A DNA stretch of 64,000 bases from Membranipora membranacea. Lineage: Eukaryota; Bryozoa; Gymnolaemata; Cheilostomatida; Membraniporidae. Location: contig OU612067.1 in assembly GCA_914767715.1 (NCBI GenBank), positions 23,598,162 through 23,662,161 of the forward strand, read 5' to 3'. Made by a program: the position numbers and the translations under genes. Position 1 is the stretch's first letter. Every line of letters starts with the position of its first letter. Positions 1 through 64,000 of the stretch are shown piece by piece. Under the pieces are notes generated by a model, which was not told where the DNA came from, did not search any database, and was given only the letters and a program-made list of their open reading frames with translations.

Positions 1-65
1 TCACACTGACCTTCGCTGATTTCAACATCGAGGTTCACAGCAACTGCTTCTATGATTATCTTGAG
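1..65 (+). CDS. CUB gene exon 1 of window (CUB 1, partial)
   Basis: Reads TLTFADFNIEVHSNCFYDYLE in the frame starting at base 3 (base 1 is inside a codon), ending at a GAG|GTAATC donor in phase 0. This is the middle of a CUB domain; the start lies outside the window. Confidence 0.85.
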
Positions 66-3000
66 GTAATCCATTTTATATGGTGATCTCTAGCATTAGC
101 CAAAACAATGATGTTTCAAAATCCAGTCCAGATTGTTTAGCCACAGTTTCGTTCATACTCCTCCAATCTTTACAAACACAGTGTTTCTAACAGTGTATAC
201 AAAATTACATGCATGGTAATTTCAAACATGAAATGAAAAATAAGATTGGAGACAGTTTGTGATCACATAAAACCTTCTGTATACAACACTTGGTATTGGT
301 TTGTAGGTCAGAAATGGTCAATTGGAGAGATCACCTGTATTAGGCCGATACTGTGGTAATAACACAGCGCAGACCGTCGAATCAAGTGGTAACAAAATGA
401 AGATTCAGTTCAGAAGTGACGGCAGCGTCAGCAATGGAGGATTCAGAATTACTTACACATCAGATCAAGATGCAGGTTGGTTAACACCTTTACAGTGTGC
501 TGAAGTCGTATTATAGCTTCTTTTTCAGGACTTGCCTAAACTACTTGTCACTCTATCGATGCTAACCCGGTCTTGTTACAACAGATTTATGCATACCATG
601 GAATAACCGCAAGAGCCATGTATTTCAACTTTATTTGCAGTTTGCGGAGGACTTATAAATCCATCATCAGGGGACGTTGGATACATTGTAACGCCTGGAT
701 ATCAAGAGACCATTATGCCAAATGGTGACTACAATCTCACAGGTGTGTAAAATGTGCGACAACATCTCAGCTGAGATCTACATTATCTGTGTTAGACTGA
801 GGAATGTCTCACATTTAACAGCTAACACCTTTCTTATGCATTCCAATCTATTTTTATCTCAGAGGCCCCATTTTTGTTTTGTTTGGCTAGATATGTTTAA
901 TATGAATTTTTGGCATCTTATGAATACTCAAAAATGAAATATTTGTCAACAATAAACAGCAGTCCCTTAGTCCTTATGACAAAAGTTCTGTTTTATGGTC
1001 CTATATAACCAGGTCTTACTCGAAGACTAGTAATTGTATTACATTTATCAGTGTTGTGATAAGACTGTTGCTATTTTTCTTACTCTTTGATCCGTTGGAC
1101 AGTGATTTTTCTATACAAAAGTTAATTTGATTAAAAATTCAAAAGATCTGTCTGTCATATATATATATATATATATTTGATTCATTTGCAGGCCAGTATC
1201 CCAATTTGCTGCAGTGTGAGTGGGTGATTGAAGGAGCCACTGCTTTGAACCAATCTGTCATTCTCAAATTTGAGCCAGATAGATTCAAACTTGAGCACGA
1301 TGGCGAATGCCGATACGATTTTCTGTTAGTTCACGAAGGTGAGTTTGAAACAGTGATTATCCATCTCCAAATGTCTTTTTTAAAATGATCAGGATCCACA
1401 TGACTCAAAGCTACACATCACTTGGATGGGTGGTTTTTAATCCGCATGGCAGAGTGCTAAACAATAGTTTGTGTCTTTGTAGGCATAACATCTACTGGTC
1501 GAGACGTAGGCAGATTCTGTAGTAATCTAACCAACAATGTACCCCGAGTTGTATCTGTTCCTGGTAATCAAATGTGGTTAGCCTTTGCTTCAGACGTGTC
1601 CGTTCAACACGAGGGATTCAACATCACATATCAGTTTGCACGTAAGTTCTAATTATCATCCCTCGTATCAAGTTTTTGTTTCATCCTACAAATTGTAAAT
1701 TGTAAAAGCAGGGTCTTTTTGCGTCAACTTGCAGACCTAGTATTGCTCATTTCGCCCTCATGGATGCTCTCCGCTGAGAGTTACAAATTTATAGGTGTTC
1801 ATCTAGGCTGAGTTCCCCACATAATAAGATCAGATGTTTTGGTGTTAGTATGATTTCTATTGTTTTTGTGTTTCAGCATGTGGTGGCGTCTTGCAGAGTG
1901 ACTCAGGAGTTATAACTTCACCCAATTACCCAAATAATTATGACCATGATATAGGCTGTCCCTGGGAGATCATTGCGGAGGATGGTGCTCAAATCGAGGT
2001 AGGGAGCAAAGATTTGAATGGAAAATTAACATTTTGCAAAATTGTTGTATACTTTGGAGTTGGCCCTCTTTGATTCACAGAAGCTGATATGCGTGTCTGT
2101 AATAGATTACAGTCCATGTAGACTAGTGTCTAAAAATTTACTTTGAAGTCTTGTATGTCATCCTTGATTGGCTAACCAACTATATACATATTAGGGTGCA
2201 AAGGTCATTACCTTCCTTTCATTGCTTTACCTCTGATCAAGTGACAGTGGAGCTCAGAATATCAAAGAGTCCTATCGAGATGATTTTTCATCAACGGAGT
2301 TTTTTATATTTTACCAGCATTTCAGGATTCGTTTCTTAGCTATGCTATGAGTCTGACACTAATTGATAATCACAACATCAGTTAAAAGTATCTTCCATTA
2401 TCAAATGATTCCAAAAAATAATCATGAACTGACACGTGACTCAGCTTAATTTAGGGAAGAGTATACCAATCTGTTTGTTTCCTGCGCTCACCTTTTCTTG
2501 GACATGAAACACGTGATTTCAATACATTTTTACATATCCGCTTCTTCTTACATTTTCAGCTCACGGTTGATAGTTTCAATCTAGAGAGCAGTACAAAATG
2601 TGAGTACGACTACCTAGCAATCTTTAATGGAGGCTCACATTCATCACCTCGCATAGCCACCCTGTGCCAGAGTAGCTCCGCTGGTAATCAGTACATCTCA
2701 GCAACTAACCGACTCAGACTGGAATTTGTGTCAGATTACAGCGCCAGCGGAAGCGGCTTTTCTCTCTCCTACAGAGTCAGACAACAAGGTAAGTCGTTAA
2801 CGATTTTTCGTTGGTACATCAAATCTTCTACTTGGTTTGTGTCTTTAAGGTGATGCCACTTTATGTTATTTCTTACATTGCTATTCTATGATTTAAATTT
2901 TCAAATTTAGAGCGAATCATGCCTTTTCGAAGGGCATTAGAACAAGACTTTTCCTTCTGGTGGGTGAATAATAATACACAATCGGGGTATGGAGACGCCT

Positions 3001-6000
3001 AGCTGATGTGTTGGCTCTGATTGGTTGGCGGATTGGTGGTTCACCAGTCAGAGCCAACACATCGGCATAGATGGGCCCTGGCAGGAAGTGGCTATACACG
3101 GCTTTTTGAAAGGGTACATAAATTCTAAATCGGCATCATGAGACAATCTTCAAATTTTTGTTACAGGCTGTGGAGGCGTATTTACTGATCTTGCTGGAAA
3201 CATTTCTTCACAGAACTACCCAGGAAATTATCCCCACAATGTAGAATGTTACTGGGACATTATGCTTCCTGCGGGTTATACAGTCATCATGCAGAACAAT
3301 GGTACATTTGATATTGAGTCTGGGGGTTCAACAGCAGACTGCTTCTATGATTACATTGAGTTCTTCAATGTAGACAGTGATGGAGTTGAGGTGAATATAT
3401 TTGTTAGAAAAGGATGTTTCTTGTCCTCTTCAGAATCAAATAAGTTTTTGCTGATACAAACTGAAGGGAAGCTTACAACTTGCACACCAACTTACGACTA
3501 CCTTCAGTCACACTGACATTTTTGCCGCAGAAGCCTTAATTCATTTCCAATGCATAGATGAACATGCTTTTACTGTCGGCAACCAGGGGGTCCTTCACTT
3601 AGAATGAGGGACTATGGTTATAAAGCCAAATCATCGCTGTTTTGTTTGTTCAATTAGGCTCAATTGTTCCCAAATTAATCACTGAAAAGATGAATAGTTT
3701 CATGAAGACCTCTAGCATGTCATGCTCACTCCGCAAGGAGCTTATTTGATTCTCACTGTGGCAGTTTTTAATTATAATACTCCTAGGCTGCTTATTTGCA
3801 TAGTCATCGTTTTTTTTATAGACAAGAATTGGGGACCAAAAATATTGTGGCACAACACCGCCGCCAATCCAAACTTCCTCTGGTAATCACATGAGGGTCA
3901 AGTTCAGATCAGATCCTTGGACTAACGGACAAGGATTCAATATGAAATGGACAGCTGGTGTGTAACTTATCTCGTTTCAACTTTTGACTTTTATCTGGCA
4001 CAATTACTTGCTTAGGGCACACTGATCACGTGATATACTATTGCATGTATATCTCTGATCGATAGAGAGTGAATTAATTCACTTAGTAGTAGTACCACCA
4101 CAAGGAATTTGGCGACCCGTGTTCAATTTTATTAATTAGGGGTGGGTACATGTTAGGTACTGCTACTAAATTGACTCTAACGATCAGAGATACACATGTT
4201 AATAGTGTAATCTCGATGTCAGTGTGTGCTTAGGGAGACAGCATGATTTGACAGCTTGATTCATAAACATAATGTCTGGCTAAAGTTTCATTACGTTTTA
4301 TGGTGAATGTAGCAAATGTGTCTGTTTTGTTTGGCGGTATCTCCCTGACCAAACAGAACAGAGCCATCACATTGGCTAGGTGAAAGGTGATATAAAATAG
4401 TTCAGATATGTAAAAATATCCAGCACAATGAGTGAGGCAATAGTCTGGAGTTAATCATTTGAATTCTATGACTCGTATTCAGTTAATATAGCTATAGCAT
4501 TCCCTTCTGTTACAAGATCAACTGATTTGTATCTCAAGATTAAATTGGCCCATCTGAGTATTGTTGACCTTTGTGACAATCCTAATGTTTTCCAGGTTGT
4601 GGCGGAACCTTTGACGATGAATCTGGATTAATCTTCTCTCCTGGTTATCCGAACAACTACCAGCACCATCTACTTTGTGATTACGTTATAACTGCGAGAC
4701 AAAATCAGTTTGTTGTTTTACAATTTGATGAATCAAACTTCAGAATTGAGGGTAAGTCAGTCGATAAACAATGTTGATTAAGTATTACTTTGTTGAATTT
4801 TACCAACCATAAGAGGCTCTCTTGGGAGCGCAAGTGGTGCAATTGATAGAGCATGGGTCGAGAGGTCTTGTCTTCAATCCCCGGCGGATCTTTGTTATGT
4901 CAGGAAAAGCATCCGACCCCAAATGCTCCTGTGCCCCTACAGAATCCACTCTAGACCCGTACTGAAAAAGAAACCAAACAACATTAAGGTTTCTCATATG
5001 GCATCACAGGGTTTCAAGACTATAATAAGAAGCTTTCTATGTTAAATAGATTGATCCATCTGACTTGCAGGATGGATAAATGTAGCTCATTGATAGTTTT
5101 TTTTTTTAGCTTCAAGTAATGGTCAGTATGATTCAGTCGAGATATTTGAGGGCTCAGAAAATGGAACCAGCAAGGGACCTTTCTGTGGTCTCACCGCACC
5201 AGAGCCCGTAGCTACTCGTGGCTCTATGATGATAAGATTCAAGTCAGACAGTGACACTTCGGATGATGGATGGAAGGCTACCTATGTCAAATCAGGTAAT
5301 TGTAGAGAAAAGTGCCGGTTGTCTGCTGTGACTACTCTGATCAAACTTGGAGACCATCGAGATTCATAGACACCAGGCTCACAGAAAAAAGTTATTGGAA
5401 TCAATATCAAAGTTATACATAATAGAATCAAAAGCGGTAGCCATTGTGTTGTCAAAAAAAGTAGTACTGGTAGTGTGTAGCTCCACATTTTCACGTAAAT
5501 TAAAAATATTTTCAATTTGTTATGAAGCAATTCTTAGTAAGAAAACATTGGTCTTAATGGCTAGTGTCTCATTACTTTGGCTTATCATGAAAGCATTAGG
5601 AGTTCAACTTTTTCGAAGCGGCAATGATAACACGCTCGGATAAGATGTTTTCCATTGTTACAGACTGCGGCGGTTACCTGAATGATTCATCTGGTTTATT
5701 GAAGAGCCCGACACACCCGGTTGACTATCATCATAACCTGAACTGTACCTGGTTGATTGAGGTGTCGTCTGACCAGGCTGTCAATCTGAGGCAAGTTTTA
5801 TTTACGCTGTTTGAACTATGAGCACAACAACACAAACATCGCAGTTTCTGGTTTTCTCTTTGAAGATTCCAAAGTAATGAAAAAGTTTCACATTTTAGAT
5901 TTGAGGAGTTTGATGTTGAATCAAGCGTTAATGGCAACTGCCAGTATGATTACCTAGCTGTATACGACGGTACAACTGTAGATTCGTCCAACTTGATTGG

Positions 6001-9000
6001 TCGATATTGTGGTGACGTGTTACCTGACAACGTGAAGTCTACGTCTAACACCATGACCGTTCAGTTCAAAACAGATGGTAGTGTGGCAAAGGGTGGATTC
6101 AGGGCAGTCTATCAGGAGACTCATGGTAAGATATGATGCCAGAAATATAGAGGGCTACTTATGAGACCTGCATATCTACTTGTCACATTGACATACGATT
6201 TGGGAGTTACATAACCACTTTTCAATCTTCTGTTAGAAATGCTGTTGGAGGTTCAATGAAATTGTTGATCAGAAAGATTACAAAAGTGTTTTAAAAATTC
6301 ATTGTGGCAGATTTTTTCCATGAACAACTTCATCAAATGAATCATCCCATAGCTTAAACCACTGCTGCGACACAGCCAAATATGTGTTTATTGAATTATG
6401 TATAGCTCAGAACTAATAAATTGACGCTGCTATTTCCACATTGTCACCTAATGAGCGGATAATTTGCACAAACTGGTTGTCGAAATTAGGGTATGAAATT
6501 GATTATCTACTTATCTTATCTTATCTTACTGGTGGAAATTAATGACTTCATCAGCTTGTGCGTAAGTTTCATGCCCTGATTTTGAAGATCAGTTTGTGCA
6601 AATTATTTGCCCATTAAGTGACAATTCCAGATTAAGTCTCAATTAGTTAATATGGAGCTATACAGATTTCAATGAGCACAAATTTGCCTGAGTGGCAGCA
6701 GTAGCTAAAGGGTAAATCGTTTGAGCATCAACATGTTACTGTTGTAGGCGAGGCTCAGGGATGCGGAGGTAGACTTAACAACACAAGTGGTACCATCACA
6801 CCAGTAATCGGCTCAGATAGCATGTACCTGCCAAATCTGGATTGTGTGTGGACTATAACTGTACCAGATAACAAGGTCATAGCTATTAACTTGACCCAGA
6901 TTGTTATAGAGTCTGGCAGTAGCTCTGATAGTGGATGTGAATATGATGGCCTTGAGGTGAGTTATTGTGACCAAGGATTCAGGCCATAAGCAGTGCTATA
7001 AGTGGACTCTTTTTGTTGTGGGTACTCTAACTCTAACTCTCTGGGTTTAAAGTTGTTTTGAGAAATATTTGCATTTTCTAGATCAAACTATGCAGAAATA
7101 TAGATGTGTAATAGTATGATTGATTTCTTGTCCAAAGAGACAACTTCACACTGTTTTGCGCAGAATCCAGTGTGGACTGTGTTCTAAAGATTCCCCTTCT
7201 ATTTTTTTTGTTGGAACTCAGTTCCCACCAGTTCCCACTCACTCAGAACTCATAAGTCATAAATCGAGTTGATGCTGTTGCTAACTCATCACCCAGAGAA
7301 GTTTATGCAATGTATTGTTGACTTGAAGTTTTTAAAAACAAGTGAATTTGCCATGATTGTATACATGATGTACAAGTTGCGCATGTATCTGCATACGAAG
7401 ATAAAAGTGGCATAGCATATTCCCAAGGTGACATCGTTTTTATAATTCAAAATTAGCTGAGAGATGGAATGACAGCACAAGATCAGAAGCTGACGACTAA
7501 TATATGTGGTACTTCAGCAGACAGATACTTCACCTCCTCTTCTAATATGCTCAGAGTCAGATTCTACTCAGATCCCTCCATATCTGGTTCTGGATTCAAC
7601 TTCGCCTATTCTGCTGTAGATCGTAAGTAGTGATTACTTATTTATCTGCTCAATCGATGCTGAAATTATATCTTTGGATCGGCAAATATTATCACATCTA
7701 GTTGAACATCTAGTTTTTCTGTAGTAGAGCTCATACCACCAGCACAGGGCAGCACCTGCGCTGTAAGTATTCAGTTTGTGTTAGAGAGTTAGCAGCCCTA
7801 ACTTCATATACTGGACTTGCTCTATTGGGTTTCGTTGTTCAATTTATTGACTTATATTACAGCACTATGTGGAGGAATTAGAGAGGCATCGGTCAATGCT
7901 TCTGGTACAATTCAGTCACCAAATTACCCACAAGGCCCTAGCGGTACACCTGTCAACTGTAGATGGGTTATTGGAGCACCTGTTGGTAAACAAGTAAGAC
8001 TTACTGTCACCAACATGGCCATAACTGGAGACTGTAAAGAAAATTATCTTCAGTTCAGAGATCAGCCTCTCACCACTCAGGTAAATCATTAATATGCCTT
8101 TATCTTCAAAAGTAGGAATTGAAGGCTTGAATGGAAAGACCTCAGTACATGAAAAAAGAAGAAATTTTTTGAAAATAAATAGGGTTTTTTATATTGCAGT
8201 TTCTGTTATCTATCACTGCCATGGCTAAGTTGCCGATTTGAGTTGAACAATAACTGAAATTCAATCTACTGACATATGCACTCATGTCATAATATATGTG
8301 TACATTTAGCCTTGGTTGTTTCGTAACCCCTCAATCTGTTGTATATCTTAGGTTGGCACAGGGCAGAGTATTCCTCATTGTGGAACACAACTCCCACAGT
8401 CTTTCGACTCATTCGGAAGAGAAGTGCAAGTCAACTTCAAGTATGGAGAGACCGCATCTGGATTCACAGGATTCAGGCTAGAGTATACTGTAGCAGGTAG
8501 GTTATAATGAGTTACCGATGTTCAAATTAAGGTTTCAGATTTTCCTTTGATTGACAAATGAAAACACCCAATTTTTATGACAGCGTTTTAAGCATTAGTC
8601 TAGTTATCAAATGTTGTCAATTTCAGACTGTAATCGCCTGTTCACTCAGATGGATGGTAGAATCACTAGTCCTGGATGGCCTGCTAGTTATTCTAGTAAT
8701 GTAGATTGCTATATGAACATCAGCCTGCCAGCCAATTCCAACAACAGGATAGCTATCTACTTTAATGCCTTTAGTATTGAGGCTCATGCCAACTGTGAAT
8801 ATGATTATCTAGAGGTGAGTTGCAAAGCAGGACGCTAGAGCTGTAGTATGTTATCTTCAGCCTTTTTGGAGTGGGTCATCCCCTCATGAATGATGGGAAG
8901 ATGTTTTCTAATAAGAAAATTTACAAATGGATAGTTATTACAAAAATATCATGCGAGAAATATATACCGGTATCTTAGTTGGACGATGTGTTAGCTTCGA

Positions 9001-10965
9001 TTAGCTCTGAATTCAAATCAGATAAAAGCAAAACCGTTGGCTAATCCTAGGACCATCTATTGATAGTTGATAGATTGATATTTATAGTTTTCTAAGAATT
9101 TATGAACTCATAATTGTACAGGTGTTTGATGGACCGCTAGCTATTGATAGTGCAAGAACAGGCAAGCACTGTGGCAGTAGCGTTCCAGGCCCACTGCTAT
9201 CCACCGGAACAGATATGGTGCTACATTTTGTGACTGATAGCAGCGTACATGTCGAGGGATTTGACATAACATATGTAGCGAGTCAGAGTGGATGCGGAGG
9301 AACAATAACTTCTATAACTGGAGGCTTTGCCAGTCCAACTGCCAGAGATCCTGGTAAGTTTTCACTTTCAACTTTAATTGGTGATAACGCTGCAGTGACA
9401 GTAACAGTAACATTCACTTATTGTCGTAATGTCTCACGGTCTGACTTAACTTTCAGCTAAGCTCATTGTAGAGTTGAGTCATTGCTAAGTTGAGTTGAGT
9501 CATCATTAGCTTTAGTGCGGTAAGGCTTTCTAGGTTATAGTAAAGGTCAACTAAGTAGGCTATGGTTTGCAAATTATCAGAGACTTCTAAGAGGAGTGAT
9601 CAACGGAGCAGCTAGTACAATATGCCAGACTGTCAGACTGTAACTGTCACTGTCAGACACCAAATAACAATGGTAGTAGAGTAAATGTACAAAAGAAGCA
9701 ATTCCTTGGTCATCGAATCCAGTATGGAAATGAATCCATTTCCATACTGCAAACTGTTTTTTTCCTTTCCTCTTTGGCAAATTATTATGATTATGATTAT
9801 TATGATTATGATGCCAATAGAAGTATCAAACAAAAATCCAGAGCAGACCATTTAGCAATGATTATTGTCAGACAACTCCTCACCTGTTAAACAAAGCCAG
9901 AGGTACATTGCAATATGTCGACATAACTCATCAATCACGTTGTTTGTTTTTAGCCACATGTGAATGGGTGATACAGCTACCTACCAGGCTGCGGCCAGCT
10001 CTCGTCTTCAGTGTGATGGACTTGAGACAGAATAACACAGCATGTCCAACTTCATATGTAGAAGTTAGAAATGGTGGTACATCCTCCTCCCCTCTCATGG
10101 GACGCTTCTGTAATGTGAGTATTATGACGATACTGTTCTCAGGAATATTGGCGACGCGCAATTAAGCTATGGCCTGATGTTACACTAGCTGTTTAGTTTG
10201 ACACATTTTGCTCTACTTTTTTTGCAAAAACAAAAATTGTTGTCTAGACAGGCTGTCCTGGCTGTCCAAACAATTGGTGGGTCTTATCAGTATACATTGA
10301 TGTCTGAATATTTCTATGTAATGTTGGTAATATTTGCTATTGATCTTTGCTTGTATGCTGTTATCTACTGTAGAAGTGTAATGCTGCATGACATATGTGG
10401 GTTAATGTGGGTTAAAATTGCAAGTTTTTGTCTCTGTTCGAAGACTAAAAAATAAAAGTGCCTTGAGGGCGCGGCCGCCATATTCGGCATCAAGTTGCTC
10501 TCAGTTTGTAGGCAGGTTGGAGAACACCTGAGGCGGGATTCAAACCGGAGACCTCTAAAGCTCGCTAGTCAGACAGCAGGCGCTACCAACCAACTGAGCT
10601 ACCTCCTACTACTATGTTTTTGTTTCTGTTCTGGCTTTGTCATTGGCTGGTGTCACAATTTTGATTGGCTCCCAACAGCCAATCAAATTTAAGGCCCAAA
10701 TGTTTGGCCAAATGCCCAGACTATGTGTAAATGCATCCAAGGAGCACTTTATACCAAGCACCTCCATTATGTTATAACATCTGCCTTGTTTCATTTGCAG
10801 AATGATGTCCCACAGTTGACGGGTCAAAGTAACCAGTTATACGCCAAATTTGTCACAACACAAACTCTAGATAGCGAAGCTAAGTTTATAGCTTCATATA
10901 CGTCAGCTGAACAAGGTGGTGGGACATTCCGGCAGCCCCTCATACCATTAAACATCGGCAAATAG
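1..10965 (+). CDS. Tandem-CUB-domain protein, cubilin-like (3' part of gene, 21 exons)
   Basis: Twenty-one exons join in consistent phase and encode about ten CUB domains in a row, ending at TAG (10963-10965). Each domain shows the family pattern: CGG near the start, SPNYP-like turn, C-x-W, then CEYDYLE with the acidic calcium-site residues, then GRYCG and GFxxxY. Most domains are split over two exons, with the break just after the YDYLE motif. The first domain is cut by the window edge, so the 5' part of the gene (signal peptide, other domains) lies upstream. No transmembrane segment follows the last CUB, as in cubilin, which is held at the membrane by a partner. Known relatives act as extracellular ligand-binding or endocytic receptors; that role is inferred here. 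Other tandem-CUB secreted proteins remain possible. Confidence 0.9.
307..475 (+). CDS. CUB gene exon 2 (end of CUB 1)
   Basis: The acceptor TTTGTAG precedes VRNGQLERSPVLGRYCG, and the exon carries the typical domain end FRSDGSVSNGGFRITY. Donor GCAG|GTTGGT, phase 1. Confidence 0.88.
641..742 (+). CDS. CUB gene exon 3 (start of CUB 2)
   Basis: Acceptor TTTGCAG, then VCGGLINPSSGDVGYIVTPGY. The donor ACAG|GTGTGT keeps phase 1. This domain start is longer than usual between CGG and C-x-W. Confidence 0.8.
1192..1338 (+). CDS. CUB gene exon 4 (CUB 2 core)
   Basis: Acceptor TTTGCAG. Encodes LLQCEWVIEG and GECRYDFLLVHE, the second cysteine with tryptophan and the acidic loop. Donor GAAG|GTGAGT. The upstream intron contains an AT dinucleotide run at about 1155-1177. 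Confidence 0.87.
1483..1641 (+). CDS. CUB gene exon 5 (end of CUB 2)
   Basis: Acceptor TTTGTAG. Encodes GRDVGRFCSNL and FASDVSVQHEGFNITY, the second half of a CUB domain. Donor GCAC|GTAAGT, phase 1. Confidence 0.88.
1877..1998 (+). CDS. CUB gene exon 6 (start of CUB 3)
   Basis: Acceptor TTTCAG. Encodes PCGGVLQSDSGVITSPNYP and GCPWEII, a canonical CUB start. Donor GAG|GTAGGG, phase 0. Confidence 0.9.
2560..2788 (+). CDS. CUB gene exon 7 (end of CUB 3)
   Basis: Acceptor ATTTTCAG. Encodes CEYDYLAIFNGG, then ATLCQSSS and a serine-rich GSGFSLSY end. Donor CAAG|GTAAGT, phase 1. Confidence 0.9.
3004..3063. repeat. Small inverted repeat in CUB intron 7
   Basis: Arms of about 20 bases (3004-3023 and 3044-3063, both containing TGTGTTGGCTCTGA or its complement) face each other across a 20-base loop. 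Probably a degraded fold-back element. Confidence 0.6.
3167..3390 (+). CDS. CUB gene exon 8 (start of CUB 4)
   Basis: Acceptor TTACAG. Encodes GCGGVFTDLAGNISSQNYPG, VECYWDI and DCFYDYIEFF. Donor GAG|GTGAAT, phase 0. The open frame runs on to 3516, but the homology stops at this donor. Confidence 0.87.
3822..3957 (+). CDS. CUB gene exon 9 (end of CUB 4)
   Basis: The acceptor TTTATAG precedes TRIGDQKYCGTTPPP. The exon ends with FRSDPWTNGQGFNMKW and donor GCTG|GTGTGT, phase 1. Confidence 0.87.
4018..4226. mobile_element. MITE with 9-base target duplication
   Basis: Imperfect terminal inverted repeats of about 50 bases begin CACACTGA and end TCAGTGTG. They are flanked on both sides by TGCTTAGGG (4009-4017 and 4227-4235). 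The element is non-coding and sits in CUB intron 9. A 9-base duplication is typical of Mutator-like elements; an 8-base hAT reading is also possible. Confidence 0.75.
4315..4373. repeat. Small inverted repeat in CUB intron 9
   Basis: The arms AATGTGTCTGTTTTGTTTGG (4315-4334) and its imperfect complement (4349-4373) pair around a 14-base loop. It may be related to the hairpin at 3004-3063. Confidence 0.5.
4596..4751 (+). CDS. CUB gene exon 10 (start of CUB 5)
   Basis: Acceptor TTCCAG. Encodes GCGGTFDDESGLIFSPGYP and LLCDYVI. Donor GAGG|GTAAGT, phase 1. Confidence 0.89.
4815..4990 (+). mobile_element. tRNA-derived SINE fragment
   Basis: A tRNA-like head carries an A-box-like GTGGTGCAATTGATAGAGCA (about 4834-4853) and a B-box-like GTCTTCAATCC (about 4865-4881). 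A non-tRNA body and an A-rich tail follow. It lies in CUB intron 10. The degenerate boxes mean it is not a functional tRNA. Confidence 0.6.
5110..5295 (+). CDS. CUB gene exon 11 (end of CUB 5)
   Basis: The acceptor TTTTTTTAG precedes ASSNGQYDSVEIFEG. The usual third cysteine, just before the YDY motif, is absent, although PFCGL with the fourth cysteine remains. Donor TCAG|GTAATT, phase 1. Confidence 0.87.
5664..5790 (+). CDS. CUB gene exon 12 (start of CUB 6)
   Basis: Acceptor TTACAG. Encodes DCGGYLNDSSGLLKSPTHP and LNCTWLIEV. The donor is CTGAG|GCAAGT, a GC-AG intron, ending in phase 2. Confidence 0.88.
5899..6125 (+). CDS. CUB gene exon 13 (end of CUB 6)
   Basis: The acceptor ATTTTAG supplies one base to finish an Arg codon, then FEEFDVESSVNGNCQYDYL, GRYCG and FKTDGSVAKGGFRAVY. 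Donor CATG|GTAAGA, phase 1. Confidence 0.9.
6332..6726. mobile_element. Long fold-back element (MITE) in CUB intron 13
   Basis: Two imperfect arms of about 170-190 bases are inverted copies of each other. For example CATTGTCACCTAATGAG near 6437 matches the complement of the stretch ending near 6633. TTATC repeats lie near the centre (about 6515-6535). No ORF and no clear target duplication. Confidence 0.65.
6748..6956 (+). CDS. CUB gene exon 14 (start of CUB 7)
   Basis: Acceptor TTGTAG. Encodes GEAQGCGGRLNNTSGTITP, LDCVWTI and GCEYDGLE. Donor GAG|GTGAGT, phase 0. Confidence 0.89.
7457..7622 (+). CDS. CUB gene exon 15 (end of CUB 7)
   Basis: The acceptor AAAATTAG at 7455-7456 gives LRDGMTAQDQKLTTNICG, which aligns with the usual V-x-DG...CG of the family. 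A later AG would lose the LRDG. Donor GATC|GTAAGT, phase 1. The polypyrimidine tract is weak. Confidence 0.82.
7863..8080 (+). CDS. CUB gene exon 16 (start of CUB 8)
   Basis: Acceptor ATTACAG. Joined directly to exon 15 it reads PLCGGIREASVNASGTIQSP, then VNCRWVI and DCKENYLQFRD. Donor CAG|GTAAAT, phase 0. The YDY of the acidic loop is replaced by KENY. Confidence 0.88.
8352..8496 (+). CDS. CUB gene exon 17 (end of CUB 8)
   Basis: Acceptor ATCTTAG. Encodes VGTGQSIPHCGTQLPQ and GFTGFRLEY. Donor GCAG|GTAGGT, phase 1. Confidence 0.87.
8627..8814 (+). CDS. CUB gene exon 18 (start of CUB 9)
   Basis: Acceptor ATTTCAG. Encodes DCNRLFTQMDGRITSPGWP, VDCYMNI and NCEYDYLE. Donor GAG|GTGAGT, phase 0. 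Confidence 0.9.
9122..9353 (+). CDS. CUB gene exon 19 (end of CUB 9, start of CUB 10)
   Basis: Acceptor TTGTACAG. Encodes VFDGPLAIDSARTGKHCG and GFDITY, then runs straight into GCGGTITSITGGFASP of the next domain. Here one exon spans a domain boundary, unlike the others. Donor CCTG|GTAAGT. Confidence 0.88.
9778..9812. repeat. TATGAT/TTATGA microsatellite
   Basis: A short run of ATTATGATTATGATTATTAT units in CUB intron 19. A sister run lies at about 12050-12073. Confidence 0.7.
9954..10114 (+). CDS. CUB gene exon 20 (CUB 10 core)
   Basis: Acceptor TTTTTAG. Encodes ATCEWVIQLPTRLRP and CPTSYVEVRNGG, then GRFCN. Donor AAT|GTGAGT, phase 0. Confidence 0.87.
10470..10615 (-). mobile_element. tRNA-derived SINE, minus orientation, in CUB intron 20
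   Basis: On the minus strand GGTAGCTCAGTTGGTTGGTA (A box, about 10602-10583) and GGTTTGAATCC (B box, 10546-10536) are properly spaced as in a tRNA. The body continues towards 10470. No intact cloverleaf is seen. Confidence 0.7.
10801..10965 (+). CDS. CUB gene exon 21 (last exon, stop TAG)
   Basis: The acceptor ATTTGCAG precedes NDVPQLTGQSNQLYAKF and AKFIASYTSAEQGGG, the degenerate end of CUB 10. A 16-residue tail and a TAG follow. No membrane anchor is seen. Confidence 0.85.
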   Translation, partial: NDVPQLTGQSNQLYAKFVTTQTLDSEAKFIASYTSAEQGGGTFRQPLIPLNIGK

Positions 10966-13764
10966 TGGTCACCATCTCTGACATAGCTAGCATATTATAA
11001 CAAAACTCTAATACTTCATATTAATCGTGCAATTTTAAAGAAGGTGCTCTCTTTTTTTCTTTTGATCCCATTATAGATAAACAAAAAGGCAATGCATTTG
11101 ACTAAAATCACAAAAGTTTTTCTGTTATTTGCTCATGATAAAGAGAAGATTTGTAAGTTATATCAGAACGACATGTTGGTCTCCCATGACAGGAGTGTGT
11201 GTGGTTCTTAAGTGCCAATTTCATGAATTCTTCTAGAGAAAAGCAATTTTTATATGTCACTTTTCTTACAGGCCATTACCATAACTTGCACTTTAGCATG
11301 CACATTTGTAAGATTGTCTTCTTATGCTCCATAGTTGAGCACTGAGACAAACCTATCAACTCAAAAAAGTTATTTCGCTGACTGATTTATCATTTATCGC
11401 TATTCCAGTCTTTTTCTGTAAATTTTCACCAATATGATATCATTACAAATAATATACATAGAAATATTTCTATATAAAATAAGTCTTGTGTCGGATAACC
11501 AACATACCAACTGGCCCCTCAGTTTAACAAATAGTAAGTAGGAAGCAAATATAGGGAAGAACTTGGCTATTTTAAGATAAAAAGTGCAGGTGTTTGACAT
11601 AGTTAGTGTTTAGTTTAGTTTAGTTTAGTTCCATATAAGGAAAGGATGCATTGTTGTTGTGATTTTGTTTATTACATAATTAAGTCTGAGATAAAAAGTA
11701 TGATGACGTATGATCACTTTACTACAGAAATGTGGTTTTTCATCAGAACTCATATATGAAGAGGTAAAACTTGATAGATGAAATGTACTATTATTGAAAC
11801 GGTATTTGTAATAATAATACACAGCTGTGGCAATGAGCAAACAATATAACACATAATGACACCACTTCTAATGTAGAGGAAGTTATCATGAGATCAAAAT
11901 CATAATTCAATATACTGAGCAGTAATAGAATTTCTCAAAGTTCTCCATGAATATCACATTTCAACTCAACGAAGATACACATTGAGACCACCATATTGAG
12001 TTTTTGCGTCGCGACGCAATCTTTATATCAAAAGAGCTAAGAAAAAACATTATGATTATGATTATGATTATGGATTACTTCTTAAGATAGGAGAGTATGT
12101 TTTATAGTATAAAGAAACCTTTGGACTCACAAAACTAAGACTTCAGGTTAAGTACACATTATAAGAAATTTGAACAATCATCAGATATCCCAAACCCTGT
12201 GGATGCAGCCCCCTCAATGAAAAGGTTGGGCACCCCTGAACTAAACAATAGTGATTTGATTACAATGGACACCAAATAAAAATGCTACGATCTCAAACTA
12301 TATGAAATTCAATATCTATCCCATCTAATCAGTCTCCAAAGTTGACATCACTCAAGACATACTAGGAATAGTTATTATTAGCATTCTGACAGAGAGGGCA
12401 ACTCCTAATATAATTGATACCAATGTTATTTATTAGTGTTGACATGTAGCATTGGGTTTCCAACAGTAAATAACTAATTTGGAAGATTATGACCTCAAGG
12501 GCACCCTATACCTATCAACCAATAGATGATAATCTCAGGATCAATAAACTCATGTTAACTCATATCATATTTTTGTTTTTTCCAAAAGCCGAATAAGGCA
12601 TCCCGAAGAACATTCCATCCACTGCAATCATCTATGATAGTCTATAAATCTTGCTGATTGAGAGATTCTATAGTATGAAAATGGCCAAATTATTTCATTG
12701 TGACAAGACGTCTTCTGTTTGATATAGAAATGACAACTTCAATAAAAATGCAAATAAACTGTTTGAAATTTTTGTAAATTTGCTTATAATACGTTCCTAT
12801 CACCAGCCTTTCCTATATCTGACTCTTTTTGCATTTGATTCCCACACATTAAACTGAGAATGCCCTGCAATTTTGTCATAGAATCAAGCTTTTGCTGAAA
12901 TTTGTACTGCCCAGCTCGGCTCACCCTCTCTGGTTGGAAAGGGGGGTCCACCAGGGGCAATGTTCGATTATAAGCCAAAATTACCAACATTAGGTTTCTG
13001 AATCGACGATACATATTACCAGATTAACGTTACAAATACAAACTGACTAACTACGTAACAGATTTTTATGCAAAAGAAGGATGATGTTGTTAGATCCTGA
13101 GTTTTTCCATAATACTATATAAATCGGAGATAATATCCACTAGGTGCCATCCTCGACCGAAAAATTGTAATTTTATATCAGTCAGCCAGTACAGGTAGAG
13201 TATGGATTGTCGTCCATCCCGGTCCAACAGATAGTAAAATTCTTGTCTGTCCCTGCTCGCCATGCCAAAACTATTCATCCAGTATTTTCTGTCTGTCCAT
13301 CAAAAGATTTTGTCCGCCCGTTCTTGCCCGTCCAGTGCTGATTGCACACCTCAGGAAGCTTTGTTGCTAACAAATAAACAGCTGTACATAAAGCCTACCA
13401 TAGGGTGTGCTGCACTAATGAACCAATCCGGATGCCTATCTGACAACCGCTGGATGTCCGCGTTGCATCCAGTGGTTGGCCATTTTCAGGGGCGTATATT
13501 CTAAAAATTTTCACTCACTGACTTTTCAGAGATGAGCATAATAATCGGGCGCAGCCCGATCCACATGCCGTAGGCGTGGCGGGGAGGGTGTGGGAGGGGC
13601 ACTTAAGCGCCCTCCCACCACGGAAATTTTTGCATATCGGTAGCAAAATAGTGCAAGCAGAGAGGTATTTCAATGGCTCACTGAGCTGTTGGGTACTTTC
13701 AGAAAACAACTCAATAGCAGTAGAAGATTACGGTAAAAATTCTCCAGTTATAAAGCACCCATTT
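10966..13764. other. Intergenic region after the CUB gene
   Basis: No convincing coding signal on either strand. It holds a TTTAG pentamer run (about 11611-11630), an ATTATG microsatellite (about 12050-12073) and scattered AT-rich sequence. A GC-richer segment at 13540-13625 includes a small palindrome (CGGGCGCAGCCCG). This is the 3' convergence zone of the CUB and Roco-caspase genes. Confidence 0.6.
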
Positions 13765-13862
13765 GAAAAAAAGCTGACCTTGATGGGATTCGAACCCACA
13801 ACAATCTTAATAACAGTGAGTATAAGGCTCTACACACTGAGCTATTCAGCCACTCACGAAAA
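13765..13862 (-). mobile_element. tRNA-derived SINE fragment, minus strand
   Basis: The minus strand has TGAATAGCTCAGTGTGTAGA (A box, about 13848-13829) and GGTTCGAATCC (B box, 13796-13786). A five-pair acceptor-like stem and a good T arm are present, but the anticodon stem-loop is irregular, so it is better read as a SINE head than a tRNA gene. Confidence 0.6.
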
Positions 13863-13992
13863 TCTGTGGGCCCTAGAGTGCTGAGCCTAGACAATGTGTT
13901 GACTCTGTCTGATCAGAACAAACACATTGGCTAGTCTAACATTGTGTTGTCTGATCAGTACTTATGAGAACATAACTCTAGTTGAATATTCC

Positions 13993-14165
13993 TTGGCCAT
14001 TTTCATACATTGAAATGGCCAAAGCTCTGATTGGCTGAAATCTTGTTATTAGAATCAATCGGGATGATGAAAATTGACCTTGAACTTGGGACATTTTCAT
14101 TATGGTGGCCATTTTCTCACCTGGCCATTATAATTGTGGCCGTTTTCATTCCTTGGCCATTTTCA
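13993..14165. repeat. Clustered GGCCATTTTCAT motifs
   Basis: The word TTGGCCATTTTCAT or close variants occur several times. At 13993-14022 two copies face each other as a palindrome. The core resembles a YY1 site; a regulatory function is only inferred. Confidence 0.4.
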
Positions 14166-14223
14166 TATAGAATCGGATACACTGCTGCATCTATGTGTTT
14201 GACAATTCTTTCACAAGAAAAGT

Positions 14224-14229
14224 TTTATT
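14224..14229 (-). terminator. Polyadenylation signal of the Roco-caspase gene
   Basis: AATAAA on the minus strand, about 360 bases past the TAA stop. The same signal is kept in the inverted copy at 63085-63090, near where the similarity of the two arms ends. Confidence 0.6.
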
Positions 14230-14587
14230 TTCACTATTTTGAATAATAAAAAACACTCGTATATAATTATAGTTTAAATCAAATATGGGTGATGAGGATA
14301 GTGTAGTATGGAAATAGTGTGATAATTTCTTTCAACATTCTCAGGCTAACACGAAACCAAACTGTATCAGATTTGAGATGAATACTCTAACTAAAAGTGT
14401 TAGGCATATTTAAAGAGAACCCTGTGGTGGGCTTAATTCCACATGGATGGTTAGATATATGCCTTTGAAAAGTATAAAATGTATCAGTTCATAGGGGATC
14501 ACACAACATAAGGTGCAGAAACATCTTAATTATTGGTATACCTATTAGACTTATATATATTATTGTTCTGTCGTAGGGTATACATGT

Positions 14588-14731
14588 TTAGCGACGTGGG
14601 TTGAAACCAGGGAACAGATACAGCTTTCTTCCCTTTGTTAATGTTTTAAATGGTACAGCTGTCTGCCCTGAACAGCTATCAGGATATTTCTCTGCTAATG
14701 ATTTACTCTCTCGGCTCACTCTGTCCTGTAC
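14588..14731 (-). CDS. Caspase exon 5 (p10 end, stop TAA)
   Basis: Acceptor TTTTGCAG, then VQDRVSRESKSLAEKYPDSC, AVPFKTLTKGRKLYLFPGFN and PRR-stop. L-x-K-x-L-x-F is the classic end of the caspase fold. A polyadenylation signal AATAAA lies downstream at 14229-14224. Confidence 0.92.
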   Translation of the reverse strand, partial: VQDRVSRESKSLAEKYPDSCSGQTAVPFKTLTKGRKLYLFPGFNPRR

Positions 14732-17700
14732 CTGCAAAACAAAGTAGTAGCTTGTAGAACTATTGTGAATATAATAATTCACTTTGATGAGCTCTGCTTA
14801 TCCACGACTAACGCCTAGTTTGATACCAAGATATATTCCGGTGTGTCGTGCTAAGTTGGAATAACTTGCCTCTGTAACTTACCAATAACAACAAGAATCG
14901 AAAATGTCTCGTTTAGGCGCTATAAATAGTAAACATAGTCATACTGGAGAGGGGAATTGTCCACACCGCTGATTCGGATTGAATTAAACAGACGTGAGTG
15001 ACCCAGACTAACCGCCTGCTCATGTCATTCATAATGTTGATTGGGGAAAAATACCATAGTTTATCACATATGATTGTCATCATCAGCAGTAAGCGGAGAC
15101 GATAAGGTAGATCAAGGTTTTTTTTGTTGTTATGTCGTAACTTCATCTAGCGTCAGAACTAATATCACATATCTTTGGGAAAGAGTGAGTAAGTTGGTTA
15201 GTTAGTTAGAGTCCACTCACAATTTCAAAGAGACTGAAGAGATCTCTGTGACAGGCATGTTTAAGCAGTGTAGTGACAAGGCATCGTATCAGCAGTGAAC
15301 CAGTTACTTCATTTCTCATAGACATATAGGCTACAATCATATGCAAATACTGTGTAAATGTAGTTGTATACATTCAACAGGGTATAAGATGGCAATCGAT
15401 GCCACGATGTTTTAACTGTTAAATAAACACTTTAATATATAAAACATGCCCTAAGATTATTCATTGTCGAATAATGTTCTTTGTGGGATTAGTGCTGTTG
15501 ACCTTGTCTGCGAGGAATAAGTACTACATTATAATGGCAAAAATGATCTTGACTTCCTCACTCACATTCAAAGCTAGATTTGATCACCATTAGGTCCTCG
15601 GTATTGAGGTGGTCTATTTCTAGTGGTTGACTCCGATGTGATGGTTGCTCTACTTTTGAGGCAGCTGCTTGTATTGGCTTGTATATCTTTGGCTTCCATT
15701 GAACTTCAGTAATCGACTGTTTTGCGGCACCAGCCTTTCCGAGATCTCTCTCAACTGATGAGCAGTAAATTTAAATATTGTAATGTGTGACGAATAGATC
15801 AGTCAATTGCATCAAAACCCAGTTGAACTTGGAGCTATGTTACCAAAAGTAATGGGAAAACAGCCCGAGTTATAATACTTGCCACAAAAAACAACTTCAG
15901 GGTAGGCTCTTTCCGGGGAAATTTCATATGATATAATATACATTAACTGGTAATTTGCCCCAAAATGATATGGACCAGCATTAATTCAGCACCAGATATC
16001 ATCATTGAAATCTTGAGCAATTTTACATCCATACCTCCAGAGCAGGCTTGAACAACAATGACCTTGGGCTTGCCAGCCATGTTTGGAAAATTTGAAGAAG
16101 AGAGCTGGCTGTAAATGTCCTTTAGCTTGACACCAACTTGATCTGAGGCCAGGATAACATCGTCTTCACATCCATGAGTCATCAGACAGAGAAAGAACAT
16201 GCCAAAGTCCTTGTGGGCAGCACGTTTGGTCTCGTCTTGCACTGCTTTGAGCATTTCCTATAAAGTGAAACGTTCTGGAGTCACTAGCAAGTAAGTTAAA
16301 AATTTGACAAATTTATTTACCTGAATCATATTTCATATCATTCGTCTTTTTTTCCGCGGCAGCAAGAAACCTTCTCAAAGTAGTTCGTTCCGTTGCTTTT
16401 TTATCTTGTAAAACTTTACTCACCTCTGCAGTCACATCCTCAACAACATCCGCCAGCTCAAAATCGAGTGACTTCAGCATGTACTTCAGATTCTTCACAT
16501 CCATGCCTGATCCTTTTCGTCTCATCTGTAGAGCTCCTCTACCATTAAAGTTCTCTATGTTGATTATTAGAGCTCTGCCCCTTCTACCTCTACTCATCTT
16601 ATATATCTGTAAAACAAGGAGGGCAAGAGAGAGATAAGTAGAGATAGTGCACGCTACTGCATAGAGTATAATGTATAAACTATAGACGTGAAAAATAATA
16701 GTGTTGTACACCAGGGTCGTAGTTTAGCAACAATGGTATGGGATGTGGAAATCCTTGAGGGTGCGAAGTAAAGGGTATTGTAAGTTCTTAAGGCTCCAAG
16801 GCGTTTTAATGATATAAGTAGCATAGGGATGTCCCGAATAAGCTGATACTAACATGGAATATTCAATTATGGCATTTTAAGGCCACTCCATTCAGCATTC
16901 TAAGGGAGACGGAGAGCCCCAGCCTCCGCTAGAACTACGGGTCTGCACACTCTCAAAGTAACTTGGTTCTACACTAATAACAAATTGTGAAGCTCATTGA
17001 ATACTTTTACCAGACTAGTTTTGTTGAACAGTTCCTTTATCTCTGCTTTCTCTGTTGGAGCTGGGCGTGGTCTGATCTCATGTAGATGTGTGTCTTCTGT
17101 AGAAGGTGAGAGATAACCTCCACCATCCTCAGATATAACACTGTCTGAGCGTCCTCTGGTCAAAGTTGCCTGCTCTGGTTCATTGTACTCCGTTGCTGAA
17201 ACACAGCTTACCTCAGCTTGAGGCTGCAAATCTTCATTCTCTTCTTCACCTGGAAATCAAAATAATTAGACACGTACTGACTTGTTCTAGAAGAGTGGAA
17301 AATTCAGTCTATAAATCTCAGCCATTCCACAGTTAATATCGGGGTATGTGCCTAATCATTCAAGTCATATAAGAAAGTGATGTTGACAATTGAAATGCTT
17401 ATTGAGGTAAACTCACTAGAGCTGTCCGGCACTGAATTAGTTGAGACATATTCCTCAAGCTGTGATATCCCTGTTTCAGTGATGCTAAAACCTGTAAAAA
17501 ATAACAAAAAAAACACACAATTATACAATATTATGCATGTAAAAAAGTAGATTGTGAATTGTAAAACATTCATGTGCAATTTTATAGTAACATTGTCTTT
17601 TAGAAGTATATAAATTCACTCACAGGGAAATCCGAAGGGTTTCGGGACAACAGATCCAGCCACTTTATCACATCGGCTTGTCTCGTCTCCGGTGTAGGCT

Positions 17701-20700
17701 GTGAGGCGAGAATTGAGGCGCTCATAGCTGTAGTGTGATTGGTTAACTTTCTTGAACCATTTGGGATTGACCAGAGTTGTTGGTAACTTTTGTTGAGTCA
17801 GCAGACAGTGAGAGCAGTAGAAGACATGTTCATAACGGACTCCTTTCCACACAGATTCTAGTTCAGATGTGAGCTGCTTCGTTGAATCTAACAGGCTCTT
17901 CCATGCATCACAGACTCTCTTAGCTGGTGTAAGAACTATCAGTGACACCTGTTTCTTGTTCTGGTCATGTAACAGATATCTCATTATTCCATTATCTTCT
18001 TGTACTTGAGCGCCGTTGCTACCTGCTTCAACTGTATTGGCTGGATTGATGTGTATGTCTAGAAACCCTGCAGTAATCAGGTCAAAGATGTACCCAGGTA
18101 CCGACATACCGTTGAGATACAGATCGATTTTCAGTGGAAATAGCTTTGGGCTAGGTTTAGCTGCCGATATGATTTCACTGCTGAAATAAGGAATGATGAA
18201 CTTCATGCTGTCATCTTCTCTCCCTATGGGCCCGCAAATCAGGTGGAATGTTTTCAGAAGTGTTACGCCCACCTCAGCTGGCAGCTCTGATTCAGATTTA
18301 AGCAGATTGTGAAGCAGGGCAGCATCGATGACCCCTGTTGCTTTGAAATCCTCCACCATTTTCACATACTCTCGTTTGTCAACATTTCTGTCATAGAATC
18401 GGTAGGGCACAAAGACCTCAATACGATCAATCCATGTTTGGTCAACCCGATGATCATACAGTATCCCTATGAGAGAGACAAGAACATCAGGTCGATGGAA
18501 TATATATTCACACAGCTTGTCATTGTCTTGATACCACATTATTCTTCCTATTTCATGAATGTATTGTAGAATATATCGTTTTCTGCTCTTACGGAAACCT
18601 TTAACAATGTCAGTAACCTTAATAAAAGGCCTGTTTGTCTGCACGGTAAGATCCATGAGTGTCTTATACCAGCTACCTGGTATCTCCGTCATGAGCTGAG
18701 AACCGGCTTCGCTAAGGGCCTTCTTAAGAGAATAAATAACAGTTTCAGTTGAAGTAGCAGATAACTCCAATGCAATATTGATGAGGGGCTTAGATTTGTC
18801 ACTGAAACTTGTCATAGAAAAGAACGGGCTTGTAGGGGAACCAGCACTCTCTTCTGCCTCTATTATCTGGAGGCGCAGTTTTTCTGCTGTTGCGATAAGC
18901 TGCTGCTTTCTTATATTAAGCTGCTCTTCAGTAAGCTTATCAGTATGCGTGAGAACTAGCACTGGTTGACCAAGGTTAGGACGTGCTAAGTAGACGTGAG
19001 ATATCCATCTCATACAAAGATCTTGTGTTGCAGCATCCTCTCCTTTATCAGTCACCAAACTGTCAAACTCTGCTATATCTATGACAAGAAGCGGGACAGA
19101 CTGCGTTTTAAATGTCAATTGGTAGGCAAAGTTATACACTTTATGCCCACCAAAGTCAATAAAAACCAGTCTAGATTTGTCATCCACTTCCGCTTCACAG
19201 ATATTGAATACTCGAGTTGCTTCATCCAGCTTGGAGTCTGTAGCAGATCGTTCTGTCAGCACCCGCTGATTTTCCTGAATACTTCTAACAAGGCTTGTTT
19301 TTCCCGCTCCACTTTTTCCGATCACTGTTACTGGGATAAGTTTTACGTTGCTTTCTCGCTTGAACTTTAGATCATCTAGATACTTCTGTAGAGCTGCTCC
19401 ACCCTGTTTAACTACGGCGTAGGGAGGAGATAAAAGTGCCTTGCAGCCTCTAAAGTTGGAGTATGTCAGTGTTTTGTTATTGAGGAGGCTCTCAGGTATT
19501 GAGGTGAGTTTCTTGTTGTCGCTTACATCCAGATGCCATAACTGTTTGAGGTTCCCAAGGCTGTAAAAAATAACCATCTTAGTTAGCTGTGGTATGAATT
19601 TTGCTTGTTTTGAGAATATTAATGATAAATTGTTAACTATTGTGGATTTAGCAATGGAAGTCTGTCTGTGTTTTATGGTTTAGAGGTGAGTTGTTTGTTG
19701 GATCTGATATCCAGTGATTGTTAACTGTTCGAGCTTCCCAAGACTACCATAATCACCTTATTTATAAGCTATGTTTTGTCTTTCACTTGATTGGAGAATA
19801 TTAATTATTATTGTTGACCTATAAGCCTATAAACCTTTGGTCTAGAAGAATTGCAATAATGAAGAAAATCTTGGACAGATAATTGGCTGGGTTGAATTTT
19901 GAATGCTTGGTTATATTCTTTGTGTATTGGGACAGGATCTCTTCAACGACTATTTGAGGAAATAACATTTATTATGCTTATTATGTCTATTTCTTTCACT
20001 AAGACACAAAAATAGTGAAACAATATGGAAAGCAAGATACTGCATTGATGCGGAATAGGTTAGCCTGCTCGTATTTAATAGGACAGATATTTGTTTTAGC
20101 ATTTATTTTGATGATGAAAGTGTTTTGATTATCGATGCTTATGATCAATTTTCGGGGGATTGCTATTTGATATTTGTTGTCAGGCTGCTATATTGATGAA
20201 TTTCAGATCTTCGAAAATCCTTAATTCTCGGCCACTTGCATCTAATGAGAAAATAAAATTGCATCCAGACAAGACAAATGACTGATAAAACGAATGTTTT
20301 TATCTGATAACATAAGTCTGTCTATATTTTTGTAGTTAACCGTGGAAGGGATAATACGTGCTTTTTGAGCTCTTTCTCCCTAACCCATCTTTTGTTGGTA
20401 ACTTAAAAAAATTTAGTTACCGAATCACAATGGAGCAGCCATTCACTATGATCCCATTCAATTTTCCACGTTGAATGAAGTTGACCATTCTCAATTCAAA
20501 TGGATTCCTACTACACCATGATAAAACTTGCCTGCCCGCCTGGTCGGGCCTCCCGGATTTTTTATTTTTTTTCATGTGTGTTTATTGCTAAAGATAAAAT
20601 TGATAATATATTTAGACAAAGTGAAATTGAGTGAGAGAAAGGCATAAGATTGAATCATAAAACGTGAATAATTGCAATATAAATATGTAAAAAGTAAAGG

Positions 20701-23700
20701 AACAGTCTGATAGCCTGCGGCTAGCGTGTAGACCGGCCAACTGTAAATCACGAAGGTCAAATACAAGACACACCGGCAAGGACGCGTAGGACGTGTGCCC
20801 CCACCAGCTGCAGTCACCACTGCCCCACAGACAGGAAGCTAGCCTCACGGGCACGCGAGTCTGAGAGCCTATCTCCACTCCCTTTAGGCACTTGCTGTAC
20901 AGTGACACGCCAGTGCATAACAAGGACCTCCCACCCCGATTGTTGTTGGCTTTTTTTTACTTGAGGTAATTGTTTTCTGTGTTGTAAAAAGTTTTGCATT
21001 TTAGATTCATCAGGAACTCAGTTGAGTATGTTTTTAAAAGGAGTTTTAAAGTAAAAATTTCAAGTAGCATTTGGATAATTCCCAAAGTTTAAAAAAAATA
21101 TGTTACATGTTCTCTGAGTTTTTTGTTCAGAATAACACGTACACACACTTCTTGAAGAATAAACACTCGTCAAAGATTTGTGTTGGTGGCATAGCCATAG
21201 TCTTGTATGCTATCCATTCATTCATTCATTCGCGGCTTCCATACGACACAGTTCTGAAAGCAAATGAAGCAACACAAACTAATACAAAAAAATATTGCAT
21301 CGATGCTATTTCCATGATTCCATAACTCCTAAGATCAATGTGAAATCGAATCTTCAAAACATATTGAGAGCAGCTTTAAAAGGTCTTTTTCTCCGGCCCC
21401 CAGCACCCTCGGATGTTAACCTCTCCAACCTCTCCAACCCTCATATTACATCCACGAAGAGTAACAAACTTAGGGATCGCCCACTACAATGCTTTGCTGA
21501 AATATAACCTTGAACCTCATGCACTTAATTTCCAAATACAAACCTAAGCAACAAATAAACCTATTGATCTTTGGTTATTTGAAACTAAGCGAAGGGGTCT
21601 GGAGCTGGTGTATGTGTAAATCACAGTTGCGGACAGGTAGAAGTAATTTATTAATTGATCAATTAAACACTAAACACCATGAATGCGGCCATTCAACCAA
21701 CCTACTAATACCAATTTAAGTTAGTACAATTAGATTCATGGTTTTTAAAGACAGGCAAATTCATGAAAATTACCTCATAGGAACATAAATGAATGTGAGT
21801 GTCTACAAATATGAGGATAATCATCTTGTCTGAGAAACTAGTCAAGTTTTGCAGATCAAAACCTAGTTTGCCTCAGTCACCTTACATTATACTTTATTAC
21901 ACATCACCACAACAACTTATTACTGGAAAATCCATATTATCATAATAACAATAAAGGATTTTATAAAGCTATACATACTGCTAATTTGGCGCACGAGTGG
22001 ACCTACGGGCGTATGCCTAAGGTTAGCCGTGACTGCGTTGGTTAGATCTTTATGTTCCCTGGCCCAATATCCCCTATCATGTCACATAGACGTACTACAG
22101 CAAACTCACCAGGAGCAACATCAAGCTTGTCAACACCCCCACCCCAAACCCAGCGTCAAACCCCAACTGCCATGCGTCACGATCAGTTGCAGAAGATGAT
22201 AGACAAACTCGATGTTAAAAAAGCGTTTATGGAAGAAAGATTCAACAACATCTCCGAAGATCTACTAAGGGTGCTGAATAGAATTGATACCATCGAGAGA
22301 AAGCAGAAAGAAACTGAAGATAAGCAGACCGAGATGGAAAAATGCCTCAACTTCATATGGTGACGAGATCATGTCATTGAAAACGGAACTTGCAGCCATT
22401 AAAACGAGGATTTGAAGGAAACGGAGGCAAGTGCGGTGAAGGTAAAACAGGACGACAGAACAAGGCTAGTGTGACGGACATCTCTTTGGCTGGTTGCGAG
22501 GCACTGCGGATGCGGATTGGTGAGTCTGGGCGGGATGTGTGCACTGTGCTCGCTGTCTACCGGGTGCCCTCGAGCTCTTCGGCGGCTTTTCTTGGGGATT
22601 TAGTTCTGGTTTTGCCCACTCTCCCCTTGAACTCACTTGTTGTTTGGTGACATCAGTATTGATTTAAATCCAGAAAATTATTTGGGCTCAGCTTCAGAAA
22701 ACTATAGCGAGTTGATTCAAAGCCAATGTTTTTATAACCTTATTCAATCCCAACAAGAATTGGCGAAACCAAAATAAGTATTTTAGATCACATTATTGTT
22801 AAAAATTCAAGTCGTGCACTCTAGATTTGGCATTTCAGATCATAAGCCAGTGTGTGCATCCTTTGTTTACAAAAAGCACAGCCATAATTTTAACAAAAAT
22901 CCCTCACCAATGAACATAACTAAAACAAATTATGTGTTATTACAAGAAATTATACAGCAACAAAATTGGTCCCCCATTACAGAAATATCTGACACAAACA
23001 CAGCTTTTAAACTTTTCATTGAAAAACTAAGCTTATGTGTTGATGATGCAAGCAACAAAATTAGTGCCAGAAAGCGTCAATGTTCTACTTTCAAGAAACC
23101 TTGGATGACTAAGCAATTATTTACATTTACAAAAGAACGTACTAAGCTACCCAAAATGAGCAAATTACAACCATTCAATGGTGAATTACAAATACGGTAT
23201 AGGAAATTCAGAAATCACGTAACACACTGCGTAAAGATGGCAAGGAAAGAGCATATCAAAGCGCAGTATGATAAGTGTTGTGGGAATACCAATGAAAAAT
23301 GGAGATTTGTCATGAGTTTTATTAAAAAAGATACCAATGGTTCAGATGAGAAAATTCATATCGGACGTGATGGTGATCAGAGCATTTCCGTAGCTGATAA
23401 ATGATTTCTTTATGGATGTTGGTACTAATCTAACAGAAAATCTTCCAACCACTGCAACCAAATTTACAAAATATTTTCCTAAAATTGATAATGCTTTTGC
23501 AGCTGAATTGTCTTTCACTGAAATTGAGACCGCTGCTACTCTTAAAATAATTGATAGCTTCTCCAATAAGAAAGCTACCAGGACCTGATAGAATACCAAT
23601 GCAAGCTTTTAAAGATAATAAATTAACCCTGGCACCACTTTTAACATACTTAGCCGACCTGATGATAAAAACCTCAATTTTCCCAGACTGCTTAAAATTG

Positions 23701-26700
23701 CTCGTGTGAAGCCACTTTTTAAAAAGGGAGATAAAACTAGATGTAATAATTACACACCCATTTCAATTTTAAATTTGACATCGAAAGTTTTAGAAAAACT
23801 CCTTTCAATGCAAATCAGAGAGTATCTGGAGTGCAAAAATTTACTCACAAGTTACCAATTTGCCTTTAGATCAAAGCGCAGTACAACTGACGCAATTAAT
23901 ATTATAATGGAACAATAAATCGTGGCATTCTTATCAGTAAACTGAAATTTTTTGGATTTTCCTCTCCCTCTTGTCGACTTTTAGAAAATTATCTTTTAAA
24001 CAGAAAACAATTTGTCTTGGCTAACGATGTTGAGTCAGGGTTATTGCCAGTCAAGATTGGTGTTCCCCAGGGTTCGGTTCTCAGGCCACTTTTATTTTTA
24101 GTTTATATTAACGACCTTTTAAATGCAGCATCTGATCTAAATTATATACTTTTTGCTGATGATACAAACATTTTTAGTAATGAGCTTGAAGTTATGAAAA
24201 GAAATTTACCTTTGATTAATGAATGGTGTATCACCAACTCGAATTTGGGAACTCTATTTTAAAAGAAAAAGGAACCACCAAATTTTTAGGACTTGAGTTA
24301 GACTCCAACCTAACTTTCCATGAGCATTTTAAAAGCCTCAAAAAGAAATTAAATTTAACTCTGATGATGCGAGCACTCCGTCCAGCCATTGACCAAAAGT
24401 CAATGGTTGATATATATTACAGCTTTTTTTTCCTCATTTGATATACGGATTAGAGTTCTGGGGCCACGCAAGTGATAGCCAACTACGACCAATACAGACT
24501 CTACAAAAAATGCTCTGCGAATCATTAAGGGAATTGGACCAGGGGCTCACATTTCTAGTCATTTCGAAAAACCAACAACAAGCGAGGAGAGAGGTCCTTG
24601 TTGAACCATGGCATATCCTTGTTCAACATGTACCTTTTGGGAGTTTGGACGGGCCCAGGGTGCGATCTCACAGTAAAATAGAAAAAAAAAATTATCCCAA
24701 TGAACTGCCTGTAGGCCATCAGCCACAATAAACCGACTAAACTAAATCAACAATACACCAATGGTCAGTAAACAATAAAAACAATGAATAGAGAATCTCC
24801 AATCCTTGTGTTTAAAAAATGATATTTCTTTTAAAAGGCTGCAAAAGATGATAGAGCAAATGAGATGTATCAAACTGGATGGAATAATTATGTTTGACCC
24901 TGCTGAATTAGAATAATACCGATACAATTTCATTCCTTGATCTTTCCATATTAAAAACTAAGATTACTGCTTGTGGTATTCAATAATTTCAATGTGCATC
25001 CAAGTTTTATCTGCCAAATGCAATTACATTTGATTTATTCGTATATGATATAAAATGTACAGAATAAGATCATGTCGATGATACCATGTGATTTATCTGC
25101 ACCTAATAGGTAATGAGGTAATTTCTTTAGACAACGGGCCTGGTGTGAGTTATTCTCTAATAGGTCTTTGAAGCAGAAACTAAAAAAATATTGAGTTGCT
25201 CTGTTTATAGTGTCATCTGATTGTAATCTCCCAATCTGAAAGTGAGTGCAATGGTGGTATTAAGGGCTTGAGGCAAATGAACAACAGTTTTTCACAATTA
25301 TTTATTTCTTTTAATTGTTTTATGTATGACAATCAGCGGTGTAATAGTCACTTCAATTTCCATGGATGTATATTCAATCATTCCATGTTTTGATATTATA
25401 TTGATAGAGAACAAAGTGCTTTCAATAAGCAATAATATTTTTAGTATCACCTCAGGACTTCACATTAATCAACCCCTACCCACAGAGTGATGTGATGACT
25501 GACTGGATGTGATATCACTTACTTAGCTGTAAGCATTGTCACGACTACTAGCAAGTAGTTTGAGTAGGCCGTACTTCTAGAGCACACCGTGCAGATGAGC
25601 ACAGTAGCTAAAAGTGTGTCAGGTGATGATTATTACATGGTGGCTTAAGGCTTGTCAGGTGAAAATCATGACAGAGCGCGGAAAATTTTCTGAAGTTTTA
25701 TTCACTGCACGAGGCATATTTGTTTCCCCATCACACCAGTCCCTGTATGAACTCATTTACACTTGAGTGTCATGGTGTGTGTTATATAACCACTAATAGG
25801 CTGCACCTATGATATTCATGGTCATAAATTATCAAGTCGCTCCATTTTTTGTGATATAATTTTGACCAAAGCGTGGTAATTTCTATGATATTACTTCATC
25901 CAGCATGGTCTCTGGATACAGCAGTTACAGTGGGTCTCAGTTCAAACCATGTTTTCATTCCACATATCAAGAGATTACTATGTAATGATAAATGAGCAAC
26001 ACAAAAAGAGGTATCATTATTTAATCTGAAGAATTTACATGAGCTGGGAGTTTTGTTGGTGATAGATGAGATGTCAGTAAAAGTACAGAAATGTGACAGG
26101 GGCTGCTGATAACTAGCATTCTGATATGGCAATTACGTCATTTTATGTCATAATTTTGACAACAGCTTCATTTGGCGATTGCCATCTTATATAAGGGAAG
26201 ATAAATTTCAGTATAAATAGACATTAAATCAAATCATCTTATACTAATTTGGTGAAACCATTTTTGAAGCACTGTCCCAAAATTTGCTGCAAATTTTGTA
26301 TAGTACTATATCATGTAATATATGATACCCAAGCGCAAGGTTTTTATGCCAAAATATTTTTACAAAAGTCATTTTGATTACGGTAGAAAATGATAAAATG
26401 TTCACCTCTATTGTGAAATATCATATAAAACAACAAATCATAAGCTTTACACCGATTGTATATCACATGCCAATGTACATCTAACTGCTGGGTGTCTGTT
26501 TTGAAGGATACGTCATGATCCAGTGAAAAGTATATTAGCACCAAGATATTAATCGATTTCCTTGTCCTCATAGTTGTGACCAGCATCTCAAATCACCGGA
26601 GTGATTCCCCCGGTTTTTTTTTCTAATGAGAACAGATTTATGGTTTTCTGACATTAAAATCCAAGTATTGAACTAGTACTGTAACAAAACCCTCGATAAT

Positions 26701-29700
26701 TTAATATACAGACCTGAATCCTAAGCTACAGTAAAGTTGCCAGCAACTCCCCATAATAATGATAAATCATGACAATACAATTTGTTACAAGTAAACACAG
26801 AGAGGAAACAATACAGTTACAGTATATGATGAGTGATGGTGAGATAGAGGATATGACTCACCTCTCGGGTATACTTCTTAAGTCACACTGATACACATAT
26901 ATCTTCTTAAGGGACCTCATCCCTCCCAATCCTTCAGGTAATGTCTGAAGGTTCTTATTATAGAATATATCTAACACCTCCAGTTCAGTCAGTGAGCAAA
27001 TGCTGTGGGAATATAATGTTAACCAATAATTATATATAGTTTTCCGACTTAGATTTTATTACTGCCACTGGCTGAGAAGAAAATTAACAACAATAATAAT
27101 GACGGGATTTCTAGTGTTTGGTAAAATAATTTAATGTTAAATCATGTCCAATTTTGCATACAAAGTACCACTAACAAAAAGCAGGTTGAGACTTTGGACA
27201 ACCTTGATAAGCAAGCTAGGGGGCATTTTACAAGTGTGAAACATCTTCTCTAACAAAAGAGACAAGAAGCAAAAGAGACGAGAGGCAGTGGCATGTTAAA
27301 GGGGCCTGCAGGCTCTCAGTATCAATAAACCTAACTAAAACAGCAATACGACAGTGGTCAGTAAGCATAACAAACAGTTGATAGAGAATTTCTTATCCTA
27401 GTGATTTAAAATTAGGATTTTTTTATCAGGATGTAAAATTAACTAAGTTTGACCATGCATATTCAGAATACTACCGATACATTCTCATTCCTAAAATTAA
27501 ATATGTTGGGAGTTATCCTGTCATATAAATAAAGAAGATAACTACCTTTTGCCATGTGTATCAAAGGTGAACTTGACACCAAAATATTGCCTTTCTGAGA
27601 GAACCCTTGTATTATTTGTATCATTAGTATAAGATGTATAAAGTACAGATTCAGTTCAGTACATGAAACCCTGTTATCTATCTGCACCTGACAGGTACAT
27701 AATCTATGTCAACAGGTGTTAGATATTCCGCTATAGGACATTGTAGCGGAAACTGACAAATATTGAGTTGTTTTGTTGATAATGTTATAATGTGTTTTGT
27801 TAAATGTAATCACTAATTGGCTGCAGTTAAGTTTGTCTTGGTCCAAAATTCTGGAGTGTCTCAGTTCTTTTTGTGATGTGATTTTCACCCTGTGTGGTAT
27901 GCTCTACGATATTACTTCATTTAGCACAGTCTCTGGATACAGCAGTTACAGTTAGTCTCAGTCAACCATGATTTCATTCGAGTATCTTGAAATTGCGTGT
28001 TGATAACATTTTTGTGACAGTCACTGAGATAATGTTAGGTAGTAAAACATAGCCAGAGGTAACTATGTAATGATTAATGAGTAACACACACAAAAACAAA
28101 GAGCATTCATTATTTAATCTGTGTCTTTTGCAACAGCCGGTTGTTTTATCGGTTTATCAGGGGTAGATGACATGTCATGTAAAAGTATAGAAATGTCACA
28201 GGGACTACTGATAATAAGCATTCAGATTGGAAGTGATGACTTTTGGATGTCATAATTCTGACGACAGCTGCATGTGGCGATTCCCAACTGAAATAAGGGT
28301 CGGTATTTCAGTGTAAATAGTCATTAAACCAAATCATCTCACTCAAATTTGATGAAACCATTTTTAAAGCACTGCCCCAAAACTTGTTAAAAGTTTTGTA
28401 TATTATGTGTTATATAATACCCAAGTGCAATGTGTTGTTATCATAATATTTTGACATTAATTTTGATGATCACACAAAAAAAGATGGAATGTTCACCCTC
28501 CTTGCAAACAACTGAATATGAAGACGGGAATCCCAAGATACTGTTTAGTTGCCAGCAACAAGGCACAATAATATTGAATATGATTATATATTTTGTTACA
28601 AATAAACAGAGAGAGAAGACGATACAGACACAGTATATAGTGAGTGATGGTAAGATAGAGGATATGACTCACCTTTCAGGTATACTTCTTAAGTCACACT
28701 CATTCACATTTATCTTCTTAAGGGACCTCATCCCTCCTAATCCTTCAGGTAATGTCTGTAGGTTCTTATTATAGCATAAGTTTAACTCCTCCAGTTCGGT
28801 CAGTGAGCAGATGCTGAGGGAACAAAAATTTCATTCAATAATTATATATAGTTTTCCAACTTAGATTTTATTACTGCCACTGACTGAAAGGAAAATTAAC
28901 AACAATGACAATCACGGGATTTCTAATGTTTGGTAAAATAATTTAATGTTAAACCACGTCCAATTTTGCATACAAAGTACCACTAACAAAAAGTAGGTTG
29001 AGACTTTGGACAACCTTGATAAGCAAGCTAGGGGGCTTGTTACAAGTGTGCGGCATCTTCTCTAACAAAAGAGACAAGAAGCAAAAGTATCGAGAGGCAG
29101 TGGCATGTTAAAGGGGCCCTTATCAGCCTGCAGGCTCTCAGTATCAATAAACCTAACTAAAACAGCAATACGACAGTGGTCAGTAAGCATAACAAATAGT
29201 TGATAGAGAATTTCTTATCCCAGTGATTTAAAAATAAGGATTTTTTTTATCAGGGTGTAAGATTAACTAAGTTTGACCATGCATATTCAGAATACTGCCG
29301 ATACATTCTCATTCCTAAAATTAAATATGTTGGGAGTTATCCTGTCATATAAATAAAGAAGATAACTACCTTTTGCCATGTGTATCAAAGGTGAACTTGA
29401 CACAAAAATATTGCCTTTCTGAGAGAACCCTTGTATTATTTGTATCATTAGTATAAGATGTATAAAGTACAGATTCAGTTCAGTACATGAAACCCTGTTA
29501 TCTATCTGCACCTGACAGGTACATAATCTATGTCAACAGGTGTTAGATATTCCGCTATAGGACATTGTAGCGGAAACTGACAAATATGGAGTTGTTTTGT
29601 TGATAATGTTATAATGTGTTTTGTTAAATGTAATCACTAATTGGCTGCAGGTAAGTTTGTCTTGGTCCAAAATTCTGGAGTGTCTCAGTTCTTTTTGTGA

Positions 29701-32700
29701 TGTGATTTTCACCCTGTGTGGTATGCTCTACGATATTACTTCATTTAGCAAAGTCTCTGGATACAGCAGTTACAGTTCGTCTCAGTCAACCATGATTTCA
29801 TTCGAGTATCTTGAAATTGCGTGTTGATAACATTTTTGTGACAGTCACTGAGATAATGTTAGGTAGTAAAACATATCTAGAGGTAACTATGTAATGATTA
29901 ATGAGTAACACACACAAAAACGAAGAGCACTCATATAATTTAATCTGTGTCTTTTGCAACAGCCGGTTGTTTTATCAGGGGTAGATGAGATGTCATGTAA
30001 AAGTATAAAAATGTCACAGGGACTACTGATAATAAGCATTCAGATTGGAAGTGATGACTTTTGGATGTCATAATTCCGACAACAGCTTCATGTGGCGATT
30101 TCCAACTATAATAAGGGATGATAATACAGTATAAATGGTCATTAAACCAAATTATCTTACACAAATCTAGTGAAACCATTTTTGATGCACTGTCCCAAAG
30201 TTTCTTGCAAGTTTTGCATAGTACTATATTATGTAATTAATATATGATACCAAAGTGCAATGTTTTAATACCAAAATAGTTATAGTTAACAATAATTTTG
30301 ATAGGCGCAGGAGAAAAATATGAAATGTTCACCCCTTTTTTAAAATAATATAATACAACGATTCGCAAGCTTCACACCGATTGCATATCACAAACCAATG
30401 CTAATCTTGTCTTGGTTTGTAAAAATATTTAAGGGATCGGTGAAAGGAATATAAGCACCAAGATATCTCTCGATTTCCTTGTCATCATAGTTGTGACTAG
30501 CATCGCAAATCACTGGAGCGTTTCCCACCGGTTTGTTTCTGATGAGAACATATTTTTTCTTTTAAAAGACCACGCTTTATTGTTTTCTGATGTTAAAATC
30601 CTAGTATCAAACTAGTACTGTAACAAAACTATTAAGGGATTAATTAACATTCTCATATCAACAATTTAATAAGCAGACCTGAATCCTTAGATGCCGTAAA
30701 ATCGCCAGCAACACCACATAATAATAATATTCATGATAATATATTTTGTTACAAATAAACAGAGAGAGAAGGCAATACTGACACAGAATTTATGATGAGT
30801 TGTCAAGTTCTCACATCTCAGGCTCAGGAGATTTCGGATAGAGAGAATAAAACCAAGAAGATGGCAGCAAGTGATAACAGACAGCGTCAACCACTTCAAA
30901 TCAGAGACCAATCTCAGTTTTATCTTTTGACGAAATCTGTTGTGTATTAGGCGTAATTAAATTACTGTCAGCTATCAGACATCCCATCTCCGCCTTTTTG
31001 GGAGGTTCAATCGCTGTCATATAATAATGTATAATTAAAACTTTTTATCAGACAAAAATAAAAATCCAATTGCCGTCTTTTCAAGAGGAAGTCAGTTTTA
31101 TTGCATTTTTATTTTTAAATTTAAAGTGATCAATGGGCAAATGCAATCTCCGGTTTTTTGGTCATGCCTATCCACAGTGATGAACTCCGGTGCATATAAA
31201 ACCGGGGGAACATCAAGGCTGGACAGTTCTGGTTGGAAAGCCCTTGGATCATGTTTTCTGGTATGGTATAGATTGCTTTTCTGGTATCTAACTTAGGTTA
31301 TTATTCAAAAATACAAATTGATTTTAATGTTGAAAAGGCATGAGTCATTAGTAAATTGAATTAATACCTACTTGTCACAAAATTCTAAATACAAATGTTG
31401 TGGATATATTTGATCAGATAAACAAAACAATTTTTGTAAGGAGTTGCCTTCTTCCTCAATAGGAAGAAGTTAACTCCATACAAAATAAAACATGAGCAAA
31501 ATGAATAAAATAGTGGTGTCTGTTCTGCTCAGGTAGTCGGCCCCAAGTGGATCGAATATGCGACATAAGTCTGGTGCCCCGAGTGAATTTGGACTTACGA
31601 CCTTCAAGTTTTGAGACTGATTTGCGATCATGCTGCATTATTGTCATTATATCCACTTTATTTAGCCTCGATTTAGAGTAATATCCATGTGACTACTTGT
31701 AGCAGTATCATTTTTTGTCTCTAGTATTAATTCAGTGTCTCTTAGTATTAATCCAGTGAGACGACAGCTGTAGTTTTGTTGCCACAGTCAGTCATAATTC
31801 AGTTGTCGTTATCCATTTCTCAGGATGTGTGGATGATGTTTCTTCTTCTCTTCATGCTGTAGTGCTGGCGTGATGCTTGTCATTTTAGCGACCAGCATGA
31901 TTGTTTGTTTCCAGTGCCTGTAATAATAAGAGTTGTAAGGCGTTAATCACTCATCAACACATTCACATTTTGTATCAGCTAGACGTTTTATAGGACATTA
32001 ACATTGTTATTCTATTCTCTAGAGATAATTAATGCTGGATAAGATTGTATTCAAACGACCTTCCCCCCAGCCGTGAGCCGGACATTTAACTAAAGAGAGA
32101 TTAATCACCCATTACAACGTAAGTTGACAAAACAGCCTTTACCTCACCAGGCTAAGCCTTGAGAAAATTATAGGGTTTGAAATTTCTTTTGAGAAGACAA
32201 GATTACAACCATGGACAACAAAAATGTTCATAAATAATGGAAAAACTGAAGTGAATTGAAATAGAGCTCGTGGGAAATTCTGGTCCAGGAAAAATGCTGG
32301 GACGGATTAACAAAATATTTATAAGGATACTGGGAAAATATTATTATTACTAAGGAGGAAAAAATTGGTGGACAAATTGATAGGAAAATTATGGAAAATT
32401 GAAACCGGGGAGCTCCAGCGTCAACTAATCACTCCATTTGTATGGAATAGGCCTATAGGGCTAGTTGTCAGAGGCTACAGACTAATCAAATCAATATGCG
32501 TTATTATTTGAGTTAATATCATTCCTTCATTAAAGATTGTCTGAATCTGGCTCAATCTGACAACTGGTCTGACTCTGTACACTTTGGGGGATTGATTGTC
32601 CATATGTTATACAAAGAGGATATAAAGGAGGTATAAGGAGGATATTTATTTTATAGGATTTTTTTTTATTATTTTCAAGTTTTTTTTGTCAAAAATCAGG

Positions 32701-35700
32701 CGCTTTCAATCTTCTGATTACAGGATGAAACTTCAAAACTATTAGCAATTTTCCGTTCGGTTAGTTGTTTTGCCAGTGTTCAGAGTTTAGTGCACTAATT
32801 TTCTATACAATTTGAAGAGCTTTATTTTTGTCACCAGTATCTTTTTTAAATTTGGAGGTAAAAAGTTTAAACTAGAGAAACATTTATACTCCCATGTTCA
32901 TGCAAGTTTGATTATGATTTTTACAAACAGAATATAAACATTTATAGCTGGTCTCAAAACTCAACACACAATGACATTTCATACAAACCCCTTCGGTAGA
33001 ATGGGATCCTTTAACCACTGCCACAGGTAAGTGATGCTAACAATAGGAAGTTATTATAAGAAAATTGCGCAATAATTGAAATTGATAGACATTGCTATGT
33101 GTTTTCAGCCATCCAAATTTTGTGAACAAGTTACCCAGCAACATACCTGTCACAAGTGACGAATGCCTTAAAGTGTCCTGTCACCGTACCTGATCAGTCG
33201 GTCAGCTTACAGGGTCTCATGGTGTTTTCACTACCAAAAACAAATTGGGAATGAATATAAATATTACTGTTTTTATGGACATGTTTCTGTAGGAACTTGC
33301 GAGTTGACTGGTACCAATGTATTTGAAAAACAAGGCAAAACACTGGAGATTAGTGTAGGTGACTTGTAAGGTTGTTTATAAAAGGATGGTTATTGTCGGC
33401 TCGGGATGTTTCAATGGTCATTTGGGAAACTTATAAGTATTACAGTCATATTGCTGCGAACCTATCAGCAACATAGAATGCACATGTACTTGATATAAAA
33501 ACTTAATGTACATACCTTGTCACCCCCTAGGGGATCATCTGTTCAGTTGTATGTCTAATAATGATTAAGATATCGTAGTTGATTGCCAGAAGCTCGCTTC
33601 CAAATTAGCAATCTCCATTGTGTATGGCCTCATTAATTACTAAGCTAGTTAACTAAGTGCTGAAGTTAGCTTCGTGTTGAAGTCTACTGCACAGCACAAT
33701 TAACACAAGTAGTCAGTTTCCATAGCAATAGGTATGATTGATGAGTAATATCTAATTTAATAAAATGTCTCATGTATTAGGGGGTTAAATGCTACTAAAC
33801 CTGCTTACGGCATAATTTCGCTTGACTTCCGCTCTGATGTTATCAAACTTATTTCAAGTAAATTAATTCACGGTTGACTATCAGTAGGCTTGAATCCCCA
33901 TTGCAGGCGTATCAACCACAACCATGCATAGAAATATAGGAACTAATTAAGAAGGCATGTCGGATTGTGTATCATCACTATCACCTGTTATTAGGACAAG
34001 AATATAAGATTTAAGATGTGCATAAGAGTTTTCACGGTCATTTGGGAGTCAACGTTTGTGATTTATCATTTATTTAGGTAACTATTTAAGGGAGGTCTTA
34101 GTATTGTATGTTTATGTTGTTTATCTATAATGGTTACTCTTAGTGCTTTGTTAAAAATCAGGGCGAAACGTTAGCTAGTTGTTTTTTGAAATTCCAAGTA
34201 ATTGTAAACACGGATATCTCTGTATGTTAGTAAAACTGGTTTTATGAACTGACCACTTTGGACAAGCTTAATTACCAAGTTAGAGGGCCTGTTTACAGTG
34301 TGCGGCATCTTCTCTAGCAAAAGAGACAAGAAGCAAAAGAGACAAGCAGCAAAAGAGACGAGAGGTAGTAGCACCTTAAAGGGGCCCTTATCAGCCTGCA
34401 GGCTCTCAGTATCAATAAACCTAACTAAAACAGCAATACACCAGTGGCCAGTAAGCATTGCAATCCTCGTGTTTTAAAAAACAACCACTGGTTCTGGCAA
34501 CACTACTAGCCTCAATAGCCTAAATAACATTAGTAGAATATGGGATGGAGTTTTGATTAGCACTTCACCTATTGATGTAGGAGGGATGACTCTCCGTTAG
34601 CATTAGTTTCATACACATTGGATATTTCATGAACTAAGAATAAGTTAGGATAAGGTGTTTGAAGTAATTAAATAAATGAAGATAAATTATGCTATTAATT
34701 TGTTTTTGTATTGGGTAAATGAGAATTTATGGATTCAAACAAACATTTAAATCTAATTCTAAAATTAGGCCAATGACCTTGCCTGTCAAGTTTGGATTGC
34801 GGGGACTTTGCTGCTTTGGTTGTAAGATTACTCCGATATTGTGGCAATGTATCCTACTGTTCAGTGATGTGCAGGTTTTTGGGGAAGGGGCCCAGAAGAA
34901 CTGTTCAATTTTGTTTCACTATACTCAGTATTCAGTGTCAATAAACATTTCTTAAGAATTGCCTTTCACAGCGTCTTGTCGCTCCCTGACTGTCACATGC
35001 GGGAATAATCTTTCATGTAGGGTTTGGGTTTCCCTTTCACCTGATGGTAGGGCCTAAGTCACTCGCGACTATGATTCCGTTGTAGTGCAATTACTGTGAG
35101 CCTTCCAATATAAAGCAATCAGGGAGGCAAACGGGGCTTTCGAGCCTACGTTGGTAGGGTGAGCTTCATGATGACAGGCATTCCAAACTTTGAATCGGCG
35201 AGATATTGATGTTGTATTCACTTTGAATTGAGTTCTTCTTACAAGGCCACTCCCAGAGACTGCTGATTTGGGCAGCGGTGGATATTGTTATGCTAAGAAC
35301 GGTGGGGGAGTATGACTGTAATTTGAATTTTACAGGACTCACAACAGAATTCTCGGTTTTCAAAGTCATTGGTCAGTGTCATTTTTCTGTTAGTTGTTTG
35401 TTAGTTGAAAAATTTTAATTCACCAAAAAGGGGGTAGAGCAAAAAATAAGGATTAGCATTCATCAGCTTGAAATTTGGTTGATGAATCAGTAATTTCCAT
35501 CGGTACCTATCCATTATCCAACATTGAGAGTACCTTACCATTTGTAATTGAGTATTTTCCAGTAGCAGTAGGTTAAAGTTATAGTAATGATAGTTAACAA
35601 AGTTGTAAATTAGGTTTAAGTTATTATTAAATAATTATACTCCCACATTCACAATTAGAAGAAGTTTTCTTGTAACCAGGATCTGTCAGTTGACAACTCC

Positions 35701-38700
35701 AAGTTATGAAAAATAACATGAAGTATAAAGTATCAAGTATAAAGTATGAAGTATAACGTTAAAAGTATAGAGTATAAAAATATTTACTAGTTTTATCAGG
35801 GGGTTATTTCAGCGCGCCCTAGCCCCATCCTGTGGGTGTATAGTGAATTAAGTTGAACTGATCTACCAAAAGCTTTCAAAACATGTTTCATTAGGTTAGT
35901 TTACCTGATAACCATTCCATGCTATTTTCTGTGGTTTTCCATGGAATGCCTTGCATTCCGGGTCAACTGATTTGTTTTCAGTGATGCCGCGAAGACGGCC
36001 GAGGGGTAATGAGGGAGTGCCAGTACTCAGAACACATAATGGACAATGGTGAGCCAGCTATCTTGATGAGCCAGGGGGTTCTTTATTGAATTGATCTAAT
36101 TAGCTTGACGTATCTATAATGTTGATAAGGTTTGTAAAGTTTTAGAAAGTCTTCTCATGTGTTTTAAGGGAAATAATTGTCGCATAAAAATATGAGTTAT
36201 ATTTGTGTCATCACACAGGAGGGCACAACTCTGAATCGAGTGCTAAGACTTGTCCATTATGCGCATTACTCCGGATATACTTAGGGTTGTATATTAGGAA
36301 GTGAGAAATGACTGCAGGCTCTCAGTATCAACAAACCCAACTTAATCAACAATACACAAGTGGTCAGTAAGCTAATGGGACATATCAACCATCATGAAAT
36401 AACAATGTCTGACCATACTGATTCAAAATACTACCAATACGCTCTCATTTCTAAATTAAAAAATGTTGGGAGTTATCCTGTCATATAAATATAGATGCAA
36501 ACTGCCTTTTGCGATATGTATCAAAGGTTAATTTGACAAACAAAGATTGCCTCTCTGAGAGAACCCTTGTAATTTGATTGTTGGTATAATATACATAAAG
36601 TACAGATTCAGTTCAGTACAAGATACTCTGTTAGCTATCTGCACCTGTCAGGTATAATTCTTTGTCAAGAGGTGTTCGATATTCTGCTACAAGACTTTGT
36701 AGCAGAAACTGACAATTATTGAGTCGTTTTGTTAATAGTGTTTGATGTGTCTCGTAGAAAATATTAATCTATTTAGTTGTTCTTAAAGTTGTGACCAGCA
36801 GCTCAAATCACCGAAGTGATTATCCAGGGTTTTTGTCTGATGAGAACACATTCTGACATTTCTGACATTAAGCTCAAATCTAACACCTCCAGTTCCGTCA
36901 GTGAGCAGATGCTGAGGGAACAAAAATTTCATTCAATAATTATTTATAGTTTTCCAACTTAGATTTTATTACTGCCACTGACTGAGAAGACTGGATTTCT
37001 TATGTTTGGTAAATTAATTTTATATTAAATTTACCCCAATTTTGCATACCAGTACCACTAACAAAAAATAGGTTGAGACTTAGGACAACCTTAATTACCA
37101 AGCTAGGGGGCCCGTAAAAAGTGTGAGGCGCCTTCTTTGACAAAAAGGACAAGATGCAAAAGAGACGAGAGACAGTGCCCTGCTAAAGGGGCGCCTATCA
37201 GCCAGTAGGCTCTCCGTATCAATAAACCTAACTAAAACAACAATACACCAGTTCTCAGTAAGCACTACAAAGAGTTAATAGAGAGTTTCTTTTCCTGGTG
37301 TTTTATAAAATCTCATTTCTACAATTAACTATGTTAGGAGATATCTTGTCATATAAATAGAGAAGATAACTGCCTTTTGTCACGTGTATCAAAGGTTAAT
37401 TTGACAATAAAAGATATTCTGAGACAACCCATATATTTGAATTATTAGTATAAGATATATTATAGTACAGATTCAGTTCAGTACATGATACCCTGTTATC
37501 TATCTGCACCTGACAGTGTCTATGATTTGAAAGATATGTAATGAAATTGTATATTTAGAAGAAAATATAAATCCATTGCCTTGCTCCTTTAATTGTTACC
37601 TGGTTTCTCAAATCGCCGGAGCGATTCCCCGCTTTTTTCTGATGAGAAAATATTTATCTTTTAAATGATCACCTTTTTTCACATTTAAATCCTAGTATAG
37701 AACTAGGACCGTAACAAAACTATTAAGCGATTAATTGACACCCTCTTATCAACATTTATTAACCCGACCTGAATCCTAAGCTACTGTAAAGTTGCCAGTA
37801 ACTCCCTATAATAATGATAATCATGATAATTAGTGATGGGTCGAGTCGAATCAGAAATTCGAATTTTCGAATCAGACACCCTCGAATCTTCAAAATCGCG
37901 AATCAAATCAGCATCTACTTACATTTCGAATCTTATTGGGAGTTATGTGCTCTTGACAATAAATTTATTTTGGGCTAATAATACATGTCTATTGATCACG
38001 ATGGGTTTTCAAGTAAACAGCATACTGACTCTCGTGATCTGACTGGGCATGTAGATCACTGATAAACTAGGCTATCATTACCACAAAGCAGGTGTCGTAA
38101 GGCTAAGTAAGCATCATGCGTGACTTGGATTTGCGCATGTGCAAGAACCATGAGTTTAGTTTGGGTTCTGATTGCAATCAAATCAATCAATCAATCAATC
38201 AAAATCAGCTAATAATGACAGGAGAGAATAACTATTAATAACAAATCCGCACGCTTTGGGGAGTATGTCACCAGAGCAGGTAGCCAATCAGATGGCTTCG
38301 GAATTCCGAGACTCAATTTTCCAGAGATCAGCTCATGCCCAGAGCTGAGCATGCGCAGAATGAGTATACAGCCACAAACAGCTGTGGTTTTCAGGCTAAT
38401 ATCCGGTTCAAGCTACAACTTTTCCCAAACACATTGTTGAGAGACAAAATAATAAATTTCAGTCATCACCACAGAAACTAATCTATTTCTCACTACCATA
38501 CCAGTCAAGATGAGTCAGCCTAAACCTCAAAAGAGGAAAAAAAGTGGAGTGTGGGATTATTTCTCTGTGGTACTGTGGTCTCTGTACTACTATGTAACTG
38601 AAGATGCTTCAAAGAAACAGAATGTAGGCAGAGTAAAGTGTGGCACTTGCCACTCTGAAATGAGTTACTTACAGGGATCAACTACATCAATGAAGCTCCA

Positions 38701-41700
38701 CCTGAAAAAGATTCATGACATTACAATCATATCAACAACTCATAAAGCCAGTTCCAGCTCGTCTGATGGTGCAAGTAAGCAGCCTAAGCTCAGTGAATTT
38801 ATGGCAACTAAAGCCATGATGAGTAAGTAGTGAATCTCCCAAAGCCAAACGCCTAACAAACAGCATTGTAAAGATGATATGCCTTGACCTGCAGCTCCTT
38901 TCTATGGTTGAGGATAGCGGATTCAGATCCCTGATGAGCGAGGCTGAACCCCGATTTGTCATACCCACTCGAAAAAGTTTGTGGAACAACATAATCCCTA
39001 CATTGTATGCATCTGCTACAGCCAGGGTGAAGGACAATATCGCAGCGTACAAACAGAAATATGGTACAAATGCCTTGTATAGCATCACAACAGATGGTTG
39101 GACGAGTAACAATACTACAAGCTATATAGCATACACCCTCCATATCATTGAGAATTTTAAGCTGGTGAGTTACGTTATCAGCCTAGCCTCGCTGAGTTCA
39201 AAGCACACGGCGCACAACTTGCGCGCTCACTTATTTGAGACTTTGCAATGGCAATGCCGTGTTGAGTTTGTTGAATGTCATAAAATAAAATTGAGTTTGG
39301 TAGGCATATCATCCTGTGCCAATGCAGTCAATTTCAGTCATCAATCAGGCCCTCCACTTCAATGAAGTTAACAGATTTTCTGATTTTTTTTTTAGCTGGT
39401 GATGATGATGATACAGCTGTTCTCTGTATAGATACCAAGACTGATGGGGACAGGCATGTACGCTGCCTTCCACTATGACCCTATGACCATATAACTGTGG
39501 AACTGGAAAGAACATTATTATTTATTATTACTTGATAAGAATATAGACAAGTTTCCTTTCATTTATATTTTCTGAAGCTCTTGCAAAGTCTGGCTGTTAC
39601 CACAGGTTTGCTCTCTTTTCCTTTTGACCTCAACGGAAGTTCTGTTTCTACCAACAATAAAACATTATTTGGAGTTGCCTTTTCTTTTTCAGCTCAAAAT
39701 CTTGTTTTGAAAATTTACGCACGCGATCCGATTCGCTTCAATTCGAAATTTCAATGAATGATTCAATTCGATTCGAACTTGCTAAAAGCTGATTCGACCC
39801 ATCACTAATGATAATACATTTTGTTACAAATAAACAGAGAGAGAAGATGATATAGTCACAGTGTATGATGAGTGATGGTAAAATAGAGGATATGACCCCT
39901 ACAGTTCGGTCAGTGAGCAGATGCTGAGGGAACAAAAATTCATTCAATAATTATATATAGTTTTCCGACTTTTATTACTGCCACTTTTTATTACTGCCGA
40001 TTTTATTACTGCCACTGGCTGAGAAGAAAATTAAGAACAATGGTAATCACAGGATTTCTAATGTTTGGTAAAATAATTTTATAGCAATTTATGTCCAATT
40101 TTGCGTACCAGTACCACTAACAAAAAGAAGGTTGAGACTTTAGACAAGCTTAAATACCAAGTTAGAGGGCCTGTTAACAGTGCGAGGCATCTTCTCTAGC
40201 AAAAGAGACAAGAAGCAAAAGAGACGAGAGGCAGTGGCGTGTTAAAGGGGCACTTATTAGCCTGCAGGCTCTCAGTACAAACGAACCTAACTAAAACAAC
40301 AATACACCAGTGGCCAGTAAGCATTACAAGAATCCTGGTGTTTTAAAAAACAATACTACCAACACATTCTCAATCCTAAACATAAATATGTTGGGCGTTA
40401 TCCTGCCTTGTAATTATAGAAGATAACTGCCTTTTGCCATGTGTATCAAAGGCTAATTTGACAATTAAAAAAGATTCTGAGAGAACCCATGTACTTTTAT
40501 TATTAGTGAAAGATATATAAAGTACAGATTCAGTTCATTACATGATATCCTGTTATCTATCTGCACCTGGCAGGTACATATCCAGCTTTGTCAACAGGTA
40601 TTAGAGATTCAGCCATGAGACTGCGTAGCAAAAACTGACAAATATTGAGTTGTTTAGTTTACAATGTATGATATGTTTTGTAGAATATAATTACTTATTG
40701 GCTGCAATTAGGATATTCATGATCAAAAAATATGGATTTGCTCGGTTTGTTTTTGTGATGAAATTTTCACCCTGTGTGGTATGCTCTATGATATAACTTC
40801 ATCTAGCATGGTCTCTGGATACAGCAGTTTAAGTCAGTCTCAGTCAACCATGATTTCATTTGAGTATCTTGAAATTGCATGTTGATAACATTTTTGTGAC
40901 AGTAACTGAGATATTGTTAGGTAGTAAAACGTATGCAGAGGTTGCTATGTAATGATTAACAACAACACAAAAAACACCAGCTGGCTGTTTTATCAGTTAA
41001 AGATTAGATATTGTGTAAAAGGACAGAAATGTGACAGGGACTACTGATAACTAGCATTCTGAAATGGCAGTGATGAATTTAGAATGTCATAATTCTGACG
41101 ACAGCTTCATGTGGCGAATCCCAACTAAAATAAGGGTTGGTATTTCAGTATAAATATTCATTAAACGAAATCATCTTATACAAATTTGATGAAACCATTT
41201 TTAAAGCACTGTCCCAAAATTTGTTAAAAGTTTTGTATATTATGCGTTATATAATACCCAAGTGCAATGCGTGAATACCATAATATTTTGACATTAATTT
41301 TGATGATCACACATAAAAAGATGGAATTTTCACCCTCCTTGCAAACAACTGAATATACAGACGGGAATCCCAAGATACTGTTTAGTTTCCAGCAACAAGG
41401 CACAATAATAATGAATATGATAATATATTTTGTTACAAATAAACACAGAGAGGAGACGATACAATAACAGTATATGATGAGTGATTGTAAGATAGAGGAT
41501 ATGACTCACCTCCCTGGTAACCTTCTCAGGTCACAGAGAGACACTTTTATATTCTTAAGTGACCTCATCCCTCCTAATCCTTTAGGTAATGTCTGAAGTC
41601 TGGGATTACGGTGTGTATCTAACACCTCCAGTTCAGATTTGATTACTGTCACTGGCTGAGAAGAAAATTGCCAACAATGATAATCACGGGATTTCTAATA

Positions 41701-44700
41701 TTTGGTAAAATAATTTTATATTGACTCAAATCCAATTATGCATACCAGTACCGCTAAGATAAAGTAGGTTGAGACTTTGGACAACCTTACTTACCAAGTT
41801 AGGAGGCCTGTTAAAAGTGTGAGGCACTGTCTTTAACAAAAGAGACGAGAAGCAAAAGAGACGACAAGCAAAAGAGACGAGAAGCAAAAGAGACGAGAAG
41901 CAAAAGAGACAAGAGGCAAAGGAGACGAGAGGCAGTGACACCTTTAAGGGGCACCTATCAGCCTATAGGCTCTCAGTATGAACAAACCTAACTAAAACAA
42001 CAATACACCAGTGGTCAGTAAGCAATACAAACGGTAAATAGAGAATCTCTTTATACTGCAATTTAAAAAACCAATTTTCTGATAAGGATGTAAATGCTTG
42101 GCCATGCTGATTATGAATGCTACATATAGGTTCTCATTTCTAAATTTCAATATGATGGGAGTTATCTTGTAATATAAATAGAGTAGATAACTGCCTTTTA
42201 CCATGTGCATCAAAGGTGTTTTTTTACTAGTTCAGTACATGATACTCTGTTATCTATCTGCACCTGACAGGTACATATTTTTGTCAACAGATGTTAGATA
42301 TTCTGCTATAAGACTTTGTAGGGAAAACTGACAATAATATTGAGTTGTTTTGTTTACAGTGTTTGATGTGTCTTGTAGAATATAATCACTTATTGGCAGC
42401 AGTTACAATATTCATGGTCAAATATTATGGATTTGCTCGGTTTTTTTTTTGGGATGAAATTTTCATCCTATGTGGTATGCTCTATGATACTATGTGTGGT
42501 CAGTTAGCAATACAAACAGTAAATAGAAATTTCTTATCTTAGTGTTTTAAAAAAAATACTACCGATACGTTCTCATTTCTAAAATTAAATATGTTGGGAG
42601 TTATCCCGTCTCATAAATAGAGAAGATAACGGCCTTTTACCGTACGTATCACGGAATAAATTGGCAATCAAATATACTCTGAGAGAACCCTTGTGTTTTA
42701 ATTACTAGTGAATGATAAATAAAGTACAACATTAGTCAAGTACAGATCCAGTTCAGAACATGATACCATGATATCTATCTGCACCTGACAGATACATATT
42801 CTTTATCACAGGTGTTAGATATTCTGCTATAAGACTTTGTAGCAAGAACTGACAAATATTTAGTTGTTTTGTTTACAGCATTTGATGTGTCTTGTAGAAT
42901 ATAATCACTTATCGGCTGCAGTTACGATATCCATGGTCAAAAAATACGGATTTGCTCAGTTTGTTTTTGTGAGGAAATTTTCACCCTGTGTGGTATTCTC
43001 TATGATATTACTTTATCGAGCACGGTCTCTGAATACAGCAGTTACAGTTAGTCTCAGTCAATCATGATTTTATTTGAGTTTCTTAAAATTACATATTGAT
43101 AACTTTTGTGACAGTCGCTGAGATATTGTTAGTTAGTAAAACATTTGCAAAGGTTTTTTTTTCTGATGAGAACATATTTCTCCTTTAAAAGACCACGCTT
43201 TATTATTTTCTGACATTAATCCTAGTAATGAACTAGTAGTACTGTAACAAAAATATTCAGGGATTAATTTATTCCCTCTTATCAATAATTTAATCAGCAG
43301 ACCTGAATCCTAAGATACTGTGAAGTCGCCAGCAACTCCCCATAATAATGATAAATCATGACAACACAATATGTTACAAATAAACACAGAGAGGAAACAA
43401 TACAGTTACAGTATATGATGAGTGATGGTAAGATAGACGATATGACTCACCTTTCTGGTAGACTTCTCAAGTCACACCAAGACACAGATATCCTGGGTTT
43501 TTGTTTGATGAAAACACATTCTGACATTTCTGACATTTAAATCCTAGTATAGAACTAGGACTGTAACAAAACTATTAAGCGATTAATTGACACCCTCTTA
43601 TCAACATTTATTAACCAGACCTGAATCCTAAGCTACTGTAAAGTTGCCAGCAACACCCCATAATAATAATCATGATTATATATTTTGTTACAAATAAACA
43701 CAGGGAGAAGACGATACGGTTACAGTATATAGTGAGTGATGGTAAGATAGAGGATATGACTCACCTTTCAGGTAGACTTCTGAAGTTACACTTGGACACA
43801 TCTATCTTCTTAAGGGACCTCATCCCTCCTAATCCTTCAGGTAATGTCTGTAGGTTCTTATTATAGCATAAGTTTAACTCCTCCAGTTCGGTCAGTGAGC
43901 AGATGCTGAGGGAACAAAAATTTCATTCAATAATTATATATAGTTTTCCAACTTAGATTTTATTACTGCCACTGACTGAAAGGAAAATTAACAAGAATGA
44001 GAATCACGGGATTTCTAATGTTTGGTAAATTAATTTTATATTAAATTTAACCCAATTTTCCATACCAGTACCACTAACAAAAAATAGGTTGAGACTTAGG
44101 ACAACCTTAATTACCAAGCTAGGGGGGCCGTAAAAAGTGTGAGGCGCCTTCTCTGACAAAAAGGACAAGACGCAATAGAAACGAGAGACAGTGCCCTGCT
44201 ATAGGGGCACCTATCAGCCTGTAGGCTCTCAGTATGAATAAAACTACTAAAACAACTGTCACATACATTGTATGTGACACGCCTATATTGCACTGTCATG
44301 GTTGCCATGGTCCTAATCTGATTAATTGTTATACTCTTCCGCATTTACTTCCATTTTTTGCACATTTAATTACCATCTAAATGCGGAGGTTCACCATCAA
44401 AATAATGACGTATCATCCCACCCGTTTCTATTTTTACGACCTATTTATACAGGTCAGTATAAAGAGCAGTGGTTTTTGCTTTGAAGAATCAGTTACAATT
44501 ACGAGTTACGATCGAGAATTACGTGTGACAGTTACAACTTGGCGTTGCAATTTATCAGTTGCCTGGGGCATTTGCCCCAGGGTGTAGTTCAGTAATAAAA
44601 TCATCAAACTGCCGAAAAACTGCATTCAGTATTTTAAAGTAATCTCATATGAACTCTGCCAGCAGTGAACTGTCGTGATCTTTCTCGATCCGACACAACA

Positions 44701-47700
44701 ATATACCAGTTCTCAGTAAGCATTACAAAGAGTTAATAGAGAGTTTCTTTTCCTGGTGTTTTATAAAATCTCATTTCCACAATTAAACTATGTTAGGAGA
44801 TGTTTTGTCATATAAATAGAAAAGATAACTGCCTTTCGTCACGTGTATCAAAGGTTAATTTGACAATAAAAGATATTCTGAGACAACCCATGTATTTGAA
44901 TTATTAGTATAAGATATATATATAGTACAGATTCAGTTCAGTACATGATACCCTGTTATCTATCTGCACCTGACAGTGTCTATGATTTGAAAGATATGTA
45001 ATGAAATTGTAAAAAGTATATTAACAAGAAAATATAAATCCATTGCCTTGTTCCTTCAATTGTGACCAGCATCTCAAATCGCCGGAGCGATTCCCCGGTT
45101 TTTTTTCTGATGAGAACATATTTATCTTTTAAATGATCACCTTTTTTCACATTTAAATCCTAGTGTAGAACTAGGACTGTAACAAAACTATTAAGCGATT
45201 AATTGACACCCTCTTATCAACATTTATTAACCAGACCTGAATCCTAAGCTACTGTAAAGTTGCCAGCAACTCCCCATAATAATGATAATCATGATAATAT
45301 ATTTTGTTACAAATAAACACAGAGAGTCACAGTGTATGATGAGTGATGGTAAGATAGAGGATATGACTCCTCCAGTTCGGTCAGTGAGCAGATGCTGAGG
45401 GAACAAAAATTTCATTCAATAATTATATATAGTTTTCCGACTTAAATTTTATTACTGCCACTGGCTGAGAAGAAAATTAAGAACAATGGTAATCACAGGA
45501 TTTCTAATGTTTGGTAAAATTATTTTATAGCAATTTATATCCAATTTTGCATACCAGTACCGCTAACAAAAAGAAGGTTGAGACTTTAGACAAGCTTAAT
45601 TACCAAGTTAGAGGGCCTGTTAACAGTGCGAGGCATCTTCTCTAGCAAAAGAGACAAGCAAGACTTATACAAATTTGATGAAACCATTTTTAAAGCGCTG
45701 TCCATAAATTTGATAAAAGTTCCGTATATTATGTGTTATATAATACCCAAGTGCAAGGTGTTAATACCATAATATTTTGACATTAATTTTGATGATCACA
45801 CAAAAAAAGATGGAATGTTCACCCTCCTTGCAAACAACTGAATATACAGACCGGAATCCCAAGATATCAAAGGCTAATTTGATAATTAAAAAGATTCTGA
45901 GAGAACCCATGTATTTCTATTATTAATGAAAGATATATAAAGTACAGATTCAGTTCAGTACAATATACTCTGTTAGCTATCTGCACCTGTCAGGTATAAT
46001 TCTTTGTCAACAGGTGTTCGATATTCTGCTATAAGACTTTGTAGCAGAAACTGTCAAATATTGAGTCGTTTTGTTAATAGTGTTTGATGTGTCTCATAGA
46101 AAGTAAATTAACAAGAAAATATTAATCTATTTAGTTGTTCTTTAAGTTGTGACTAGCAGCTCCAATCACCGGAGTGATTATCCAGGGTTTTTGTCTGATG
46201 AGAACACATTCTGAAATTTCTGACATTTAAATCCTAGTATAGAACTTTTGCTGGTTGCGAGGCACTGCGCGTGCGGATTGGTGAGTCTGGGCGGGATGTG
46301 TGCACTGTGCTCGCTGTCTACCGGGTGCCCTCGGGCTCTTCGGCGGCTTTTCTTGGGGATTTAGCTCTGATTTTGCCCACTCTCCCCTCGAACTCAGTTG
46401 TTGTTGGTGACATCAATATTGATTTAAATCAAGAAAACTATTTGGACTCAGCTTCATAAAACTATAACGAGTTGATTCAAAGCCAATGTTTTTATACTCT
46501 TATTCAATCCCAACAAGAATTGGCGAAACCAAAATAAGTATTTTAGATCACATTATTGTTAAAAATTCAAGTCGTACACTCTATATTTTGACATTTCAGA
46601 TCATAAGCCGGTGTGTGCATCCTTTGTTTACAAAAAGCACAGCCATAATCTTAACAAAAATCCCTCACAAATGAACATAACTAAAATAAATTATGTGTTA
46701 TTACAAGCAATTATACAGCAACAAAATTGGTCCCCACTTACAGAAATATCTGACACAAACACAGCTTTTAAACTTTTCAGTGAAAATCTAAGCTCATGTG
46801 TTGATGATGCAAGCAACAAAATAAGTGCCAGAAAGCGTCAACGCTCTACTTTCAAGAAACCTTGGATGACTAAGCAATTACTTACACTTACAAAAGAACG
46901 CACTAAGCTTCACAAAATGAGCAAATTACAACCATTCATTGGTGAATGACAAATGCGGTATAGGAAATTCAGAAATCATGTAACAAACATGGCAAAGAAA
47001 GAGCATTACAAAGCTCAGTATGATAAGTGTTGTGGGAATACCAATGAAAAATGGAGATTTGTCATGAGTTTTATTAAAGAAGATACCAATGGTTCAGATG
47101 AGAAAATTCATCTCGGACATGATGATGATCAGAGCATTTCCGTAGCTGATAAATTTAATGATTTCTTTATCAATGTTCGTACTGAGCTGGCAGAAAATCA
47201 TCCAACCACTGCAACCAAATTTACAAAATATTTTCCTAAAATTGATAATGCTTTTGCAGCTGAATTTTCTTTCACTGAAATTGAGACCGCTGCTACTCTT
47301 AAAATAATTGATAGCTTCTCCAATAAGAAAGCTACAGGACCTGATAGAATACCAATGCAAGCTTTAAAAGATAATAAACTTACCCTGGCACCACTTTTAA
47401 CATACTTAGCCGACCTGATGATAAAAACCTAGGTTTTCCCAGACTGCTTAAAATTTGCTCGTGTGAAGCCACTTTTTGAAAAGGGAGATAAAACTAGATG
47501 TAATAGTTACAGACCCATTTCAATTTTAATTTCGACATCGAAAGTTTTAAAAAAACTCCTTTCAATGCAATTCAGAAGTATCTGGAGTGCAAAAATTTAC
47601 TTTTAGAAAATTATCTTTTAAACAGAAACAATTTGTCTTGGTTAACGATGTTGAGTCAGGGTTATTGCCAGTCAAGATTGGTGTTCCCCAGGGTTCAGTT

Positions 47701-50700
47701 CTCAGGCCACTTTTATTTTTAATTTATATTAACGACCTGTTAAATACAGCACCTGATCTAAATTATGTACTTTTTGCTGATGATACAAACATTTTTAGTA
47801 CTGAACCTGAAGTTATGAAAAGAAATTTACCTTTGATTAAGGAATGGTGTATCACCAACCGTCTTGTTATTAACTATGAGAAAACCTTTCAAGTCCTATT
47901 TAAAGCCCAAAACAAAATTTTTAACCCTGAAGAATTCAAGCTCGAATTCGGGAACTCTATTTTAATAGAAAAAGGAACCACCAAATTTTTAGGACTTGAG
48001 TTAGACTCCAACCTAACTTTCCATGAGCATTTTAAAAGCCTTAAAAAGAAATTAAATTTAACTCTGATGATGCGAGCACTCCGTCCAGCCATTGACCAAA
48101 GGTCAATGGTTGACATATATTACAGCTTTTGTTATCCTCATTTGATATACGGATTATTTGATATACGGAGTTCTGGGGCCACGCAAGTGATAGCCAACTA
48201 CGACCAATACAGACTCTACAAAAGTGCTCTGCGAATCATTAAGGGAATTGGACCAGGGGCTCACATTTCTAGTCATTTTGAAAAACCAACATCAAGCAAG
48301 GAGAGAGGTCCTTGTTGAGCGATGGCATATCCTTGTTCAACAAGTACCTTTGGGGAGTTTGGACGGGGCCAGGGTGCGATCTCACGGTTGGGCTGGCGGG
48401 GCGTCTCTGGTCGTGCGGTGGATAGCGGGTACGGTGGGCATGTTTTGTCTGGGCTTTTCATGATGTTCGTGTGGTGTTTTTGTAATTAGCTAGAGGGTTG
48501 GCCGTCTCTCTAGTCACAGACTATCTGGCTGACCCATGCTTTTATTTACTTTCTCTGAACATTTATTTCTTATAATTTACAATATTTCTTTATAGCAAAA
48601 TACAAAAAAAAAGTTATCCCAATGAACTGCCTGTAGGCCATCAGTCACAATAAACCGAACTAAATCAACAATACACCAGTGGTCATTTAACAATAAAAAC
48701 AATGAATAGAGAATCTCCAATCCTGGTGTTTAAAAAATGATTTGTGTTTTAAAAGGCTGCAAAAGATGATAGAGCAAATGAGATGAATACACCAGTGGTC
48801 AGTAAGCAAATGGGACATATCAACCATCATGAAATAACAATGTTTGACCATAATGATTCAAAATACTACCAAGCGATTAATTGACACCCTCTTATCAACA
48901 TTTATTAACCAGACCTAAATCCTAAGCTATTGTAAAGTTGCCAGCAACACCCAATAATAATAATCATGATAATATATTTTGTTACAAATAAACACAGGGA
49001 GAAGACGATACGGTTACAGTATATAGTGAGTGATGGTAAGATAGAGGATATGACTCACCTTTCAGGTAGACTTCTGAAGTTACAACTGGACACATTTATC
49101 TTCTTAAGGGACCTCATCCCTCCTAATGCTTCAGGTAATGTCTGTAGGTTCTCATTATAGTATAAGTTTAACTCCTCCAGTTCGGTCAGTGAGCAGATGC
49201 TGAGGGAACAAAAATTTCATTCAATCATTATATATAGTTTTCCAACTTAGATTTTATTACTGCCACTGACTGAAAGGAAAATTAACAACAATGACAATCA
49301 CGGGATTTCTAATATTTGGTAAATTAATTTTATATTAAATTTAACCCAATTTTCCATACCAGTACCACTAACAAAAAATAGGTTGAGACTTAGGACAACC
49401 TTAATTACCAAGCTAGGGGGGCCGTAAAAAGTGTGAGGCGCCTTCTCTGACAAAAAGGACAAGACGCAAAAGAAACGAGAGACAGTGCCCTGCTAAAGGG
49501 GCACCTATCAGCCTGTAGGCTCTCAGTATGAATAAAACTACTAAAACAACAATACACCAGTTTTCAGTAAGCATTACAAAGAGTTAATAGAGAGTTTCTT
49601 TTCCTAGTGTTGTATAAAATCTCATTTCTACAATTAACTATGTTACGACATATCTTGTGATATAAATAGAGAAGATAACTGCCTTTTGTCACGTGTATCA
49701 AAGGTTAATTTGACGATAAACGATATTCTGAGACAACCCATGTATTTGAATTATTAGTATCAGATATATATATAGTACAGATTCAATTCAGTACATGATA
49801 CCCTGTTATCTATCTGCACCTGACAGTGTCTATGATTTGAAAGATATGTAATGAAATTGTTTAAAGTATATTAACAAGAAAATATAAATCCATTGCCTTG
49901 TTCCTTTAATTGTTACCAGCATCCTAAATCGCCGGAGAGATTCCCCCGGTTTTTTCTGATGAGAACATATTTATCTTTTAAATGATCACCTTTTTTCACA
50001 TTTAAATCCAAGTATAGAACTAGGACTGTAACAAAACTATTAAGCGATTAATTGACACCCTCTTATCAATATTTATTAACCAGACCTGAATCCTAAGATG
50101 CTGAAAAGTTGCCAGCAACTCCCCATAATAATAATAATCATGATAATATATTTTGTTACAAATAAACACAGAGAGTCACAGTGTATGATGAGTGATGGTA
50201 AGATAGAGGATACGACTCCTCCAGTTCGGTCAGTGAACAAATGCTGAGGGAACGTAAATTTCATACAATAATTATATATAGTTTTCCAACTTAGATGTTA
50301 TTACTGCCACTGACTGAGAAGAAAATTAAGAAAAATGGTAATCACAGGATTTCTAATGTTTGGTAAAATTTTATAGCAGTTTATATCCAATTTTGCTTAT
50401 CAGTACCACTAACAAAAAGAAGGTTGAGACTTTAGACAAGCTTAATTACCAAGTTAGAGGGCCTGTAAACAGTGTGAGGCATCTTCTCTAGCAAAAGAGG
50501 CAAGCAGCAAAAGAGACGAGAGGTAGTAGCACCTTAAAGGGTCACTTATTAGCCTGCAGGTGTATGAATAAACCTAACTAAAACAACAATACACCAGTGG
50601 CCAGTAAGCAATACAATCCTGGTGTTTTAAAAAACAATACTACCAACACATTCTCAATCCTAAAAATAAATATGTTGGGAGTTATCCTGCCTTATAATCA

Positions 50701-53700
50701 TAGAAGATAACTGCCTTTTGCCATGTGTATCAAAGGCTAATTTGACAATTAAAAAGATTCTGAGATAACCCATGTATTTTTTTATTATTGGTGAAAGATA
50801 TATGAAGTACAAAACTATTAAGCGATTAATTGACACCCTCTTATCAACATTTATTAACCAGACCTGAATCCTAAGCTACTGTAAAGTTGCCAGCAACACC
50901 CAATAATAATAATCATGATAATATATTTTGTTACAAATAAACACAGGGAGAAGACGATACGGTTACAGTATATAGTGAGTGATGGTAAGATAGAGGATAT
51001 GACTCACCTTTCAGGTAGACTTCTGAAGTTACAACTGGACACATATATCTTCTTAAGGGACCTCATCCCTCCTAATGCTTCAGGTAATGTCTGTAGGTTC
51101 CCATTATAGTGTAAGTTTAACTCCTCCAGTTCGGTCAGTGAGCAGATGCTGAGGGAACAAAAATTTCATTCAATCATTATATATAGTTTTCCAACTTAGA
51201 TTTTATTACTGCCACTGACTGAAAGGAAAATTAACAACAATGACAATCACGGGATTTCTAATATTTGGTAAATTAATTTTATATTAAATTTAACCCAATT
51301 TTCCATACCAGTACCACTAACAAAAAATAGGTTGAGACTTAGGACAACCTTAATTACCAAGCTAGGGGGGCCGTAAAAAGTGTGAGGCGCCTTCTCTGAC
51401 AAAAAGGACAAGACGCAAAAGAAACGAGAGACAGTGCCCTGCTAAAGGGGCACCTATCAGCCTATAGGCTCTCACTATGAATAAACCTATCCTGCATTTT
51501 AAAAAAACAAATTTTCTGATAAGGATGTAAATGCTTGGCCATGCTGATTATGAATACTACCGATAGCTTCTCATTTCTAAATTTCAATATGATGGGAGTT
51601 ATCTTGAAATATAAATAGAATTTAGATAACTGCCATTTACCATGTGTATCAAAGGTTTTTTCTTACTAGTTCAGTACATGATACTCTGTTATCTATCTGC
51701 ACCTGACAGGTACATATTTTTTGTCAACAGATGTTAGATATTCTGCTATAAGACTTTATAGGGAAAACTGACAATAATATTGAGTTGTTTTGTTTACAGT
51801 GTTGGATGTGTCTTGTAGAATATAATCACCTATTGGCTGCAGTTACGATATTCATGGTCAAATATTCTGGATTTGCTCGGTTTTTTTTCTGATGAAATTT
51901 TCATTCTGTGTGGTATGCTCTATGATACTATGTGTGGTCAGTTAGCAATACAAACAGTAAATAGAAATTTCTTATCTTAGTGTTTTAAAAAAAATACTAC
52001 CGATACGTTCTCGTTTCTAAAATTAAATATGTTGGGAGTTATCCCGTATTATAAATAGAGAAGATAACGGCCTTTTACCCCACGTATCACAGAATAATTT
52101 GACAATAAAACAGATTCTGAGAGACCCCTTGTACTCAAATGACAAGTGCAGATATATGAATTGAAGATTCTGTTCAGTACATGATACCCTGTTATACCTA
52201 TTTGTTAGGCGTTATCCTATGATAAAAATAGGGAAGATTACTGCCTTTTGCCATGTGTATCAAAGGTTAATTTGATAATAAAATATATTCTGAGAGAACC
52301 ATTGTGTTTCAATTACTGGTGAATGATATATAAAGTAAAGATTCAGTTCAGTACATGATACCCTGTTATCTATCTGCACCTGGCAGGTACATATCCAGCT
52401 TTGTCAACAGGTGTTAGAGACTCAGCCATGATACTTTGTAGGGAAAACTGACTAATATGAGTTGTTTTGTTTATAATGCTATGGTCCAAAACTCTAGAGT
52501 TACTTGGTTTATTTAAAAACCGTGATCTCAATCAAGTTTGTTGAAACTGAACATTGGAAATATTTTTGTAACAGTCACCTACATAATTGTTAGGAGGTAA
52601 AACATATCCCACGGTCATATAATGATTAACGATCACCGAAGGGGTCTCATCACATATTCTATGGTATCTACACCTGCTGTTTGGTTGTCAGTCACAGATG
52701 AGACCTCAGGTATTAGTACATGAAAGTGACAGGAACTACTGATAACTATCAGTGTGGTATGGTAGTGATGACTTTTGGATCTCATAATTCTGGCTACAGC
52801 TTCATGTGGTGAGGCCCAAATGAGATGAGAGAGGATAAATGGTATTGGTGATGGTATGTTTTGAAAGATTGTAATGTGGAAAGAATACAAAACACTAAGA
52901 TATCTTCGTCCTTATAATTGTGACCAGCACATTAGGGCTTATGAGACCATCCTACTTAACAAGCCATCTAAGGCTCAGGCAGCCCTTGAGGAGCTGTGAT
53001 GCTTATCAATTTCCCACTTGTGTCGACCACTGTTTTTTGATGAGGCGGTCGCAGCGAAACTGTAATAGGGTCAATCAAAGACATACCAAACAACACATGT
53101 TTACCAACTGTTCCAAACAGACCAGGCTAGAATGAAAAGCTTCCATGTACCAAACCAGAAATAAAGTCTTGCACAGGTAATTATGCCAGAAAATGTAATC
53201 TTTTGATGACAAGTCATTGCCCTTAATCTAAGACCGTTCCTGAATCCGAACTGTTTTATTCATTGTTTAATAACGCAAACCTCTATGGATGAACAAGTGG
53301 TAAACTCACACAGGTAGGGGTAGGGGTTTTGCAGGTATAATTTTTACCTGCAACACCTAGCTGACCAAACTTGAGCCTGAAAAACCGTCTTCCTAAAACT
53401 TTGACAAGGTCTTAACAATTTATCGTAATATGTCACAAAAGCTACATTGTGCGGGTCTCTGAGATTGCATTCTATAAAGTGATGTTTTAAAGTAGATATT
53501 AAAAAATGTATCTCATTAAACAGTCATATTAATATTAATTTTAGAGAAGATCTCTTTCTCTTTACCTCCTGCATGATAAATAACCGATAAGCTAGACATA
53601 ATCAAATATATGAAAACCTGAAAAGAGGTCACCCAGGGACAGGACACTTATGTATCATTCTAGTATCACAATGTGATTGATAAAACAGGCTCACCAAAAG

Positions 53701-55486
53701 AGACAATCTCATAGGGACAGTGTAGGATGTGGTGATACGATTGTGGATATGACTCACCTTTCTGGCAATCTACTCAGATCACACCCTCCCAAATCTAACT
53801 TCTTCAATGTTCTCAGCTCGCAGAGTCTATCAGGTAGGCTGAGTGGAAAGTTACTTGATAAATCTAATGACTCCAGTACTGTCAGTGAGAGGATACTGCA
53901 GATAAATATTAAATTTGACAATTAATTAATAATGCTCATGATAATTTTACAATTTTTCCTACAAGGCGCATTAATTACATCACATATAACCGGTGCACAA
54001 TATATATACTAAATACATTTCTATGAATTGGGTGGTGGAAAATGTATAGAAATGTCCGCGCATGGTGAATTATCACAATAGCTCAAGGTCGGTTAGCGTA
54101 ATGGCCACGTATTTAATTTCTTGCTTCTAATCTTCCAGGTTCACTTAACTCATGTCTCAGATCTCTAATCACAAATATAACTACTATGTAGTAACCAGGT
54201 GTGTCATCTATTTTGAGCCCAAATAGCCTGTTATTGCCAAAACTTTACTTCTACACATATTTTGTTTTTCACCATTAGACTTTTTCAGGGATGCTTTCTG
54301 GTTCCAGAACCCCAATAGTTAGGTTACATCAGGAAATCTGCTCAAGCTTAAAGGGATGATAACTCCAGCGATATATAATTTATTTTGAATGACTGAATTT
54401 ATATCACCTGACTTTGGCTTTCCAACATTAAACATTTTTTTGTTCGAAACAAACTTGCAAATGTCATCGCTCCTCAAATATATGGTACCACTAACCGTTC
54501 TAACTGATCTGAGTGTGGTATCTTTGTGAGTTTGAGTAGTTTCAGATGCGGAGCTATCTCATGTAGATTAGGTGGGATATTACCTCTGATCATTATTTGT
54601 GTGATTTGTATTCTCTGTGATGCCTCTGTCAGCTCTTGTAATGTCATCGACATTACTAACGCATCATAGGGAATCCGGTCAACTTGAGGTTGCCCAGCAT
54701 GTCTGTACCAGACACGATAACCTAAAAGGTGAGTAATTACAGAAATCATTTGAGTTCTATATTAATGTTTTTTTATTAATTTTTCTGTGCTCACATCTGA
54801 ACTCCAGTAAGGATGATCACGATTTATGGAACATGATTTAGAGGCATAAACACAAGTATTCCACAGTAAAGTGATCAATATGAGAGACTCAATACACTTT
54901 TAAAGGTTCTAAATCTATCACAACAAGATAATCGAGAAGACAATCAATAATCACAGAACATTAATATGCATAATATATTTACTTTTACTTTTTACTTTCA
55001 TTTTCATTGGTATGCTGTAGGCCTAGTTGACCTTACAAAAACAGACACTCAAACACCATATATATTATGTTTTCTGTGCCTTGAATGAATTTCATGAACT
55101 GGAGAAGGAACAACAATAATAATTATTCTAGGAGTCAGTTGTTGATCAAGAAAACAAATTGCACGCTTTACAAGTTTGTAATTTGACTTGACTATGTTTA
55201 AAATAAACTAGCCTGTATTCAGTATGACGCCAAAGGTGATATTCTTGGAAAGAGAATCTAGTGTGTATGCCAATAAATCAAGTGTAGGAGTTGCTTCCTT
55301 CACAATCATGTACTCTGCTCTTTCATTTATATCAACACAGCCGCAAAATTTAGAAAACTGGTTGCTATCAACAGAGGTATTTATAGTTTTATGAGTCTCA
55401 CCTTGACTTTCTTCCTCAGTGTTTCTCCTCAGCTCACTCTCCCTAGCACTGTCTGCCCCACTAGGATCCTCATTCTGTGATGTCAT
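14588..55486 (-). CDS. LRR-Roc-COR-caspase fusion gene (17 exons, minus strand)
   Basis: In transcription order the exons encode an acidic leader (ATG at 55486-55484), LRR exons, one large Roc-COR exon, two linker exons and five caspase exons ending in TAA (14590-14588). Every intron joins in compatible phase, and the exon lengths sum to 4443 or 4479 bases, both multiples of three (about 1480 or 1492 residues). Roc shows a P-loop GKSGAGKTS, DFGG switch and THTDK; COR follows with WYKTLMDL. The caspase keeps MTHG (His), QACSG (Cys) and both S1-pocket Arg positions. LRR, GTPase and protease modules are each known families. Their union is inferred from splice phase alone, so two adjacent genes remain possible. 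All six intact LRR exons may not enter one transcript. The likely role is a cytosolic sensor that triggers proteolysis or cell death. Confidence 0.75.
15221..15330 (-). CDS. Caspase exon 4 (p10, first part)
   Basis: Acceptor GATTGTAG. Encodes SYMSMRNEVTGSLLIRCLVT, TLLKHACHRDLFSLFEI, matching the p10 motif Y-x-S-x-RN...GS-x-I-x-x-L with its substrate-pocket Arg. Donor ATT|GTGAGT, phase 0. An inverted copy lies at 62023-62132. Confidence 0.9.
15566..15754 (-). CDS. Caspase exon 3 (p20-p10 linker)
   Basis: The acceptor TGCTCATCAG joins in phase 1 to give QACSGVERDLGKAG. The 62-residue linker ends in LEIDHLNTEDLMVIKSSFE. LEID resembles the LETD/LEHD sites used in initiator-caspase processing, so it is a likely interdomain cleavage site. 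Donor GAAT|GTGAGT, phase 1. Confidence 0.85.
16035..16257 (-). CDS. Caspase exon 2 (p20 catalytic core)
   Basis: Acceptor CTTTATAG. Encodes EMLKAVQDETKRAAHKDFGM, FFLCLMTHG with the catalytic His (MTHG in place of the usual SHG), LKDIYSQLSSSNFPNMAGKP and KVIVVQACSG with the catalytic Cys. QACSG replaces the common QACRG. Donor GGAG|GTATGG, phase 1. Confidence 0.93.
16424..16606 (-). CDS. Caspase exon 1 (start of p20)
   Basis: Acceptor TTTTACAG, then IYKMSRGRRGRALIINIENF, the canonical start of a caspase fold (Y-x-M...RG-x-ALIIN). Next come RRKGSGMDVKNLKYMLKSLD, with the conserved S1-pocket Arg, and VVEDVTAE. The donor GAG|GTGAGT lies inside a longer open frame. It is preferred because it yields DVTAE-EMLKAV, which matches the family TAEEM. 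Confidence 0.88.
16975..17249 (-). CDS. Roco-caspase linker exon 2
   Basis: Acceptor GATTTCCAG. Encodes EENEDLQPQAEVSCVSATEY, EPEQATLTRGRSDSVISEDG and APTEKAEIKELFNKTSLVKV, acidic and probably unstructured apart from a helical end. Two donors are in phase 0: TTA|GTGTAG (ends 16975) and CTG|GTAAAA (ends 17011). The sequence cannot decide between them. No DED, CARD or death domain is recognised. Confidence 0.65.
17417..17491 (-). CDS. Roco-caspase linker exon 1 (75 bases)
   Basis: Acceptor TTTTTTACAG, donor CTCTA|GTGAGT, phases 1-1. Encodes a 25-residue link, FSITETGISQLEEYVSTNSV PDSSS, joining the Roc-COR exon to the acidic linker. It fits phase on both sides, which supports one continuous transcript. 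Confidence 0.7.
17624..19560 (-). CDS. Roco-caspase Roc-COR exon (1937 bases)
   Basis: A single 645-residue exon. Residues 1-45 finish the LRR array (LGNLKQLWHLDVSDN). Roc spans about residues 70-285: P-loop GKSGAGKTS at 81-89, IDFGGHKVYNFAYQ at 134-147 (switch II, Gly present) and VLTHTDK at 202-208 (base recognition, THTD in place of TKxD). COR begins near 294 with PGSWYKTLMDLTVQTNRPFI and continues through HRPDVLVSLIGILYDHRVDQ. A C-terminal YCSHCLL is the C-x-x-C type element often found after COR. Roc-COR proteins work as GTP-controlled dimers; the key nucleotide residues seem intact. Acceptor TTTTTTACAG, donor CCCT|GTGAGT, phase 1. Confidence 0.93.
19680..19762 (-). pseudogene. Relic LRR exon
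   Basis: The minus strand reads SLGKLEQLTITGYQIQ, resembling the LRR start of the Roc exon (SLGNLKQLWHLDV). It has a TAG before it but then runs into an in-frame stop. A decayed cassette or chance similarity. Confidence 0.3.
19763..21980. other. Intron sequence between Roc exon and LINE
   Basis: AT-rich with no coding signal. A GC-richer island at about 20700-20940 and a CATT run at 21213-21229 stand out. The GC-rich part looks like an unidentified repeat. Confidence 0.5.
22052..22363 (+). pseudogene. LINE copy 1, ORF1-like segment
   Basis: 103 residues with a Pro/Thr-rich start (PGATSSLSTPPPQTQRQTPT) and a heptad-type coiled coil (LQKMIDKLDVKKAFMEERFN, LLRVLNRIDTIERKQKETED). No zinc knuckle is seen. 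Such coiled coils are typical of LINE ORF1 proteins. Confidence 0.6.
22506..24500 (+). pseudogene. LINE copy 1, endonuclease/reverse transcriptase remnants
   Basis: Fragments in several frames: endonuclease pieces (22510-22650, 22796-22900), a linker (22900-23404), RT fingers (23706-23918, LFKKGDKTRCNNYTPISILN) and palm (24017-24262, GVPQGSVL and FADDTNIF). Between ITN and SNLGT a stretch present in copy 2 is deleted. Not functional. Confidence 0.8.
24691..26860. other. Repeat-array intron between LINE copy 1 and LRR exon F
   Basis: Sequence of the duplicated intron family. It starts with TATCCCAATGAACTGCC, the same LINE 3' flank as after copy 2 (48620). No coding sequence is supported. Confidence 0.6.
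26862..27002 (-). CDS. LRR exon F (141 bases, nearest to Roc)
   Basis: Acceptor TCCCACAG, donor AGAG|GTGAGT. Encodes ICSLTELEVLDIFYNKNLQT, LPEGLGGMRSLKKIYVYQCD and LRSIPE. Its phase-2 end joins exactly to the first base of the Roc exon to make Ser (S-LGNLKQL). Confidence 0.8.
27035..28310. repeat. Tandem duplicate block, copy 1 (about 1.8 kb period)
   Basis: Nearly identical to about 28860-30130 at an offset of about 1824 bases. For example, the non-coding frame 27463-27687 differs from 29287-29511 at only two residues. Recent tandem duplication of an intron plus LRR exon. Confidence 0.8.
28673..28813 (-). CDS. LRR exon E (141 bases)
   Basis: Acceptor CCCTCAG, donor AAAG|GTGAGT. Encodes ICSLTELEELNLCYNKNLQT and KINVNECDLRSIPES. 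It is the 5' member of a 1.8 kb tandem pair with exon F. Confidence 0.78.
28860..30130. repeat. Tandem duplicate block, copy 2
   Basis: Partner of 27035-28310. Divergence rises after about 30130, where the unit boundary or a deletion lies. Confidence 0.8.
30240..36300. other. Long intron segment, mostly unique
   Basis: No LRR exon is recognised here. It contains fragments of the array repeat (for example about 34250-34450), a GTATAAAGTATGAA-like short repeat (about 35720-35780) and a perfect-stem hairpin at 31440-31477. Confidence 0.5.
36879..36911 (-). pseudogene. Truncated LRR exon (5' end only)
   Basis: The acceptor CCCTCAG and the codons for ICSLTELEVL remain, but the sequence switches to unrelated intron after about 33 bases, with no donor. 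Confidence 0.7.
38510..38830 (+). pseudogene. hAT transposase, BED zinc-finger part
   Basis: ATG start. Encodes SGVWDYFSVV, then VKCGTCHSEMSYLQGSTTSM and KLHLKKIH: a BED finger (aromatic pair, C-x2-C, H-x4-H). A stop at 38828-38830 separates it from the catalytic part. Confidence 0.8.
38874..39365 (+). pseudogene. hAT transposase, catalytic N-part
   Basis: Encodes DLQLLSMVEDSGFRSLMSEA, PTRKSLWNNIIPTLY and SITTDGWTSNNTTSYIAYTL, the ZBED/hAT signature with the first catalytic Asp (TTDGWTS). The C-terminal RNase-H part and dimerisation region are missing, so the element is a non-autonomous deletion copy. Confidence 0.82.
39896..39923 (-). pseudogene. LRR exon relic with internal deletion
   Basis: The acceptor and the first 26 or so coding bases (ICSLTEL) remain; the rest and the donor are deleted. 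Same type of deletion as at 45367-45394 and 50217-50243. Confidence 0.7.
41510..41636 (-). pseudogene. LRR exon lacking its acceptor
   Basis: The frame is open (SELEVLDTHRNPRLQTLPKG, LRRLPG) and the donor GTGAGT is intact. The 5' end is fused by deletion to downstream intron, removing the acceptor and about 15 codon bases. It cannot be spliced normally. Confidence 0.7.
41838..41933 (-). repeat. 16-base minisatellite (AAAAGAGACGAGAAGC) x6
   Basis: Six tandem units, one or two bases different from each other. On the transcribed strand this is a polypyrimidine TTTTGCTTCTCGTCTC array. Sister introns carry two or three units only. Confidence 0.85.
43451..43492 (-). pseudogene. Truncated LRR exon (3' end only)
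   Basis: The donor and the last 14 codons (LRSLPER-like) remain. The 5' part is replaced by another repeat-unit segment at about 43493. Confidence 0.65.
43765..43905 (-). CDS. LRR exon D (141 bases)
   Basis: ICSLTELEELNLCYNKNLQT, LPEGLGGMRSLKKIDVSKCN and FRSLPES, with intact splice sites and phases 2-2. Differences from B and C fall mainly on solvent-exposed LRR positions. Confidence 0.75.
44257..44695 (+). mobile_element. Probable solo LTR
   Basis: 439 bases beginning TGTCACATAC and ending CCGACA, with CAAC on both sides (44253-44256, 44696-44699). It interrupts an otherwise conserved repeat unit (AAAACAACAATACACC in sister copies). It has a TATTTATA box (about 44442) and AATAAA (about 44595). 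A near-perfect palindrome lies at its start. Orientation is inferred. The element family is not identified. Confidence 0.65.
45367..45394 (-). pseudogene. LRR exon relic with internal deletion
   Basis: The acceptor side and ICSLTELEE remain; the rest of the exon and the donor are gone. It shares its breakpoint with the 50217 copy. Confidence 0.7.
46246..48620 (+). mobile_element. LINE copy 2 (5'-truncated, same insertion as copy 1)
   Basis: Starts inside the endonuclease (GCEALRVRIGESGRDV), runs through SDHKPVCASF-type sequence in broken frames, RT and a 3' UTR of about 230 bases to an A-rich tail. The 3' flank is the same as that of copy 1, so the two are a segmental duplication, not separate insertions. 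Copy 1 has lost most of the 3' UTR. Confidence 0.87.
47587..48318 (+). pseudogene. LINE copy 2, reverse transcriptase palm/thumb
   Basis: A 243-residue open segment: GVPQGSVLRPLLFLIYINDL, LNYVLFADDTNIFSTEPEV (catalytic FADD), RLVINYEKTFQVLFKAQNK, TTKFLGLELDSNLTFHEHF and RPAIDQRSMVDIYYSFCYPH. Upstream RT motifs (47450-47580) are frameshifted away. CR1/Jockey-like by overall motif order. Confidence 0.85.
49059..49199 (-). CDS. LRR exon C (141 bases)
   Basis: Same structure as exon B, with ICSLTELEELNLYYNENLQT and KINVSSCNFRSLPES. Both splice sites are intact. The flanking intron is duplicated with it. Confidence 0.75.
50217..50243 (-). pseudogene. LRR exon relic with internal deletion
   Basis: The acceptor (CCCTCAG) is followed by ICSLTELEE and then the deletion. 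The base changes in CATTTGTTCACTG show it has drifted further than its sisters. Confidence 0.7.
51008..51148 (-). CDS. LRR exon B (141 bases)
   Basis: Intact acceptor (CCCTCAG) and donor (AAAG|GTGAGT), phases 2-2. Encodes ICSLTELEELNLHYNGNLQT, then LPEALGGMRSLKKIYVSSCN and FRSLPES. The cassette lies in a block nearly identical to the one around exon C. Confidence 0.75.
52000..53700. other. Intron between LRR exons A and B
   Basis: The first part repeats array-unit sequence (to about 52500). After that it is mostly unique. No exon is supported. Confidence 0.5.
53758..53895 (-). CDS. LRR exon A (divergent, 138 bases)
   Basis: Acceptor ATCTGCAG, donor AAAG|GTGAGT, phases 2-2. Encodes two LRRs: ILSLTVLESLDLSSN, LSLPDRLCELRTLKKLDL and LSRLPES. 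It is one codon shorter and clearly more diverged than the other cassettes, so it probably predates the array expansion. Confidence 0.8.
54496..54721 (-). CDS. Roco-caspase exon 2 (pre-LRR region)
   Basis: Acceptor CCTTTTAG. Encodes GYRVWYRHAGQPQVDRIPYD, then LRR-like turns (IMIRGNIPPNLHEIAPHLKL, LKLTKIPHSDQLER). Donor ACG|GTTAGT, phase 2, which reads through into the first LRR exon as RILSLTVLESL. Confidence 0.65.
55213..55486 (-). CDS. Roco-caspase exon 1 (N-terminal leader)
   Basis: ATG, then MTSQNEDPSGADSARESE, a polar acidic start, then VDINERAEYMIVKEATPTLD and LLAYTLDSLSKNITFGVILN. Ends at ACAG|GCTAGT, a possible GC donor that gives the phase needed by the next exon. No domain is recognised. 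An acceptor-like CGCAG lies just before the ATG, so the true start could be further upstream. Confidence 0.5.
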
Positions 55487-56177
55487 TTCTGCGATACATA
55501 AAGTGTTTATTTGGCATATTATAAATGGTGAGAGAATATACCCACTTATATATATTATTTGCAGTATTGAGCTTCACAACTTCTCTGCAGTTTACTAACA
55601 GTTTCTTCACCATGTGGCAAAAAACTTGAGTTGTAGATTGGAGAAGCTTTAAAATTAGACCAATACCAATACGTATGTCTTTGAAGCGTTGGAGGTGAAT
55701 AAAAAAATTCCCACAATGCAATCTTAGCCTGGAGTTCCTGTAAAAATCAGTTTCATTATTGACCTGGGAAGGGGGAGGGGTGAGTATAGAATGATAAAGT
55801 TTTGTGTTTGGAGGTTTGTGTTTGGAAAGATAACATAACTAATGGCATGGGAGGCAGAGGGAGGCAAACTCGAATAAAACATTAAAGATTAAAATTGAAA
55901 ATAATTATTTTCAGAGGCATGAACTATTGTGTATCATTTGCCTGTGGTGTAGCTTTGCACAATGGCTCAGAAGTAATGATGGCTCTTGTGAGAGCTTCAT
56001 GCCCTCAGCACAGAGATGAAGCCCAAATGATAGGACTAGCTGATCTAGACCAAGTTTGGTCGATTTGCCTGCACTCGGAGTTGATCTTGATCCACTGGTC
56101 ACGCCACGTGACCAGTTGAAGGGAGCAACTCGAACTGATTGGCTCTACAAATATCCTATACAACAGCTAACAGGTTA

Positions 56178-56312
56178 TTACATCACTAGAACGGTTGTTC
56201 CCTCTATTGGTGTTGCGGGATATTTAAAAAGCTGTGTATCAAGGGGCCTCGATACTCGACTTTTTGTAATATCACTCCTCAACCACAGAGGGAACAAACT
56301 TGTTCTAGTACA
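56178..56312. repeat. Inverted repeat pair
   Basis: ACTAGAACGGTTGTTCCCTC at the left and the complement of a close variant at the right, about 80 bases apart. Possibly a small MITE upstream of the Roco-caspase start. Confidence 0.55.
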
Positions 56313-57691
56313 GTAGTGAGTAGACGATTGCCTCCTTCATTCTGGCGGTATCAGAAAAGTAATACTTAGATAGGATGTCATCAAGCATAATGCAACAGCA
56401 ATACACCAGGTGCAATGACACAGCTGAAAATACCACCTCACAGTGCACCAGGCCCTAAATACCGATTGTACAACTTATCAATTGTGTCAAAATGCCACGC
56501 CAGGTTGAGCCAAATACATTTCAGGCCTACATCCCATATCCGAAAATGCCATTGCCCATATATCAGAATGCCAAAAAGCATAAGAATCACAAGGAAGATG
56601 TCTATCAGATTGGATAGGACATGCTTTGTGTATGATGTTCTAATGGGACTACATTCATAATGGACCGAATGGTCGTAGGAAGATGGATAGGTAAGGGAAA
56701 AGAACATGCTACTTTAAAATTAACCCCACAGTCGGTATCATGTAACTGGACTGAGTTTATAATAATCATAACTCATCACACCACAAATGGCAATACTCCT
56801 GTCACAAGTAGAACTCCTCACTACCATATTAATTGAGTTGGCGGCTGGTTAAGTTCTGCCCATAACGGTGAGGATTTGTCTATTATGTGACTGGGGTGGT
56901 AAAAGTGTCAGGACTCAGCACACAGTGAACATCAGTGGTACTTTTGTACAGTGAGTAAGTGGAGCTCAGCTACACTTGGTTATAAACACCCTTCTTGAAG
57001 TGGAGCTGAGCTCCACCACATTTTTTTTATTCCCTGGATAAGCAGGGCTCTCAGCCTGGGAGGATTCGAAACCTGAGTTTTGATATTAGCATGTTGCATA
57101 GTGCATATTTTAAAGGTGTAAAACGCCCTGAGCATAAACAGCTGAGGGTACGTCTGAGATGGCACTGAACTGAAATATTGTTGGGTGAAACTCCTGAGAT
57201 TTGAAGATTATGTGCAAAGAATAGCTGGCAAAGCAAGTCAAAGAATGTATGTTGTTAAAAAAATCAAAGTTGTTCAAAAGTTGTGTAGTTTCCCTCTTTA
57301 TGTATTTATTGTCTGCCTGATTTGCACACGAGCATAATTATGTACCATAGATAAGAAATTACTAAGGAAAGTTTTTAATTTAGTTGTTAAAGACAACTCC
57401 TTGATCACATCATACATAATTTTCTAGAGCGATGCCCTCAAATGCAAGTTCCATACTCTAGTAGCAAGTTCCTTTATTGACAAAGTATATGCATCCTTTT
57501 CTCGCAACATTTCCTGTTTGTGATAGCAAGTAAATCAATAAAAACCTAGAGCATTTCTTGTAAACATAAAATCGTAAATAATTTTAGATTTGATCCAGAT
57601 GAACCAATTCATATGGACTAACCAAGGCCGTCGCCACAGGTGAAAATGAATCCATATGATGTTAAAATATGTTTGTAAAAATATTGATTTG

Positions 57692-57829
57692 AAGGCGCCA
57701 GGGTAGAAAGGCATAACTAATGTAATGTGATGCTATTGAAATCATCGCCTGGATTTATCCGGTTCACCTGCCAAATCACTTTTTTAACATGTCTAAAATT
57801 CCAATTTCTATTTGGCCATAATAATCTCT
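57692..57829. repeat. Direct repeat, copy 1 (138 bases)
   Basis: Begins AGGCGCCAGGGTAGAAAGG and ends CATAATAATCTCT. Matches 58102-58238 with only a few changes. Confidence 0.85.
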
Positions 57830-58101
57830 TTCGCAAATCTCTGGGATTGGCAGTTCAATAAGAGCATAGCTTATCACAAATGAAATCAAATACCCAAAAC
57901 AAATACCACACATTATTCTCATGCGAAAGTTTGGTGTTATCTTTATTATTCATCTCAGCGTTGATATTCCATAACGCTTAGAAATCATTGTTTGATCATT
58001 GATTTAGAAATGACTTGAATAGGCAGCGCAGTGAGAGTATTATTACAGTGAGTGCAGTGAGAGGCGTTATTAGTATTATAGGCAGTGCAATAATCGAATT
58101 G

Positions 58102-58238
58102 AGGCGCCAGGGTAGAAAGGCATAATTAATGTAATGTGATGCTATTGAAATCATTGCCTTGATTTATCCGGTTCACCTGCAAAATCACTTTTTTAACATG
58201 TCTAAAATTCCAATTTCTATTTAGCCATAATAATCTCT
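58102..58238. repeat. Direct repeat, copy 2 (137 bases)
   Basis: Second copy of the 57692-57829 unit. Between the copies lies a short GGCAGTGCAG/TATTATTA-type repeat (about 58021-58090). Confidence 0.85.
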
Positions 58239-59336
58239 ATTAGTATAGGCAGTGCAGTATTATTTACATAGCTTATCACAACTAGAATCTAATACTGGAT
58301 CATTCATTAATAATATGGCATAAATTGATGTAAGGCAACATTTAGCATTGTTTATATATTATTCATCTCTGTCAACGAGCAAAATCTGAGTTTTTAGCTT
58401 ACATTCTAAAATCCCCTGTCTAGCCTGAGTTGAACCCAAAAATCTGAGTAACTCGGGCTAAATGGGGAGTAAACTGTTCTCATGCTGGAGCCATACTAAT
58501 AGATGGTAAATACATTAATATTTGAGTGTTGGCTATGTGTTGTCAGTCCAGAAAAGTTATTTCTGCAACCGCCAATGGCAAGAAAATAGAGTATAAAAGC
58601 AGAAGCATCTACAACAAATTATGTCTGTTGCTGGGAAATGGGGATATCTGGCTCCCTCTGGCATAGCTACAAAAGACAGGTGATGTCAGAGGATATTGGC
58701 TAACAATAAAGCTGCCCATTGGCAACCTCTACAGAAGGTTGCTGGCTAAACCTTGCTGGCTGGGAGGATTGATTGATGAATTAAAAATATAAATAAGTAA
58801 GAGCTCCACTTCATTATCCCTTACAAAAGTACCACTGGCAAACATTCAATCTCTTGGTATGTTGTGACATTCACAGCAGTTTGGTGCGAGTGACACAATA
58901 TTTTTGGCGTCAGTTGATACCTCCACACTCCACAATTTTTAAAAGGTGAAATAGTATGACCACTTTTCATTCTTCCAATATACAAGGCAGAGGCACTGCT
59001 CTTCTCCAAGTTAAGTTTCTATGCCAGGATTGAGGAGTTGAGCAGTAGTCATATTCAATGCTTTACTTCATTTGAATATAGAGAGCGCTGTTTGTGATTA
59101 AGTATTTCGCAAGAAGGAAGTTCTTGATGGTTTCATTTATATCAGAATGGCTTTTCAAAGTATCCTAAACAATGTATAATATTGGCACATTGCCAGAGGG
59201 ATTGTACGAATATGGCACAGTACTCTGTGTGATGTAACCAAAGATTATTACTAAAATGTCATGACTCATGTGAAGGAACTTGTAGGACATTCCTGTTAAC
59301 TGTAGCGGAACTAACTCTAAACTTTTAGAAAACCTC

Positions 59337-59361
59337 AATAAATAAATAAATAAATAAATAA
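59337..59361. repeat. AAAT microsatellite
   Basis: A run of AATA tetramers (about six units). Confidence 0.85.
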
Positions 59362-59827
59362 GATATTATCGTACTCCCACTTTATGTGATCTTTTATCCT
59401 TGGCTCATAACAAAATATATTACAGAATCAAATCGGTACTAGGTCAAAATAAGAAGACAGGCAATGGAAATGACAATGGCATCGTTCTATTCTGACTCCA
59501 AGATGGCCCCTCACCACTGAGCTAACTCTTGTCCCATTGCCCTTGACCATCACACACTTGAGCGGTAACCAGTTGATCGTCAACACTTAGGGTGATGTCG
59601 CTCTGACCTGATCAAACGGTGGCTACAGGTAACTGGTACTAGTCATATCGATATACAATCAGTAATATAGGCTCACCTGGAATCAAGATTACACCTATCT
59701 AACTTGCTTGAGCACAATCCGCTTCGGTATAAAGCTATCCATGCAGCACCAAGTCCTCTCTCCTAGCTGCCAGCCTCTGGATTGACTCTTCTATACGGTA
59801 AAAGTAATAAATTCCTCCTATGATTAA

Positions 59828-60204
59828 AGGGCCTGCTACACAGGCCGATGTTTGGCATCTATTAGCATCGACATAGGCTACGATGGGATCAACCTGCGCT
59901 CAACGATGTGCATCGTATGCATCTATAGGCAACACCGGTCTGTTGGTGTTTCAGTCGACTTAGTCGGTTGATCCTCTCTTTTCATTGGCTGATGGGTTTA
60001 TAGCAGTAACGCGCAAAAAGTATATGGACTATTATTGTCTGTGATTGGTTAATAATGAGTCATGATTGTTAAATGGCCATACTGGGATATATAATCAGTC
60101 GACCACAACGTTGGCTGCATCTGCAAGTGTAGCACATGTTACGATGTTAGCGTCGAGCACAGGTTGTTTGTAAGATGCAAAACATCGGCCCATGTAGCAT
60201 GGCC
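59828..60204. mobile_element. MITE with TTAA target site (piggyBac-like)
   Basis: Inverted ends (AGGGCCTGCTACACAGGCCG left, AGGCCATGCTACATGGGCCG right after complementing), with similarity extending about 100 bases inwards, are flanked by TTAA at 59824-59827 and 60205-60208. No ORF. The TTAA target is typical of piggyBac-type elements. Confidence 0.75.
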
Positions 60205-62007
60205 TTAACCAATCCTTCATTCTAGGATTCTAGAATATTCGTTTCCTTTAGTGTTTGGTTTCTACTTTCTTGTTTGGGAATAAGGGTGATGTAATATGCA
60301 GGGAGTGTTGAACATAACTCTTGAGCTTTGGGATTTACCAAATTTTGTCCTAATTCCCTGATAGATTGTGGCTCAAAATAAGTGCAATGCTCGCCGGAGA
60401 CCTCTATTTGTTTTAGGATAATTTGGCAATGGATGATATTAATTTTTTAGAACCGATAGATTTCACAGAATATCATCAAGAATCATATATATCCTGTTGG
60501 CAGATTGACAGTGAGATTTATAAAAGAATGTCATGTAACAAACAAACATAGTCTCAATTGAATATTTATAGCCCTTTTGCGACAAGGAACTTATGTGCCA
60601 ATTCAGTTTCAGTTTGTTTCATTATTAAAAGCTAGGAGTTTCAATGATTGACGCATTATTTTTTTTGAGCCTCGATATAAAATTGGTTGCCCTAAAATAT
60701 TGAACAAACAGTTTTGTGAAGATTACAGGCGCATGGTGCAATGGCATGAACCACGCTCCTCGGCTGAAAAACAAGCCAGTCATTGAAGCTCCAACTAAAT
60801 GGAGCCTGCTGTAATATTCTATATTTGGGACTAACTGCCTAACTATGAAATGCCCGTGGGTAGACGTTTCTGAGAGAATTATCGCAAAGCGCCCTGGAGT
60901 TTTTGCAAGAAAATTTCCAACGCTCAATGACAACAATTGTCTTCCTGAGTGGATTACCTGATAGCTGACCAGTAGGTTCAGTTGTTATATCCCAATCACT
61001 GGTGGTTACTGTCTCTTCTACACTGCCTTTCTTATCCAGCTAGCTTTAGCGTGTTGTGAGGTTTCCTTAGCTCAAAGTGATCTATGTACACTCTCCCAAC
61101 ATTGACTCCAGTTGCTTCTCTCTTCACTGTCGCGGTTATGAGAAATCAACATTACTGAGTTACATTTATGACCTATGACCTTTAAAATTGTGAAGCAGGA
61201 TGACTGGGCTTTCAAAATATATTGAGGGGTGTAACTGGACTGTATACCGTATACCGTGAGCCGTCTCAATCCTGCGATATCCATTTCTATAAGCATCAGT
61301 ATTACTATCAAAACATTAAACTATACATCAACTTGTTTTTGACAGGGATAAGGCCTTAGCTAGTTAAAAAAAATCATATTATTAGGGATGAATGCTTGAT
61401 ACGGCCCTAGCTAACAACGTTAACTAAACAGATACAATCACTTGGGAGTGTGCCAACAACATGAACAGCGAGGAATGATTTGTCAGCTAAGGAATGCTAT
61501 TCATTTATCATTACCAGGAAATTTGAATTGTGACACAGAAATAAGTGTTCTCGCAATAGCATAATTTTTCCTGTACCCATCAGATCTGAATGACGAAAAC
61601 AAACACATCTTAATGTAAATAGATAGCTTCTCGTGAACCATCTTTACATCAAATCGAATCAAGAAATTAGCTCCAACTTGTACACGGTCACGTTGCACGG
61701 CGGAAGGAGAGCAAAAGGGTTGCAGGCAAACTGGATCGAGCTTGATCTATATTATAATACACAATACGGAATAAATACACAAATAATAAGGGCATAGGCC
61801 TGTGCAAATTGTCTTTAGCAAGAGACCTGTTCCATGCTTAGACAGAGGCTATAATTGGGTTCATAAGCTTTTCGCACCTATCATATTGCATGAAAGAAAA
61901 TGGTGCATTGCAGGCTGTTCTTGCAGACTTTGATTCAGGACTATTAACTTGAAGTGATCGCTGGGATGAAGCAATGGGTCCATATTTTATTTCCATTAAC
62001 CTCTATT
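60205..62007. other. Region before the inverted caspase exons
   Basis: No p20 exon or other caspase sequence is seen on the + strand here. Several short open frames have no support. Confidence 0.5.
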
Positions 62008-62022
62008 TGCATATGATTGTAG

Positions 62023-62132
62023 CCTACATGTCTATGAGAAATGAAGTAACCGGTTCACTGCTGATACGATGCCTTGTCACTACACTACTTAAACATGCCT
62101 GTCACAGAGATCTCTTCAGTCTCTTTGAAATC
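62023..62132 (+). CDS. Second caspase p10 exon, first part (paralogue or duplicate)
   Basis: Acceptor GATTGTAG, donor ATC|GTGAGT, 110 bases as in 15221-15330. Encodes the same residues SYMSMRNEVTGSLLIRCLVT (first codon completed by inference) and the rest of the exon. Only four bases differ from the other copy, all at third codon positions. No p20 exon is found upstream, so the gene it belongs to is incomplete or uses distant exons. Confidence 0.75.
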
Positions 62133-62583
62133 GTGAGTGAGACTTTATCATCAACTGTTATTTTCTGGAATTGAAGAAATATACGAAAGTGAAGTACATT
62201 ACACGGCGCCAAAATATTATGAATATAGTTTCGTTGCGCAATGATTTTACTGGCGTTGCAAGGTTATTTTATTTCTAAAATATAACTCATAATAATATAC
62301 TTGCGATCATAATTGACTCCTAATGGTTGTTAACGACCGACCGAGTGATGGTATATTTCCCCAACAATTTATGAACCACATAATCTGGGGGGGGGGGGGG
62401 GGAATTAGTTAAGATGAATCCCATATCTTATTTGACCATGACCACCTAGAATTTTTCTCAAACTTGTTTGTTTGGACCGCTAACAAAGTAACAAGGGAGG
62501 GACTTGTCTTAGTCATGAAGATCCAACAAATGTGAAATCTCATATTCACAAATATACTATTGAGACACTACTGTGTGTTGCAG

Positions 62584-62727
62584 GTACAGGACAGAGTAAG
62601 CAGAGAGAGTAAATCATTAGCAGAGAAATATCCTAATAGCTGTTCAGGGCAGACAGCTGTACCATTTGAAACATTGACTAAGGGAAGAAAGCTGTATCTG
62701 TTTCCTGGGTACAACCCACGTCGCTAA
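62584..62727 (+). CDS. Second caspase p10 exon, end with TAA
   Basis: The acceptor GTTGCAG precedes VQDRVSRESKSLAEKYPNSC, AVPFETLTKGRKLYLFPGYN and PRR-stop. 144 bases as in the minus-strand copy. Nine base changes separate the two: six silent and three amino-acid changes (D/N, K/E, F/Y). Confidence 0.78.
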   Translation, partial: VQDRVSRESKSLAEKYPNSCSGQTAVPFETLTKGRKLYLFPGYNPRR

Positions 62728-63084
62728 ACACATATACCCTGCTACTGAACACTAATATAGATAGGACTTATAGGTATACGATCAATTGAGATGTTACCAC
62801 ACTTTATGTTGTGTCCCTTATTCACTGGGACTTTTTATCATTATCAAAGGCATATATCTAACCATCCATATTGAAGTAAGCCCACCATGCGGTTCTGTTC
62901 AAATATGCCTAACACTTTTAGTTAGAGTATTCTTCTCAAAAACTGACACAGTTTGGTTTTGTGTGAGCCTGAGAATACCGAAAGAAATTATCACACCTGT
63001 TTGCATAATACACTATCCTCATCACCCATATTTGATTTAAACTATAATTATGTACCAGTGTTTATAATTATTCAAAATAGTGTA

Positions 63085-63090
63085 AATAAA
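63085..63090 (+). terminator. Polyadenylation signal of second caspase 3' end
   Basis: AATAAA about 360 bases after the TAA, at the same relative place as in the minus-strand gene. Confidence 0.55.
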
Positions 63091-63349
63091 CTTTTCTTGT
63101 GAAAGAATTGTCAAACACATAGATGTGGAAGTGAAAAACTTGGCGCTTACTCAACTTCACCATTATGAAATGTGCAGCTGAGTCATCTAGAGTTACACCC
63201 TGCTAGTGGTTAGACTGTAATATTCATGTATAGATAAGCTCCATACACTGCTAAAGTCTGCCTTATCCTAACTCATAGTGGTGCCTGCTACAGATCTCAT
63301 ACAGCCTGGAGCTGCATAGTTACGAGTTACATCCTTAGTCTTATAAAGA

Positions 63350-63540
63350 TCAGCTCTGATCACTGCTCGGGTCTGTTAGTGAGGCTGATGGAGCTATAGA
63401 GTTTATCTGTGTCTGAAGATGCTGCTTTTCTAATAAAAGTCTCTCTTTAGTAATCTTATTCTGTTCCAGTTTGTTAGTCAGTGACCTCATCAATGGTGTC
63501 ACTAAAGTATCTAGTATATGGCAGACGCTGGCTGAGTAAA
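63350..63540 (-). CDS. Last exon of an unidentified gene (coiled-coil C-terminus)
   Basis: The acceptor TTCTATTTCAG precedes a 63-codon open frame to TGA. It encodes YSASVCHILDTLVTPLMRSL, TNKLEQNKITKERLLLEKQH and LQTQINSIAPSASLTDPSSD, a helical heptad-rich segment and a polar tail. The rest of the gene lies beyond the right window edge. It converges with the + strand caspase copy. No family is recognised. Confidence 0.55.
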
Positions 63541-64000
63541 CTGAAATAGAATAATCACAGATACCTGTTACTCTTAATTCTTATGGTCTTGCTTGACAGG
63601 CCCACAAAATGCTTGGAATTGTGATATGCGAGGCTACACACACCCACTTTCCATACCTTGTGCAAACATTGCTAAGTGACTGAGCAATGAGTAAGGACCA
63701 ATGACCGATCAAATGTGCTGCATTGAACCAACTGGCCAATGACAGAAGCGTAGGTTAAAATGCTAATTCACAACACCAATATGATGGTCTCTGAAAATAC
63801 GCATCGTTAGCGCACCCAACGGCGTTGCTCGGCATTGAACTGAGGAAGACAATTCCACGCATTTAGTTGGCCTGTGGCCTAGGAGCAGCTTCTAGTGTAT
63901 GATAGTCTATCTACTGAATAATCACAAGGTTATAACACCTCAGCAACAACGAGTTTTAGATGAAAATGGAAAAATAATGTGACATCGACTTTTTGGGGTA

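Follow-up and report, generated by a model that had tools for sequence, protein, structure and literature searches.

In the window analysed here, a stretch of 64,000 nucleotides from the bryozoan Membranipora membranacea, 16 exons on the minus strand, between 55486 and 14588, read as one gene, whose joined open frame of 1417 residues is free of stops and encodes, in this order, an N-terminal piece, LRRs, Roc, COR, an acidic linker and a caspase. Judged by its sequence, this is a real gene and a real LRR-Roc-COR-caspase fusion, shared with a named bryozoan (Watersipora subatra) in which the predicted Roco-caspase gene family has several members. It is likely, in our assessment, that the window holds one intact Roco-caspase gene in which an LRR sensor and a Roc-COR GTPase and dimer module are connected, by an acidic linker ~100 residues long, to a C-terminal caspase of the animal type that would serve as a proximity-activated effector; this reading draws support from the gene model, the homology of the modules and of their junction, the catalytic residues, the Roc-COR fold and the several paralogues in one bryozoan. 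More tentatively, and with confidence just short of even, we propose that these proteins constitute a bryozoan one-chain death switch, that is, LRR-Roc-COR-caspase receptors spread through the genome, in which GTPase-driven dimerisation would activate a built-in caspase and duplication of LRR exons would vary sensing, and which would have arisen separately from their bacterial counterpart.

Roco proteins matter through LRRK2, and how Roc-COR drives an effector is debated. If the proposal is true, the window protein would be, as far as searched, the first animal Roco with a caspase effector, and an animal counterpart, separately evolved, of the bacterial LRR-Roc-COR-caspase proteins. An effector activated by the pairing of two copies would let protease activity report the dimer state of Roc-COR. 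Such a family would further show that an animal lineage has swapped an adaptor-based death pathway for one protein, a replacement already suggested for bacteria, and bryozoans, a phylum with little-studied immunity, would gain a candidate family of immune receptors.

Gene model

All 15 introns are GT-AG, one of them extends over ~15 kb, and the exon phases are compatible throughout. Two N-terminal exons are followed by six LRR exons, a single exon of 1937 bp carrying LRR, Roc and COR, two linker exons and five caspase exons (Table 1); that the predicted transcript uses all six LRR exons is a reading of the gene model. The earlier note had counted seventeen exons in compatible phases on one strand, of which the strand and the phases hold, while the number in the final model is 16. 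A candidate for a 17th exon, an LRR-like piece at 41637-41509, was rejected as a decayed copy because its acceptor gives the wrong phase. Exon 1 is the least certain, with little homology and a best identity of 8 of 28 residues (to P0003, one of the Watersipora proteins described below), and exon 2 matches the N-terminus of another of them, P0009 (residues 56-127, 38.7% identity, E 1.9e-4 by tblastn). Residues 1-6 of P0009 read, by eye, MGCSLS, which we take to resemble an N-terminal acylation signal that would place that paralogue at the membrane.

Table 1. Exons of the predicted Roco-caspase gene, in window coordinates
Feature	Position	Strand	Content
Exon 1	55402..55486	-	Start codon and short polar N-terminus; phase-compatible
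Exon 2	54496..54721	-	N-terminal piece, begins VWYRHAGQPQVDRIP
Exon 3	53758..53895	-	LRR, phase 2-2
Exon 4	51008..51148	-	LRR, phase 2-2
Exon 5	49059..49199	-	LRR; identical to exon 4 at 138/141 bases
Exon 6	43765..43905	-	LRR, phase 2-2
Exon 7	28673..28813	-	LRR, phase 2-2
Exon 8	26862..27002	-	LRR, phase 2-2
Exon 9	17624..19560	-	Last LRR, Roc GTPase (GKSGAGKTS, DFGGH, THTDK), COR-A, COR-B
Exon 10	17417..17491	-	Start of COR-caspase linker
Exon 11	17011..17249	-	Acidic linker, ends AEIKELFNKTSL immediately before caspase
Exon 12	16424..16606	-	Caspase p20 start (IYKMSRGRRGRALIINIENF, p20 Arg)
Exon 13	16035..16257	-	Caspase catalytic His (MTHG) and Cys (QACSG)
Exon 14	15566..15754	-	p20-p10 linker with VERD and LEID, p10 start
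Exon 15	15221..15330	-	p10 with S1 Arg (MSMR) and HACHRD
Exon 16	14588..14731	-	p10 end (LYLFPGFNPRR, stop)

Relatives in Watersipora subatra and in metagenomes

Protein searches, a step that the earlier note had suggested, returned nine annotated Watersipora subatra proteins (P0001-P0009) with all or part of Roc-COR and a caspase. These proteins lead from LRR or Roc-COR through the linker into the caspase, in the same order of Roc-COR, linker and caspase as the window protein, to which they are 25-35% identical in Roc-COR and 35-43% identical in the caspase. All nine score above the Peptidase_C14 cutoff, and six of them above that of an LRR family; the models of P0002 and P0004 are without the LRR part, and that of P0004 is also without the start of Roc. 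The source annotations read 'malignant fibrous histiocytoma-amplified sequence 1 homolog' or 'uncharacterized protein', the MFHAS1 label carried by some of these relatives being a source annotation name, and a caspase is named in none of the annotations shown. The source sequences of the nine proteins have seven different sizes, two of which agree with chromosomes 3 and 4 (75.93 and 67.13 Mb) as given in the accessible part of PMC12902671, where poly(A) RNA-seq for Watersipora subatra is also recorded.

Across three protein searches, two of which scored the ~8000 best candidates, the fusion was found in Watersipora alone. Since individual searches overlooked members, one returning neither P0001 nor P0002 and another none of P0001, P0003 and P0004, nine is a lower bound, and restriction to Watersipora is not implied. 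The search without P0001, P0003 and P0004 also gave 13 Roc-COR fragments from metagenomes (P0010-P0022), on contigs of 2.6 to 9.6 kb and without a caspase. Five of the six that were printed (P0010, P0011, P0012, P0017 and P0019, not P0022) end at, or within ~50 residues past, the motif at the end of window exon 9, so that these fragments look like single exons and are uninformative on the caspase. In the Roc-COR tree, the window protein groups with the 13 fragments in a starred, 14-member set; all nine Watersipora rows fall outside it, which points to several copies on both sides. Roc-COR and caspase trees of 10 proteins, compared to judge whether there was a single fusion event, share starred forks (P0001 with P0002, and P0004 to P0006), with P0003 and the window protein on long branches.

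The junction between COR and caspase

That the Roco and caspase parts belong to one gene, as first proposed from the window alone, is corroborated by the nine single-chain Watersipora proteins, which align with the window through COR, linker and caspase, and by the homology of the exon 11 linker. A linker-only profile, made from the nine Watersipora COR-caspase linkers and containing neither domain, was searched against 2046 six-frame window ORFs of at least 20 residues, among which the exon 11 ORF came first (E 0.0019), followed by an ORF at E 4.2 and, as a weak third, by the exon 10 ORF (E 4.9).

When exon 11 is read through, a stop is met at 16971-16969, giving a Roc-COR protein without the caspase, and a caspase-less isoform is therefore possible. 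The same stop would also suit two neighbouring genes, a Roco gene ending there and a separate caspase gene beginning near 16606, where an ATG forms the fourth codon of exon 12 (IYKM). We regard such a pair as very improbable, however, because the exon phases fit, because AEIKELFNKTSL, with which exon 11 closes, shares homology with the stretch directly preceding the caspase in the nine single-chain proteins, and because a caspase on its own would start at the extreme edge of the fold, without a prodomain.

The Roc-COR module

The Pfam Roc profile (PF08477) scores 27.6 bits on the final protein, against a cutoff of 27, and 29.3 bits on the Roc-COR piece alone; the P-loop GxxxxGK[ST] is intact, DFGGH and THTDK are present, and COR follows directly after Roc. 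An intact Roc GTPase had been claimed, and these features bear it out; the COR, claimed as well, is supported by a structure model of the Roc-COR exon (pLDDT 82), which matches LRRK2 and the C. tepidum Roco over ROC, COR-A and COR-B, with moderate, model-scaled TM-scores of 0.38 to 0.51 in the best 17 matches to solved Rocos. LRRK1 and LRRK2, which like the window protein have LRR, ROC, COR-A and COR-B, are among the closest solved folds (exon residues 1-601). Their effector is a kinase, with WD40, and the window caspase sits where LRRK proteins carry that kinase. A model of full-length P0005 was poor (pLDDT 48, 5 sequences in the alignment).

At E values up to 1, neither NACHT nor NB-ARC, the domains of NLR and STAND receptors, was found in the window protein; nSTAND1 matched only its P-loop (E 0.18, below cutoff), and NACHT was matched weakly by 2 of 14 Roc-COR rows (best E 0.023). 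Bacterial defence models gave two weak matches to the Roc-COR exon, and none to P0005 or P0007.

Seven of the nine Watersipora relatives retain GK[ST], including P0002, which begins inside the loop; the P-loop is lost in P0003, implying that GTP binding is not kept in every family member, and the sequence of P0004 starts after it. The Roc profile is below cutoff or unreported in all nine, so that Roc in these proteins rests on alignment. P0003, which has no working P-loop yet keeps the caspase residues examined, would fit an arrangement with the same gene model in which LRR and Roc-COR form an inhibitory scaffold and release of the LRR alone activates the caspase, GTP hydrolysis not being the switch. 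The retention of GK[ST] in the window and in seven Watersipora proteins, one of the other two being truncated, argues against this arrangement, which appears rather improbable.

The caspase module

Peptidase_C14 (PF00656) scores 129.8 bits on the window protein over profile positions 1-216 of 233, and solved caspases were matched by sequence, in line with a p20 and p10 caspase fold. The complete caspase with His, Cys and S1 Arg described in the earlier note is confirmed by MTHG, QACSG, RKGS and MSMR, residues from which the domain is apparently catalytic. Taking the window and the nine Watersipora proteins together, all 10 retain the catalytic His and Cys as well as the p20 Arg, and 9 of 10 retain the p10 Arg, a Lys occupying the S1 Arg position in P0009; along with the loss of the P-loop in P0003, this substitution suggests that some paralogues may be partly inactive. 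The window caspase resembles animal caspases (ancestral effector caspase, E 4.7e-20), and caspases, apopain or CED-3 make up the best 60 of its 180 matches. Within p10, the motif HACHRD is identical in 7 of the 10 proteins, with the variants HSNHRD, HSCHRD and HSSHRD, and is a possible signature of this Roco-linked caspase group.

Initiator caspases are activated by proximity. The N-terminal death-fold prodomain of CARD/DED initiator caspases is absent from the window protein, where Roc-COR occupies that place, and CARD, DED and the death domain were not found in it at E up to 1, as would be expected if Roc-COR replaces adaptor recruitment. The p20-p10 linker contains two Asp sites with Glu at P3 (VERD and LEID). 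No Asp with Glu at P3 was found in the COR-caspase linker of the window protein; one is present there in 7 of the 9 Watersipora proteins, P0003 and P0006 being the exceptions.

The Trp in the SWR of aligned effector caspases is Met, Tyr, Ala, Ile or Thr in the window and Watersipora caspases, and with this Trp before the S1 Arg replaced, the choice of substrate may be a different one. Some caspases are known to act outside cell death, and a further reading is a regulated signalling protease, fused and switched in the same way and cutting a specific partner without killing the cell; this reading overlaps with the one we prefer and differs from it in outcome only, and we consider it unlikely.

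LRR exons and their copies

Pfam recognises LRR in the final protein. The six LRR exons are 138-141 bp long (about two LRRs each), and every one is flanked by phase-2 introns. When the minus strand was scanned for open phase 2-2 exons measuring 110-180 bp and bounded by fair splice sites, it gave 6 candidates, which are the same six exons. The segments holding exons 4, 5 and 6 are 97-98% alike, and the three pairs that these exons form differ by 0 synonymous versus 3, 6 and 8 nonsynonymous changes. Five residues vary among them (13, 16, 24, 35 and 38), of which, by our reading of the repeat, residues 13, 35 and 38 presumably lie at or adjoin the LxLxx strand. In comparisons of exon with flanking intron divergence, p was below 0.05 in 1 of 10 LRR exon pairs (p 0.027, uncorrected), and the pairs involving exon 7 or 8 gave no significant excess of exon over flanking intron divergence. 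We read these counts as a hint, and only a hint, of diversifying selection on the LRR exons, and their weakness counts against the immune role proposed below.

The introns also contain partial or decayed copies of LRR exons, at least six of them, on the minus strand (at 50243, 45394, 43492, 41634, 39923 and 36911). Such decay, and a partial caspase copy (exons 15 and 16) at 62022-62725, might raise the suspicion that the gene itself is decaying or a decoy without function, which we consider barely credible given that 1417 codons are open and that none of the catalytic or P-loop residues examined has been lost.

Comparison with known systems

As far as searched, the fusion has not been described in animals, and a precedent for its architecture exists in bacteria (PMC8195603, in the part of the text available). 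The earlier note knew of no such architecture; precedents are in print with the bacterial LRR-Roc-COR-caspase proteins and the LRR-caspase hybrids of amphioxus (PMC2575513, likewise in part). In bacterial LRR-AP-GTPase-COR proteins, the effector at the C-terminus is drawn from at least 24 domains, including caspase and trypsin, a single bacterium can hold several paralogues, and a role against invaders has been proposed, according to the available text of PMC8195603 (eLife 2021). The caspase-bearing proteins described there resemble the window protein in that a single chain runs from LRR through Roc and COR to a C-terminal caspase; the effector of the bacterial fusions varies, whereas the window holds an intron-bearing gene with a QACxG caspase that matches animal caspases. 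One pattern scan of 84,980 prokaryotic species for a Roc-COR relative gave 132 pattern matches, none confirmed, and one scan of viral contigs gave 51, again none confirmed.

In the LRRs-caspase and TNFR-caspase hybrids of amphioxus (PMC2575513, 2008, accessible part), as in the window protein, a recognition domain is fused directly to a caspase that reportedly keeps QACXG, forming a shortcut from recognition to death; they differ in that the word Roc is absent from the available text of that paper. Brown algal ROCO proteins, as presented in the accessible part of PMC11378527 (2024), likewise have LRRs in separate, shuffling phase-2 exons, but these are 72 bp long with one LRR each, compared with 138-141 bp and about two LRRs in the window. 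In their group 3 the C-terminus bears an additional peptidase domain, IPR009003, which is not a caspase, and the word caspase is absent from the main text of that paper as available. Among other animals, Rocos of Trichoplax carry CARD and TIR among others, with caspase occurring once, in an expansion of CARD, in the available text of PMC4104024 (2014), and ROC-COR with TIR is reported from Aplysia (PMC9334734, in part). No recognisable paper on an animal Roc-COR-caspase was found in the largely open-access literature searched.

Proposed mechanism

Roco proteins dimerise via COR, a property linked to nucleotide state. Combined with the proximity activation of initiator caspases, this makes the simplest scheme one in which an LRR-driven state of Roc-COR pairs the caspases. 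A ligand would bind the LRR array, and sensing by the LRRs would change the nucleotide and dimer state of Roc-COR, the pairing of which would unite two caspase domains and activate them in the manner of initiator caspases. Cleavage after Asp in the p20-p10 linker, at VERD and LEID, and perhaps in the COR-caspase linker, would then mature or free the protease. In this scheme we infer ligand sensing, GTP control, proximity activation, autoprocessing and an immune role from the modules present, and the likely setting would be innate immunity or the death of infected cells. Such a chain would act as sensor, switch and executioner at once and would bypass adaptors.

Other features of the window

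Caspase exons 15 and 16 recur in inverted orientation on the plus strand, at 62022-62150 and 62582-62725, where the last exon and its flank are ~86% identical across about 600 bp; further upstream the window yielded neither a p20 nor a Roc-COR exon for this second copy, which therefore looks like a fragment. A neighbouring gene on the plus strand (2455-9460) has several CUB-domain exons, CUB being present in 5 of 5 ORFs tested. Two copies of a LINE-like element, 93% identical, lie in introns on the plus strand at 22484-23845 and 46245-47601. No reverse transcriptase domain was found in the ORFs at 22787-23401 and 46950-47429; the ORF at 47551-48315, which adjoins the second copy, carries one. 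On the plus strand at 38456-39365, ORFs with a weak, below-cutoff match to the BED zinc finger probably represent, by eye, a DNA transposon.
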